In this document: positions 1 through 49,653 of the stretch, piece after piece | Layout: every line of letters begins with the position of its first letter | Numbering within the stretch: the stretch's first letter is position 1 | Assembly: GCA_930989535.1 (NCBI GenBank) | Contig: CAKNLK010000018.1 | Coordinates: forward strand, 1-49,653 | Direction: 5' to 3' | Source of the DNA: an uncultured Clostridia bacterium | GTDB lineage: Bacteria; Bacillota; Clostridia; Christensenellales; Borkfalkiaceae | DNA: 49,653 nucleotides | Notes under the pieces: model-generated | Databases searched by the model: none | What the model saw: the letters and a program-made list of their open reading frames with translations, nothing else | What the model was told of the DNA's origin: nothing | Translations under genes and position numbers: made by a program

Positions 1-94
1 TGCCGCCAGTGCCGTCGGTATCGTCAGTGTCATCGGTGTTGCCGCCAGTGCCGTCGGTATCGTCAGTGTCATCGGTGTTGCCGCCAGTGCCGTC
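1..94. repeat. 39-bp in-frame tandem repeat
   Basis: Two identical 39-bp units (1-39 and 40-78) and the beginning of a third lie within the lipoprotein gene. Because 39 is a multiple of three, gain or loss of units changes only linker length and leaves the frame intact. More copies may lie to the left of the window. Confidence 0.9.
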
Positions 95-223
95 CGTGCC
101 GTCGCCGGGCTGCGTGTTCTCCGGCGGCTTTATCGTATCGGCGTATTCCCGCCTGTCCAGGCAGCCCGTAAGGCTTACGGCCAAAAGACAGACCAGCAAA
201 AGCAAGACGATTTTTTTGAGCAT
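1..223 (-). CDS. Lipoprotein with Asp/Thr/Gly repeat linker, C-terminus beyond window
   Basis: The reading frame starts at an ATG preceded by a GGGAGA ribosome site and encodes MLKKIVLLLLVCLLAVSLTG followed by Cys, a clear lipoprotein signal peptide with lipobox LTGC. After about 25 residues the mature part becomes a 13-residue repeat rich in Gly, Thr, Asn and Asp, encoded by a 39-bp tandem repeat, and the gene runs off the left edge. The protein is therefore probably secreted and lipid-anchored, with a flexible acidic linker before an unseen domain. The phosphatase lipoprotein starting at 31383 has the same signal-plus-low-complexity-linker design, so it may be a paralogue. The function of the unseen domain is unknown. 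Confidence 0.85.
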   Translation of the reverse strand, partial: MLKKIVLLLLVCLLAVSLTGCLDRREYADTIKPPENTQPGDGTDGTGGNTDDTDDTDGTGGNTDDTDDTDGTGG

Positions 224-262
224 ATCATTCTCTCCCTGCACTGTATTTCGTAACCTATTAAC

Positions 263-291
263 ATTATAATCGTATAGCGGAAATTTGTCAA
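263..291 (-). promoter_or_regulatory. Sigma-A-type promoter of the lipoprotein gene
   Basis: On the minus strand TTGACA and TATAAT are separated by 17 bp, about 40 bp ahead of the ATG at 223. Both boxes match the consensus perfectly. Confidence 0.85.
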
Positions 292-389
292 CACGGAAAT
301 TGTTTTTAAGCGGTAAGTTTGCCGCTTTGCGGGCACGCGGCGGAATTTTTGCCGCGGACGGCGCATAGGATAGGGCAGAGGTCTGTTGT

Positions 390-1820
390 ATGAAAAGAAT
401 TCTCTTGTTTCTGTCCGTTGTGGCGCTCGCTGTGCCGCTGTTTTCCTTCGCGGGGTGCGCGGGTAACGAGGTGCCGCGGAGCAAATACGAAATTTCCGCC
501 GCGTACGAGGGCGGCGTTCTCAACGCCGAAATGGTGTTTACCTACCATAACGCCGAGGGGTGCGACATGCCCGCGCTCGAATTCAACCTGTACGGCAACG
601 CCTACCGCGAGGGCGCGGCGTTTGCGCCCGTCTCCCGCTCCTACCGCGCCAAGGCGTATTATAACGGAGACAGCTACGGAAATATGGAGATTGCGGAGGT
701 TTCCCCCTGCGCGGCGTGGGAGGTGTGCGGGCAGGACGAGAATATCCTGCGCGTCGAGCTCGAAAAACCCGTGCCTCCCGGCGGGGAGGCGTCGCTCACC
801 ATCCGATATACCCTGACGCTCGCGGAGGTTGAACACCGCACGGGAATCGCGCGCCATGCCGTCAACCTCGGCAATTTCTACCCCGTTTTGTGCGTTTACG
901 AGCCGGAAATCGGCTTTTACGAGTGCGAATACTATTCGCACGGCGACCCCTTTTACAGCGAATGCGCCGACTACTTTGTCGAGTTCACGGCGGGGGCGGA
1001 ATACGTCGTCGCGGCGTCGGGCGCGGTGTCGGCGGCAACGGCGGCGGGGAGCAAAAAGACCTATTCGATGCTGCTTTCGAACGCGCGCGATTTCGCCATC
1101 GTTCTGAGCGACGAGTTCACGCTGTCGCAGGGAAGGGCGGGCGACGTCAACGTGCTCTACTATTCCTACGATGACGAAGACGCCGCGCAGACTCTGGCGC
1201 TGTTGGAGGAGAGTTTGGCTTATTTTTCGGATACGTTCGGGGAATATCCGTACCAAACCTATTCGGCGGTGCAGACGGGTTTCTGCTACGGCGGCATGGA
1301 GTACCCCGCGCTCGTCATGCTGTCCGACTCGCTGGAAAAAAGTTCGTACGAGTACGCCGCCGTGCACGAAACGGCGCACCAGTGGTGGTACGCCGCCGTC
1401 GGGAACAACGAGCTCGAGCACGCCTGGCTGGACGAGGGGCTCGCCGAATATTCGACCGTTCTCTTCTTTGAGGGACACCCGCAGTACGGGCAAAGCGGGG
1501 CGGAGCTTGTGGAGGGGGCACGCAAGGTGTACGGCGCTTTCCACACCGTGCAGGAACAGCTGGAGGGGGAAGAGGATACGTCGATGAGCAGGCACCTGCG
1601 CGATTTCGGCGAGTACGAATACGCCGTAATCGCCTACGATAAGGGCTTGCTTTTGTTCGACACCCTGCGCGACGCGCTCGGGGAAAAGCGGTTTTTGTCC
1701 GCGCTGAAAAAGTACTGCCGCGAAAACGCGGGCGGCATCGCGGCGCCCGAAACGCTGAAGTCCGCCTTCGGAAGCGCGGGCGGGCAGATCATCGAACAAT
1801 ACGAAAGCGGGCAGATATAA
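390..1820 (+). CDS. M1-family zinc metallopeptidase lipoprotein
   Basis: Protein of 476 residues with a lipoprotein signal peptide ending in FAGC (Cys near residue 23). HETAH at residues 326-330 and Glu349 in WLDEGLAEY form the HExxH-x18-E zinc site of M1 (gluzincin) aminopeptidases. GGMEYP just upstream takes the place of the GAMEN substrate-binding motif. The N-terminal half is the beta-rich domain expected for the family. The enzyme probably trims N-terminal residues from extracellular peptides at the membrane surface. It is shorter than full aminopeptidase N (about 850 residues) because it ends shortly after the catalytic domain. A terminator-like hairpin follows the stop. Exact substrate specificity cannot be read from the sequence. 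Confidence 0.9.
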   Translation: MKRILLFLSVVALAVPLFSFAGCAGNEVPRSKYEISAAYEGGVLNAEMVFTYHNAEGCDMPALEFNLYGNAYREGAAFAPVSRSYRAKAYYNGDSYGNMEIAEVSPCAAWEVCGQDENILRVELEKPVPPGGEASLTIRYTLTLAEVEHRTGIARHAVNLGNFYPVLCVYEPEIGFYECEYYSHGDPFYSECADYFVEFTAGAEYVVAASGAVSAATAAGSKKTYSMLLSNARDFAIVLSDEFTLSQGRAGDVNVLYYSYDDEDAAQTLALLEESLAYFSDTFGEYPYQTYSAVQTGFCYGGMEYPALVMLSDSLEKSSYEYAAVHETAHQWWYAAVGNNELEHAWLDEGLAEYSTVLFFEGHPQYGQSGAELVEGARKVYGAFHTVQEQLEGEEDTSMSRHLRDFGEYEYAVIAYDKGLLLFDTLRDALGEKRFLSALKKYCRENAGGIAAPETLKSAFGSAGGQIIEQYESGQI

Positions 1821-1830
1821 GGTGCAAAAG

Positions 1831-1864
1831 GGGGCGCACCCGCAGCGGGTGCGCCCCTCTTTTG
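1831..1864. terminator. Strong hairpin between convergent genes
   Basis: A GC-rich inverted repeat of about 13 bp arms (ggggcgcacccgc and its complement) lies 10 bp after the metallopeptidase stop, followed by a short T-containing stretch. It could end both the plus-strand gene and the minus-strand FmdB operon. Confidence 0.75.
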
Positions 1865-1919
1865 CGCGATATTCAAAAAAATGGCGTGGCTTTTTGGCGA
1901 AGCCTTCCGGCGGAACGCG

Positions 1920-2117
1920 TCAATGGCAGCCGCCGCACGTTTTGCAGTTGCCACTGCACTTTTTGGAGGGCTTGCCCGTGGCGGAATACATTTCGCCGCT
2001 CCAATCCCGCTCGGCTCTCTCCCCGCAGGCGGGGCAGGCGACGGCGTCGTCGTACTTTTTTACGAGTTCTTCAAATTTTTTGCCGCATTGCGGGCATTTA
2101 TATTGCAAAACAGGCAT
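1920..2117 (-). CDS. FmdB-type zinc-ribbon protein
   Basis: A 65-residue protein with CPQC near the N-terminus and CPAC about 20 residues later, the four-Cys zinc ribbon of the FmdB/CxxC regulatory family. The C-terminal tail is unusually Cys- and His-rich (CSGNCKTCGGCH), which could bind an additional metal. A good ribosome site (GGAGG) precedes the ATG. It lies directly downstream of the YjdF-like membrane gene with only a few bases between them, so the two are probably cotranscribed. FmdB proteins were named from an amidase operon, but most have no established function. Confidence 0.8.
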   Translation of the reverse strand: MPVLQYKCPQCGKKFEELVKKYDDAVACPACGERAERDWSGEMYSATGKPSKKCSGNCKTCGGCH

Positions 2118-2121
2118 CTTT

Positions 2122-2847
2122 TTATTCCTCCGGCTGCGCCGAATCGCTCTGCGCGGGCAAATCCTTTTTGCCCGACGAAAAGTCGTTTTTGAGCGCGTCC
2201 ATAAAGAGCGGCTTTTTCGTCAGCGTATGCACGATGTAGTGGAGCATAAAGACGATTGCGCCGCAGGTGTTGCAGATTACGTCTTCCATCGTGTCGTTTA
2301 CGGTGATATATTCTTTGCCGTCGGCGCCGAGGATGGGCGCGCCCTGCGCGTAGTTGCCGACGAGTACGTCGCCCGCAAACTCGAATATCTCCCACAGGAG
2401 CGCAATCGCGAGCGACGTCGCCACGCAGACGAACACGACGTAGACGGCTTTTGCCTTGTGCACGTCGCTCAATTTGCAGACGAAGAACAGCCCGATTACG
2501 CAGCCCACGTATCCGAACAGCGAATGTACGGCGAGGTCGAACCACCAAATCCGGTCATAAAAATTCAAAACGCTCCCCAAAAATGAGGCGACAAATGTAT
2601 AAATTACGAAAAAAAGATAGATTCCGTCGCTGATGGCGGACTTGAACAGCGGCTTAAAAACGAACGGAACGAGCCAAAGCAGGATGTTCGCAATCATCAC
2701 CGCCAAATTCGTCGTGAGGAAGGGGTTCAGCGCGTTGATTACCGTCAATGCAATCATGGTTACGAACATGACCGCCGACGCGGCATATACGCATATCAAG
2801 AGTTTCGACGGGGGCGAAAAACGCTTTTTGGGGGCTGTATCGTTCAT
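2122..2847 (-). CDS. YjdF-like (DUF2238-type) integral membrane protein
   Basis: About 241 residues with six or so hydrophobic segments. The pattern of charged and polar residues inside membrane segments (YDRIWWFDLAVHSLFGYVG, then LLWEIFEF, then NDTMEDVICNTCGA) resembles the YjdF/DUF2238 family, whose function is unknown. I place the start at the ATG ending at 2847 because AGGA lies six bases upstream; a TTG two codons earlier is possible but less well placed. The acidic C-terminal tail is likely cytoplasmic. A consensus promoter lies about 50 bp upstream and the gene probably forms a two-gene operon with the FmdB protein. Confidence 0.7.
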   Translation of the reverse strand: MNDTAPKKRFSPPSKLLICVYAASAVMFVTMIALTVINALNPFLTTNLAVMIANILLWLVPFVFKPLFKSAISDGIYLFFVIYTFVASFLGSVLNFYDRIWWFDLAVHSLFGYVGCVIGLFFVCKLSDVHKAKAVYVVFVCVATSLAIALLWEIFEFAGDVLVGNYAQGAPILGADGKEYITVNDTMEDVICNTCGAIVFMLHYIVHTLTKKPLFMDALKNDFSSGKKDLPAQSDSAQPEE

Positions 2848-2893
2848 AACCAATCCTGTCGCGGCCGCCGCGACCGCTGAAAAATTTTACTCC

Positions 2894-2922
2894 ATTGTAG
2901 CACAATCCGTGCGAAAATTCAA
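2894..2922 (-). promoter_or_regulatory. Promoter of the YjdF-like / FmdB operon
   Basis: Minus-strand TTGAAT and TACAAT with a 17-bp spacer, about 50 bp before the ATG at 2847. Confidence 0.8.
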
Positions 2923-3051
2923 GCGATTTGCCGCCCTCATAAAAGGAGCGCCGGACGCATACACTAAAGGGAAAGGCAAGGCTCCGCTCCTTTTCGCGCA
3001 TGCGCGCGGGAGAGTGCGGGACGGCTTTGCACACATCCGGGAGGGCTGCCT

Positions 3052-3321
3052 ATGCGTCTGTTTGAAGAGATATTGTCCGCCGCAGGGTTCGGCGATGAGC
3101 TTTCGGGCGGCGCAAAAGTCGTGCTTTTTGCGGGGCGGTGCGGCTATTTTGAGAACGTAAAGAGCATTTCTTCCTTTTCCGACACCGCCGTCTCACTCCT
3201 TTTGAAGCGCGGCGAGGTGCACGTCGAGGGGAAAAACCTCTGCGTCGCGCGGTACGGCGAGGGGGATTTGCTGCTCAAAGGGGAAATCGAGCGGGTGGAG
3301 ATGCTCGGGGGCAAACCGTGA
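3052..3321 (+). CDS. yqfC: Sporulation protein YqfC (YabP/YqfC family)
   Basis: An 89-residue protein matching the small YabP/YqfC family: SISSFSDTAVSLLLKRGEVHVEGKNL-type core with the conserved G(D/E)xxxxG turn, then GDLLLKGEIERVE. A GGGAGG ribosome site precedes the ATG. In Bacilli and Clostridia yqfC lies immediately before yqfD and is expressed in the mother cell under sigma-E. Here the stop codon overlaps the GTG start of yqfD by four bases, supporting translational coupling. Family identity rests on both sequence pattern and neighbours. Confidence 0.88.
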   Translation: MRLFEEILSAAGFGDELSGGAKVVLFAGRCGYFENVKSISSFSDTAVSLLLKRGEVHVEGKNLCVARYGEGDLLLKGEIERVEMLGGKP

Positions 3322-4223
3322 CCCCGCTCTTTTGCGAGGAGTGGAAGGTGGAGGCGATTGCGCCCTTCCGCGCCCTCGATAAGCTCGCGCGGCGGGGCGT
3401 TACCGTCTTCGACGTGCAGAAAATAAGCCCGACTTGCCTGAAATTCCGCGCAAAATCCAAAGAAAGCAAAAAAATTTTTGCAATTTTCCGCGGTTCGTGT
3501 TATACTGTAACAAAGTGCGGAAGCGTGCGACTCAAACGCCTCGCCGGCGCGCTCGCGCGGAGGCCCGGAATTGTTGCGGGAGTGCTCCTGTTTTGCGCGC
3601 TCGGCTTTGCGAGCAACTTTTTTGTGCTCGATATCCGCGTGGAGGGCAGCGGCGCCCGCTATGAGGAGCGCGCCGTGCAAATCCTGCGCGAAAACGGGCT
3701 GTATGCCTTTGCGCCCTTCGGGGAGGACAAGGCGGCAAAGGCGGGCGCGGAGCTTTTGGGGCTGCCCGGCATCGTGTTTGCCGAGGTGCAAAAGAGCGGC
3801 TGCGTCGTCACCGTCACGCTCGAGGAGAGCGAGGAGACGCCCGTGCCCGTCCGCGAGAGCGATTTGAAGGCGTCGGCGGGCGGCGAGGTGGAGAGCATCA
3901 CCGTTCTGCGCGGCACGGCGCTCGTGAAGGCGGGCGATACCGTCGCGGAGGGGCAGACGCTCGTCGGCGGGTTCTTCGAAACGCCCGAAGGGGAGAGAAA
4001 GGATACCTTTGCCGTGGCGAGGGCGAGCATTTTGCATACGTACGCGGGCGAATTTACAAGCGGCGAGGAGAGCGAAGAAGCGCTCGCCCGCGCAGTCTCG
4101 TCCGCGAATATGATAGCCGGCGGCGAGCCGCTGGATTATACCTATACCGTGCGCGAGGAGAACGGAAAGTTTATCTACGCCGTCACCGTGCGGGTAAGGA
4201 TTGTGTGTTCGGTGAATATGTGA
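3318..4223 (+). CDS. yqfD: Sporulation protein YqfD
   Basis: A 301-residue protein starting at a GTG that overlaps the yqfC stop. The first 80 residues form a soluble domain, followed by one membrane segment near residues 82-100 and a long extracytoplasmic region, with VEGSGARYEERAVQILRENG resembling a FtsQ/POTRA-like repeat and a later AxxGGEVESITVLRGTALVKAGDTV stretch typical of YqfD. This fits the YqfD/spore-stage-IV-like family, a mother-cell membrane protein needed for efficient sporulation in Bacillus. It is followed at once by structured repeat E1, whose H4 hairpin starts nine bases after the stop and may serve as the mRNA end. Confidence 0.88.
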   Translation: MTPLFCEEWKVEAIAPFRALDKLARRGVTVFDVQKISPTCLKFRAKSKESKKIFAIFRGSCYTVTKCGSVRLKRLAGALARRPGIVAGVLLFCALGFASNFFVLDIRVEGSGARYEERAVQILRENGLYAFAPFGEDKAAKAGAELLGLPGIVFAEVQKSGCVVTVTLEESEETPVPVRESDLKASAGGEVESITVLRGTALVKAGDTVAEGQTLVGGFFETPEGERKDTFAVARASILHTYAGEFTSGEESEEALARAVSSANMIAGGEPLDYTYTVREENGKFIYAVTVRVRIVCSVNM

Positions 4224-4232
4224 AAAAAGTGT

Positions 4233-4588
4233 TCACGAAAAAAGTTTTAAGCAGATAAAACTTTTTTCCGTGAGATTGAGGATAACCCCACGGCACGCGG
4301 CTTTTGCCGCTGACCGTCGGAGTTTTCCTCGCCGCGCGATAATTAAGGGCACGCATATTACAAAATCGCGCGGCTTCACCTATCCTGCGAGAGCGCTTTC
4401 GCGCAAATGCAGGTGCGCTAACGCAAAAGCGTGGTTTTGCTTGCGCGAGTGATTATAAAATATAAAACCAAATTCTCACGGAAAATCGCAGCGCAGCGAG
4501 ATTTTCGTGAACAAGGCGGCGGAGCCGAGGCGGAAGCGAGCAATGCGCGATAGGGCATTGTGAGAAACCAGCCTCGTGCGTAGCCGCT
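4233..4588 (-). repeat. Structured intergenic repeat E1 (full, with 5' module B)
   Basis: Reading the minus strand as the element's H0-to-H4 direction, the copy contains module B (4475-4588), an AT-rich link, H0 near 4419-4445 with loop CCACG, H1 near 4381-4415, H2 with arms GCCGCGCGAT (4331-4340) and ATCGCGCGGC (4365-4374), H3 at 4278-4330, and H4 at 4233-4273 with loop containing a CTGCT sequence. Module B contains two hairpins, one with arms GCAAT/ATTGC and one with arms GAAAATC/GATTTTC, and recurs in copy E3 with about 90% identity by eye. It fills the gap between yqfD and phoH together with E2. No protein-coding gene is seen here. Confidence 0.9.
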
Positions 4589-4778
4589 AAAAGCGCCCTC
4601 AATTTGCCGCATACATACGGCTTTTGGGAAAAGGGTGAATTTTTTGCCATAAATATTATGTGTGCCCTTAAAAAGGCAAAAAAGAGGGGAAAACAGCCGA
4701 TAGGCGCTTGCGCCGTGCGGCGGTGTTCCCTTGAAATCGCAGAAATTCGCAGGCAACAGCTTGCCGAGAATTCCGCGA
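4589..4778 (+). repeat. Structured intergenic repeat E2 (lacks H0)
   Basis: This copy points opposite to E1 and abuts its module B. It begins at H1 (GCCG-CATACATA-CGGC), then the conserved AAGGGTGAA, H2 with arms TTTTTTGCC (4640-4648) and GGCAAAAAA (4675-4683), H3 with outer arms GAGGGGAA/TTCCCTT, and H4 with loop CAACAGCT. H4 ends 12 bases before the phoH start. Its H1-H2 part is almost identical to copy E8, while its H4 stem is of the E3/E10 type, so the hairpin modules appear to recombine. Confidence 0.88.
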
Positions 4779-4790
4779 GCGGAGTCTTTC

Positions 4791-5783
4791 ATGGAACAAA
4801 CGAAAATCATCATCGACGCGGGCAGCCTCGACGACATGCAGAAGCTGCTCGGCACATTCGACGAAAATCTGAATATCGTCTGCCGCGAACTCGGCGTTTC
4901 CGCCGCCGTGGAGGGCGTCAAGCTCAAAATTGCGGGCGGCGAGGAGGAAACCGCGCTCGCGGGGCGCGTGCTCGAGGGCATCCTCCGCCTCATCCGCGCG
5001 GGGGAAGCGGTGGACAAGTCTCGCATCGTCTACTGCATCGAGCTCGCGCGCGAGGGGAACCTCGGCGACATCGAGCAGGTCATGGGCGACGTGGTCGCCG
5101 TAACCTCCCGCGGCAAGCAAATCAAGTGTAAGACGGTGGGACAGAAGGCGTACGTCGACGCCATCAAAAAGAACACCGTCGTGTTCGGCGTGGGGCCTGC
5201 GGGCACGGGCAAAACCTACCTCGCGGTGTGCCTCGCCGTATCCGCCTTCAAGGGCAAGCAGGTGGAAAAGATCATCCTCACCCGCCCCGCGGTGGAGGCG
5301 GGCGAAAAGCTCGGGTTCCTGCCCGGCGACTTGCAGACGAAAGTAGACCCGTACCTGCGCCCGCTGTACGACGCGCTGCAGGAGATGTTCGGCATGGAAA
5401 ATTATCTCAAGCTCATGGAGCGGGGCGTCATCGAGGTGGCGCCGCTCGCGTACATGCGCGGCCGCACACTCTCCAACGCGTTCATCATCCTCGACGAGGC
5501 GCAGAACACCACCGTCGAACAGATGAAGATGTTTCTGACGCGCATGGGCGACGGCAGCAAGGTCGTCGTGACGGGCGACGTCACGCAAATCGATTTGCCC
5601 GAGGGCAAGCGCAGCGGCTTAAAGCACGCCGTTTCGGTGCTCAAGGGCATCGATGGGATTGAAACGGTCACGCTGACCGCGAAGGATGTGGTGCGCCATC
5701 CGCTCGTGATGCAGATTGTGCGCGCCTACGAGCGCGACGCCTCGCGCCGCGAAACTACCAGAGAGGAAAGGAAGAGAAGATGA
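4791..5783 (+). CDS. phoH: PhoH-family ATPase
   Basis: A 330-residue protein with Walker A GPAGTGKT at residues 135-142 and Walker B with DEAQN at about 231-239, plus the GDVTQIDLP motif, all diagnostic of PhoH/PhoL ATPases. The first 100 residues include the small N-terminal KH-like domain seen in PhoH-like proteins linked to RNA metabolism. I choose the ATG at 4791, with GGAG eight bases upstream; an in-frame extension upstream would run into the repeat. The stop overlaps pgpH by four bases. The phoH-pgpH-ybeY order is conserved in Firmicutes and suggests a role with the RNase YbeY in RNA turnover. Confidence 0.95.
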
Positions 5784-7276
5784 GATATTCCGACCCCGCC
5801 GACGTAAAAAAATTCGGCAAGCGCGAATGTGTGCGCAGCGTATTCGATTTTCTGTTCAATTATATCATCCTGCTCGCGCTCGTGGTGCTGTTTATCTGGC
5901 TCAACACGCTGCGCCTGCCCAGCGAAAATTTCTTTTCGTATATGTCGGAGCATTTCAATACGCTCGTGTACCTCATGGCGAGCGTGTTCCTGCTCTGCTT
6001 TACCATCTATTTTTATTACTTTTTCGAGGATAAAAGCGTTTTAGCCACCCAAAAGAGCATCTGGCTCATCTTTCTGATGCTCGACGTGAGCATCCTCATA
6101 TGCTACTTTTTCGGCTACTTTTTCAACATCTATTCCCGCCCGATTGCCGTGCTCGCGCTGCTCGCGCTCATGCTGTTGGGGCGGCGCGACGCCATCTTTT
6201 TGAACGTGATTTTCGCGCTCATGATGTTCGCAATCGACAATTTTTCCAACTTTTCCGAAATCAACGAGTACGTCAACGCGCTGCCCGGCACGCCGCTGAT
6301 GACCTTTTCCGCGGGCATGATTGCTATCTTCGTCGGGAACCAGGTGCAAACCCGCCTGCGCTCCTTCCTCACGGGCTTTGCCGTGTGCGCGCCCATCCTC
6401 TTGATGGTCGCCTGCCTCGAGTTCAACCGCGGCATCGAGATGGTGTATCTCCTGCTGTTCGGGCTGGAAGCGGGCATCTTGTCGGCGGTGTTCTTTATGG
6501 CGCTGCTGCCCGTGTTCGAGGCTGTTTTTAACTGCATCACCGACTATCGCCTGCGCGAGCTGACCGACCACGACGCGCCCCTCATGCGCGAGATGAAAGA
6601 CCGCGCGATGGGCACGTTCAACCACTCCATCGTCGTCGCGCACCTGGCGGAGGCTTGCGCCATCGCCCTCGACGAGGACACCGCGCTCGCCCGCGCCGCC
6701 GCGTACTACCACGATGTCGGCAAGCTGCGCCAGCCCGAATACTTTACCGAAAACCAGGCGGGCTACAACCCGCATAACGAGCTTTCGCCCGAGCTGTCGG
6801 TGGATATCATCCGTGCGCATGCAAAGGACGGGTACGATTTGATTCGCTCCAAGCACCTGCCGAAATTGTTGGCGGACGTGGCGCTGCAGCACCACGGCAC
6901 CATGCCCATCAAGTATTTCTACGCAAAAGCGCTGAAAATGACGGACGGCGAGCTGAACATTGAGGACTTTTCCTACCCCGGCCCCAAGCCGCAGACGAAG
7001 GTGGCGGCGATTATCATGATTTCGGACGCGAGCGAGGCGATCTCGCGAACGCTGCCCGACCGCTCGCCCGAAAAGGTGGAGAGCGCCGTGCGCGACGTCA
7101 TCGAGGAGCGCATGGATTTAGACCAGTTCGACGAGTGCGACATCACGATGAAGGATTTGACGGTCATCAAGGAGACCATCGTCAGCTGCCTGACGGGCGT
7201 GTACCACAGCCGCATCCAATACCCGAAAATCAAACTCAAACGAAAGGGAGAAACGGAGTCGAAGGGCGATGAATAA
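5780..7276 (+). CDS. pgpH: Membrane HD-domain cyclic-di-AMP phosphodiesterase (PgpH/YqfF type), short form
   Basis: A 498-residue protein with seven or eight membrane segments in residues 20-260 followed by a cytosolic HD domain: NHSIVVAHLAE, then YYHDVGK with His311-Asp312, then HAKDGYDL and LQHHGT. This is the 7TM-HD architecture of PgpH, which hydrolyses cyclic di-AMP. Typical PgpH proteins are about 700 residues because a large extracellular 7TMR-HDED domain follows the first membrane helix; here the first helix is followed almost at once by the second, so that sensory domain is missing. It overlaps both phoH and ybeY and so is translationally coupled to them. Confidence 0.88.
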   Translation: MRYSDPADVKKFGKRECVRSVFDFLFNYIILLALVVLFIWLNTLRLPSENFFSYMSEHFNTLVYLMASVFLLCFTIYFYYFFEDKSVLATQKSIWLIFLMLDVSILICYFFGYFFNIYSRPIAVLALLALMLLGRRDAIFLNVIFALMMFAIDNFSNFSEINEYVNALPGTPLMTFSAGMIAIFVGNQVQTRLRSFLTGFAVCAPILLMVACLEFNRGIEMVYLLLFGLEAGILSAVFFMALLPVFEAVFNCITDYRLRELTDHDAPLMREMKDRAMGTFNHSIVVAHLAEACAIALDEDTALARAAAYYHDVGKLRQPEYFTENQAGYNPHNELSPELSVDIIRAHAKDGYDLIRSKHLPKLLADVALQHHGTMPIKYFYAKALKMTDGELNIEDFSYPGPKPQTKVAAIIMISDASEAISRTLPDRSPEKVESAVRDVIEERMDLDQFDECDITMKDLTVIKETIVSCLTGVYHSRIQYPKIKLKRKGETESKGDE

Positions 7277-7742
7277 GCTGTTTATCGATTGCGAGGAAGA
7301 AAATTTTGACGTAGCGCCGCTCGAGGAGCACGGCGCGGACGGCGTAGAAGGGGATGTATCCCTTTCCGCCGAAATCGAGTTCGTGGACGGGGAGGAGATA
7401 CGCCGCCTCAACCGCGAAACGCGGAATAAGGACGCCGTTACCGACGTTTTAAGCTATCCGAGCCTGGACGGCATCCGCGGAAAGGCGCTGAATAAAGAGG
7501 ATTTCCCCTTTGATTTGGACGAGGAGGGACGGCTGTTTTTGGGCAGCATAGCCATCTGCCGCGAGCGGGCGGCGGAGCAGGCGGAGGAGTACGGACATTC
7601 GCTCAGGCGCGAGCTGTACTACCTCGCCGTACACGGGCTGTGCCATCTTTTGGGCTACGACCACGAAACGGAATCCGACCGCGCCGAAATGCGCGCGCGA
7701 GAGGAGACCGTTATGAATGCCATGGGCATTATGCGGGAATAG
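7269..7742 (+). CDS. ybeY: Endoribonuclease YbeY
   Basis: A 157-residue protein carrying the zinc-site motif HGLCHLLGYDHE, with His122, His126 and His132 as metal ligands, diagnostic of YbeY. It functions in 16S rRNA 3'-end maturation and 70S ribosome quality control. The N-terminal half has the family pattern NRETRNKDAVTDVLSYP. The ATG overlaps the end of pgpH by eight bases. In many relatives dgkA and cdd follow; here a structured repeat lies between ybeY and era, and a cdd-like gene is found at 43011. Confidence 0.95.
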   Translation: MNKLFIDCEEENFDVAPLEEHGADGVEGDVSLSAEIEFVDGEEIRRLNRETRNKDAVTDVLSYPSLDGIRGKALNKEDFPFDLDEEGRLFLGSIAICRERAAEQAEEYGHSLRRELYYLAVHGLCHLLGYDHETESDRAEMRAREETVMNAMGIMRE

Positions 7743-7747
7743 CCGTA

Positions 7748-8113
7748 TATGCGGCTGCGCACGAGTCTGGTTTCCCGCAATACCCTGTCGGGCATTGCTC
7801 GCTTCCGCCTCGGCTTCGCCGCCTTGTTCACGAAAATCTCACTTCGTTGCGATTTTCCGCGAGCCTGCGGTTTTATATTTAAAATAATTAAATGCGCGTG
7901 GCAAAACGACGCTTTTGCCTAAGCGCCCTCAATATGCCGCATACATACGGCTTTTGCAGGAAAGGTGAAGCCGCGGCTTTCAATAATATGTGTGCCTTTA
8001 AGGATGCCGCGGCGAGGAAATTCCGAACACCGCCCCGCTTAAAAGCGGGGCGTGTTGGGGTTTTCTTAAACTCACGGCGTTTCGCAGCCATCAGCTTGGC
8101 GAGAAACGCGTGA
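7748..8113 (+). repeat. Structured intergenic repeat E3 (full, with module B)
   Basis: The fullest plus-strand copy. Module B occupies about 7755-7858, then an AT-rich link, H0 (GGCAAAA / TTTTGCC), H1, the conserved AAAGGTGAA, H2 with arms GCCGCGGC at 7970-7977 and 8006-8013, a long H3 containing CCCCGC/GCGGGG, and H4 at 8072-8113 with loop CATCAGCT. No gene is visible in this 386-bp gap. H4 ends just before the AAAGGAGG ribosome site of era. Confidence 0.9.
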
Positions 8114-8128
8114 AGAAAGGAGGTTGTT

Positions 8129-9022
8129 ATGAAAGCAGGTTTCGTCGCCGTTATCGGCAAGGCGAACGCGGGCAAGAGTACGCTCGTCAATGTGCTCGTC
8201 GGCGAAAAGGTCGCCATCGTTTCCCCCAAGCCGCAGACCACGCGCGACCGTATTCTGGGGGTGTACAACGGCGAAAACGTGCAGATCGCCTTCGTCGATA
8301 CGCCCGGAATCTATAAATCCAAGACGGAACTTTCCGACCGCATGATGCGCACCGCCGAAAATTCCGCCAAGGACGTCGAGCTCATTCTGTATGTACACGA
8401 CGGGCACAAGGGCGTTGCCGATTCGGACGTCGATTTAATGAAGCATTACCAGTCCTTCGGCATCCCCATGCTCATCGCGTACACCAAGACGGACATCATG
8501 CCCGAATCGCAGATTCCCGAGGACGTCAAACGGCTGTTCGAGGAGGGGATTTCGTGCGACGTCGTACCCGTTTCGGCGCGCAAGGGCAAAAATATCGCCA
8601 AACTGCGGGATATCATCGCCGAAAAGCTGCCCGAGGGGGACAAGCTGTTCCCCGACGACGTGCTCTCCGACAAGAGCGAAAAATTCATGATCGCCGAAAT
8701 CATGCGCGAAAAGATTTTGCTGAAATACGACAAGGAGATACCCCACGGCGTGGCGATCCTCGTGAACACCTTCAAAAAGCGCGAGGACGGCAAGGTGTAC
8801 GACATCGACCTCGACATCATCTGCGAAAAATCGAACCACAAGGCAATAATCATCGGCAAGCAGGGGAGCGCGCTCAAAGAAACGCTCTCGTTCGCGCGCA
8901 AGAGTATGGAGGAGTTTTTGGGCTGCAAAGTGTTTCTAACGGCGTACGTCAAGGTCAAGGACGACTGGCGCGACAAGGCGAACCTCTTAAAGGAGTACGG
9001 CTACGAGGACATCGAGCGCTGA
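8129..9022 (+). CDS. era: GTPase Era
   Basis: A 297-residue protein with P-loop GKANAGKST near residue 10, the PQTTRDR switch region, DTPG, TKTD and SARKG, in the order of Era GTPases, followed by a C-terminal KH RNA-binding domain containing IIGKQGSALKE. Era binds the 16S rRNA 3' end during 30S assembly. TKTD stands in place of the more usual NKxD guanine-recognition motif, a common Era variant. The AAAGGAGG ribosome site is well placed. The neighbourhood with ybeY supports a ribosome-maturation cluster. A strong terminator follows. Confidence 0.97.
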   Translation: MKAGFVAVIGKANAGKSTLVNVLVGEKVAIVSPKPQTTRDRILGVYNGENVQIAFVDTPGIYKSKTELSDRMMRTAENSAKDVELILYVHDGHKGVADSDVDLMKHYQSFGIPMLIAYTKTDIMPESQIPEDVKRLFEEGISCDVVPVSARKGKNIAKLRDIIAEKLPEGDKLFPDDVLSDKSEKFMIAEIMREKILLKYDKEIPHGVAILVNTFKKREDGKVYDIDLDIICEKSNHKAIIIGKQGSALKETLSFARKSMEEFLGCKVFLTAYVKVKDDWRDKANLLKEYGYEDIER

Positions 9023-9061
9023 CTGCGCCGAAAAATTGATACGTATTTGAATAAATGCAAC

Positions 9062-9100
9062 AAAAAAGGGTTTTCGGAAGAATCCGAAAACCCTTTTTTT
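9062..9100. terminator. Bidirectional terminator between era and thiT
   Basis: A 14-bp or longer inverted repeat (aaagggttttcgga and its complement) flanked by A and T runs on both sides ends era on the plus strand and the thiT-like gene on the minus strand. Confidence 0.92.
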
Positions 9101-9118
9101 GTATGCCGCGCAGCGGCG

Positions 9119-10390
9119 TTATTCTGTTTTGGAAACATTCACGGCAACGTTGGTTTCGGCGTCTTCTTTACGCTCGACGGGCGTATTGCAGTAGGGGCAT
9201 TTTGTCACATCGCCGCTATAAGTGAATTTTGCGCCGCATTCGGAGCAGGTCGCAACATGTTCGTCCTCTTCCATGGGCGCGGCGGGCGTCGTAAATACGC
9301 GCAGGTTCTCCGCACGGCGTTCCATTTCGCGTACAAAGGTTTTCGACGAAAAGACGAGTACGCCGACCACGATTGCAATGGCGATGTCGGGCAGTACGTA
9401 ACCAGCTTGATAAATCAAACTATAAATCCATACAGGTTGACCTTCGGGGGCGTTTACGCCAAAGGCAAACATACCCGAAACAAAGTGCATCACAAATCTT
9501 CCGAGCCCGGCAACTATGGCGCCGACCGCGAAGCGAACTTGCGGGAATTTGAGCGTTTTATTATTCGCAAACATGCCAGCTAATCCGATTGCGGAAAATG
9601 CGAGGGGATAATCGAGCAAAAATTGTGCAGGGTGCAATATATAGGTATCTTGAAACGCCTGCAAAATACCGTAAATAAATCCTGCGAGTACACCTTTTTT
9701 CGTGCCGAACATATACGAATAGATCATCAGTGGCAGAAGGCTAGCGATCGTAATGGAGCCACCCTGCGGCATTTTGACAATGCGGAGATACGAAAGAGCA
9801 AAACTCATTGCTATGCATACAGCAGCAAAGGTGATAGAGCGTGTGGAAAATCCTTTTCTATCCTTCCTTCCGAGCAGGAATGCTACAACAACAACTGCCA
9901 CGGCGAGTAAAGCGGCGCCTACATACAAGCCGACTGTATTGACATCTTCATTGGTAAGCCAATTATTGTCAGCGGCATCTCCCGAGGCAAAATGGATTCC
10001 CATACATATAAGACTCGCGACAATTGCCGCGCCTGCAAGGCAGCCGATGACAATATAGGTGATCTTATCGCGGCGGAAAAATAGTGCCAAAGCACCGCCT
10101 GCTAGTACCAGAACCAGCGCAAGCAAGGGGTAGAACAGAATGGGCTCGATTCCGTCCTCAATAAACGAGAGAACGAGGAAAAGTACGCCGATGACGCAAG
10201 CATAGATGACTGCGCCGATGCCGTAATATTTCGCAAATTTTTTGCGCTTTTCGCCTTTGAAGGCGAAAAAGCAGGCGAGAAATACGATTACTGCGGCGAT
10301 TGTCAGCCAAATGGCGACGGAGCGCACAATGTTGGACGGCGTGTCGAACAAAATCGGGTACCACTCCGTTACCAAGAGGGAAAGAAACAT
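9119..10390 (-). CDS. thiT: ThiT-like thiamine transporter fused to an N-terminal membrane domain and a C-terminal zinc ribbon
   Basis: About 423 residues starting at an ATG behind AAAGGAGG. Residues about 1-180 form five hydrophobic segments of unknown type. Residues about 182-350 resemble ThiT, the thiamine-binding S component of ECF transporters (STRSITFAAVCIAMSFALSY, then GFIYGILQAFQD, then HPAQFLLDYPLAF). Residues about 385-407 form a CxxC-x13-CxxC zinc ribbon. ThiT alone is about 190 residues, so this is an enlarged fusion. The TPP riboswitch upstream directly supports a thiamine role. The ECF energising subunits are not in this window. The function of the two extra domains is unknown. 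Confidence 0.85.
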   Translation of the reverse strand: MFLSLLVTEWYPILFDTPSNIVRSVAIWLTIAAVIVFLACFFAFKGEKRKKFAKYYGIGAVIYACVIGVLFLVLSFIEDGIEPILFYPLLALVLVLAGGALALFFRRDKITYIVIGCLAGAAIVASLICMGIHFASGDAADNNWLTNEDVNTVGLYVGAALLAVAVVVVAFLLGRKDRKGFSTRSITFAAVCIAMSFALSYLRIVKMPQGGSITIASLLPLMIYSYMFGTKKGVLAGFIYGILQAFQDTYILHPAQFLLDYPLAFSAIGLAGMFANNKTLKFPQVRFAVGAIVAGLGRFVMHFVSGMFAFGVNAPEGQPVWIYSLIYQAGYVLPDIAIAIVVGVLVFSSKTFVREMERRAENLRVFTTPAAPMEEDEHVATCSECGAKFTYSGDVTKCPYCNTPVERKEDAETNVAVNVSKTE

Positions 10391-10429
10391 AAAAAACCTC
10401 CTTTGTTTTTCCCGCCGAAAACGTCGTAT

Positions 10430-10465
10430 CAAAAATATACGGCGCGCCCGCAATTTGGGCGCGCC
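10430..10465 (-). terminator. Riboswitch expression-platform terminator
   Basis: Read on the minus strand, GGCGCGCCC and GGGCGCGCC form a nine-bp stem followed by gtatattttt. It lies between the TPP aptamer and the gene start, as expected for thiamine-pyrophosphate-induced termination. Confidence 0.88.
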
Positions 10466-10480
10466 GAATCCTTCCTTGAT

Positions 10481-10556
10481 TACCTCCCGTTCAGGTATTA
10501 TCCTGTCCGGTTCAAAGGGTATGATCTCAGCTTTTTACAGCACCCCCGGCGGTTAT
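10481..10556 (-). ncRNA. TPP (thi-box) riboswitch aptamer
   Basis: The minus strand contains the TPP core in order: GGGGGTGC, GCTGAGATCATACCC, TTTGAACC, then a variable arm with GGATAATACC and a closing GGGAGG. The CTGAGA and GGATAAT segments contact the pyrimidine and pyrophosphate parts of TPP in the known family. It should repress the thiT-like gene when TPP is abundant. Repeat E4 starts 12 bp beyond its 5' end. Confidence 0.93.
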
Positions 10557-10568
10557 ATGAAATTATGT

Positions 10569-10805
10569 TCACACTTTTTGTTTTGAGCTGACAAAACAAA
10601 AAGTCGTGATTGTGATGACAACCCCGCGGCGCGCGGCTTTGCCGCTGACCACCGGAGTTTTCCTCTGCGGTGCGCTCTTTAGGGGCACACCATTTTTACG
10701 CGCACCGCATTCACCTTTCCTGCAAAAGCCGTAGGTGTGCGGCAAATGGAGTGCGCTTATCCAAAAGCGTTGTTTTGGAACGCGCAAATAAGTATTATAA
10801 AAATT
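10569..10805 (-). repeat. Structured intergenic repeat E4
   Basis: Minus-strand copy with H0 (CCAAAAC / TTTTGG), H1, AAAGGTGAA, H2 arms TGCGGTGCGC and GCGCACCGCA (10700-10709 and 10666-10675), H3 with GAGGAAAAC/GGTTGTCATC ends, and H4 at 10569-10609 with arms CTTTTTGTTTTG and loop TCAGCT. It lies between the TPP riboswitch and the promoter of the next gene. The H2 arms differ from those of E6 and E9 at positions that compensate in both arms. Confidence 0.9.
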
Positions 10806-10923
10806 CTTTATGCTCGCAGAAATTTGGGCGAGCGGCGGTTTTGCTTGCACAAACAGATTTTGGAAATAACTGCCCGTTCCGAAAACCAAAATAAATTATA
10901 GTATAAATTGTGCGGTTTGTCAA

Positions 10924-10952
10924 TTGATATAAACTGCTTTTTGTGGTACAAT
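10924..10952 (+). promoter_or_regulatory. Promoter of the YfbR-like gene
   Basis: TTGATA and TACAAT separated by 17 bp, 41 bp before the ATG. Confidence 0.82.
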
Positions 10953-10992
10953 AATTGCCGCGGGCGCTCTGCCCGCAGGGAGATAAGATACT

Positions 10993-11574
10993 ATGTTCAA
11001 TTTTTACGCCTTTTTAGACCGAATGAAATACATCAGGCGCTGGTCGCTCATGCGTTCCTCGCGCGAGGAAAATATCATGGAGCACTCCTGGCAGGTCGCG
11101 CTGTTCGCGCACGCCCTCGCCGTCATCGACACCGAAATCTGTCACAATTCGCCCGATATTTCCAAAACGGTGCTGTATGCGCTGTATCATGAGTGCAGCG
11201 AGGTGATGACGGGCGATCTGCCCACGCCCATCAAGTATTTCAACAGCGAGATACACGGCGCCTACAAACAGTTGGAAGATAGGGCGAGCGATAAACTTCT
11301 TCACATGCTCCCGCCCGAGCTGGAAGGGGCGCTTTCTCCCTTCGTCAAGGCGGACGCGGACAGTTACGAGTATAAACTCGTCAAGGCGGCAGACAAGCTC
11401 TCCGCCTACGTCAAGTGCCTGGAGGAGCAAAAGAGCGGCAACGCCGAGTTCAAAAAGGCGAAGGAGAGCATCGAAAACGAGCTGAAAGCGCGCAAACTTC
11501 CGTGCCTCGACTATTTTATGGAAAATTTTATTCCCGCGTTTCTGCTCACGCTCGACGAGATGGAAAATCTGTAA
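10993..11574 (+). CDS. YfbR-like HD-domain 5'-deoxynucleotidase
   Basis: A 193-residue protein of the HD superfamily. The metal ligands appear as EHSWQVA (His near residue 31), then YHECSEVMTGD with the HE(C)SE(x)xTGDLPTPIK signature typical of YfbR, and a later Asp in KAADKLSAYVKC. YfbR hydrolyses dNMPs to deoxynucleosides and so tunes nucleotide pools. GGGAG precedes the ATG. The gene has its own promoter and is followed seven bases after the stop by a short structured repeat. Confidence 0.88.
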   Translation: MFNFYAFLDRMKYIRRWSLMRSSREENIMEHSWQVALFAHALAVIDTEICHNSPDISKTVLYALYHECSEVMTGDLPTPIKYFNSEIHGAYKQLEDRASDKLLHMLPPELEGALSPFVKADADSYEYKLVKAADKLSAYVKCLEEQKSGNAEFKKAKESIENELKARKLPCLDYFMENFIPAFLLTLDEMENL

Positions 11575-11581
11575 AAGGGAA

Positions 11582-11690
11582 TTCACAAAATTTGTTTTAA
11601 GCTGTTAAAACAAATTTTCGTGATTGGAAAGACAACCCGCCGTTCGGTGTAGGCCGAGCGGCGGGTGTTTCTCTCTTGCGGCATTTATTA
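11582..11690 (-). repeat. Shortened structured repeat E5 (H4, H3, partial H2)
   Basis: H4 at 11582-11623 has arms AAAATTTGTTTTAA/TTAAAACAAATTTT and loop with CAGCT on the minus strand; H3 (CCCGCCGCTCGG and complement) follows. H1 and H0 are absent and H2 is reduced to GCGGC/GCCGC around an AT-rich loop that lacks the GTGTGCCC core. It sits between convergent genes and could end both transcripts. Confidence 0.78.
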
Positions 11691-11719
11691 TTATAAAACA
11701 AGCCGCTTTTGTATAAGGT

Positions 11720-13006
11720 TTATTTCGTCAGCTCGTAGATAGCGGCGGTGTAGATGTCGAGCAGTTTCTGTACGTTTTCGAGGGAGATATATTCGTCCTT
11801 TTGGTGAATCGTGGAGGGCTCGTTCGGGAACTGCGGGCCGAACCCCGCGCCGTTCTTCAATGCCCGCGCATAGGTGCCCCCGCCGATGGCGATTGCCTCC
11901 TCGCGCCGCCCCGTCTTTTCCGCGTACACCTTTTGCAGCGCCGCTATCAGGAATCCGTTCTTGTCGTTGTACAGCGGCTCCTGGCAGTGCAAAAGAACAT
12001 AGGGGGCTCCGAATGTATCCAAAACGGCGGTAACGTCCTCCCGTTTTTTGGTCGCAGGGTAGCGGATATCTACCGTTATCGAGAGGATTCCGTCCGCATA
12101 ATTCGCTATGTCGGGGGACATGGTCAGCCCGCCCGTTTCGTCTTTCATCTCTTTCAAGCCGAAAGAATCCTCGAACAGCAGGGCGTAAATCTGCGCGATG
12201 CGCTCGTCGAAGTTTGCAAAGTAGGCGAGCAGCTTGCCCAGCGCGTTTTCGCCCTCGCCGGGGGTGGAGGCGTGCGCCGCCCTGCCGCGGGCGGCGATTT
12301 TTCCGCTTTCCGATGCCACGCCGCATTTTTTTGCAACCGTTTCGTCAAAAGCGGCCCCTTCGGCAGCCGCATAGGCGCACACCATGTTGGGTCGCTCGCC
12401 GCCGTACAGGGCGGTAAACGGGGCGTTCGGCAGGGGGAAGTCCATGCGGAACTGCAAAATTCCCTTTTCGGCGTAGATGGCGGGGAAATCCGCGTCGGGC
12501 GAAAAGCCGATTTCGGGCATGTGTGCGACCTCATTGTAGTGGTCGATACACGCCCAGCCGTTCTCCTCGTTGCACCCGACGATGAGTTTGATTTTTCTGG
12601 AGGGGATAAAGCCCGCATCCTTGAGCGCCTTCATGCAGTAGAGGGCGATGACGGCGGGGCCCTTGTCGTCCATGGTGCCGCGGCCGTACAGCTTGCCGTC
12701 CGCAATTTCGCCGGCAAAGGGCGGGTGCGTCCAACCATCGCCCGCGGGAACTACGTCGAGGTGGGCGAGGACGGCAAACTCCTCCGCGCCGTCGCCGAAA
12801 ATTACTTCGCCGACGTAGTTGTCGTAGTTGCGCGTTGCAAAGCCCATATTTCGGGCGAGGTTTAAAAAGGCGCAGAGGCAGTCTGCCGCGCCCTTGCCGA
12901 AGGGCATGCCGGGCAGGGCGGGCGCCTGTGCGCTGTCAAATTTTACCATGTCCGCGATGCTTGTAACGCATGCGGAAAAATATTGCTTCGTGTCGATGTT
13001 TTTCAA
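11720..13006 (-). CDS. M20-family dipeptidase (Sapep/PepV type)
   Basis: A 428-residue zinc peptidase. HLDVVPAGDGW holds the first metal-ligand His and catalytic Asp, GRGTMDDKGP the bridging Asp, and CNEENGWACIDHY the catalytic and ligand Glu residues, in the order of Sapep/PepV dipeptidases, with an inserted lid domain before a final C-terminal HQ(K)DEYI segment. It likely hydrolyses dipeptides in the cytosol. The start is a TTG preceded by AGGTC; no better ATG is in frame nearby. The gene is convergent with the YfbR-like gene. Confidence 0.88.
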   Translation of the reverse strand: MKNIDTKQYFSACVTSIADMVKFDSAQAPALPGMPFGKGAADCLCAFLNLARNMGFATRNYDNYVGEVIFGDGAEEFAVLAHLDVVPAGDGWTHPPFAGEIADGKLYGRGTMDDKGPAVIALYCMKALKDAGFIPSRKIKLIVGCNEENGWACIDHYNEVAHMPEIGFSPDADFPAIYAEKGILQFRMDFPLPNAPFTALYGGERPNMVCAYAAAEGAAFDETVAKKCGVASESGKIAARGRAAHASTPGEGENALGKLLAYFANFDERIAQIYALLFEDSFGLKEMKDETGGLTMSPDIANYADGILSITVDIRYPATKKREDVTAVLDTFGAPYVLLHCQEPLYNDKNGFLIAALQKVYAEKTGRREEAIAIGGGTYARALKNGAGFGPQFPNEPSTIHQKDEYISLENVQKLLDIYTAAIYELTK

Positions 13007-13075
13007 ATGAGTGACCTGATTTTTGAATTTATTTTTGAATTTATTATTAAAATAATGTTGACGAAATTATTTGGA

Positions 13076-13150
13076 GAGATTTCTCGGCTGCGCGCGGCTT
13101 CGCCTTTTCACTCCGTTCGGCTTTCGCCGCGCTCCGCTCGAAATGACGGG
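13076..13150. repeat. Clostridia-type interspersed repeat, single copy
   Basis: The stretch from GAGATTTCTCGGCTGCGC to GCTCGAAATGACGGG has the look of the short inverted repeats scattered through many clostridial genomes (a GATTTCTCG...CTGCGCTCG-AATGAC pattern). It differs from the H0-H4 family and immediately precedes copy E6. An AT-rich patch with a 12-bp direct repeat lies before it. Confidence 0.5.
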
Positions 13151-13184
13151 AGGGGGTGCGAGATTCGCGAGCTCGCCGAGATTT

Positions 13185-13414
13185 TTGTGAGCGAAATACT
13201 TGCAAAAGGCAAAACCGCGTTTTTGCGCCAGCGCCCGCAATTTGCAAATACTTTTGCTTTTGCAGGAAAGGTGAATGCGGCGCGCATAGTATGGTGTGCC
13301 CTGAAAGGGCGCGCCGCAGAGGAAAACTCCGATTGTACCGAGCAAAGCGAGGACAATGGGGTTGTCCTCAAACTCACGAAATTTTCTTTTGTCAGCTCAA
13401 AAGAAAATTTGTGA
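13185..13414 (+). repeat. Structured intergenic repeat E6
   Basis: Plus-strand copy with H0 (GGCAAAA/TTTTTGC), H1 in which GCAA/TTGC replaces the usual GCCG/CGGC, AAAGGTGAA, H2 arms TGCGGCGCGC (13276-13285) and GCGCGCCGCA (13309-13318), H3 with GAGGAAAACTCC / GGGGTTGTCCTC, and H4 at 13374-13414 with arms AAATTTTCTTTTG and loop TCAGCT. H4 ends one base before the argF stop codon. With the preceding clostridial repeat it fills the gap between the peptidase and argF. Confidence 0.9.
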
Positions 13415-13415
13415 A

Positions 13416-14357
13416 CTATTTCGTCAGTAACGCCAGCACCGCCTTGTTGATGTGCAGGCGGTTTTCCGCCTGGTCGTACACGATGGACTGCGGCCCGTCG
13501 ATGACCTCCGCCGAAACTTCTTCGCCGCGGTGCGCGGGCATGCAGTGCATGAACACCGCGTCCTCCTTCGCGAGCGCCATCGTCTCTTTGGTGACGCGGT
13601 AGCGGGCAAGTATGCGCTTTTTTTCCTCGTCGTCTTCGTCGTTCATGGAGATAAATACGTCGGTATACACGATGTCCGCGCCGCGCACCGCCTCCGTCAC
13701 GTCGTCGGTGATGAGCACATTGCCGAACTGCATGCCGCGCTCGACCACGTCGCGTGCGGGGCTGTACCCGTGCGGGCTGTCGATGGCGATATCCATGTTC
13801 ACCTTCGAGCAGCCCATAATGAGGGAGTTGGCGATGTTGTTTCCGTCGCCGATGTAGGCGATTTTCAGCTTATCGAACCGCCCCTTGACTTCCCATATGG
13901 TGAAGAGGTCGGATAAAATTTGCAGGGGATGCGTCTCGTCGGAGATGCCGTTGATGACCGGAATCGAGCTGTAGCGGGCGAACTCGCTCACCTCGGCGTC
14001 CGTAAAGGCGCGCAGCACCACCGCGGAAAGCCCGTACCGCCCCAGCATGACGGCGGTGTCTTTGATGCTTTCGCCGCGCGAGAGCTGCGTTTCGTTTTTG
14101 GGCAGAAAGATGTAATCGCCGCCCAGCTGGCGGATGCCCATTTCAAAGGAGACGCGCGTGCGGGTGGACACGTTGCCGAACAGCAGGGCGATCGTCTTGT
14201 TTTTCAAAACGGGCGGGTGCTCGCCGACTTTGAACTTCTTTTTCATCGCTTTTGCCAGGTACAGGAGTTCGAAGATATCCTCGGTGGTCATGTCGGACAG
14301 GCGCAGCAGGTTGCCCTGCGAAATTTTATATTTGGGAGTATATTTATTGATATCCAT
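13416..14357 (-). CDS. argF: Ornithine carbamoyltransferase
   Basis: A 313-residue protein of the carbamoyltransferase family. STRTR at residues 64-68 binds carbamoyl phosphate, HPLQ at 143-146 takes the place of the common HPCQ/HPTQ, and HCMPAHRG at 271-278 replaces the HCLPAHR ornithine-site signature. The final VIDGPQSIVYDQAENRLHINKAVL-type segment is typical of OTCase and separates it from aspartate transcarbamoylase. It makes citrulline for arginine synthesis or acts in reverse in arginine breakdown. No other arg gene is nearby, so direction is not clear. AAGGAG precedes the ATG. Confidence 0.9.
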   Translation of the reverse strand: MDINKYTPKYKISQGNLLRLSDMTTEDIFELLYLAKAMKKKFKVGEHPPVLKNKTIALLFGNVSTRTRVSFEMGIRQLGGDYIFLPKNETQLSRGESIKDTAVMLGRYGLSAVVLRAFTDAEVSEFARYSSIPVINGISDETHPLQILSDLFTIWEVKGRFDKLKIAYIGDGNNIANSLIMGCSKVNMDIAIDSPHGYSPARDVVERGMQFGNVLITDDVTEAVRGADIVYTDVFISMNDEDDEEKKRILARYRVTKETMALAKEDAVFMHCMPAHRGEEVSAEVIDGPQSIVYDQAENRLHINKAVLALLTK

Positions 14358-14465
14358 AAAATCCTTCTCCTTATCGTTGCGGAGCGCGCTTTCGGCATCG
14401 GGCGCGGCTTCGGCGTATGCCCGGAACTGGGCAGGCGCTGCGGCTTATTTCCGCTTCGTATAAAC

Positions 14466-14494
14466 AGTATAGCAGATTTTTGCACAAAATACAA
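14466..14494 (-). promoter_or_regulatory. Promoter of argF
   Basis: Minus-strand TTGTAT and TATACT with 17-bp spacing, about 110 bp upstream of the argF ATG. The intervening leader shows no clear ARG-box palindrome. Confidence 0.65.
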
Positions 14495-14561
14495 GCGTGC
14501 AGTGAACGGTTCGTTGGGCAAAATTAACAGATTCTTTTTTATTCTTTGTAATTATTGCCCA

Positions 14562-14590
14562 TTGCAATTTCCGCCGGATTGTTGTAAAAT
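14562..14590 (+). promoter_or_regulatory. Promoter of the MsmX-like gene
   Basis: TTGCAA and TAAAAT separated by 17 bp, 42 bp before the ATG, with a strong GGGAGGAG ribosome site between. Confidence 0.75.
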
Positions 14591-14631
14591 ATGTATGATA
14601 TTTAAAAACATATCGACAGGGAGGAGTTTTC

Positions 14632-16044
<1,413 letters not shown>

Positions 16045-16062
16045 TTTTTCGACAAACGTTTC

Positions 16063-16095
16063 AAAAAACTCCCCGGAAATTTCGGGGAGTTTTTG
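16063..16095 (+). terminator. Terminator of the MsmX-like gene
   Basis: aaaaaACTCCCCG and CGGGGAGTttttt form a strong stem with T run, starting 18 bp after the stop. Confidence 0.92.
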
Positions 16096-16115
16096 TTTCG
16101 CTCCGCCCCGAATAC

Positions 16116-16144
16116 TTGCACTCGCAACGCTTTTGCGATATAAT
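16116..16144 (+). promoter_or_regulatory. Promoter of the metal-exporter-like gene
   Basis: TTGCAC and TATAAT separated by 17 bp, about 44 bp before the ATG at 16188. Confidence 0.82.
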
Positions 16145-16187
16145 AGAGGCTCAAAACCGCGTTGAACGGTAAAAGGAGGTGATGGCG

Positions 16188-17054
16188 ATGGGCGAAGTTT
16201 TGTTGGACGCCCTTATCGACAGTTTAAAGATATTCCCGTTTTTGTTCCTCCTGTACGTTCTCATCGAATTTTTGGAGCACCGCACGAGCGTCACGCACAA
16301 TAAAAATCTGCTGCGCGGCGGGCTGGCGCCGCTGCTCGGCGCGGCGGTCGGGGTGATACCGCAGTGCGGTTTTTCCGTAATGGCGGCAAAATTGTACGAT
16401 AAAAAACTCATCCGCACGGGCACCGTTCTGGCGGTCTTTCTCGCCACGAGCGACGAGGCGCTCATCATACTTCTCTCCGAAGGCTCGAAGGCGTTCTCCG
16501 TGATGCCGATTATCGCGATTAAATTTGTCGTCGCGGTGGCGGTGGGGTATGCGGCGAACGCGCTTCTGCGGCGGGAGAATTTGTCGGAACTGTCCGAAAA
16601 TGAGGAGGTGCACGGCACTCCCTGCGGGCACGACCATGAGGAGGATTCGAAAGTCAAGCGCTACCTCGTGCACCCGCTCCTGCACTCTTTGGAGATTTTT
16701 GCGTATATCCTCGCCGTGAATATCCTGTTCGGAATTCTCATTTACTATGTTACGGAGGAGTCGCTCGCCGCATTTTTGCAGGGCGGGCTGTGGTACCAGC
16801 CGCTCATCGCCGCGGCGGTGGGGCTCATCCCCAACTGCGCGAGCAGTGTGGTGATTACGCAGACGTATATCCTCGGCGGTCTGTCTTTCGGCGGGTGTAT
16901 CGCCGGACTGTGCGCGAACGCCGGTTTAGGGTTCGTGATTCTGTTCAAAAATGCGAAAAAGTGGAAACGGAACTTGATTTTGATGGCCGTTCTGTACGGC
17001 ATCAGCATCGCGGTCGGCTATGCCGCGCTGGGCATAACGGCGGCCGTCGGATAG
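16188..17054 (+). CDS. Putative 10-TM heavy-metal exporter (ArsP_2-like)
   Basis: About 288 residues with eight to ten membrane segments in two similar halves. Each half carries a small-residue motif with a Cys: GVIPQCGFSVMAA in the first and GLIPNCASSVVITQ in the second. This duplicated Pro-x-Cys pattern and the His-rich loop between the halves (HGTPCGHDHEE) fit the ArsP_2 family of proposed arsenic or manganese exporters. I place the start at 16188, eight bases after AAAGGAGG; two closer upstream start codons are possible. The substrate is inferred, not shown. Confidence 0.75.
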   Translation: MGEVLLDALIDSLKIFPFLFLLYVLIEFLEHRTSVTHNKNLLRGGLAPLLGAAVGVIPQCGFSVMAAKLYDKKLIRTGTVLAVFLATSDEALIILLSEGSKAFSVMPIIAIKFVVAVAVGYAANALLRRENLSELSENEEVHGTPCGHDHEEDSKVKRYLVHPLLHSLEIFAYILAVNILFGILIYYVTEESLAAFLQGGLWYQPLIAAAVGLIPNCASSVVITQTYILGGLSFGGCIAGLCANAGLGFVILFKNAKKWKRNLILMAVLYGISIAVGYAALGITAAVG

Positions 17055-17074
17055 AAAAAACAGAGAAAGGTTTT

Positions 17075-17108
17075 TGACCGCCTCGCTCGCCGGGGCGGCC
17101 GTTTTTTT
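17075..17108 (+). terminator. Terminator of the metal-exporter-like gene
   Basis: CCGCC and GGCGG arms around a GC-rich loop are followed by seven T residues, 20 bp after the stop. Confidence 0.8.
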
Positions 17109-17139
17109 GGCGCGCGGCGGGCGAAATTTCAAAAAGCCC

Positions 17140-17168
17140 TTGAAAATTGCGCGCATATGTGGTATCAT
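17140..17168 (+). promoter_or_regulatory. Promoter of the DRTGG-HATPase-H-cluster operon
   Basis: TTGAAA and TATCAT with 17-bp spacing. The roughly 110-nt leader before the first ATG holds a GGGAACGTTCCC palindrome near 17240 and other GC-rich inverted repeats, but no recognised riboswitch. Confidence 0.7.
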
Positions 17169-17287
17169 AAATATAGTATTTATTTTTGCCGCCGCAGAAC
17201 GGGGCGCATGCGCTTCGAAGCATATGTGCGGCGCGCCATAGGGGAACGTTCCCTGCGGCGAGTAATTCTATTTTGGAGATTTTCTGT

Positions 17288-17626
17288 ATGAAGATAAAGG
17301 AAGTCGTCACGCTTCTCAATGCGGAAATTTTGTGCGGGGAAGATCGTCTCGATACGGAAATCCACACCGCCTGCGGTTCGGATATGATGAGCGACGTGCT
17401 CGCTTACGTCAAAGACCAGTCGGTGCTTTTAACGGGGCTTTTGAACCCGCAGGTCGTGCGCACGGCGGAGATGATGGATATGCTCTGCATCGTGTTCGTG
17501 CGCGGCAAGCGCCCCGAGCAGAGCGTGATTGACCTCGCGCGCGAAAAGGGCATCGTGCTTTTGTCGACCGAGATGCGCCTGTTCGTGGCGTGCGGAATCC
17601 TGTATACGCACGGGTTGGGGGGCTGA
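17288..17626 (+). CDS. DRTGG-domain protein (first of two)
   Basis: A 112-residue protein beginning MKIKEVVTLLNAEILCG, with the fold pattern of the DRTGG domain (alternating beta-alpha with a GSDMMSDVLAYV core and an LLSTEMRLFVACGILY end). DRTGG domains occur in phosphotransacetylase regulators and in small stand-alone proteins beside [FeFe] hydrogenase genes; their ligand is not firmly established. TTTGGAG lies upstream of the ATG. It starts an apparent operon: DRTGG, HATPase, H-cluster protein, DRTGG, PHP. The HATPase gene begins one base after its stop. Confidence 0.82.
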   Translation: MKIKEVVTLLNAEILCGEDRLDTEIHTACGSDMMSDVLAYVKDQSVLLTGLLNPQVVRTAEMMDMLCIVFVRGKRPEQSVIDLAREKGIVLLSTEMRLFVACGILYTHGLGG

Positions 17627-17627
17627 A

Positions 17628-18047
17628 ATGCAGTGCATCCGCTACGAATACGACGTTGACGGCGAAAATTTTGCTTCCGCGGGGCACGCGAGCGAGAGCG
17701 TAAAGCGCACGCTCAAGCAGATGGGCGTGCCGGCGGCATCGGTGCGCCGCGTCGCCATCGCCATGTACGAGGGGGAAATCAACATGGTCATCCACGCGCA
17801 CGGCGGCAAGGCGATTGCGGAAATTTATCCCGATTGCATCGAAATCACGCTCAAGGATTCCGGCCCCGGCATCGCGGACATCGAACTTGCGATGCAGGCG
17901 GGGTATTCCACCGCTACCGACAATATCCGCAGCCTCGGGTTCGGCGCGGGCATGGGCCTGCCGAACATGAAAAAGTACAGCGACGAGATGCGCATCGAGT
18001 CGACGGTCGGCGTCGGCACGACGGTATTTTTGCGCATCAATCTGTAA
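17628..18047 (+). CDS. RsbW-like HATPase (anti-sigma-type ATP-binding protein)
   Basis: A 139-residue GHKL ATPase domain without receiver or sensor parts. Visible motifs are the N-box region YEGEINMVIHAHGG, the G1 box DSGPGI and the G2 box GFGAGMGLPNM. Such small stand-alone domains resemble anti-sigma factor serine kinases, but in this gene order they are repeatedly found beside hydrogenase genes, where their role is unsettled. A second HATPase of this general type occurs within the hydrogenase operon at 26537. Confidence 0.88.
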   Translation: MQCIRYEYDVDGENFASAGHASESVKRTLKQMGVPAASVRRVAIAMYEGEINMVIHAHGGKAIAEIYPDCIEITLKDSGPGIADIELAMQAGYSTATDNIRSLGFGAGMGLPNMKKYSDEMRIESTVGVGTTVFLRINL

Positions 18048-18088
18048 AACTCAACTCTTTTGAGAGATTTTGCGCGAAGGGGGGTTCC

Positions 18089-19324
18089 ATGGTCACTCTC
18101 AAAACAGTCGTTCTCGACAGTGAAAAGTGCATCGGCTGTATCACCTGCATGCGCAGGTGCCCGACCGAAGCGATTCGCATCGAAAACGGCAAGGCGAAAA
18201 TTTTATACGATAAGTGCATCAACTGCGGCGAATGTGTGCGCAGCTGTAAGGGCGGGGCGAAGCGCCCCGTGTACGACAGCTTCGACCTCGTAAAGAGCTA
18301 TAATTATAAAATCGCCCTGCCTTCGCCCTCGCTGTTCGGCCAGTTCAACAACCTCGATAACCCCAACTACGTCATCGAGGGGCTTTTGGCGCTCGGGTTT
18401 GACGAAGTGTTCGAGGTGGGGCTGGCGGCGGAACTTGTAACCGACTGCACCAAAAAACTCATGGCGAAAGGGGAGCTGCCCCGCCCCGTCATCAGTACGG
18501 CTTGCCCGGCGGTCGCGGAGCTGATTTTGCTCAAATTCCATGAGCTCGCCGAGCATATGCTGCCCGTGTACGCCCCCGCAAAGATTGCCGCCAAACTCGC
18601 CAAACAGCAGGCGCTCGCCAAGGGAATCCCCTCGGACGATATCGGCATTTTCTTCATTTCGCCCTGCCCCGCGAAGGTGTATTCCCTGCACCGCGAGGAG
18701 GTTTCCAACGAAAAGTACATTTCGGGCGTGCTCGCGCAGAGCGACGTATATTTCCGCCTCGTCGATAAAATGAACAAGATTAAAAACCCGCGCAAATTGG
18801 GAAAATGCGGCTACAAGGGGCTCGGCTGGGGCTCTTCGGGCGGAGAAAGCAATTCTCTGGGGCTGGGCAACTATATCCATTGCTCGGGCGTGCGCAACGT
18901 GGTGGGGCTTTTGAAGGAGATGAGCGACGGAAAGCTGGACGGCGCCGCTGATTTCGTGGAGCTGAACATGTGCCCGGGCGGGTGCGTCGGCGGCGTGCTG
19001 AATGTGGAAAACGCGTTTATCGCGCGCAACCGCATGCGCCAGCTCGCCGAGCATATGCACATTCCGCCCGCAACGATGGAGCAGTACGGGCTGGACGAAA
19101 GCTTTTTCCTGTGGGATAAGACGCCCGAGCCGTCCACATCCTTTCAACTCGATTCTGACCGCTTTGCCGCCATGCAGAAGCTGTTCCGCGTGGAGGAGAT
19201 ATTGAAACAGCTGCCGGGCATCGACTGCGGCGCGTGCGGCGCGCCCACCTGCCGCTGCCACGCCGAGGATATCGTGGTGAACGGCGGCAACATCGAATGT
19301 GTGCGCATGGAGGAGAAAAAATGA
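18089..19324 (+). CDS. [FeFe]-hydrogenase-like H-cluster protein, possible sensory hydrogenase
   Basis: A 411-residue protein. Residues 14-53 hold two [4Fe-4S] sites (Cys14, 17, 20, 24 and Cys43, 46, 49, 53). The hydrogenase large-subunit domain retains one Cys in STACPAV, one in SPCPAK and two in MCPGGCVGG, so all four H-cluster cysteine ligands are kept, although the surrounding L1 and L2 motifs differ from catalytic HydA (TSCSPGW, MPCxxKK). The end carries CGACGAPTCRCHAEDIV, another four-Cys cluster motif. The PAS domain found in HydS sensors is absent. I infer a redox- or H2-sensing role rather than bulk H2 production. GAAGGGGGG precedes the ATG. Confidence 0.85.
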   Translation: MVTLKTVVLDSEKCIGCITCMRRCPTEAIRIENGKAKILYDKCINCGECVRSCKGGAKRPVYDSFDLVKSYNYKIALPSPSLFGQFNNLDNPNYVIEGLLALGFDEVFEVGLAAELVTDCTKKLMAKGELPRPVISTACPAVAELILLKFHELAEHMLPVYAPAKIAAKLAKQQALAKGIPSDDIGIFFISPCPAKVYSLHREEVSNEKYISGVLAQSDVYFRLVDKMNKIKNPRKLGKCGYKGLGWGSSGGESNSLGLGNYIHCSGVRNVVGLLKEMSDGKLDGAADFVELNMCPGGCVGGVLNVENAFIARNRMRQLAEHMHIPPATMEQYGLDESFFLWDKTPEPSTSFQLDSDRFAAMQKLFRVEEILKQLPGIDCGACGAPTCRCHAEDIVVNGGNIECVRMEEKK

Positions 19325-19650
19325 AGGTTTCCGAACTCGCACAAAAGAGCGGATGGCAAATTTTTTCGCAGGGGGAGGAGCGCGAAATCGGGAGCGGCTA
19401 CTGCGGCGATTTTTTGAGCAATATCATCTCCCGCGCGCCCGATTCGTGCGCGTGGCTGACGGTGATGAACAACGTAAACGTGGCGGCGGTCGCAACGCTC
19501 ATCGACTGCGCATGCATTATCCTGTGCGAGGGCGTTTCGCCCGACGAGGCGTTTGCCGCCCGCGCCGGGCAGCTCGGGCTGTGGGTATTGGGCGCGCAGG
19601 AGAACGTGTTCGAGGCGGCGAAGAAGGTTGCGGCGATTTGCGGGGTGTAA
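19321..19650 (+). CDS. DRTGG-domain protein (second of two)
   Basis: A 109-residue protein of the same type as the gene at 17288 (LSNIISRAPDSCAWLTVMNNVNVAAVATLIDCACIILCEG). Its ATG overlaps the stop of the H-cluster gene by four bases, so translation is coupled. Identity to the first DRTGG protein is low, suggesting an old duplication with a divided role. Repeat E7 starts seven bases after its stop and separates it from the PHP gene. Confidence 0.8.
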   Translation: MKVSELAQKSGWQIFSQGEEREIGSGYCGDFLSNIISRAPDSCAWLTVMNNVNVAAVATLIDCACIILCEGVSPDEAFAARAGQLGLWVLGAQENVFEAAKKVAAICGV

Positions 19651-19657
19651 TAGGTGT

Positions 19658-19848
19658 TCTCACTTTTTGTTTCGAGCTGACGAAACAAAAAGTCGAGATT
19701 TGAGGGGAAACCCGAGCGGTTTTCCCCTCGTTGTGCGATATATAGGGGCACACATATTATAAAATCGCGCAACTTCACCCCTTCTGTAAGCCATTCGGCA
19801 AATTGGGGGAAAAAGGCAAAAACGTGGTTTTGCCTTTTTCGAGTAATT
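19658..19848 (-). repeat. Structured intergenic repeat E7, abutting a start codon
   Basis: Minus-strand copy with H0 (AAAAAGGCAAAA/TTTTTGCCTTTTT), H1 (GCC/GGC), AAGGGGTGAA, H2 arms GTTGCGCGAT (19764-19773) and ATCGCACAAC (19730-19739), H3 with GAGGGGAAA/TTTCCCCTC, and H4 at 19658-19698. The one imperfect H2 pair would be G-U if the plus strand is transcribed but A-C otherwise. The AT-rich edge of the element touches the ATG of the PHP gene. Confidence 0.9.
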
Positions 19849-20544
19849 ATGAAATTATATTACGACTTTCATATCCATTCGTGCCTGAGCCCCTGCGGGG
19901 ATGAGGACAGCACGCCGAACAATATCGTCAACATGGCGCTCATCAAGGGACTGAACGCCATCGCGCTCTCCGACCATAACACGGGCAAAAACTGCCCCGC
20001 GGCGATGGCGGTGGGGCGGAAAAACGGGCTGGTTGTTTTGCCCGCCATGGAGCTGACGACAAGCGAGGATATCCACATCCTCTGCCTGTTTGAAAAGTAC
20101 GAAGGGCTCGAAAAATTGGAGACGTATATCCAAAAAACGCGCCTTCGCGTGAAAAATAAACCGGAAATTTTCGGCAGGCAGCTCATAATGGATGAAAACG
20201 ACGAAATTATCGGGCAGGAGGAAGATTTGCTCATCGTATCGAGCGGGGTGTCGGTGGAGGAGGCTGCGGCGCTCGTTGCGGGCTTCGGCGGCATCGCCGT
20301 GCCCGCGCATATCGACAAGCAGGCGAACGGACTCGTCGGCGTGTTGGGCGCGTTCGACTATAATTTGGGCTTTAAAATGATTGAGAGCACCCTCGATTCG
20401 GGCGTCAACCTGCCCCGCCTGACCGATTCCGACGCGCATTATCTGTGGGATATAGCGGAGGCGGAGCACTTTATCGAGGCGGATTCGTGCAGCGCGCACG
20501 GGGTGTTTGCGGCGCTCAAAAGGATGTGCGAGGAAGGGAAGTAA
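19849..20544 (+). CDS. PHP-domain phosphoesterase
   Basis: A 231-residue PHP domain: DFHIHSCLSPCGDED with the first metal-binding His pair, ALSDHNTGKNC, then LPAMELTTSEDIHILCLF, VPAHIDKQ and TDSDAHYLWD near the end. These motifs supply the expected metal ligands. PHP proteins of this size next to DRTGG genes are common in hydrogenase neighbourhoods and may act as nucleotide or tRNA-fragment phosphoesterases. There is no recognisable Shine-Dalgarno sequence: the bases before the ATG belong to repeat E7. The N-terminus itself looks intact against the family. Confidence 0.88.
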   Translation: MKLYYDFHIHSCLSPCGDEDSTPNNIVNMALIKGLNAIALSDHNTGKNCPAAMAVGRKNGLVVLPAMELTTSEDIHILCLFEKYEGLEKLETYIQKTRLRVKNKPEIFGRQLIMDENDEIIGQEEDLLIVSSGVSVEEAAALVAGFGGIAVPAHIDKQANGLVGVLGAFDYNLGFKMIESTLDSGVNLPRLTDSDAHYLWDIAEAEHFIEADSCSAHGVFAALKRMCEEGK

Positions 20545-20545
20545 T

Positions 20546-21028
20546 ATGTCTTTGGAAAAAGTAAAAGATTATCTGCAAAAATTCGGGCTGGACGGGCGTA
20601 TCCGCGTGTTGGAGCAGTCGAGCGCGACGGTCGAGCTGGCGGCGCAGGCGCTCGGCTGTGAGCCCTGCCGCATCGCCAAAACGCTCTCCTTTGCCGTCGG
20701 CGGCGGGGCGGTGCTCGTCGTTGCCGCGGGCGACGCGAAGGTGGACAACCACAAATTCAAGGAGTTTTTCGGTACGAAAGCGAAGATGCTTTCGCCCGCG
20801 GAGGCGGAAACGCTCGTCGGGCACGCGGTGGGCGGCGTGTGCCCCTTTGCGGTGAACGAGGGCGTTGCGGTGTACCTCGACGAATCGCTCAAGCGGTTTT
20901 CGACGGTGTTCCCCGCCTGCGGCTCCTCCAACAGCGCCATCGAACTGACCTGCGAGGAGCTGGAACGGTGTGCCGACCATTGCAGGGGATGGGCGGACGT
21001 TTGCAAACTGCCCGCGGCGGAGAATTGA
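20546..21028 (+). CDS. YbaK/EbsC-family aminoacyl-tRNA deacylase
   Basis: A 160-residue single YbaK domain: RIAKTLSFAVGG with the conserved Lys, VAAGDAKVDNHKFKEFFGTKAKMLSP, and the GGVCPFAV segment typical of the ProX/YbaK superfamily. These proteins hydrolyse mischarged tRNAs, for example Cys- or Ala-tRNA(Pro). The ATG is one base after the stop of the PHP gene, with GGAAGG as ribosome site, so the two are cotranscribed. A terminator-like hairpin follows 29 bp after the stop. Confidence 0.88.
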   Translation: MSLEKVKDYLQKFGLDGRIRVLEQSSATVELAAQALGCEPCRIAKTLSFAVGGGAVLVVAAGDAKVDNHKFKEFFGTKAKMLSPAEAETLVGHAVGGVCPFAVNEGVAVYLDESLKRFSTVFPACGSSNSAIELTCEELERCADHCRGWADVCKLPAAEN

Positions 21029-21057
21029 CCTCTTTGCGGCGCCGTACAGACGGTTGC

Positions 21058-21094
21058 GGAAAACCGCGAAAGGGCGCGGTTTCCGTCTTGTTTT
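21058..21094 (+). terminator. Terminator-like hairpin after the deacylase gene
   Basis: GGAAAACCGCG pairs with CGCGGTTTCC (one bulged base), followed by gtcttgtttt. Confidence 0.65.
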
Positions 21095-21105
21095 GCCGAA
21101 AAAGG

Positions 21106-21164
21106 GCGGCGGGGCGCTCGCGAGCGCCCCGCCGCTTGACATTTTCCGTGAAAAAATATATGAT
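21106..21164 (+). promoter_or_regulatory. hisC promoter directly behind a 30-bp perfect palindrome
   Basis: TTGACA (21136-21141) and TATGAT (21159-21164) are 17 bp apart. A perfect 30-bp palindrome (gcggcggggcgctcg and its complement, 21106-21135) ends exactly at the -35 box. It may be a second terminator shielding the promoter or a protein-binding site. The 180-nt region from here to hisC holds further GC-rich inverted repeats but no gene that I can support. Confidence 0.7.
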
Positions 21165-21343
21165 GGTATGGAGCAAAAAAGAGCGGTTTTGCCGCGCCGC
21201 ACAGGGGCGGAACGCGCGCCGCGGCAACTGTTGCGCGCGGAAAATTTTCGCAATGCGGAGCGCGCTTGGAGGATGGTTTTGCCGCGCCGGCAAAAGCCTC
21301 GGCATGCCTGCGGGGCGGCAAGTTTAATTTTGAGGAAACAACG

Positions 21344-22405
<1,062 letters not shown>

Positions 22406-22664
22406 GGCGAATGCCGGAAGGCGTGGGCGCACAGCAGGGCGCACGGCAGGGCGCGGTTTTCGCCGCGGAGCGATAATAAAAAGTGCGGTGCAAAAGCCGC
22501 AAAAAAAAGCCGGAATATGCGATGCGGTGCACGGGTTCGGCGATAGGATAAACAGATGCGCATATGCGGCAGGCAAGGGGCAATTTCGGCCCGTTTTTGC
22601 GCCGTATGCGCGGCGAAACACATGAGAGGAAGAACATTCGAGGATTTTTCGGAGGACTTTTCGC

Positions 22665-23822
22665 ATGTGTTTTTCTTTGCTCGATTCCGCTGTCGCCGCC
22701 TGCGGCTTGGCTACGCGTATTCGCTTTTGCCCCGCCTCTGCCGCCGCGCAGGTGCTGCAGACGGCGGTGCCGTACGGCAAAATCGTGCTTGTATCGGAGG
22801 ACGGGGAGAGCTTTGCTTTTGCCGAGCGCCTGCGCGCGAAGCTCGGGGAATTTCGCCCCGTTTCCGTCGTTTTGGGCGGCGAGGATAAATTCGAGGGGCT
22901 GTTTTCGCTGGCGGACGACGTGCGCGCGGCGGTGGGCATCGGCGAGCGGGGCGCGCTCGCGGCGCGCTTTTTTGCGACACTGCGCGGCGGATATTCCTGC
23001 GCCGTTCCCCTCGCGCCGTATGCGGGCGGCATCTTCGAGAGGACGGCTCCCGCGGGTTCGGGCTGGGGCGGCTATCCGCTCAAGGCCGCCGATTTTGTCG
23101 TGGCGGACGGGGAGAAGATGCTTCCCCGCTTTGCCGAGGGGCTGGCGCGGCTGTCCCTTTCGGCGGTGTGCGCGGAAGATTTGGCAATCGATGCGGTGTT
23201 TTCGGGCGAGCGGAAGGAGTTTGATTTCCGCACCCCCGCCGATTTGGCGCTATCGGCGGAACATTCCGCGGAGGGGGCGAAAAATCTGTTCTGCGCCTCA
23301 GCGCTGTACCATATCGCCCTGCGCGGCGCGCCCGCGTTCGCGTGTACGGAGGCGGCGCTCGTTTTGCAAAAGAGGACGCTCCGTTCCCTGCCCGATTGCT
23401 CGCTGGCTGTCAGCGGCTATTTTGCGGAGAGGTATGCCCGCTTGTTTGCGGAAGGGGAGGCGCGCGCCTTTTTTGTGCCCGATTACGTGCGGAGGGTGGA
23501 ACTGTGCGCCGCCTGGGCGGGCGAGCCGCAGAAAAAACTGCTCCAAAACGTGCGGGTGCCGGGGGCGGCAGAGTCGTTCCGCCGCGCCGAACAGTTTGCC
23601 GAATGCCGCAAAAAGTTACATACGTCCGCGCAAATTTTGGCTGCGTATTGCTGTAAACTGCGCGCGAAATACTGCGCGGCGGGCGGCATTTTGCCCGCTG
23701 TTTCAAAAGCGGAGCTGTGCGAGGCGTACGGGCGTTCGGCGGAGCTTACGCCGCTGTTATCGCCGCCCGCTCTGGAGCGGGAGTTCGGGCTTTTGCCGTG
23801 CGAAGAGCGCTCTTTTGTATAA
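22665..23822 (+). CDS. Unrecognised 385-residue protein, faintly like the iron-dependent dehydrogenase fold
   Basis: The ATG is preceded by CGGAGG and the frame has normal codon use. The N-terminal 100 residues alternate beta and alpha segments, with PYGKIVLVSEDGESF, then VSVVLGGED, then AVGIGERGALAARFFAT, which is weakly reminiscent of dehydroquinate-synthase or iron-containing alcohol dehydrogenase proteins (where GGGSxxDxAK would occur). The second half is helical and lacks the clear metal-binding His series of that family, so the assignment is unsafe. It is rich in Ala, Arg and Glu and has no signal peptide. It lies alone between hisC and a terminator. Confidence 0.6.
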   Translation: MCFSLLDSAVAACGLATRIRFCPASAAAQVLQTAVPYGKIVLVSEDGESFAFAERLRAKLGEFRPVSVVLGGEDKFEGLFSLADDVRAAVGIGERGALAARFFATLRGGYSCAVPLAPYAGGIFERTAPAGSGWGGYPLKAADFVVADGEKMLPRFAEGLARLSLSAVCAEDLAIDAVFSGERKEFDFRTPADLALSAEHSAEGAKNLFCASALYHIALRGAPAFACTEAALVLQKRTLRSLPDCSLAVSGYFAERYARLFAEGEARAFFVPDYVRRVELCAAWAGEPQKKLLQNVRVPGAAESFRRAEQFAECRKKLHTSAQILAAYCCKLRAKYCAAGGILPAVSKAELCEAYGRSAELTPLLSPPALEREFGLLPCEERSFV

Positions 23823-23847
23823 GATAACATATGTATGCAAAGGCATT

Positions 23848-23872
23848 CGGGCGGAAAATACGCCCGTTTTTG
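23848..23872 (+). terminator. Terminator after the unrecognised gene
   Basis: CGGGCG gaaaata CGCCCG followed by TTTTTG, 25 bp after the stop. The next 170 bp hold no supported gene; only a small ATGGGG/CCCCAT hairpin is seen near 23975. Confidence 0.85.
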
Positions 23873-24049
23873 TTTCCGCACATATGTGTTGCAGTGCATA
23901 AAAAGCTGTTAAGGGCGCGAAATTGCGTTTTGTTTGAATCCGACCGACTGCGCGACGTTTTTTCGGCTGTGAATGGGGCTATTGCCCCATACCCTTCGGA
24001 GCCGACTTGCAAAACAGGGAAAGCGTACCTATGGCGGCTTGTGCTTTTA

Positions 24050-24356
24050 ATAATTTACTGCGCGTTTCAAAGCCGCGCCTTTGAAAAAGCGCACCCAGGT
24101 TGCCGCATACTTACGGCTTTCGAGGAAAGAGTGAATTTGCGCGATTTTAATAATTACTCGCGCAAGCAAAACCACGCTTTTGCGCAGCGCAACACAATTT
24201 GCCAATACTTTCTTTTGGGAAGAGGGTGAATTTTTTGCCATAAATACTATGTGTGCCCTTAAAAGGGCAAAAAAGAGGGAGAAACCGCCGTCTTGTCGGC
24301 AGGTTTCTCCCTTTCTCTCGAAAATTTGTTTTATCAGCTTAAAACAAATTTTGAGA
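24050..24356 (+). repeat. Structured intergenic repeat E8 with a duplicated H0-H1 head
   Basis: Two H0-H1 units follow one another (24060-24135 and about 24140-24230). The first ends in GAGTGAA and TTGCGCGA, which pairs with TCGCGCAA at the start of the second unit. The second continues into H2 with arms TTTTTTGCC (24231-24239) and GGCAAAAAA (24266-24274), H3 with GAGGGAGAAACC/GGTTTCTCCCTTTC, and H4 at 24316-24356 with loop ATCAGCTT. H4 ends seven bases before the gltA stop codon. Confidence 0.9.
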
Positions 24357-24363
24357 ATCACTT

Positions 24364-25764
24364 TTATTCCTCTTCCACCCTCTCCCCGATGGGAACGTAG
24401 GGCTTGCGCTTTGCCACCGCCTGGTAGCCGGGGCGGATGATTTTGCCGCCGTTGGTGATTTCCTCCATGCGGTGTGCCGACCAGCCCGCGATGCGCGCCA
24501 CCGCAAAGAAGGGGGTGTACAGTTCGCGCGGCAAGTCGAGCATGTCGTACACGAAGCCCGAATAGAAGTCTACGTTCGGCGCGACGCCCTTGTAGATGCG
24601 CCGCTTTTCCGCGATGACTTCCGCCGCCGCCTGCGCGACGTACTTGCGCATTTCGTATTCCTCTTCCATGTGCTTTTCGACGGCCAGCTTTTCCGCAAAC
24701 GTCTTTAAAATATCCGCGCGCGGGTCGGAGAGGGAATACACCGCGTGCCCCATGCCGTACACGAGCCCCGAATGGTCGTACGCTTCCTTGTCGACGATTT
24801 TCGCGACGAAATCTTTGAGCTTGCCCTTGTCGTAGTCGGGCACGTTTTCCTTGATGCAGTCGAACATTTCGCAGACCTTGATGTTCGCGCCGCCGTGCTT
24901 GGGGCCTTTCAGAGAGCCCAAAGACGCCGCCACCGACGAATAGGTATCGGTACCCGACGAGGTGACGACGTGCGTCGTGAACGTCGAGTTGTTGCCGCCG
25001 CCGTGCTCGGCGTGCAGAACGAGGCACTGGTCGAGCACCGTCGCTTCGAGGGCGGTGAACTTGCTGTCGTCGCGCAGCATGTGCAGGATATTTTCTGCGG
25101 TGGAGAGGTCCTTGCGCGGCTTGTGGATGAACAGCGACGCGTCCGAATTATAATAGCTGTACGCCTTTTGGCTGTAGACGGTGAGAAGCGGGAACTGCGC
25201 GATGAGCTGGAGCGACTGGCGCAGAACGTTCTTTTTCGAGGTGTCGTCCGGCCGCGGGTCGTAGGAGTAGAGGGAAAGCACGCAGCGGGCGAGCATATTC
25301 ATCATGTCGCGCGAGGGCGCCTTCATGATGATGTCGCGCACGAACGAGGGGGGCAGGGAGCGGAAATCCGCCAAAATTTCGCAGAAGCGGTCGAGCTGGC
25401 TCTGCGTGGGCAGGTGCCCGAACAGCAACAGGTGCGTCGCCTCCTCGAAGGCAAAGCGCCGCCCCTGCGCTCCCGCGACCAAATCGCGCACGTTGATGCC
25501 GCGGTAGTACAGCTCGCCCTCGACGGGGATTTTGTTACCGTTTTCGTCCTTGCCGAAGGCGATGATTTCGGAAATTTCGGTGAGTCCGCACACCACGCCG
25601 TTGCCGTTGATGTCGCGCAGCCCCCGCTTTACGTCGTATTTTTCGTATAACTTGGGGTTGATGATGTCGCTCTTGCTCGCGATTTTTGCAAGCTCCATGA
25701 TGTCCTGCGAATATTTTGAATATTTTTTCATGATATGTTCGCGGATTTCGGAATAGTGGTCCAT
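24364..25764 (-). CDS. gltA: Citrate synthase
   Basis: A 466-residue citrate synthase of the larger type found in anaerobes. LVLHAEHGGGNNSTFT and GSLKGPKHGGAN carry the active-site His residues, YGMGHAVYSLSDPRA the third, and VDFYSGFVYDML the catalytic Asp region. It condenses acetyl-CoA with oxaloacetate, the entry to glutamate synthesis through a partial TCA cycle in fermenters. AGGAGGG precedes the ATG. It is divergent from the hydrogenase operon with a shared regulatory gap, and ends at repeat E8. Confidence 0.95.
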   Translation of the reverse strand: MDHYSEIREHIMKKYSKYSQDIMELAKIASKSDIINPKLYEKYDVKRGLRDINGNGVVCGLTEISEIIAFGKDENGNKIPVEGELYYRGINVRDLVAGAQGRRFAFEEATHLLLFGHLPTQSQLDRFCEILADFRSLPPSFVRDIIMKAPSRDMMNMLARCVLSLYSYDPRPDDTSKKNVLRQSLQLIAQFPLLTVYSQKAYSYYNSDASLFIHKPRKDLSTAENILHMLRDDSKFTALEATVLDQCLVLHAEHGGGNNSTFTTHVVTSSGTDTYSSVAASLGSLKGPKHGGANIKVCEMFDCIKENVPDYDKGKLKDFVAKIVDKEAYDHSGLVYGMGHAVYSLSDPRADILKTFAEKLAVEKHMEEEYEMRKYVAQAAAEVIAEKRRIYKGVAPNVDFYSGFVYDMLDLPRELYTPFFAVARIAGWSAHRMEEITNGGKIIRPGYQAVAKRKPYVPIGERVEEE

Positions 25765-25807
25765 AGTGCGCCCTCCTTTTTGCTGTAATTGCCCGTTGAA
25801 ACGTTCG

Positions 25808-25853
25808 GACTAAATAGTCTAACAATTATACCACAATTCGGCGCATAAGTCAA
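25808..25853 (-). promoter_or_regulatory. gltA promoter with start-site palindrome
   Basis: Minus-strand TTGACT (25848-25853) and TATAAT (25825-25830) are 17 bp apart. GACTA-aa-TAGTC (25808-25819) lies across the expected transcription start, the position of a repressor operator. I cannot name the regulator. Confidence 0.75.
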
Positions 25854-25868
25854 GCGCGGTTTTTTTAT

Positions 25869-25914
25869 TTGTAAAGCATCGAACAATAGAAACCCGATTG
25901 GTAAAATTTTATCA
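25869..25914. promoter_or_regulatory. Candidate regulatory palindromes between gltA and hyd promoters
   Basis: TTGTAAAGCATCGAACAA (25869-25886) has the TTGT/ACAA ends and 18-bp length of Rex redox-repressor sites but a degenerate right half. TGGTAAAATTTTATCA (25899-25914) is a near-perfect palindrome. Either could couple the divergent genes to NADH/NAD+ or another signal; this is inference. Confidence 0.4.
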
Positions 25915-25934
25915 TAAATTAACGTTCATATCTA

Positions 25935-25963
25935 TTGAAAAATGTTTCGGATTATGATAAAAT
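25935..25963 (+). promoter_or_regulatory. Promoter of the hydrogenase operon
   Basis: TTGAAA and TAAAAT with 17-bp spacing, about 70 bp before the hydC start. Confidence 0.8.
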
Positions 25964-26033
25964 AGTTTCGTTGAATATTAAAATATGGGGGCATTTTACA
26001 CTTCGCCCCCGTTCACTTCGGAGGTGGGTTTCA

Positions 26034-26537
26034 TTGGCTAAAAAAATCGACGTTCCGTTCAACGGCACAAAGAAACAGGAAGCGAAGCTCCGCGAGGCGA
26101 TTGCGGAGATTAAAGTCGAGCATAAGGGGCAGGGGCTGATGATTGCCGCGCTGCAAAGGGCGCAGGATATCTACGGCTATCTCCCCGAGGCGGTGCAGCA
26201 AATCATCGCGGACGAATTGGGCGTTTCGCTGGCGGAAGTGTACGGCGTGGCGACCTTCTACGCGCAGTTTTCGCTGTACCCGAAGGGGCAGTACAAAATC
26301 GGCGTATGCCTGGGTACCGCCTGCTACGTGAAAGGCTCGGGCGACGTGTATAAAAAGGTGTGCGACACCTTGCACATCGAGGGCGGGCAGTGCACCGACG
26401 ATTTGAAGTTCTCCCTCGACGCGACGCGCTGCATCGGCTGCTGCGGCCTCGCACCCGTCATGACCATCAACGACGACGTGTACGGCAAGGTCACGCCCGA
26501 CGAGGTCGAGGGAATCCTCGCAAAATACAGGGATTGA
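26034..26537 (+). CDS. hydC: Hydrogenase subunit HydC (NuoE-like, 2Fe-2S)
   Basis: A 167-residue thioredoxin-like [2Fe-2S] protein of the NuoE/24-kDa family. Ligands are in GVCLGTACYVKG and later DATRCIGCCGLAP, with the helical N-terminal domain (ALQRAQDIYGYLP) in front. I choose the TTG at 26034, eight bases after GGAGGT; an upstream frame extension would begin in the promoter. It starts the hyd operon and should pass electrons between HydB and HydA in a NADH- and ferredoxin-linked complex. Its stop overlaps the next ATG by one base. Confidence 0.92.
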   Translation: MAKKIDVPFNGTKKQEAKLREAIAEIKVEHKGQGLMIAALQRAQDIYGYLPEAVQQIIADELGVSLAEVYGVATFYAQFSLYPKGQYKIGVCLGTACYVKGSGDVYKKVCDTLHIEGGQCTDDLKFSLDATRCIGCCGLAPVMTINDDVYGKVTPDEVEGILAKYRD

Positions 26538-27091
26538 TGCGCGAACTCGCACTCAACATCCTCGATATCGCGGAAAACTCCCTTGCGGCGGGTGCAAAGC
26601 TCGTGGAAATCGAGGTATCCGCCGACTTTGCGGCGGATACGATGGCGATTTCCGTGCGCGACGACGGCAAGGGCATGAGCAAGGAAATGCTCGCGACCGT
26701 GTGCGACCCGTTCACGACTACCCGCACCACCCGCAAGGTGGGCATGGGATTGCCGCTTTTTAAGTACTCGGCGGAGAGCGCGGGGGGAAGTTTTCACATC
26801 GAGTCGGAAGAGGGAAAAGGGACTTTTGTGCGCGCGACGTACCGAATCGGGCACGTCGACCGCATGCCGCTCGGCGATTTCGGCGGGGTGGCGCTGCAGC
26901 TGGTGACGATGAACCCGAACACGGATTTCGTAATCTCCGCAAAATGCGGGGAGGGGGAAGGCGTTCTCGACACGCGGCAGGTGCGGGAAATCTTGGGGGA
27001 GGATATACCCTTCGGCGCCCCCGAGGTGCGCGCTTTTTTGAAGGAATACATCAAAGAAAATTTAACGGACATTTTGGGAGGTAGGTTATGA
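26537..27091 (+). CDS. HATPase-domain protein of the hydrogenase operon
   Basis: A 184-residue protein. Its first 110 residues are a GHKL ATPase domain: N box NILDIAENSLAAGA, G1 DDGKGM, G2 GMGLPLF, and a final GKGTFV segment. About 70 C-terminal residues follow that are not part of that domain. No histidine-phosphorylation domain is present. The gene is coupled to both neighbours (TGATG overlap upstream, ATGA overlap downstream). ATPases of this type are a standing but unexplained part of hydABC operons in Clostridia and Thermotogales. Confidence 0.9.
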   Translation: MRELALNILDIAENSLAAGAKLVEIEVSADFAADTMAISVRDDGKGMSKEMLATVCDPFTTTRTTRKVGMGLPLFKYSAESAGGSFHIESEEGKGTFVRATYRIGHVDRMPLGDFGGVALQLVTMNPNTDFVISAKCGEGEGVLDTRQVREILGEDIPFGAPEVRAFLKEYIKENLTDILGGRL

Positions 27092-27453
27092 AGAGTTTGG
27101 AAGAACTCCGTGCGCTGCGCGAAAAGATGAAATCGCAAATCGATAACCGAAGCGTGGCGAGCGCCGACGAAACGGTTATAAAGGTGGGCATGGCGACCTG
27201 CGGCATCGCGGCGGGCGCGCGCCCCGTGTTGGACGCGCTGTTGGATGAGGCGGAAAAGCGGCACCTTCACAACGTGAGCATTTCGCAGACGGGCTGCATC
27301 GGCATGTGCCGCATGGAGCCGATTGTCGAGGTGTTCCGGGACGGGCAGAAGTATACATATGTTCTCATGACGCCCGACAAGGCGCGCAAAGTGATGAACG
27401 ACCACGTCGTCAACGGCAACGTCGTCAAGGAATATTTAATCGGCGAGAATTAA
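27088..27453 (+). CDS. Small thioredoxin-like [2Fe-2S] ferredoxin
   Basis: A 121-residue protein with ligands in GMATCGIAAGA and ISQTGCIGMCRMEP, the four-Cys arrangement of thioredoxin-like [2Fe-2S] ferredoxins. The first 30 residues are a charged helix. It lies between the HATPase and hydB genes, sharing ATGA with the former, and probably carries electrons or assists assembly in the hydrogenase complex. The N-terminal domain of HydB has a similar motif, suggesting common origin. Confidence 0.9.
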   Translation: MKSLEELRALREKMKSQIDNRSVASADETVIKVGMATCGIAAGARPVLDALLDEAEKRHLHNVSISQTGCIGMCRMEPIVEVFRDGQKYTYVLMTPDKARKVMNDHVVNGNVVKEYLIGEN

Positions 27454-27475
27454 GGGCGGAGGAGTTTAAAGTTAC

Positions 27476-29266
27476 ATGTTCAGATCGCACATACTTGTCT
27501 GCGGAGGTACCGGCTGTACTTCCGGCAATTCGATGAAAATTTACGACGCGCTCGTTGCCCGCATCCAAAAGGAGGGGCTGGAAAACGAGGTGCACGTCAC
27601 CAAAACGGGCTGCTTCGGCCTGTGCGCGCTCGGCCCGATTATGATCGTCTACCCCGAGGGCGCTTTCTACTCGCAGGTGAAAGTGGAGGACGTGGACGAA
27701 ATCATCGACGAGCACATCATAAAAGGCCGCATCGTCACCCGCCTGCTTTATAAAGAGACGGTCGCGGACGACGGCTCCATCAAGGCGCTCAACGATACCA
27801 ACTTCTATAAAAAGCAGCACCGCGTGGCTCTCCGGAACTGCGGCGTCATCAACCCCGAAAAAATCGACGAATACATCGCCTACGACGGCTACGAGGCGCT
27901 CGGCAAGGTTCTCACCGAGATGAGCCCGCAGGACGTCATCGACGAAATTTCCCGCTCGGGGCTTCGCGGCCGCGGCGGCGCGGGTTTCCCCACGGGCAGA
28001 AAGTGGCAGTTCGCCAAAAACAGCCCCGGGAACAAAAAATACGTCTGCTGCAACGCCGACGAGGGCGACCCCGGCGCGTTCATGGATCGCTCCATCCTGG
28101 AGGGCGACCCGCACGCGGTTATCGAGGCGATGGCCATCGCGGCGTACGCCATCGGTTCCGACCAGGGCTACATCTACGTCCGCGCGGAGTACCCCATCGC
28201 CGTGCAGCGCCTGACCATCGCCATCAAGCAGGCGCGCGAATACGGGCTTTTGGGCAAGAATATCTTCGGCTCGGGCTTCAATTTCGATTTGGATATCCGC
28301 CTCGGCGCGGGCGCGTTCGTCTGCGGCGAGGAGACGGCGCTGATGACCTCCATTGAAGGCCACCGCGGCGAGCCCCGGCCCCGCCCGCCTTTCCCCGCGG
28401 TCAAGGGGCTGTTCGGCAAGCCGACCATTCTCAACAACGTCGAAACGTATGCGAATATTCCGCAAATTATTTTAAAGGGCGCGGATTGGTTCGCCTCCAT
28501 GGGCACCGAAAAGAGCCGCGGCACCAAGGTGTTCGCGCTCGGCGGCAAGATCCACAACACCGGCCTCGTCGAAATCCCGATGGGCACCACCATGCGCGAG
28601 ATCATCTACGACATCGGCGGCGGCTGCCCCAACGGCAAAAAGTTCAAGGCGGCGCAGACGGGCGGCCCCTCGGGCGGCTGCATCCCCGCGCACCTCATCG
28701 ATACGCCCATCGACTACGACAACCTCATCGCCATCGGCTCGATGATGGGCTCGGGCGGCCTCATCGTCATGGACGAGGACAACTGCATGGTCGACATCGC
28801 CAAGTTCTTCCTCGAATTCACCGTCGACGAGAGCTGCGGCAAGTGCACCGCCTGCCGCATCGGCACCAAGCGCCTGTACGAGATGCTGTGCAAGGTGACC
28901 GACGGCACCGCGACGATGGAGGATTTGGACAAGATGGAGGAGCTTTGCTACTACATCAAGGAAAACTCCCTCTGCGGCCTCGGGCAGACGGCGCCCAACC
29001 CCGTGCTCTCCACCCTGCATTACTTCCGCGACGAGTACGAGGCGCACGTGCGCGACAAACGCTGCCCCGCGGGCGTCTGCAAAAAGCTGCTTCGCTACCA
29101 GATTGTGGCGGACAAGTGCAAGGGCTGCACGCTGTGCGCGCGCAACTGCCCCGTCGGCGCGATCTCCGGCACCGTCAAGGAGCCGCACGTCATCGACCCG
29201 AACAAGTGCATCAAGTGCGGCGTGTGCATGGATAAGTGCAAATTCGGCGCGGTCATCAAGGCATAA
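27476..29266 (+). CDS. hydB: Hydrogenase subunit HydB (NuoF-like flavoprotein)
   Basis: A 596-residue protein with domains in order: an N-terminal thioredoxin-like [2Fe-2S] region (CGGTGCTSGNS, then TGCFGLCALGP), the NuoF core with FMN-binding RGRGGAGFPTG and NADH-linked NADEGDPGAFMDR and GAGAFVCGEETAL, a [4Fe-4S] site in ESCGKCTACRIG with SLCGLG, and two C-terminal ferredoxin clusters (CKGCTLCARNCP and CIKCGVCMDKCK). This is the HydB layout of electron-bifurcating hydrogenases, oxidising NADH and ferredoxin together. GGAGG lies 13 bases before the ATG, a rather long spacing. Confidence 0.95.
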   Translation: MFRSHILVCGGTGCTSGNSMKIYDALVARIQKEGLENEVHVTKTGCFGLCALGPIMIVYPEGAFYSQVKVEDVDEIIDEHIIKGRIVTRLLYKETVADDGSIKALNDTNFYKKQHRVALRNCGVINPEKIDEYIAYDGYEALGKVLTEMSPQDVIDEISRSGLRGRGGAGFPTGRKWQFAKNSPGNKKYVCCNADEGDPGAFMDRSILEGDPHAVIEAMAIAAYAIGSDQGYIYVRAEYPIAVQRLTIAIKQAREYGLLGKNIFGSGFNFDLDIRLGAGAFVCGEETALMTSIEGHRGEPRPRPPFPAVKGLFGKPTILNNVETYANIPQIILKGADWFASMGTEKSRGTKVFALGGKIHNTGLVEIPMGTTMREIIYDIGGGCPNGKKFKAAQTGGPSGGCIPAHLIDTPIDYDNLIAIGSMMGSGGLIVMDEDNCMVDIAKFFLEFTVDESCGKCTACRIGTKRLYEMLCKVTDGTATMEDLDKMEELCYYIKENSLCGLGQTAPNPVLSTLHYFRDEYEAHVRDKRCPAGVCKKLLRYQIVADKCKGCTLCARNCPVGAISGTVKEPHVIDPNKCIKCGVCMDKCKFGAVIKA

Positions 29267-29286
29267 CGGGGAGGAAAGTTCATATT

Positions 29287-31020
29287 ATGGTACATTTGAA
29301 GATAAACAATATTCCCGTAGAGGTCAAGGAGGGGAGCACCATTCTGGAAGCCGCCAAGGTCGCGGGCATCAATATCCCCACCCTCTGCTATCTGAAGGAT
29401 ATCAACGAGATCGGCGCCTGCCGCGTGTGCGTGTGCGAGGTCAAGGGGGCGCGTTCGCTCGTTGCGGCGTGCGTGTATCCCGTCAATGAGGGCATGGAGG
29501 TGTTCACCAACACCGAAAAGGTGCGAAAGAGCCGCAAAACTACGCTGGAACTGCTCCTTTCCGACCACAAGAAGGAGTGCCTCTCCTGCGTCCGCTCCAC
29601 CAATTGCGAACTGCAGAAGCTCTCTTTGGAATACGGCTGCGACGAAAACCGCTTCCAGGGCGAAAAGACGAAGAGCGAGCAGGATATTTCCACGAGCTAC
29701 CTCGTGCGCGACAATGAAAAGTGCATTCTCTGCCGCCGCTGCGTTGCGGTGTGCAGCAAGGTGCAGGACGTCGCCGTCATCGCGCCCGCCCGCCGCGGTT
29801 TTGCGACGCACATCGCGTGCGCGTTCGAGTCGGATTTGGCGGATGCGCCCTGCGTGGCGTGCGGCCAATGCGTGGCGGTCTGCCCCACGGGCGCCCTCCA
29901 CGAGCGCGAGGAAATCGACAACGTGCGCGACGCCATCAACGACCCCGAAAAAGTCGTCGTCGTGGCGGCGGCTCCCGCCGTGCGCGCGGCCATCGGCGAG
30001 GAGTTCGGCTATCCCATCGGCACCAACACCGAGGGCAAAATGTTCACCGCCATGCGCATGCTCGGCTTCGACAAGGTGTTCGACGTGAACTTCGGCGCCG
30101 ACCTCACCATCATGGAGGAGGCGAACGAGCTGCTGCACCGCGTGAAGGAGGGCGGCACGCTGCCCATGTTCACGAGCTGCTCGCCCGGCTGGATCCGCTA
30201 CGTCGAGTATTACTACCCCGAACTCATCCCCAACCTGTCCTCCTGCAAGTCGCCCATGCAGATGTTCGGCGCGACGGTCAAGACCTATTGGGCGCAGAAG
30301 GAGGGGATCGACCCGAAAAATATCTACGTCGTCGGCGTCATGCCCTGCACGGCGAAAAAGTTCGAAAAGACGCGCGAGAACGAGAGTGCGAGCGGCTACC
30401 CCGACGTCGACGCGGTGCTCACCACCCGCGAGCTTGCCAAGATGATTAAGACATCGGGCATCCTCTACAACGAACTGCCCGACGGCACCTTCGATAACCC
30501 GCTCGGCGAATTCACGGGCGCGGGCGTCATCTTCGGCGCGACGGGCGGCGTCATGGAGGCGGCGCTTCGCACCGCGGCGGAGGAGCTCACGGGCAAGCCG
30601 CTGGATAACATCGAGTTCAAGCAGGTGCGCGGCATCAAGGGCATCAAGGAAGCGGAGTACGACTTGAACGGCGTCAAAGTCAAGGTCGCGGTCGCTTCGG
30701 GGCTCACCAACGCCAAACAGCTGTGCGAGAAAATCAAGAAGGGCGAGTGCGACTACACGTTTGTGGAGGTCATGTGCTGCCCGGGCGGCTGCGTCAACGG
30801 CGGCGGCCAGCCCATCCAGAGCGCGTACACCCGCAGGCAGGTCGATTTGCGCTCCAGGCGCGCCAAGGCGCTCTACGACGAGGACAAAAAGGCGGTCATC
30901 CGCAAGAGCCACGAAAACGAGGGCGTACAGCGGCTGTACAAGGAATTCTTCGGCGAACCCGGCTCGCACAAGGCGCACGAAATTCTGCATACATCCTACG
31001 TCGACAGGAAGCATAAATAA
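29287..31020 (+). CDS. hydA: [FeFe]-hydrogenase catalytic subunit HydA
   Basis: A 577-residue protein. The N-terminal [2Fe-2S] domain (TLCYLKDINEIGACRVCVCE) is followed by the His-Cys cluster HKKECLSCVRSTNC, two [4Fe-4S] sites (CILCRRCVAVC and CVACGQCVAVCP), then the H-cluster domain with L1 TSCSPGWIRY, L2 MPCTAKKFE and L3 EVMCCPGGCVNGGGQ, all intact. The small C-terminal domain ends normally. This is a catalytic group A enzyme of the trimeric HydABC type. GGGGAGG precedes the ATG. It closes the operon; a GC-rich hairpin lies nine bases downstream. Confidence 0.97.
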   Translation: MVHLKINNIPVEVKEGSTILEAAKVAGINIPTLCYLKDINEIGACRVCVCEVKGARSLVAACVYPVNEGMEVFTNTEKVRKSRKTTLELLLSDHKKECLSCVRSTNCELQKLSLEYGCDENRFQGEKTKSEQDISTSYLVRDNEKCILCRRCVAVCSKVQDVAVIAPARRGFATHIACAFESDLADAPCVACGQCVAVCPTGALHEREEIDNVRDAINDPEKVVVVAAAPAVRAAIGEEFGYPIGTNTEGKMFTAMRMLGFDKVFDVNFGADLTIMEEANELLHRVKEGGTLPMFTSCSPGWIRYVEYYYPELIPNLSSCKSPMQMFGATVKTYWAQKEGIDPKNIYVVGVMPCTAKKFEKTRENESASGYPDVDAVLTTRELAKMIKTSGILYNELPDGTFDNPLGEFTGAGVIFGATGGVMEAALRTAAEELTGKPLDNIEFKQVRGIKGIKEAEYDLNGVKVKVAVASGLTNAKQLCEKIKKGECDYTFVEVMCCPGGCVNGGGQPIQSAYTRRQVDLRSRRAKALYDEDKKAVIRKSHENEGVQRLYKEFFGEPGSHKAHEILHTSYVDRKHK

Positions 31021-31029
31021 AATGCAAGG

Positions 31030-31060
31030 CTGCGGGCGGCTTCGGCTGCCCGCAGAAATT
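31030..31060 (+). terminator. Probable terminator of the hyd operon
   Basis: CTGCGGGCGGC-ttcg-GCTGCCCGCAG is a UUCG-capped 11-bp stem followed by aaatttt. The rest of the gap to 31255 holds a second hairpin (GGAACAGGC/GCCTGTTCC, about 31197-31221) and no supported gene. Confidence 0.75.
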
Positions 31061-31255
31061 TTACAAAATGCGCCGGGCATTGGCACTGTAAAAATGCGCC
31101 GGGGGCGGTGGTATCGCCATCGCCGCGGCGGCGTTTGTTTCGGCTGTCGGACGGTTGCCGCGGGGCGCAATATTTAAATACGGTATTGAAAATTGGGGAA
31201 CAGGCAGAATCGGCCTGTTCCTTCCAAATTTGCGGGAGCCGCGCAGCAACGAGCC

Positions 31256-31284
31256 TTGACAGATTTGCGGCCGGATGGTATAAT
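31256..31284 (+). promoter_or_regulatory. Promoter of the phosphatase lipoprotein gene
   Basis: Perfect TTGACA and TATAAT with 17-bp spacing, about 100 bp ahead of the ATG. Confidence 0.88.
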
Positions 31285-31382
31285 AAATGCAACATCGTCT
31301 GCGTTTTTTATATTCGCGCGGTGGATTTTTGAAATTTCTGCGGGGGTTACGCACGGCCCTATCGGAGCAAAGGAGGAAACGG

Positions 31383-32684
31383 ATGAAGCGAATCTTTTCC
31401 ATCATTTTGGCAGCGGCATTCTGCCTCTGCCTCGCGGCCTGCGCGCAGGCCGCGAGGGATGACGATTTAACAGACGGCGGCGATACGAGCGGCGGCGTAA
31501 CAGACGGCGGCGGTTCCGGCAATACGGACGGCGGCGGTTCCGGCAATACGGACGGAGGCGGCGATGCTGATTCCGCAATTCAGCTGACCACGGTGTACGG
31601 CGGAAAGAGCGTCGATTTATGCGATCCGTTCCTGCGCGAGTACCTCGAAGAGGAGGATTTTCAGGCGCAGTGCGATTTTCTGCTCGAGCACGAGGGGGAA
31701 GAGTTTGCGTATCAAAACATTTCTTTTGCATGGGAGGGGGACGGGAGCCAAATCTACAGCGTCTGGTTTGCGGACAACGCCGCCTTCGAAGACGCGCTCG
31801 TGGTGGAAACTGCGGAATGTACCCTGTCCGGCGGCCTGTTTCTGCCGGGGGAAACCTATTATTGGAAGGTAATCGGCGATGCGCCGGAGAGCGAATCGGC
31901 GGCGGATTCTTTCGCCGTGCTGGACATGCCTGTGCGCTTCCTCGACATTACGGGCGCGTATAACGTCCGCGATGCCGGCGGCTGGACGACGGAGAGCGGG
32001 CAGCGGGTGCGCTGGGGCATGCTGTACCGCGGCAGCCAGCTGAACGGATACAAAAGCAGGCCCATGCCCGAAGAAGGTATCGTGCAGATGCGCGACGTTC
32101 TCGGCATACGGAGCGAAATCGATTTGCGTATTCCGGATGTGGACGACGCGGGGCAGACGCAGAACTACCTTGACGCCGAAGCACCCTATTTAAAGGCGAC
32201 CATTCACCCGTATACGACGCTGGTGGAAGATTTCGATTCGGACGACGAAAAGTATTCCTATTACGAGCCGAGCGCGGAGGCTATCCGCAATATTTTTGCG
32301 CTGTTGAGCGACGAATCCAATTATCCCGTCTATTATCACTGCAATTCGGGCGCGGACAGGGCGGGTTCGCTCACCTATCTTCTCAACGGGCTTTTGGGCG
32401 TCGGCTATGATGACCTCACGCGGGACTTTGAGATAACCTCTTTTTCCGGGATGGGCAACCGCTGGCGGGGGAGCGCGGAGAGCGGCTTCACCGACGGCAT
32501 CATGAGCGACGGCACGAGCGGCTTTACCTATGTCGCCTGGGGCAAGATGCACGAGCTCTTTATGAAGTATTACGCTACCGACAGCGGGCTTTTGTCGGAC
32601 GCGGTCGAAAATTATCTTTTGAACGTCTGCGAGGTTCCCGCCGAGCACATTCAAAAATTCCGCGAGATTATGCTGGTCGGGTGA
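31383..32684 (+). CDS. Lipoprotein with tyrosine-phosphatase domain
   Basis: A 433-residue protein with signal peptide and lipobox (CLAAC), a Gly/Asp/Thr-rich linker with a repeated SGNTDGGG unit, an Ig- or FN3-like beta region (residues about 65-180), and a C-terminal protein-tyrosine-phosphatase domain of the Y_phosphatase3 type. The active-site loop HCNSGADR occupies residues 319-326 with Cys320 as nucleophile and Arg326. GAYNVRDAGGW and WGMLYRGSQL are the family's N-terminal markers. It is anchored outside the membrane, so its substrate is an exported phosphoprotein, phospholipid or sugar phosphate. AAAGGAGG precedes the ATG. Confidence 0.88.
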   Translation: MKRIFSIILAAAFCLCLAACAQAARDDDLTDGGDTSGGVTDGGGSGNTDGGGSGNTDGGGDADSAIQLTTVYGGKSVDLCDPFLREYLEEEDFQAQCDFLLEHEGEEFAYQNISFAWEGDGSQIYSVWFADNAAFEDALVVETAECTLSGGLFLPGETYYWKVIGDAPESESAADSFAVLDMPVRFLDITGAYNVRDAGGWTTESGQRVRWGMLYRGSQLNGYKSRPMPEEGIVQMRDVLGIRSEIDLRIPDVDDAGQTQNYLDAEAPYLKATIHPYTTLVEDFDSDDEKYSYYEPSAEAIRNIFALLSDESNYPVYYHCNSGADRAGSLTYLLNGLLGVGYDDLTRDFEITSFSGMGNRWRGSAESGFTDGIMSDGTSGFTYVAWGKMHELFMKYYATDSGLLSDAVENYLLNVCEVPAEHIQKFREIMLVG

Positions 32685-32698
32685 ATTTCGGCAACGCA

Positions 32699-32727
32699 TT
32701 GACAGGCGTAAAGCCGTATGCTATAAT
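32699..32727 (+). promoter_or_regulatory. Promoter ahead of the two-hairpin leader
   Basis: Perfect TTGACA and TATAAT, 17-bp spacer. The expected start is at about 32734. Confidence 0.87.
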
Positions 32728-32734
32728 AGAATGC

Positions 32735-32774
32735 AAAAAGGGACGTCCCTTTTTGGTTGCACTGCAACCAAAAA
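32735..32774 (+). promoter_or_regulatory. Leader with two mutually exclusive hairpins
   Basis: AAAAAGGGAC-GTCCCTTTTT (32735-32754) is a perfect 20-bp palindrome. TTTTTGGTTGC (32750-32760) pairs with GCAACCAAAAA (32764-32774). The two share the T run at 32750-32754, so only one can form at a time. They begin at the predicted transcription start. This resembles an attenuator-like switch, but no ligand or leader peptide is identified. Confidence 0.6.
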
Positions 32775-32910
32775 ATCATTGAATGGCAATTCGTACGGAC
32801 TTTCCGGAGGAGAAAAATATGGTCGTATTTTCTTGCCCGCATATGGGGGCTTTTTGGCAAGTTTGCACTTTGAGGTTTACTCGCTATAAAAGGGAAAATG
32901 CTGTTTTGTT

Positions 32911-33465
32911 GTGCAATCGCTCGCGCACCTCTGCGCGGGGCGGCGCGTGCTCATTCTCGCGCCCGGAAAAAGCCTCGTTACCTGCCGCGAAAAAATCGAG
33001 GCGTTTATTCGGGATTGCAACCCCGTTGTATTCGGAGTCAACCATATCCCCATGCCCTGCTACCGCTGCGACAGGGTGTTTGTCAGCAACCTGAAGCGAT
33101 TCAAAAATCTGGACGAAGTGCTCTATAAAATGAAGGATAAATTCGTCTGCACGTCAAACGTTTCGACGGATAAAGATTTGTGCGTGCTCAATTATTCCGG
33201 CTATCTCAACGAAAACGACGCAATTTCCGACAACGCGGGGCTTATGCTCATCAATATCCTCAAAAAGGCGGGCGTCACCGATTTTGCGCTCGCTGGCTAC
33301 GACGGCTTCGACAGCGCGGGGGTAAAAAATTATTACGACGATAAATTGCTCGGCGGCATCGAATACGAAAAGCAGACGGCGATCAACAGCGCTATCGTCG
33401 AATATTTCCGCAAGGCGAAAGAATCGCTGCGCATCGAGTTCGTCACGCCCACGACGTACGAATAG
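32911..33465 (+). pseudogene. C-terminal domain of an aldolase-type carbohydrate enzyme, probably truncated
   Basis: About 184 residues (RRVLILAPGKSLVTCREKIEAF and later NPVVFGVNHIPM, ALAGYDGF) resemble the C-terminal Rossmann-like domain attached to HMGL-type aldolases in surface-polysaccharide clusters; that parent family is a suggestion from memory. The frame is closed upstream by a stop at 32887 and offers only a GTG at 32911 without a ribosome site. The good ribosome site and ATG at 32819 lead into a different frame that ends at 33094. The simplest reading is a frameshifted or 5'-deleted remnant; a stand-alone domain gene starting at GTG is the alternative. Confidence 0.55.
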
Positions 33466-33530
33466 GCGCGGCGGGCGCATATGGGCGGCGTGCGCCGCAA
33501 AAAAATGGAACATTCCTTCGGGTATTTTGG

Positions 33531-33556
33531 AAAACAGGCAGGCATATGCCTGTTTT
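33531..33556. terminator. Terminator-like hairpin before the AAA ATPase gene
   Basis: AAAACAGGCA and TGCCTGTTTT pair around a six-base loop, with A and T tracts on both sides. Confidence 0.75.
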
Positions 33557-33595
33557 CTGTGTTATAATGGGTAAAAGCACAGGGAGGTGCATACA

Positions 33596-34507
33596 ATGGT
33601 GTATCTGGAAAAGTTCGTTTTGCCCGACGGCGAGAAAGAATATGCGCTCGCGCGGAAGAGGATGGCGGAAAACGGCGGGGCGTTCGGCTATCTCGACAAC
33701 GGGTATCCCTGCATGCTCTTTCCGCAGAGGGGGCTTTCCGAGCTCGACTTCGAGCCGATAACCGTCGTCTACGGCGGCAACGGCAGCGGCAAGAGTACGA
33801 TTCTGAACATCATTGCCGAAAAGCTGGGGCTGAAGCGGCTCGCGCCCCACAACGGCGGGGAGCTGTTTGCGCCGTACTGCGCCGCCTGCGAATACCGCAC
33901 GGGCTACGGCGACGAGGGGGAGCCGCTGGAAATCCCCGCGGGCAGCCGCATCGTCACCAGCGACGATATCTTCGAGTATATGCTCGCCGCGCGCACGCGC
34001 AACGAGGAGATTGCGGAGGATACCGCGCGGGGGAGGGAGGACTATGCTTCCCTCAAATACGGCGAAAGCATCCGCTTTACGGGTTGGGAGAATTACGAGA
34101 ATTTCCGCCTGCAGGTGCTGGCGCGCGCCAAGTCGCTCTCCCGCCGCAAATATTTGCAAAAATTCGCGGGCAAGGAGGTGCGCCTGCGCAGCAACGGCGA
34201 AACGGCGCTGGACTTCTTCGCCAAAATGCTGCAAAACGACACGCTGTACCTTTTGGACGAGCCGGAAAACAGCCTTTCGCCGAAAATGCAGTTAAAGCTG
34301 AAAGCGCTCATCGAGGGAAAGGCGCGCTACTGCGGCTGCCAATTTGTCATCGCCACCCATTCGCCCTTTCTGCTCGCGCTGGAGCGCGCCAAAATTTACG
34401 ACCTCGACAGCTCGCCCGTCTGTTTAAAGCGGTGGTGGGAGCTGGAAAACGTGCGCACGTACTTCGATTTTTTGTACTCGAACCGGAAATTGTTCGGCAA
34501 GGAATAG
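33596..34507 (+). CDS. AAA/ABC-type ATPase (AAA_21-like)
   Basis: A 303-residue soluble ATPase with Walker A GGNGSGKST at residues 60-68, a signature-like region before LYLLDEPENSLSPKMQLKLK (Walker B with catalytic Glu) and THSPFLLAL as H-loop. These motifs match single-gene AAA_15/AAA_21 proteins related to SMC/Rad50-type heads, as in the ATPase part of some retron, OLD or stress systems. The middle holds a mostly helical insert of about 110 residues. No nuclease or partner gene is adjacent, so I cannot assign a defence role. GGGAGG precedes the ATG. Confidence 0.82.
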   Translation: MVYLEKFVLPDGEKEYALARKRMAENGGAFGYLDNGYPCMLFPQRGLSELDFEPITVVYGGNGSGKSTILNIIAEKLGLKRLAPHNGGELFAPYCAACEYRTGYGDEGEPLEIPAGSRIVTSDDIFEYMLAARTRNEEIAEDTARGREDYASLKYGESIRFTGWENYENFRLQVLARAKSLSRRKYLQKFAGKEVRLRSNGETALDFFAKMLQNDTLYLLDEPENSLSPKMQLKLKALIEGKARYCGCQFVIATHSPFLLALERAKIYDLDSSPVCLKRWWELENVRTYFDFLYSNRKLFGKE

Positions 34508-34572
34508 GGCGCGGGGTGCGGTTTGATATCCGCCGGCAGTCCTTTTTACGCGGCGCTTTTTTCGGGCGGGCA

Positions 34573-34601
34573 TTGACAAAATGGCTCGCATCGTGTATAA
34601 T
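34573..34601 (+). promoter_or_regulatory. Promoter of the first zinc-ribbon membrane gene
   Basis: Perfect TTGACA and TATAAT with a 17-bp spacer, 80 bp before the ATG. Confidence 0.88.
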
Positions 34602-34680
34602 GAAATCGGAAAGAGGAGTGCCGTGCGTTTTGCAAGTCTGCAAACGCGGGCGCAGTTTTTTAGTAAAGGGGAGAAATGAA

Positions 34681-35175
34681 ATGAGTTATTGCATTCGCTG
34701 CGGAAGGCAGACGGAGAACGAAGATTGTATCTGCGACGGTTGCCGCGCAAGGCAGCCCGCCGCGGAGAGCGCGGCCGGCGTGCCCGTGCGGGGCGGTGTG
34801 CCGCCGGCGGCAAGCGAAACATTGCCGTTCAGCCGCGCGGCAAAACTGGGCTTGATTTTTTCGCTCGTTGCGGCAGGATTGCTTATTTGGGTTGTGTTGC
34901 TCTTTACTATTGGATGGGATGCGGCTGAGGTAAGTACCGGCGCCAATGACGATGCGGGTGGCTTTATTCTGTTCCTTTCGGTGGTGTTTGTGTTCGGAAT
35001 AGTGAGCTTTCTCCCGATGGTCGCTTCGTGTGTGCTTGCGGCGCTGGGAGTCGTGTTTTCGGCTGTCGCCGTGGCGCGGCGGAAGAGTTTCCGCGGATGG
35101 GAAATGGCCGTTGCGGGGCTTATAATCAGCGCCGCGGTGCTGTTGCTCGTGATTTTTGCGGCCGCAATCGGATAG
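34681..35175 (+). CDS. Zinc-ribbon DUF4190-like membrane protein, copy 1
   Basis: A 164-residue protein beginning MSYCIRCGRQTENED, with CxxC followed by CDGC forming a zinc ribbon in the first 22 residues, a short Pro/Ala-rich linker, then three membrane segments ending in VAVARRKSFRGWEMAVAGLIIS, the DUF4190 pattern. Function unknown. It is followed 78 bp later by a paralogue that shares nearly the same first 27 residues. Confidence 0.8.
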   Translation: MSYCIRCGRQTENEDCICDGCRARQPAAESAAGVPVRGGVPPAASETLPFSRAAKLGLIFSLVAAGLLIWVVLLFTIGWDAAEVSTGANDDAGGFILFLSVVFVFGIVSFLPMVASCVLAALGVVFSAVAVARRKSFRGWEMAVAGLIISAAVLLLVIFAAAIG

Positions 35176-35253
35176 AGCCGCCGTACAATTTTGTCAAATT
35201 GCCCGCTTGCGGCGTTTCGCCGCGGAGCGGGTTTTAGTGGGAGGAGAATAAAA

Positions 35254-35904
35254 ATGAGCTATTGTATTCGCTGCGGAAGGCAGACGGAGAACGAGGATTT
35301 TATCTGCGACGAATGCCGCGCAAGGCAGTCCGCCGCCGCAAATGCGGGCGCGCCCGATGCACAGGGCGGCGCGGAAAATGCCGGGGCGCAGCAGGGCTCG
35401 CCGCAGGGCGGCGCAGGGGTTCCCCCGGCAGGCGGGCAGGGGTGGCAGCCGCGCGCGAATACGGAACAGCCGTACCGCAACACCCCGTACGGCAATGCAC
35501 CCTATACGCCGTGGGCGGCGCCGTACGTTCCGCCCGCTCCGCCCGAGCCGGTCGACCGCTCGAAGCTGCCGCTGAACAAATGCGGGCTCGTCGGCATGAT
35601 TTTTTCGCTGGCGGCGGTGTTTCTCTTTATCCTGATGTTTATTATCGTCGTCGCGGCGATAGCGCAGAACCCCGAATGGATTGATAATCCTTTCTACGAG
35701 CCGACGGCGGGCGAGATGGCGGGTTTGATGCTCGGCGTGCTCATTCCGCTGTTCCTGGGCTTCGCCTCCTCGGTGACGGGCATCGTCCTTTCGAGCGTCG
35801 GGCTCGCGCGGTACAAACGCTTCCGCAGCGTCGGGTTCGCCATCGCGGGGCTCGCCGTCGGCGTGATTACCCTCTTGATTTTTCTGTCCTTTTTCGGCGT
35901 GTAG
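35254..35904 (+). CDS. Zinc-ribbon DUF4190-like membrane protein, copy 2
   Basis: A 216-residue paralogue of the preceding protein. The first 27 residues differ at only a few positions (MSYCIRCGRQTENED, then CDECRARQ), whereas the linker is a much longer Gly/Pro/Gln/Tyr-rich stretch (residues 28-105) and the three membrane segments have diverged. GGGAGGAG precedes the ATG. Probably cotranscribed with copy 1. The near-identity of the zinc ribbon at DNA level against divergent membrane parts suggests gene conversion or strong selection on the ribbon. Confidence 0.8.
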   Translation: MSYCIRCGRQTENEDFICDECRARQSAAANAGAPDAQGGAENAGAQQGSPQGGAGVPPAGGQGWQPRANTEQPYRNTPYGNAPYTPWAAPYVPPAPPEPVDRSKLPLNKCGLVGMIFSLAAVFLFILMFIIVVAAIAQNPEWIDNPFYEPTAGEMAGLMLGVLIPLFLGFASSVTGIVLSSVGLARYKRFRSVGFAIAGLAVGVITLLIFLSFFGV

Positions 35905-35935
35905 GCTTTTGTTTGCGGGCAAAATAAAGAAGATA

Positions 35936-35972
35936 AAAAGGGAAACCGAAATGTTTCGGTTTCCCTTTTTTT
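35936..35972. terminator. Bidirectional terminator between convergent operons
   Basis: AAAGGGAAACCGAAA and TTTCGGTTTCCCTTT pair around two bases, with A and T runs on both sides. Confidence 0.93.
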
Positions 35973-35981
35973 GCGCTTCGT

Positions 35982-37034
35982 TTAATTTTCGAAGAAGACG
36001 GAAATGCTGCCCGCGCCCGTCGTGAGAGTCAGCTTTCGGCTCCCGCCCACCGAATCGGATACGTTGGATTCTCCCATGCCCGTCGATACCAAAACGGTGT
36101 AGTCGCTCTGCGCACCCGCAAAGGCGCTGCCTTCCGCCCCGATGTTTCCGTACTCGGTCGTCATTGCAGTTTCCTGCGCGTCGATTATCCCGTCGCGCAT
36201 GGCGATGGCGCCCGCGCCCGTCTTTACGGTCAGCGTTTTCGCCGTTATTTCGCCGCACAGTTCGACGGCTCCGTTGTTCGTTTTTGCGGTCAACGAATCT
36301 GCCGCCGCAATATCCGTCAGCCTTAGGCTGCCGTTCGAGGAACGCGCTTCAAGACTGTCGGCGGAAATGTTTTCCGCCCGCATGCTGCCGTTCGCGGTGC
36401 GCAGAGCCAAATCTCCCTCCGCCGCAACGCCGGAGACCTTGACGGAGCCGTTTGTCGTGGAAAAGGTTGCGTTCCCCGTGATATTCAGCGCGCCGCCCGC
36501 GGAAATACTGCCGTTTTCCGAGCGCAGGGAGAGGGAGGGGAGCGCTTCGCCGTCGGCATCCAACGATACGCTGCCGTTCGCGGTGTACAAATCGAGCGCG
36601 ATGTTCTGCCCCGCGGGGAGCACGACGCATACGATGCGCGCGCTGTCGTCGCCGAAATCGAGGTCGATATCCCATTGGAAGAGGCTGTCTTGCCAGTCGC
36701 AGTGCTCGGTGAGGGTGAGAACCCCGTCAGTTTCCGTGATTGCGATTTGCGAAATCTCCTCATCCCGCTCGTTCAGGCGCACGGGGTAGTCGATGTGCAC
36801 GTTTTCCGCCGTTTCGGAGTATTCGACGGCGATGGAGGCGTCGGAATACTCGATGCGCACCGCGGTGACGCTGCCCTCCGCGTCGTACGATTTTTGGGTA
36901 TAGCGCACGGTGTTGAGGATCGAAAAGTCCCAGCCGCCCGCCGTCATGCCGCCGACGAACACCGCCAGCCCCGCCACGAGCAGGATTGCGCCGAGTATGA
37001 CAAAAGTTTTTATAAAGGTTCTGCGTTTGCTCAT
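35982..37034 (-). CDS. DUF4097-type beta-ladder membrane-anchored protein
   Basis: A 350-residue protein with one N-terminal membrane helix (residues about 10-32) and a long extracytoplasmic part made of short beta repeats. The recurring turns TANGS, SENGS, TTNGS, TANGS, SSNGS, TNNGA, TGAGA and TEYGN occur every 18-25 residues from about residue 150 to 310, the ladder pattern of DUF4097/LiaX-like proteins. Proteins of this kind respond to cell-envelope stress. The ATG is four bases from the end of the DUF1700 gene, and the PadR-DUF1700-DUF4097 order is a recurrent Firmicutes operon. Confidence 0.88.
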   Translation of the reverse strand: MSKRRTFIKTFVILGAILLVAGLAVFVGGMTAGGWDFSILNTVRYTQKSYDAEGSVTAVRIEYSDASIAVEYSETAENVHIDYPVRLNERDEEISQIAITETDGVLTLTEHCDWQDSLFQWDIDLDFGDDSARIVCVVLPAGQNIALDLYTANGSVSLDADGEALPSLSLRSENGSISAGGALNITGNATFSTTNGSVKVSGVAAEGDLALRTANGSMRAENISADSLEARSSNGSLRLTDIAAADSLTAKTNNGAVELCGEITAKTLTVKTGAGAIAMRDGIIDAQETAMTTEYGNIGAEGSAFAGAQSDYTVLVSTGMGESNVSDSVGGSRKLTLTTGAGSISVFFEN

Positions 37035-37035
37035 A

Positions 37036-37623
37036 TCAGTTCGCCTCCCTTTTGCCGCGGACGACTCTGCCCGTCAGCACGAAGATTTTTCCGCAGGCGA
37101 TAAACAGCCATTTGGTGCAATAGAGGAACAGGGGAACGAGCAGGGCGCCCACGCCCGCCGCCGCCAGCCCGATGCCGATTTGCGCCGCATACCCCGCGCC
37201 GCCGAACATGCACAGCTGTACGAGGAAGTACACGACGTACGCGACGCCCGCGAGGATGACGGCGAAGCCGCTCAAAAACAGCGCCGCACCCGCCACAGCG
37301 AGGCAGAATATGACGGCGAGCAGGGGCAGCCCCACGAACAGAAACAGCAGAACGGCCGCCGCGGCGCGCGCCGCCGTATCGCCCGCCGTCCTCTGCACGG
37401 AGGTTTTGCCCTGCACGGAGGTGCTTTCCGAATATTCCGCGATGATTTTATCCGCCGCGTCCTTCGCGTCGCCGAATTCGCGCACGATTTCGCTTTCCGA
37501 TGTGCCTGCGTCTAACTTGTCGCCGTACAGTTCGGCGTAATAGCCGAGCGCGCGCTCCCGCTCCTCCTTGGGCAGGCGGGAGAGCCGCTTTTTAAAAGTT
37601 TTTTCCCATTGCCTGTATGTCAT
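37036..37623 (-). CDS. DUF1700 membrane protein
   Basis: A 195-residue protein. The first 80 residues are a soluble helical domain (TYRQWEKTFKKRLSRLPKEERERALGYYAELYGDKLDAG), followed by four hydrophobic segments. The YAELYxDK segment and the organisation match DUF1700. Its start codon overlaps the PadR stop (ATGA). It is thought to work with the PadR regulator and DUF4097 protein in envelope-stress sensing, by context only. Confidence 0.88.
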   Translation of the reverse strand: MTYRQWEKTFKKRLSRLPKEERERALGYYAELYGDKLDAGTSESEIVREFGDAKDAADKIIAEYSESTSVQGKTSVQRTAGDTAARAAAAVLLFLFVGLPLLAVIFCLAVAGAALFLSGFAVILAGVAYVVYFLVQLCMFGGAGYAAQIGIGLAAAGVGALLVPLFLYCTKWLFIACGKIFVLTGRVVRGKREAN

Positions 37624-37934
37624 AGGTTGCCTCCTTGCAAAATGAATTCGTAGATTCGTTCAAATTCCTTTACGTCCTCGATAAATTCGAGGATGCGCTG
37701 CTGCCCCTTTTCGGTGATGGCGTAGTACTTTCGCAGCCGCCCGTTGAACTCGCGGCTGTGCGCCGTCACCGCGCCCGAGCTTTCCAACCGCTTTAAAATC
37801 GGGTACAGCGTCGATTCGGAAATTTCGATGTACGGCGCCACGTCCGCGATAATCTTGTACCCGTACGACTCGCCCCGCCGCAATACGGCGAGCACGCACA
37901 CGTCGAGCAGGCCCTTTTTCAGTTGCGCGTCCAT
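37620..37934 (-). CDS. PadR-family transcriptional regulator
   Basis: A 104-residue winged-helix protein: LLDVCVLAVLRRGESYGYKI, ESTLYPILKRLESSGAVTAH and KYYAITEKGQQRI are the PadR signature segments. It lacks a long C-terminal domain, as in the small PadR-s2 group. A 21-bp near-palindrome overlies its own promoter, indicating autorepression. GGAGG precedes the ATG. It heads the operon with the DUF1700 and DUF4097 genes. Confidence 0.93.
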   Translation of the reverse strand: MDAQLKKGLLDVCVLAVLRRGESYGYKIIADVAPYIEISESTLYPILKRLESSGAVTAHSREFNGRLRKYYAITEKGQQRILEFIEDVKEFERIYEFILQGGNL

Positions 37935-37960
37935 TTTTCCTCCGCAATACTGTTTTATGC

Positions 37961-37994
37961 ATTATACTATACATTGCATAGTATTGTTTGTCAA
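37961..37994 (-). promoter_or_regulatory. PadR operon promoter with overlapping operator
   Basis: Minus-strand TTGACA (37989-37994) is 17 bp from TATAGT (37966-37971), with TATAAT a little farther on. ATACTATACATTGCATAGTAT (37964-37984, plus strand) is a near-palindrome covering the -10 box and most of the spacer, well placed for binding of the PadR dimer. Confidence 0.82.
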
Positions 37995-38029
37995 GCGTTT
38001 TTGCATGGAAAGTTTAAAAATTGTTTGGT

Positions 38030-38270
38030 AAGGCAGGGGAGAGGGCATTTTTAAGGGGATTGCGAAGAGTCGGGGGAGAGGGCGGTGCGGCGGGAGAATA
38101 TGATGCGGGGCGGGGTGAGGCGGGAGCGCGGAGAGGTGGACGAGGGGCGGCATGGGCGCGAGGTAAAGAGTGCAGTGCGGGAGAGTGGAGGGATGAGAAC
38201 GATGACGGGCGCGGCATGGCGGAGAGTGCGGGGGCGAAGCCGGGAGGTGTGTTTTTGCGTAAAAGCCGCG
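38030..38270. other. Strongly G-rich, purine-skewed intergenic stretch
   Basis: About 240 bp in which the plus strand is mostly G and A with many runs of three to five G (for example GCGGGGCGGGGTGAGGCGGG near 38103-38122). Several runs are close enough to form G-quadruplexes in DNA or in a plus-strand RNA. An open frame crosses it but runs antisense into the next gene and is not credible. No gene is supported here. Confidence 0.6.
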
Positions 38271-38313
38271 CACGGAGTTTGCCGCGGGAGTGCTGTGCGG
38301 GAAAGCGCAGAAT

Positions 38314-38350
38314 AAAAAAAGCGGAGCTTCGCGTTTTGCGAAGCTCCGCG
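38314..38350 (-). terminator. Terminator of the Q-rich membrane protein gene
   Basis: Minus-strand GCGGAGCTTCGC and GCGAAGCTCCGC form a 12-bp stem followed by seven T residues. Confidence 0.93.
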
Positions 38351-38368
38351 TCCGTCCGTAACGGATAT

Positions 38369-40048
38369 TTATTTGATGGAGTTGCTGTAGTTGTAAATCT
38401 TTTCGAGCAGGCCTTCGGAGATGACGTTGCGATACCTGCCCATGAAGACGAAAATCTTGGTGAAGAACTCGCGGTTGTCGCCGCCGATTTGATAGGCGGG
38501 CAGGCGCTTGTTTTCGCCGTAGATGCGGGAGATGAACAGGCGGTCGAACTCGTCGCGCTCGGCGGGAGTCAGGCTACTGATGAACATGTCGGGCACAAAG
38601 CCTGCGTTGTAGTATCCCTGCTGCTGGTAGGGCTGCTGCTGCGCATAGCCGCCGTAGTAGGGCGGAGGAGTCTGCTGCTGTTGCTGGAACTGCTGGTAGT
38701 TGTAGTTGCCGTATCCGTAGAAGGGTTGCTGCGCCTGTTGCTGCGCTTGCTGAGCTTGTTGCTTCGCCTGCTCTTCCTGTTGTTTTTTCTGCTCTTCCTG
38801 CTCTGCAAATTCCGCATAGGCGCGGTTGAACTTGCCGTCGAATTTCGCTTGGTCGAAGTCGAAATCTTTCTCTTCCTGCGCGGAATCGACGGGTTCCTCT
38901 TCTTCCTTTGCGGTCTCTTCGGCGATTTCTTCGATGGAAATCTGAGCGGCGTCTTCAAAGGCGGAGTTCGCAGCAGCCGCATCCTGCGTGAACTGCGGCT
39001 CGGGCTGCGGTGCGGCCTGCGCCTGTTCGGGTGCAACTGCCTGTGCGGCAGGAGCAGGTTCCGCAGCGGGCGCTTCCAGGCCCTTGATTGCCATTTGGTC
39101 GTTCGCGTCCACCACGAACATACCGTCTTCCTCGGCGTCTTCCGCCGCTTCCTTCTTCTTGTTTCTCGCGTGTAAAATTACAACCACGATGATGGCGTAG
39201 ATGAGCTGCGCGAGCGCGACGCCCGTGACGCCGACGATGCCGATGTTGTCGAACAGATTCGCAAAGGAATCGTGCACGCCGCCCATGATGAGCGCGACGG
39301 CCGCCAGAACGAACAAAACAATGGAGCGCACGAGGTCGAGAATGCTCGTGCGGGGGAGCATCATGGTGACGATTGCGAGCGCCATGTTGGCGAAGATTGC
39401 CCAGGCGAGCGCGGTAAAGGTGTAGCCGGTGATGACGGCGACGATGCCTTCGCCCAAATCAACGCCGCTGAACAAATCGACGAAGGTGGTATCCGCGAGG
39501 AAGGTGTATTTTCTGGAAAATACGAAGAATCCCGCCGCGAACAGGGCGAACACGAATTTTACGACGCCCAGCCCCTTGTACGCGACAAAGTTGAGCACGA
39601 TTGTGCCCACCAGCGCGAGCGCAACGGAGCAGGTAATCGCATTGACGGCGACGAACGTGGTGTCGTCAAGCAAAATATCGGAGAAAGCGATGCCCAAATC
39701 TCTGTTGAGCGCGAAAGCGAACACCGCGAACGCGGCGAGCGCCACAAACGCTTTGATATAATTGCATGCGAGCGAGCTCCCCGCCTTTGTAAACAGGGAA
39801 ATTACCGTGCATACCAGCAGGACGGCGTAGAAGCCGACGATTCCGTAGAGGGAATAGCGCAGCAGCGCGGCGTCCGCATATTCGCCCTTAAATACGTTCA
39901 AAACCATCGACCAAACGGAGGTTTCGTCGTAGGCGTTCGGCACGAAGAGGAACACTACGAATCCGGCAAAGAGAATCAAAGATACTACAAGCTGGAATAC
40001 TCTGCCGCCGCAGCCGTTCCCGGACTTCACAGTTTGGTTGTCAGCCAT
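38369..40048 (-). CDS. Large membrane protein with Gln/Tyr-rich cytoplasmic tail
   Basis: A 559-residue protein that I do not recognise. Residues about 15-300 form eight or so membrane segments. A Lys/Glu/Ala-rich charged region, a Pro/Ala/Gln region, an acidic segment and a Gln-rich coiled-coil-like stretch follow (residues 300-460), then a Gln/Tyr/Gly/Pro-rich low-complexity region. The last 70 residues form a compact segment (SLTPAERDEFDRLFISRIYG, then REFFTKIFVFMGRYRNVISEGLLEKIYNY), which looks like a conserved interaction domain. It has its own consensus promoter and terminator. A role at the division site or envelope is possible but not shown. Confidence 0.78.
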   Translation of the reverse strand: MADNQTVKSGNGCGGRVFQLVVSLILFAGFVVFLFVPNAYDETSVWSMVLNVFKGEYADAALLRYSLYGIVGFYAVLLVCTVISLFTKAGSSLACNYIKAFVALAAFAVFAFALNRDLGIAFSDILLDDTTFVAVNAITCSVALALVGTIVLNFVAYKGLGVVKFVFALFAAGFFVFSRKYTFLADTTFVDLFSGVDLGEGIVAVITGYTFTALAWAIFANMALAIVTMMLPRTSILDLVRSIVLFVLAAVALIMGGVHDSFANLFDNIGIVGVTGVALAQLIYAIIVVVILHARNKKKEAAEDAEEDGMFVVDANDQMAIKGLEAPAAEPAPAAQAVAPEQAQAAPQPEPQFTQDAAAANSAFEDAAQISIEEIAEETAKEEEEPVDSAQEEKDFDFDQAKFDGKFNRAYAEFAEQEEQKKQQEEQAKQQAQQAQQQAQQPFYGYGNYNYQQFQQQQQTPPPYYGGYAQQQPYQQQGYYNAGFVPDMFISSLTPAERDEFDRLFISRIYGENKRLPAYQIGGDNREFFTKIFVFMGRYRNVISEGLLEKIYNYSNSIK

Positions 40049-40155
40049 AGAATTGCACCCCTATACTTTATTTCTTCAAGGCGGGCGCGCCGTGTGCCGA
40101 AACGATTCGACACGGGCGATTCCGCCGCTCCGATAATGATATTATCACGATTATT

Positions 40156-40184
40156 ATTGTACTATAATCGGTGGAAAGTGTCAA
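40156..40184 (-). promoter_or_regulatory. Promoter of the Q-rich membrane protein gene
   Basis: Minus-strand TTGACA and TACAAT with 17-bp spacing, about 110 bp before the ATG. The plus-strand remainder of the gap (40185-40345) holds a small CTTCCCC/GGGGAAG-type hairpin near 40230 and no gene. Confidence 0.82.
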
Positions 40185-40345
40185 GTGTATGAGAGAAATT
40201 TCGGCAAGGTATTTCCGCTTTCCGCGCGCGGCACCTTCCCCGGCGGAAGGGGAGCCGCTGCCCTCCGGATACCCTTTGCCGGCTATGGTAGAATGTGTAA
40301 AAGGCGTAAAAAATTGCGCAACTTTTTCCTTTCCCGAAAAAATTA

Positions 40346-40374
40346 TTGATATTTGGGGCTTTTTGCGCTATAAT
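40346..40374 (+). promoter_or_regulatory. Promoter of the CdaR-like regulator
   Basis: TTGATA and TATAAT with a 17-bp spacer, 45 bp before the ATG. Confidence 0.83.
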
Positions 40375-40418
40375 AAAGCGGATAACACCGCGCGCCGGCG
40401 CGCGCAGACGGAGGGGCC

Positions 40419-41441
40419 ATGGTATCCGAACTTCGGAAAATCGTGCAGAACATCTACGAAAATACGGGGATTGCCGTTTCCATATATTCGGCGGAGGGAA
40501 AGCCGCTCGCGGGAGCGGGCAGGGCGGTCTCGCCCGATTTCGACGGCGTTTTTCAGGACGAGCGGGCGAATATCACCTGCTTTAAAATCCTGTACCGCTC
40601 GGTGCAGTACATCTGCGCCGTGGAGGGCGCCGGCGCCACGCAGAAGAATTATGCCTACTTGCTCGCCGATATCCTCGAAAATGCCGCCGGCAGGGCGGCA
40701 AACCTGCCCAAAGCCGAATTTTTAAAGCGGATTCTGCTCGGCGAATGCGGGGCGGCGGATATCCAAAAATACCGCGCCCGCTACGCCGTGCCCGATACTC
40801 CCTGCTTCGTGCTCGCCGTCGCCGCCGAGGGGAAGACGTCCGACGCGCTCTCCCTCCTCTCGCAGTACGTCGAAAACGAGGCGGACTGCGCCGTCGTTGT
40901 TTCGGGCAAAGACTGCGCCTTTATCAAGTTCGTTTCGGAGGATTCGGAATACCAATCCTCGGCGGATTTCGCTTCCTTTATCGCCCGCTCGCTCATGGAA
41001 GAGCTGGGCATGCGCGCGCACATCGGCGTGGGCGGCACCTTTAAAAAGTTTGAAGACGTGAGCGTTTCCTACCGCCAGGCGAGCGAGGCGCTGCGCATGA
41101 GCGCCATGTTCAATTCGAAGGGCGTCGTGCATACCTACCGCGAGTTCATGCTCGTGCGCATGCTCGAAGACGTGCCGGAAAACAAGCTCGAAGAGTACCT
41201 TTCCATCTTGCTCGAGGGGGACGCGAAGGAGCTTTTGAAGGACGGCGACATGGTCAATACCGCCGAAGAATTCCTCGAAAACAGCCTGAACGTCAGCGAA
41301 ACGTCGCGCAATCTCTATATGCACCGCAATACGCTCATGTACCGCCTGGATAAAATCGAGCGGGTTACGGGGCTGAATCTGCGCAAATTTTCCGACGCGG
41401 TCACCTTTCGGCTGATTACGATTTTGAATAAACTGGTGTGA
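40419..41441 (+). CDS. PucR/CdaR-family transcriptional regulator
   Basis: A 340-residue protein. An N-terminal putative ligand-sensing region (MVSELRKIVQNIYENTGIAVSIYSAEG), as in sugar-diacid regulator CdaR, is followed by a GGDEF-like middle domain with HIGVGG and YRQASEALRMS, and a C-terminal PucR helix-turn-helix: TAEEFLENSLNVSETSRNLYMHRNTLMYRLDKIE-type region ending TGLNLRKFSDAVTF. Family members usually activate catabolic genes for sugar acids, purines or amino acids. The neighbour downstream is a malic enzyme, which could be a target, separated by repeat E9. Confidence 0.9.
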   Translation: MVSELRKIVQNIYENTGIAVSIYSAEGKPLAGAGRAVSPDFDGVFQDERANITCFKILYRSVQYICAVEGAGATQKNYAYLLADILENAAGRAANLPKAEFLKRILLGECGAADIQKYRARYAVPDTPCFVLAVAAEGKTSDALSLLSQYVENEADCAVVVSGKDCAFIKFVSEDSEYQSSADFASFIARSLMEELGMRAHIGVGGTFKKFEDVSVSYRQASEALRMSAMFNSKGVVHTYREFMLVRMLEDVPENKLEEYLSILLEGDAKELLKDGDMVNTAEEFLENSLNVSETSRNLYMHRNTLMYRLDKIERVTGLNLRKFSDAVTFRLITILNKLV

Positions 41442-41449
41442 GTAGCTGT

Positions 41450-41715
41450 TCTCGACTTTTTCTTTTGAGCTGACAAAAGAAAAAGTCGAGATTTTGAGGG
41501 CTCCGCCCTCTGCGCCGCGCATTTTAAGCGCACACCAAAATACGCGCGGCGCATTCACCCGCTGAGGTCGCAAGTATGCGACGAATTGGGTGCGCTAATC
41601 CAAAAATGCGATTTTGGAACGCGCAAGCAATTATTATAAAAAATAAAACCGTACTTTTACGGAAAAATCGCAATATAACGAGATTGCCGTGAAGATGGCG
41701 GCAAAAGGATAATAG
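41450..41715 (-). repeat. Structured intergenic repeat E9
   Basis: Minus-strand copy: module B remnant (about 41655-41715), H0 (TCCAAAAT/TTTTTGGA), H1 with GTCGCA/TGCGAC in place of GCCG/CGGC, CAGCGGGTGAA, H2 arms TGCGCCGCGC (41544-41553) and GCGCGGCGCA (41511-41520) around a loop with GTGTGCGC instead of GTGTGCCC, a very short H3 (GAGGGCGGAGCCCTC) and a perfect H4 at 41450-41491. H4 starts eight bases after the CdaR stop. The malic enzyme leader lies inside its far end. Confidence 0.9.
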
Positions 41716-41725
41716 GGTATTTACT

Positions 41726-42892
41726 ATGGACGTTTACGAAAAATCTTTACAGCTTCATGCAGACCTTCGCGGGAAGTTCGAGGTGCGCTCGCTCGTCGAG
41801 GTCAAGGACAAGGAGTCTCTCTCCCTCGCGTATACCCCGGGCGTCGCCCAGCCCTGCCGCGAGATCGCCAAAGACCCCGAAAAAGCGTATACATATACGC
41901 GCAAATGGAACACCGTCGCCGTCGTTTCGGACGGCAGCGCCGTGCTCGGGCTGGGGAATATCGGCGGCCTGGCGGGCCTGCCCGTCATGGAGGGCAAGGC
42001 GATTTTGTTCCGCGAGTTCGCGGGCATCGACAGCATCCCCATCGTCCTTTCCGGGCAGGACGCGGACGATATCGTCAAGGCGGTGGAGATGATTGCGCCC
42101 TCTTTCGGCGGCATCAACCTGGAGGACATCTGCGCGCCCAAGTGCTTCGAGGTGGAGCGCCGGCTCAAAGAAAAATTGGATATACCCGTCTTTCACGACG
42201 ATCAGCACGGCACCGCCATCGTCGTGGCGGCGGCGCTGTTGAACGCGCTCAAGCTCGCGGGCAAGCAGCTTTCGGCGGCGAACATCGTCATCTGCGGCGC
42301 TGGCAGCGCGGGCATCGCCATCTGCCGCCTGCTTTTGGAGTGCGGCGCGGAAAATATCGTCATGGCAGACCGAAACGGGCTGGTGTGCGAGGGGGAGCCC
42401 TGGCTGACCTCCGCGCAGGCGGACATCGCCAAGCTCACGAACAGGAAAAAACTGCGCGGCGCGCTCGCCGACGCGGTGAAGGGGGCGGACGTGTTTATCG
42501 GCGTTTCCGCGCCCAAACAGCTCACTAAAGAGATGGTGCAGAGCATGGCGGAAAAGAGCATCGTCTTTGCGATGGCGAACCCCGAGCCGGAAATTTACCC
42601 GCAGGACGCGCTGGACGCGGGGGCGTTCGTCGTCGGCACGGGGCGGAGCGATTTCCCCAACCAAATCAACAACGTGCTGGCCTTCCCGGGCGTGTTCCGC
42701 GGCGCGCTCGACGTGCGTGCGAAGGATATCTCCGAGGGAATGAAGGTCGCGGCGGCAAAGGCGCTCGCGGCGCTCGTCGGGGAGGATTTGGCGCGGGACA
42801 ACATCATTCCCTCCGCGTTTGACAAGCGCGTCGCGCCCGCAGTTGCCAAGGCGGTCGCCGAGCAGGCGGAAAAAGAGGGGCTGGCGCGGTAA
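41726..42892 (+). CDS. Malic enzyme (NAD(P)-dependent, decarboxylating)
   Basis: A 388-residue short-type malic enzyme. SLAYTPGVAQPC with the catalytic Tyr, GLGNIGGLAGLPVMEGKA with the catalytic Lys, DDQHGTA, and the nucleotide-binding GAGSAGIAICRLL in order are diagnostic, as is ALDVRAKDIS near the end. It converts malate to pyruvate and CO2 with reduction of NAD or NADP. Pyruvate could feed H2-forming pathways and NADH the HydABC complex. The ribosome site is weak (AGGATAATAGGG) and lies at the edge of repeat E9. Confidence 0.95.
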   Translation: MDVYEKSLQLHADLRGKFEVRSLVEVKDKESLSLAYTPGVAQPCREIAKDPEKAYTYTRKWNTVAVVSDGSAVLGLGNIGGLAGLPVMEGKAILFREFAGIDSIPIVLSGQDADDIVKAVEMIAPSFGGINLEDICAPKCFEVERRLKEKLDIPVFHDDQHGTAIVVAAALLNALKLAGKQLSAANIVICGAGSAGIAICRLLLECGAENIVMADRNGLVCEGEPWLTSAQADIAKLTNRKKLRGALADAVKGADVFIGVSAPKQLTKEMVQSMAEKSIVFAMANPEPEIYPQDALDAGAFVVGTGRSDFPNQINNVLAFPGVFRGALDVRAKDISEGMKVAAAKALAALVGEDLARDNIIPSAFDKRVAPAVAKAVAEQAEKEGLAR

Positions 42893-43010
42893 CTTTTTTG
42901 CCGCGTTGTCCGCGCGGTTTAGAGCGCGGCGGGGTGCGGGCGGTGCGTTCCGCATTTTTACACAACAATCGGCGCCGCGTCATAAACGGCGGGAAAAGGG
43001 GGAATACTGT

Positions 43011-43400
43011 ATGACGTACAAGGAAATGGCGGCGCTCGCGCGCACGCATTTGAACCCGAAGCAATACGGCGAATTTTTTTCGGCGGGAGTTGTGGCGGCG
43101 GTGCTCGAGGGCGCCAACGGCAAATACTATACGGGCGTGAACATCGACCTCGCGTGCGGTTTGGGCTTCTGTGCCGAGCGGAGCGCGGCCGCCGCGATGA
43201 TTACCGACGGCGAAACGGCCATCCGGCGCGTCGCGTGCGTGGGGCAGGACGGAAAGCCGATGCCGCCCTGCGGCAGCTGCCGCGAATTTATCCGCCAGCT
43301 TTCGCCCGAAAACGAAAATACGGAGTTTCTGCTGTGCGAGGAGCCTTTGGAGACAATCAAACTCTCCGAGCTGCTCCCTTCGCCCTGGCAAAAGATCTGA
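43011..43400 (+). CDS. cdd: Cytidine deaminase-like protein
   Basis: A 129-residue zinc deaminase with CAERSAAAAMI and PCGSCREFIRQL supplying the zinc ligands and catalytic Glu. It resembles cytidine or blasticidin-S-type deaminases; the short length and TGVNIDLACGLGFCAERSA segment fit the CDA family. It is displaced from the ybeY-era region where cdd often lies in Firmicutes. AAAAGGGGG precedes the ATG. It salvages cytidine to uridine if typical. Confidence 0.88.
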   Translation: MTYKEMAALARTHLNPKQYGEFFSAGVVAAVLEGANGKYYTGVNIDLACGLGFCAERSAAAAMITDGETAIRRVACVGQDGKPMPPCGSCREFIRQLSPENENTEFLLCEEPLETIKLSELLPSPWQKI

Positions 43401-43466
43401 AAATGGTACGATACCGCCGTTGGGCGGCGGTTCGCGGCGATGTCCGCGGAATAAAACGGAGGCATT

Positions 43467-44882
43467 ATGCAGAATAACGGCTCGCAGGCCAAAAAAATGA
43501 GCAGGGGCAAAAAAATATTGTGGGCGGCCGTCGCGGTTCTGGCGGCCGCCGCGCTGTTTTTTGCCGGCTTTTTCGTCTACTACCTCACCCTTCCGTCCGA
43601 GGTGCGCTCCCTTTTGTGGATTAAGGACAAAATCGATTCGGAATACTACCAGGATATCGACGACGATGAGTTTTGGGACGCCGTGCTCGACGGCGCCGTG
43701 TCCGTGCTCGACAGGTATTCCGCCTACTACACCGCGGACGAGTACGACGTGGTCGTCGATTCCTCGCGCGGCATTTCGCAGGGGATCGGGCTGTCCTTTT
43801 TCAGCGGCTCGAACATGATTGCGGAGGCGGCGTACAATTCGCCCGCCTTTTATGCGCGGCCGCAGGGCGAGGGCGCGGCTTGGAACACGGGGCTGGAAAC
43901 GGGCATGTACGTTACGGGCGCGGGGAGTTCCGCCGCGGAAATCGAGGATACCTTTGCGCTCGTCAGCGGCTCGGGCGATACAGCCGTATACAGTTACAGC
44001 GCCTTAAACACCTTGTTGAGCGGTTATTCGGTGGGGGAAACCGTGTATATGCGCGTTTCGACCGTTTCGTCGCACGAAACGGAGGAGTGCGCAATCGTCC
44101 CCGTCACCCTCGCACGCTATACCGAGAGCTATGTGCTGTACGCCGCCGACGGCGAGGCGTATATCTATGCGTATACGGACGGTGCGGGCGAGTGGAAAAA
44201 CGTCAGCGAGTACGTTTCCGTCGACGAAAAGGTTTCGGGCGATACAGCCTATATCCACCTGTCGAGCTTTTACGGCAACGCCGTTACGGAGTTCGGCCGC
44301 GCGGCGCAGGCGTATAAGGAGGACGGCAAGGGCAGGCTTCTGCTCGATTTGCGCAACGACGGCGGCGGCTCCGTGCGCGTGATGCAGGGAATCGCGGCTT
44401 ATCTGATGAAGGACGCGCAGTCCGATTCCGAGCCCGTGATGCGCGCGGTGTACGGCAACGGCAGGGAGGAGGTGTACCTCGCGGGCGGCGACTACTACGA
44501 CGAGTACTTCGCGGGCAGTGAAATTTATGTGGCGGCGAACCGCAACACCGCGTCCGCCTCCGAGGCGCTCATCGGCGTCATGCTCTCCTACGATACCATC
44601 GGATATGAAAATATTTTCATTACCGATTTGTCGGGCGGAACGCAGGCCGCGCGCACCTACGGCAAGGGCATCATGCAGACGACCTTTGAGAATCGGTTCA
44701 CGGGCGAGGCGATTAAAATGACGACCGCCACCATTCATTGGCCGGACGAAGCGAGCACCTGCATCCACGACAAGGGCATCACCACCGCCGACGGCGCCGT
44801 GCCTACGCAGGGCGCAAAGACGTTCGGGGATTATCCGGACAATGAATTGGTGTGGATATTGTCGCAGGTCGCGGCGGCGTGA
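43467..44882 (+). CDS. S41-family (CtpA-like) membrane-anchored serine protease
   Basis: A 471-residue protein with one N-terminal membrane helix (residues 18-40). A helical IKDKIDSEYYQDIDDDEFWDAVLDGAV region typical of the S41 N-domain follows, then a divergent PDZ-like part (residues about 110-230). The protease core carries LLLDLRNDGGGS, NRNTASASEALIGVML with the likely Ser nucleophile and TYGKGIMQT with the general-base Lys. All catalytic residues are present. It probably processes envelope or secreted proteins. GGAGG precedes the ATG. Confidence 0.88.
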   Translation: MQNNGSQAKKMSRGKKILWAAVAVLAAAALFFAGFFVYYLTLPSEVRSLLWIKDKIDSEYYQDIDDDEFWDAVLDGAVSVLDRYSAYYTADEYDVVVDSSRGISQGIGLSFFSGSNMIAEAAYNSPAFYARPQGEGAAWNTGLETGMYVTGAGSSAAEIEDTFALVSGSGDTAVYSYSALNTLLSGYSVGETVYMRVSTVSSHETEECAIVPVTLARYTESYVLYAADGEAYIYAYTDGAGEWKNVSEYVSVDEKVSGDTAYIHLSSFYGNAVTEFGRAAQAYKEDGKGRLLLDLRNDGGGSVRVMQGIAAYLMKDAQSDSEPVMRAVYGNGREEVYLAGGDYYDEYFAGSEIYVAANRNTASASEALIGVMLSYDTIGYENIFITDLSGGTQAARTYGKGIMQTTFENRFTGEAIKMTTATIHWPDEASTCIHDKGITTADGAVPTQGAKTFGDYPDNELVWILSQVAAA

Positions 44883-45003
44883 TGGCTGCATCTTGTGTGC
44901 GGCGCGGCGCATATGGTTTTGGGCGCATTTGAAGGATAGAACAGGGAGAAAACAAATGTTATTCGCCGCCGCGCATATGCAAGTGCAAAAAAATAGAAAA
45001 GGA

Positions 45004-45032
45004 TTGCATTTATATACAGTATATGCTATAAT
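45004..45032 (+). promoter_or_regulatory. Promoter of the AT-rich gene
   Basis: TTGCAT and TATAAT with 17-bp spacing, about 35 bp before the ATG. Confidence 0.82.
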
Positions 45033-45065
45033 AAAAATATCAATATTTAAGAGGGATATATAGAA

Positions 45066-45836
45066 ATGACAAGAATTCAAGCTGTGTTTGAAAAATTAAT
45101 AGAGCAGTCAATAGATATTTTTTCGATTCTGCAGATTTCCGAGTCGGAATATAATGATATTATAAAAGGGGCGAAAGAACTTTCTATAATGCAGGCCAAT
45201 CAATTAGTAAAAATAAGTAATATATCCCTTGATTTTCTTAGTAACGGGAAAGTGCAAACTTATTTTGATCAGCAAGTATTGAAGTATATAGAACAGAAGA
45301 AAAACGAATTAACTTTAAAGGAAAATAAATCAATTGTTTGTGCATTATTAAAGGATGCTGGATTTAATGATGTAGACGTTGATTTTATCAGTAATTCTTC
45401 AAACGACATAAAAATAAATGCCTATCTTTTATTGCGCCATGATAACGCAAAATTGTTCGAGTTTATTTCATCAAAATTTGTTATGGAAGAATATTCGTGC
45501 GGCGATTTTAATGGGGTATTAAACAGAGGGGGTAAAAATTCAGAGGGATATAAAGATTGGAATACTGTTAAAGATAAGTTAAGTAGTCTTATGGGATATT
45601 CATTATCAGACTATGGTTTTGTCTATTTTTGTACAAAAGATTATAACAATTTGATTGCAAAGTTTATAAATGGTGGAATAAATTGGAATTCAAAAGCAAT
45701 TCTTTATCTTATGGATTGTGGCGGGGTGATTACAACAATTGGTTATGATTATAAAACACACAGAGAAAGTGCTCTTGTGGATGTATTTCAGACAAAATTA
45801 TTGCGTGATTATTGTGAAAGGCATATTGATGAATAG
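45066..45836 (+). CDS. AT-rich gene with XRE-like N-terminus, unknown function
   Basis: A 256-residue soluble protein. The gene is visibly AT-rich (near one-third GC) against neighbours well above half, with codons such as AAA, AAT, TTA and ATA, which suggests recent acquisition. The first 60 residues (ESEYNDIIKGAKELSIMQAN, then VKISNISLDFLSNGK) resemble an XRE-type helix-turn-helix, but the match is loose. The remainder (residues 90-256) is unfamiliar. It has its own promoter and terminator and stands next to repeat E10, like a cargo gene. A regulator, antitoxin or defence component is possible; none is shown. Confidence 0.75.
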   Translation: MTRIQAVFEKLIEQSIDIFSILQISESEYNDIIKGAKELSIMQANQLVKISNISLDFLSNGKVQTYFDQQVLKYIEQKKNELTLKENKSIVCALLKDAGFNDVDVDFISNSSNDIKINAYLLLRHDNAKLFEFISSKFVMEEYSCGDFNGVLNRGGKNSEGYKDWNTVKDKLSSLMGYSLSDYGFVYFCTKDYNNLIAKFINGGINWNSKAILYLMDCGGVITTIGYDYKTHRESALVDVFQTKLLRDYCERHIDE

Positions 45837-45869
45837 ATTGTACAAAAATAATAATAAACTCCGAACGTT

Positions 45870-45902
45870 AAAAGGCGTACCGATGTCGGTGCGCCTTTTT
45901 CG
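45870..45902 (+). terminator. Terminator of the AT-rich gene
   Basis: AAAAGGCGTACCG-atgt-CGGTGCGCCTTTTT is a strong stem with one G-T pair, 33 bp after the stop; it merges into the start of repeat E10. Confidence 0.9.
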
Positions 45903-46265
45903 TTGGGTTTCCCCTCAAATCACGGCGTTTCGCAGGCAACAGCTTGCCGAGAAACGCGTGGGCATAACAATTATTTGCGCGCTTGAGAACCGCGTTTCTC
46001 AAAAAGCGCACTCAATTTGCCGCATACTTACGGCTTTTGCAGGAAAGGTGAATGCGGCGCGCGTAAAACAATCACTCGAAAAAGGCAAAACCACGTTTTT
46101 GCCTTTTTCACTCAATTTGCCGATACTTCGGCTTACGGAAAGGGTGAAACAGCGGCATAAAATAATATGAGTGCCACTAAAAATGCCGCTGTTAGGGGAA
46201 AGCCGCTCGGGTTTCCCCTCGAATCACGGCGTTTCGCAGGCAACAGCTTGCCGAGAAACGCGTGA
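45903..46265 (+). repeat. Structured intergenic repeat E10, composite array
   Basis: Order: end of an H3 and an H4 (45919-45960, CGTTTC...GAAACG with loop CAACAGCT), one H0-H1 unit (about 45980-46067), then a second complete H0-H1-H2-H3-H4. In the last, H2 arms are ACAGCGGCAT (46149-46158) and ATGCCGCTGT (46183-46192), H3 is GGGGAAA/TTTCCCC and H4 at 46224-46265 is virtually identical to the first H4. H4 ends four bases before the stop of the downstream minus-strand gene. Confidence 0.9.
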
Positions 46266-46269
46266 ACCG

Positions 46270-46764
46270 TTACGCAAAATACCTCGTCAAAGCATAGATA
46301 ATTTCTGCGTCGGCAATGTTTGCGATGGGCGCAAAGGGCGCTTCTTCCCCGCCTTCGGGCGCATTATTCTCTGCGCTTCCGCCGAAGGCGCCCGCACCGT
46401 TGAAAGTGCCCGCCGCGTTGCCGAACAGACTTCCCAGGCCTCCCGCGCCCTGCGCGAGGGATGCGATTCCGCCCAGATTTTTGATAAGGTCATCCGCGCC
46501 CGTAAGCGACGACAGGGCAGAAAAATCGCCGTTCAGCAGCGGTTTGAGGGTATCGCCGTATTTTTGAATGGTTTCCACCGCGTCTGCCGCCTGCGCGATT
46601 TCCTTTCCGCTCACGCCGCCGAGCGTCTGGCCCTGGAACCATTCGCTGTGGACGAATTTTTTCCAATCGCCGCCCTTGAGCAAATCGATCGGCGGCAAGC
46701 TCTGTATGCGCGCATCCTTTTGCCCGGCGAGGAACAATACCAACAGTAAAAGTACGATTTCCAT
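46270..46764 (-). CDS. Small membrane-anchored protein of unknown function
   Basis: A 164-residue protein starting MEIVLLLLVLFLAG, one N-terminal membrane or signal segment without a lipobox. A polar region (GGDWKKFVHSEWFQGQ, then GKEIAQAADAVETIQKYGDTL) and a Gly/Ala-rich, low-complexity tail with ENNAPEGGEEAPFAP near the end follow. I place the start at the ATG ending at 46764, seven or eight bases after AAGGAGG. It is divergent from a 90-residue helical protein with which it may pair. No family was recognised. Confidence 0.72.
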   Translation of the reverse strand: MEIVLLLLVLFLAGQKDARIQSLPPIDLLKGGDWKKFVHSEWFQGQTLGGVSGKEIAQAADAVETIQKYGDTLKPLLNGDFSALSSLTGADDLIKNLGGIASLAQGAGGLGSLFGNAAGTFNGAGAFGGSAENNAPEGGEEAPFAPIANIADAEIIYALTRYFA

Positions 46765-46844
46765 GATTCGGAATCCTCCTTCGGCGGGCAAAGCTGCCGC
46801 CCGCCGCATATACATGAATGAGTAATCTTTTTCGGAGGTGGAAG

Positions 46845-47117
46845 ATGAAAGATTTCAACTCGTTTTCGGGCGAAGAGAAAAAGCAGAGCGCTTCAGACGA
46901 TGCTGTCGACATGGCGAAGATGATGGCAAAGGCGTTCGAGGGCAAGGGCGAGGCGGATATCCTGCGCGCCATCTATAAGGAAGCGGAGCGGGGGAGAAAG
47001 GCGGGCACTCTGACCGATTCCGACCTCGACAATTTCTATGCCGCCCTCTATCCCATGCTCGATTCCGCCAAGCGCAAAAAGCTCGAACAGGTCATTAACA
47101 AACTCAAAAAAATGTGA
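46845..47117 (+). CDS. Small helical protein of unknown function
   Basis: A 90-residue acidic-then-basic protein (DAVDMAKMMAKAFEGKGEADILRAIYKEAERGRKAG, then LDSAKRKKLEQVINKLKKM at the end) predicted almost wholly helical, without Cys or membrane segments. GGAGGTGG precedes the ATG. It is divergently placed against the Gly-rich membrane protein, and the pair shares a short promoter region. A regulator or cell-envelope partner is possible. A hairpin follows. Confidence 0.72.
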   Translation: MKDFNSFSGEEKKQSASDDAVDMAKMMAKAFEGKGEADILRAIYKEAERGRKAGTLTDSDLDNFYAALYPMLDSAKRKKLEQVINKLKKM

Positions 47118-47132
47118 TGCTTCTCTTTCCCC

Positions 47133-47174
47133 GCGGGCGCCCTCTCTTTTGAAAGGGCGCCCGCGCCCCGTTTT
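47133..47174. terminator. Hairpin between convergent genes
   Basis: GCGGGCGCCCT and AGGGCGCCCGC form an 11-bp stem, followed after a short gap by TTTT on the plus strand; terminator function is likely but not strong. Confidence 0.65.
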
Positions 47175-47220
47175 GCTGCCTGTCGGTGCGGGCGGGAGCG
47201 GCTGTACGTTGCGCGGGAGA

Positions 47221-48363
47221 TTAAAACCGCTCCGCAATCTCTTGCGCCGCCTTCAAAAATTCCTGCACTTCGGCGGGGGAATTGAATTCGGAGAGGCTCG
47301 CGCGCACCAAACCGTCCCGCCCCGAGCCGAGCGCGTCGTGCATCTTCGGTGCGCAGTGCAGCCCGCCGCGCACGGCGATGCGGTAGTCGTCCGAAAGTTC
47401 CTGCGCGAAAAATTCCGATTGCAGTTTTGAGCAGGAAAACGCCGCGATGCCGTAGGGGTTCGGCCGCGAAAACACGCGCACGTTCTTTATTTTTTGCAGC
47501 CCTTCGACAAGCTGTTCCGTCATCGCGTACACCTTTTTTGCCGCATCTTCCATGTGCGTTTCGAGGTACAGCACCCCCTCGGTGAGCGATGCCGCCGCGA
47601 GGCAGGAGAGGGTGCCCGCCTCCAGTTTGTCGGGGTAAAAATCGGGCATGGCGGGATTGAAACTCTCGCTCCCCGTGCCGCCGTACATGTACGGCGCCAG
47701 TTCCAGTCGCTCGGAAAAGAGGAGCGCGCCCGAGCCTTGGATGCCGTGCATCCCCTTGTGCCCCGCCACTGCGAGCGCGTCGATGCCCGCGGCGCGCATG
47801 TCGACGGGGATATGCCCGCACGCCTGCGCGCCGTCGCAAATCGTGTACACCCGCGCGGGCAGGAGTGCGCGCACGGCGGCGGCGTCGATGGCGGCGCCCG
47901 TCACGTTGGAAGCGAGGGTGAATACGCAGGCGAGCGTGTTCTCCTGCACCGCGCCCGCGATGCTCTCGGGCAGAACTTTCCCGTCCGTCAGCGGCGCGAG
48001 GGTGAGTTCGATTTTGCCCTGCCTTTCGAGGAAGAAGAGGGGACGCAGCACCGAGTTGTGCTCGGCCACGGTCGACACGATGTGCGGTTTTTTATCATAC
48101 GTCTGCGCGTTTATGAGCCCGAAAATGGCAATGTTGAGCGCTTCGGTGCAGTTTTTCGTCAAAATTACGCGCTCGGCGGAATCGGCGCAAAAGAAGCGGC
48201 GCAGGTTTTCGCGGCACTCGTACACCTGCCCGGCGAGCGCGATGGAAAGGGCGTGCCCGCTCCGCCCCGGGTTGCCGCATATCCCCGCCAAAGACGCCTG
48301 CACCGCGCGCAGAACGCCGCTCGGCTTGCGCCCGCCCGTGGCGGCATTGTCGAAATAAATCAT
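47221..48363 (-). CDS. Cysteine desulfurase-family aminotransferase class V enzyme
   Basis: A 380-residue PLP enzyme beginning MIYFDNAATGGRKP. The region TLAEHNSVLRP-type (here TVAEHNSVLRPLFFL), DGAQACGHIPVD and AGHKGMHGIQGSGALLF with the Schiff-base Lys fit the cysteine desulfurase/selenocysteine lyase-like subfamily. A loop with RGGLHCAPKMHDALG near the C-terminus holds the probable catalytic Cys. GGGAGG precedes the ATG. It is divergent from a DUF3343 gene, a family linked to S/Se transfer, which supports a persulfide or selenium role. Confidence 0.9.
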   Translation of the reverse strand: MIYFDNAATGGRKPSGVLRAVQASLAGICGNPGRSGHALSIALAGQVYECRENLRRFFCADSAERVILTKNCTEALNIAIFGLINAQTYDKKPHIVSTVAEHNSVLRPLFFLERQGKIELTLAPLTDGKVLPESIAGAVQENTLACVFTLASNVTGAAIDAAAVRALLPARVYTICDGAQACGHIPVDMRAAGIDALAVAGHKGMHGIQGSGALLFSERLELAPYMYGGTGSESFNPAMPDFYPDKLEAGTLSCLAAASLTEGVLYLETHMEDAAKKVYAMTEQLVEGLQKIKNVRVFSRPNPYGIAAFSCSKLQSEFFAQELSDDYRIAVRGGLHCAPKMHDALGSGRDGLVRASLSEFNSPAEVQEFLKAAQEIAERF

Positions 48364-48471
48364 AATCTACCTCCCGCAAACGGAGGGCAAAAGCCCGCCG
48401 CGATTCATATACTGTAATATATGCCGCAACGGGGATATTTTGCCCTCGCGGCGCAACGAAGGAGGAGCGTT

Positions 48472-48732
48472 ATGGATATGATTCTGGCGGTTTTCCGCTC
48501 CCGCGCGCAGACGCTCGATTTTGTGGCGCGGCTCAAACGCATGGGCGCTTCGGCGAGCGCCGTTTCCACCCCGAAGGAGGCGAACGTCGGCTGCGGCATC
48601 TCCGCGCGCATCGGCGAGTTCGACCTGCCCCGCGCCCGCCGCGCGCTCGCAGGCGGGCAGTACGGCGCGTTCGTCGGGTTTTTCCGCGTCCGCGCGGGCT
48701 ACGGCGGCGTTTCGGTGCGGCGCATCGGCTGA
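48472..48732 (+). CDS. DUF3343 protein, possible S/Se carrier
   Basis: An 86-residue protein (DMILAVFRSRAQTLDFVARL, SAVSTPKEANVGCGISARI) of the DUF3343 type. These small proteins carry a conserved Cys in the pattern xxGCGIS and are often found next to cysteine desulfurases or selenium genes, where a sulfur- or selenium-carrier role has been proposed. Here it is divergent from the class V enzyme, with about 108 bp of shared upstream DNA. AAGGAGGAG precedes the ATG. Confidence 0.88.
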   Translation: MDMILAVFRSRAQTLDFVARLKRMGASASAVSTPKEANVGCGISARIGEFDLPRARRALAGGQYGAFVGFFRVRAGYGGVSVRRIG

Positions 48733-48776
48733 AAAGCGCGGATAAGTTCGGCGGAACGTGAGTTTTTATGCGAGCC

Positions 48777-48806
48777 TTGACAACTTCGGAGGAACGGTGT
48801 TACAAT
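48777..48806 (+). promoter_or_regulatory. Promoter of the AT-rich membrane gene
   Basis: TTGACA and TACAAT with 18-bp spacing, about 46 bp before the ATG. Confidence 0.78.
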
Positions 48807-48851
48807 AAGGGTGCAACACTGCGAATAAGACTTGCGAAAGGGGAAAAGGGG

Positions 48852-49364
48852 ATGAAAAAGGTTCGGCTGTGGATAATATCAAAAATATGGATTATTTTCC
48901 TTATTGTAATATCAATTGTAATTTTTGTTGGAGGAATAGTAATTGCGATAACAAGCAACATTTTTGCCGGCATTTTCATAAGTGTTCTATTTTTTGTCAT
49001 ATTTTTTCTTGTTTTCTATTTAGTTTCCTATGTTGTAGTTATTGAGCAAGATATTGTAAAAGAAAAAAGTCTTTTAGGAAAATTAAAGAAACAAAACAAT
49101 TTGAAGGATTTAACAAAAATCAAGGTGCTGACATTAAGGAGCGGTGGTAAAGGATATATAGGAAATTTTTTTGTTTTATATTTTTCTGACAGAGATGATG
49201 ATTTTCAATACATGGAAGATACATGGGGAGAGGATGATATAATTCTGTTTGAGCGCACGGCAAAGTCCGAAGCGATATTGAAGCAATATACAGATTTACC
49301 GATCGAAGATAAAAGCGAATGGAAAAAGAAAGAGCGTACAAAAAAAGGAAAGGACGACCGGTAG
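48852..49364 (+). CDS. AT-rich membrane protein of unknown function
   Basis: A 170-residue protein. Residues 8-80 form two or three membrane helices dominated by Ile, Val and Phe, and the rest is a soluble domain of about 90 residues (KVLTLRSGGKGYIGNFFVLYF, then ERTAKSEAILKQYTDLPI), ending in a Lys-rich tail. Its AT content and codon use resemble the gene at 45066 rather than the rest of the window, so it is probably acquired. AGGGGATG supplies the ribosome site. Possible PH-like or bacterial-PH domain, unproven. Confidence 0.75.
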   Translation: MKKVRLWIISKIWIIFLIVISIVIFVGGIVIAITSNIFAGIFISVLFFVIFFLVFYLVSYVVVIEQDIVKEKSLLGKLKKQNNLKDLTKIKVLTLRSGGKGYIGNFFVLYFSDRDDDFQYMEDTWGEDDIILFERTAKSEAILKQYTDLPIEDKSEWKKKERTKKGKDDR

Positions 49365-49451
49365 GCCGCCCTTTTTTAAAAAATGTGCGCCGTGCGTTTG
49401 GCGGCCGCGGCGCGCAGGCGCAGTTTTCTCGCGCGCGAACGCGAAAAATCA

Positions 49452-49480
49452 TTGAAAAAGCGTCGGTTTTATGGTACAAT
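49452..49480 (+). promoter_or_regulatory. Promoter giving a leaderless nth mRNA
   Basis: TTGAAA and TACAAT with a 17-bp spacer; the -10 box ends six bases before the ATG at 49487, so transcription should begin at or next to the start codon. No ribosome site is present between them. Confidence 0.8.
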
Positions 49481-49486
49481 AGCGGC

Positions 49487-49653
49487 ATGAACGAACAAGA
49501 GAGAAAAGAAGCGCTTAAAATTCTGAGCGAACGGTATGCGGGCGCGCGCCCCGCGTTACATTACAACACCGCGTACGAACTTTTGGTGGCGGTCATTCTG
49601 TCCGCGCAGTGCACCGACGCGCGCGTGAACGTGGTGACGGCGGAGCTGTTCAA
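49487..49653 (+). CDS. nth: Endonuclease III, N-terminal part
   Basis: Reading from the ATG gives the start of endonuclease III (ERYAGARPALHYNTAYELLV, then AVILSAQCTDARVNVVTAEL), a nearly exact family N-terminus with the conserved LSAQ(C)TD segment. The C-terminal HhH motif and [4Fe-4S] cluster lie beyond the window. It repairs oxidised pyrimidines in DNA. Confidence 0.93.
   Translation, partial: MNEQERKEALKILSERYAGARPALHYNTAYELLVAVILSAQCTDARVNVVTAELF

What the first reader, a model, noticed from the sequence alone, without database searches (positions are those of the whole stretch)
4233..46265. Dispersed structured repeat family with compensating hairpins, at least ten copies in 50 kb
Ten elements (4233-4588, 4589-4778, 7748-8113, 10569-10805, 11582-11690, 13185-13414, 19658-19848, 24050-24356, 41450-41715, 45903-46265), on both strands, share the order H0, H1, (A)AGGGTGAA, H2, H3, H4. 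Seen directly: the H2 arms differ completely between copies (GCCGCGCGAT, TGCGGTGCGC, TGCGCCGCGC, ACAGCGGCAT, TTTTTTGCC, GTTGCGCGAT) but each pairs with its own partner arm, while the H2 loop keeps a TAATATGTGTGCCCTTA-like sequence. H0, H1, H3 and H4 also change in both arms. Such covariation indicates selection on structure, in RNA or single-stranded DNA. I do not recognise the family as a known riboswitch, REP, group II or OMEGA RNA. Its density suggests hundreds of copies in the genome.
Basis: seen in the sequence. Interest (0 to 1): 0.95.

Follow-up and report, generated by a model that had tools for sequence, protein, structure and literature searches.

The report
Mosaic DNA hairpin repeats at genes
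A gut Clostridia genome and its relatives carry a large, apparently undescribed family of hairpin-rich repeats parked at the edges of genes, whose hairpin arms change together in a way that points to DNA rather than RNA as the thing being kept foldable.

Summary
Covariance models from window copies find 11 strong H4 and 9 H2 hairpins in the window and about 130 of each in the 2.1-Mb genome. Rfam has no match in the window at gathering. Arms covary far beyond controls. Correction: one listed copy has only H3-H4 and some are composites.

RNA selection is not supported: G.U and A.C cells are equally rare in H2 and H4 stems (20 and 23 of 3276), whereas tRNA stems of the same genome give 34 and 3 of 384. 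Arms seem kept complementary at DNA level.

The H4 end abuts genes: of 127 H4s, 58 end 0-9 nt from a stop codon and 25 end 5-27 nt from a start; about 2 each expected. Of 30 gene-edge H4s whose flank is held in a sister genome, 26 have an H4 there, but in 13 of 22 comparable pairs it is a different hairpin. Neither enzyme family tested (Y1 transposase, reverse transcriptase) tracks copy number.

Best reading: a new mosaic extragenic palindrome family, BIME/REPIN-like in kind, not a REP.

The parts
4232..4588 (-). Element 1: H4 4232-4275, H3, H2 4331-4383, H1, H0, 5' domain (about 4453-4588). H4 end 8 nt from the stop of the gene ending at 4223.
   Evidence: Model hits; gene calls; sequence
4589..4779 (+). 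Element 2, head-to-head with element 1; no complete H0; H1, GGGTGAA, H2 4631-4683, H3, H4 4735-4779; 11 nt before the start at 4791 (phoH-like gene, named by eye)
7748..8114 (+). Element 3 between ybeY-like (named by eye) and era genes: 5' domain, H0, H1, H2 7961-8013, H3, H4 8070-8114; fills nearly the whole gap 7743-8128; 14 nt before the era start
10568..10805 (-). Element 4: H4 10568-10611, H2 10666-10718, H1, H0; H4 end lies 10 nt upstream of a TPP riboswitch-like sequence
11582..11690 (-). Element 5: H4 11582-11625 and H3 only (5'-truncated); 7 nt after the stop at 11574
13185..13415 (+). Element 6: H0, H1, H2 13267-13318, H3, H4 13372-13415; H4 end directly at the stop of the minus-strand gene 13416-14357
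18053..18080 (+). Relic: 3' half of an H4 of the TCTCTTT-loop class, 5 nt after the stop at 18047; G017 holds a nest of elements of about 660 nt at the same place
19657..19848 (-). Element 7: H4 19657-19700, H3, H2 19730-19782, H1, H0; 6 nt after the stop at 19650
24045..24145 (+). Truncated copy (H0, H1, GAGTGAA, 5' arm of H2) running directly into the next copy (boundary approximate)
24146..24357 (+). Element 8: H0, H1, H2 24222-24274, H3, H4 24314-24357; 6 nt before the stop of the minus-strand gene 24364-25764
41449..41715 (-). Element 9: H4 41449-41493, short H3, H2 41511-41562, H1, H0, 5' domain; 7 nt after the stop at 41441
45905..45962 (+). Fragment: part of H3 plus H4 45918-45962
45966..46068 (+). 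Truncated copy (H0, H1, GGTGAA, 5' arm of H2) cut in the H2 loop and followed by a new H0
46069..46266 (+). Element 10: H0, H1, H2 46140-46192, H3, H4 46222-46266; 3 nt before the stop of the minus-strand gene 46270-46764

Best explanation
This is a new family of mosaic, extragenic, palindromic DNA repeats. A full unit is an AT-rich 5' start (TATAATAAT-like), hairpins H0 and H1, an xGGGTGAA linker, hairpins H2, H3 and H4, often with a further 5' hairpin domain. Shown: loops and linkers are conserved while arms of H2 and H4 differ between copies and stay almost wholly Watson-Crick complementary; the H4 end abuts a gene edge; the 15 inverted neighbouring pairs all point H4 outwards; sites are shared between species while the copy at a site is often another family member. 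Seen by eye in the copies read: truncated copies run into the 5' start of a new copy, often at a hairpin loop, and other hairpin inserts sit inside elements. Inferred: the hairpins extrude in DNA; ectopic exchange or re-insertion among copies replaces modules at inherited sites; arm complementarity is restored at DNA level, by hairpin-templated repair or template switching, or by selection for a single-strand or cruciform substrate. At the gene edge the H4 hairpin probably works as BIME/REP hairpins are thought to (recalled), altering mRNA ends or translation termination. That functional step is untested here.
For: Arms covary: H2, 132 distinct rows, 95.0% of 1290 cells paired, 515 double-changed against 166.5 shuffled; H4, 117 distinct rows, 97.6% of 1986, 587 against 172.1; one-sided changes 8 cells in each (same calls). 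G.U as rare as A.C (20 and 23 of 3276), unlike tRNA (34 and 3 of 384; Fisher p 6e-21 for G.U). 53 distinct H2 and 72 distinct H4 5' arms among 133 rows each. Gene-edge anchoring: 58 of 127 H4s at 0-9 nt from a stop, 25 of 127 at 5-27 nt from a start against 2.0 and 2.2 expected for uniform placement of the 116 in closed gaps; same trend in G017 (23 and 10 of 53) and in other relatives (11 and 7 of 42). Neighbouring H4s within 800 nt: 15 outward, 12 tandem, 0 inward pairs. Orthologous sites: of 30 G000 gene-edge H4s whose 3' flank is held in G017, 26 have an H4 at the same place; the other way 24 of 28. In the 22 pairs at a gene edge in both genomes the H4s differ at 0-1 inner positions (9 pairs) or at 9-28 (13 pairs), nothing between. 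16 of 42 H4s of other relatives sit at a gene edge also occupied in G000.
Against: Nothing was seen moving; no exchange or conversion event was caught. Pair counts count sequences, not events, and alignments A7 and A8 were fitted to the structure. Without the gene-edge filter, 16 of 46 G000 and 14 of 43 G017 H4s with a matching flank had no H4 hit in the other genome; 12 and 10 of these are not at a gene edge, the match mostly running through a nested element. In L157 an H4 with an insert in its loop has two arms of different types, so mismatched arms do exist. In genus g24 none of 4 H4s lies within 30 nt of a called gene (one lies upstream of a tRNA). H4 has more G.U than A.C (10 and 3), H2 the reverse (10 and 20). 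Gene edges come from a small home-made gene finder, not a standard annotation.
Confidence: 0.55

Rival explanations
1. A still-active non-autonomous transposon, moved as folded single-strand DNA by an enzyme not recognised here, with a target preference for gene edges. Shared sites are then target hotspots hit repeatedly, and truncated copies are old insertions cut by new ones.
For: Copy number runs from 0 to 88 in 24 congeners and is 124 in the own genome in the same search; the family is patchy (66 of 301 genomes, 3 of 18 genera). H4 ends are closely placed at gene edges. Truncated copies run into the 5' start of a new copy. L018 holds a duplicated 5' piece of era beside an element. The own genome has four Y1 transposase matches.
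Against: Y1 transposase does not track copies: none found in G001, G003, G009 and G016 (58, 30, 57 and 28 copies), 5 and 3 matches in G002 and G005 with no copies (assemblies are incomplete). No H4 match in the four Y1 and five RT loci looked at; only one of the own genome's Y1 genes was among them. RVT_1 absent in 36 of 40 genomes including the own. Other transposase families were not tested. No terminal inverted repeats were noticed, without a systematic search.
Confidence: 0.27
2. A structured RNA: a small RNA transcribed from the TATAATAAT box through H4, or a UTR regulator, with compensatory evolution of the RNA.
For: Strong multi-hairpin fold and a -10-like box just before H0 in many copies; a possible AGGG/CCCT pseudoknot pairs in 83% of 36 cells.
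Against: G.U equals A.C and no clear shift with context: G.U and A.C on the stop side 8 and 12 in H2, 4 and 1 in H4; on the start side 2 and 7, 2 and 1. tRNA control differs sharply. Both orientations to genes. No Rfam match.
Confidence: 0.1
3. A by-product of mutation only: old palindromes kept perfect by template switching, tolerated at gene edges, with no function.
For: Template switching can create and maintain perfect stems and give multibase compensatory changes (PMC8794818, abstract); one-sided changes are very few.
Against: Does not by itself explain conserved loops, the 4-6 nt peak of spacing to stop codons, outward-only inverted pairs, or shared sites between species.
Confidence: 0.08

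Closest known systems
REPINs / REP sequences with RAYT transposases (PMC3116915, passages seen)
   Same: High-copy extragenic hairpins; [quoted passage not shown] inverted pairs
   Different: Unit here is about 200-370 nt with five or six hairpins; no GTAG/CGTC tag seen; no tie to a Y1 transposase found; one end placed at gene edges
BIMEs, mosaics of REPs in enterobacteria (recalled; named in the start of the abstract of PMC2817692)
   Same: Mosaic of palindromic modules between genes; inverted arrangements
   Different: Modules, loops and host group differ; much larger unit; arms vary far more (last point recalled)
BOX elements of Streptococcus pneumoniae and ERIC (recalled), enterobacterial RU-1/2/3 (start of the abstract of PMC2759123)
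   Same: Short intergenic repeats, 103-168 bp for the RU class; modular in BOX (recalled)
   Different: No sequence relation was tested; wholesale arm covariation is not known to me for them (recalled)
attC sites of integrons (recalled)
   Same: Structure kept while arm sequence varies; recognised as folded single-strand DNA; lie just after stop codons
   Different: Neighbouring genes here largely keep their order in relatives and are not cassettes; no integrase was looked for

Membership tests
REP/REPIN | Palindrome tagged by GTAG or CGTC at one end | tested here: not met
   H4 flanks are TCNC...GNGA with a CAGCT-like loop; no such tag among the invariant columns. Tag definition from passages of PMC3733652.
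REP/REPIN | Associated Y1 (RAYT) transposase in the genome, flanked by the repeats | tested here: not met
   Presence does not follow copy number; no H4 match in the four Y1 loci held, one of them from the own genome, which has four Y1 matches.
REP/REPIN | Hairpin kept by compensatory changes | tested here: met
BIME-like mosaic extragenic repeat (as a kind) | Intergenic mosaic of palindromic modules, more than 100 copies | tested here: met
MITE | Terminal inverted repeats and short target duplication, with a related full transposon | tested here: inconclusive
   None noticed at element ends, but no systematic search was made; no coding copy noticed among the stretches read.
Structured RNA family (Rfam) | Match to a known covariance model | tested here: not met
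   0 matches at gathering in the window; no relevant match at E up to 5 in 4200-13450
RNA-level structural selection | G.U wobble tolerated on one strand (G.U well above A.C) | tested here: not met
   20 against 23 of 3276; tRNA 34 against 3 of 384
Retroelement / group II intron derivative | Reverse transcriptase in the host genome | tested here: not met
   RVT_1 in 4 of 40 genus genomes, none in G000 (assemblies incomplete)
Integron attC site | Integron integrase and cassette array | not tested
   Integrase not searched

The most novel reading that the evidence does not exclude
A host-kept system of DNA boundary hairpins: the same gene edges carry an element across related species, H4 towards the gene, while the hairpins themselves are continually replaced from a shared pool and both arms are rewritten together at DNA level. 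That would be an inherited gene-edge architecture whose identity lies in foldability and position, not in sequence, and a natural test bed for template-switch upkeep of palindromes.
Probability: 0.2. Interest if true: 0.85.

Novelty: new variant of a known kind. Interest (0 to 1): 0.62.

Why it matters
Covariation is normally read as strong evidence of a functional RNA. Here a large family with textbook covariation fails the wobble test that the same genome's tRNAs pass, so it is a warning case and a way to separate RNA selection from DNA-level upkeep of palindromes. The tight spacing of the H4 end to stop and start codons, and sites shared by species whose copies have been swapped, make an old question directly testable: what extragenic palindromes do at gene ends and how their arms stay paired.

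Tried and rejected
Rejected: known Rfam RNA. Not supported as driver: Y1/RAYT transposase and reverse transcriptase; the second had been a serious idea because some copies are 5'-truncated while the 3' end is fixed. AGGG/CCCT pseudoknot between the linker and the H2 loop: 83% of cells paired, only one pair with changes on both sides; not counted as shown. A literature look for the REP effect on stop codons found nothing usable; what I say of REP hairpins near stop codons is recalled. The papers listed in my searches (titles and abstract starts) include none on such repeats in Borkfalkia or its relatives; passages were seen for PMC3116915, PMC3733652 and PMC5009743, and the abstract and start of the introduction for PMC8794818. 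H0 and H3 covariation was seen by eye, not counted; H1 only in a rough extraction that also caught other hairpins (124 of 126). The third model allowed was not built.

Rows dropped: the pair counts merge identical rows (133 to 132 for H2, 133 to 117 for H4). Model R1 used nine of ten window H4s (the 41449 copy left out). The H4 context counts used 127 of the 133 G000 hits: left out were L104:1000 plus (echo of L104:1001 minus), L132:1562 (39.7 bits, 111 nt long) and four at 36.0-38.6 bits (L180:865, L120:763, L147:1550, L179:872). For G017 53 of the 66 hits were used: left out were two in L204 (same DNA as L021) and eleven at 29.7-36.3 bits, echoes included. For other relatives the 42 hits at 43 bits or more were used of 70, plus 4 of genus g24; the 42 come from genus members and from five era-locus records (L002, L003, L016, L026, L028).
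Full report
What was checked. The window is contig C18 of an unnamed 2.12-Mb assembly of 36 contigs. Its Era protein is closest to uncultured Clostridia or Firmicutes and Candidatus Borkfalkia records, and two genus members in the searches, G012 and G055, have contigs of the same lengths as records named Ca. Borkfalkia avistercoris and stercoripullorum, so the genus is most likely Borkfalkia (inference). I folded the ten listed stretches, aligned H2 and H4 and built two models, R1 for H4 and R2 for GGGTGAA plus H2.

Observation. In the window R1 finds 11 strong H4s (E up to 2e-10; four weaker hits are echoes or the 5' domain hairpin) and R2 nine H2s. The nine H2 stems pair in 95.6% of 90 cells, with 37 double-changed cells against 11.6 after shuffling and none with a one-sided change. 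One copy folds as single-strand DNA at z = -7.35.

Copy number and range. Whole-genome searches list 140 H4 and 129 H2 matches at E up to 1, with only 150 candidates scored in each. In the window and the stretches then fetched, 133 of each pass (at E 0.01, at E 1e-6). Of 24 congeners besides the own genome, 22 have at least one H2 at E 0.01, from 1 to 88 copies, and none of 16 genomes of other families of the order has any. A wider draw found H2 in 66 of 301 genomes of the family, in 3 of 18 genera, at E 1e-5 with at most 19 candidates scored per genome; 8 of the 40 genus members drawn there had none, though two of these 8 (G004, G006) had one weaker match. Four copies read from another genus keep the same order of hairpins and linkers.

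DNA, not RNA. Over the genome H2 shows 515 double-changed cells among 1290 (166.5 shuffled) and H4 587 among 1986 (172.1 shuffled); slid controls fall to 24-60% paired. In RNA helices G.U pairs are tolerated and A.C are not, on the strand that functions. Here G.U and A.C are 20 and 23 of 3276 cells, with no clear shift between elements facing a stop and those facing a start. In 32 distinct tRNA sequences from loci of the same genome, acceptor and T stems give 34 G.U and 3 A.C of 384 cells (Fisher p 6e-21 for G.U). The reason for near-perfect arms stays open: selection for a folded single strand or cruciform, or arm-templated correction. Template switching is a published way to make multibase compensatory changes (PMC8794818, abstract).

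Gene edges. With a small codon-usage gene finder 85 of 127 H4s in G000 face a stop codon, 58 of them at 0-9 nt with a peak at 4-6, and 38 face a start, 25 of them at 5-27 nt, where a ribosome-binding site would begin; 4 had no gene in reach. Uniform placement in the same gaps would give about 2.0 and 2.2 (for the 116 H4s in closed gaps). G017 repeats it: 23 of 53 and 10 of 53; other relatives 11 of 42 and 7 of 42. Where neighbouring H4s lie within 800 nt, 15 pairs point outwards, 12 are tandem and none point inwards. The dnaK-dnaJ gap (genes named by eye from the sequence) has an outward pair in G000 (L133) and in G023 (L228); in G003 (L088) the dnaK edge is seen.

Sites stay, copies change. 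Matched stretches of G017 and G000 differ by about 4-21%. Of 127 G000 H4s, 46 have a matching 3' flank in the G017 DNA held and 30 of these have an H4 at the same place; the other way 43 of 53 and 29. Kept to H4s at a gene edge, it is 26 of 30 and 24 of 28. The four G000 gene-edge misses are, by my reading, places where G017 holds an H4 interrupted by an insert, an H4 of another loop class (two cases), or a truncated element. In 22 pairs that lie at a gene edge in both genomes, 9 H4s differ at 0-1 of about 39 inner positions and 13 at 9-28 (ungapped comparison, so one pair that shares its outer stem, L093/L202, scores high). At window 19657 H4, H3 and the H2 loop are almost unchanged while the outer H2 stem differs in both arms. 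Of 42 H4s from further relatives, 16 sit at an edge that also carries one in G000, 12 distinct edges; at roughly 4,000 gene ends per genome (47 genes in 49.6 kb) and 127 H4s, chance would give about 3% each.

Breaks and inserts, read by eye. Truncated copies run straight into the AATAATYACTCG-like start of a new copy, with the cut often in the H0 or H2 loop. A relic of half an H4 in the window faces a nest of elements in G017. Three other hairpin sequences sit inside elements: about 150 nt in the H2 loop, about 70 nt in the H4 loop before CAGCT, and about 85 nt in an H4 arm (L108) or an H0 loop (L207). In L157 the H4 split by such an insert has arms of two types.

Mechanism. Shown are the fold, the symmetric wobble counts, the anchoring, the outward pairs and the different copies at shared sites. 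Inferred are exchange among copies, DNA-level repair of arms and a role at gene ends. Neither enzyme family tested explains the spread, and only two were tested, in incomplete assemblies. The family is best filed as a new variant of mosaic extragenic palindromic repeats; it works like BIMEs and REPINs in several respects but fails the REP tag and RAYT tests. The recount strengthened the shared-site point; I left the odds as they were.

Noticed in passing
window 10468-10557, minus: TPP riboswitch-like sequence (50 bits, gathering 54.3) directly downstream of element 4; the same edge carries an H4 in L002 and L003.
   Followed up: partly
L018 about 1194-1480: A 5' piece of era followed by an element and then a further era start: a duplication around an insertion.
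   Followed up: no
L101, L109, L122, L132, L137, L190, L206, L229: A well-conserved hairpin insert of about 150 nt, in these loci at the 3' side of the H2 loop.
   Followed up: partly
L157 and L192; L108 and L207: Two other small hairpin inserts, the first in H4 loops, the second in an H4 arm or an H0 loop; the second ends in GCGTTAG, which recalls an attC core site (recalled, not tested).
   Followed up: no
window 13068-13150; L021 about 9150-9240; L113; L212: Another dispersed palindromic repeat (TTTCTCGGCTGCGC...CGAAATGAC-like) beside some elements.
   Followed up: no
genome G000, contigs C1, C6, C9, C11: Contigs with few or no listed elements, while C7 and C10 carry 31 H2 and H4 hits each: a strongly uneven spread.
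   Followed up: no
window 1-117: 39-nt tandem direct repeat, three copies.
   Followed up: no
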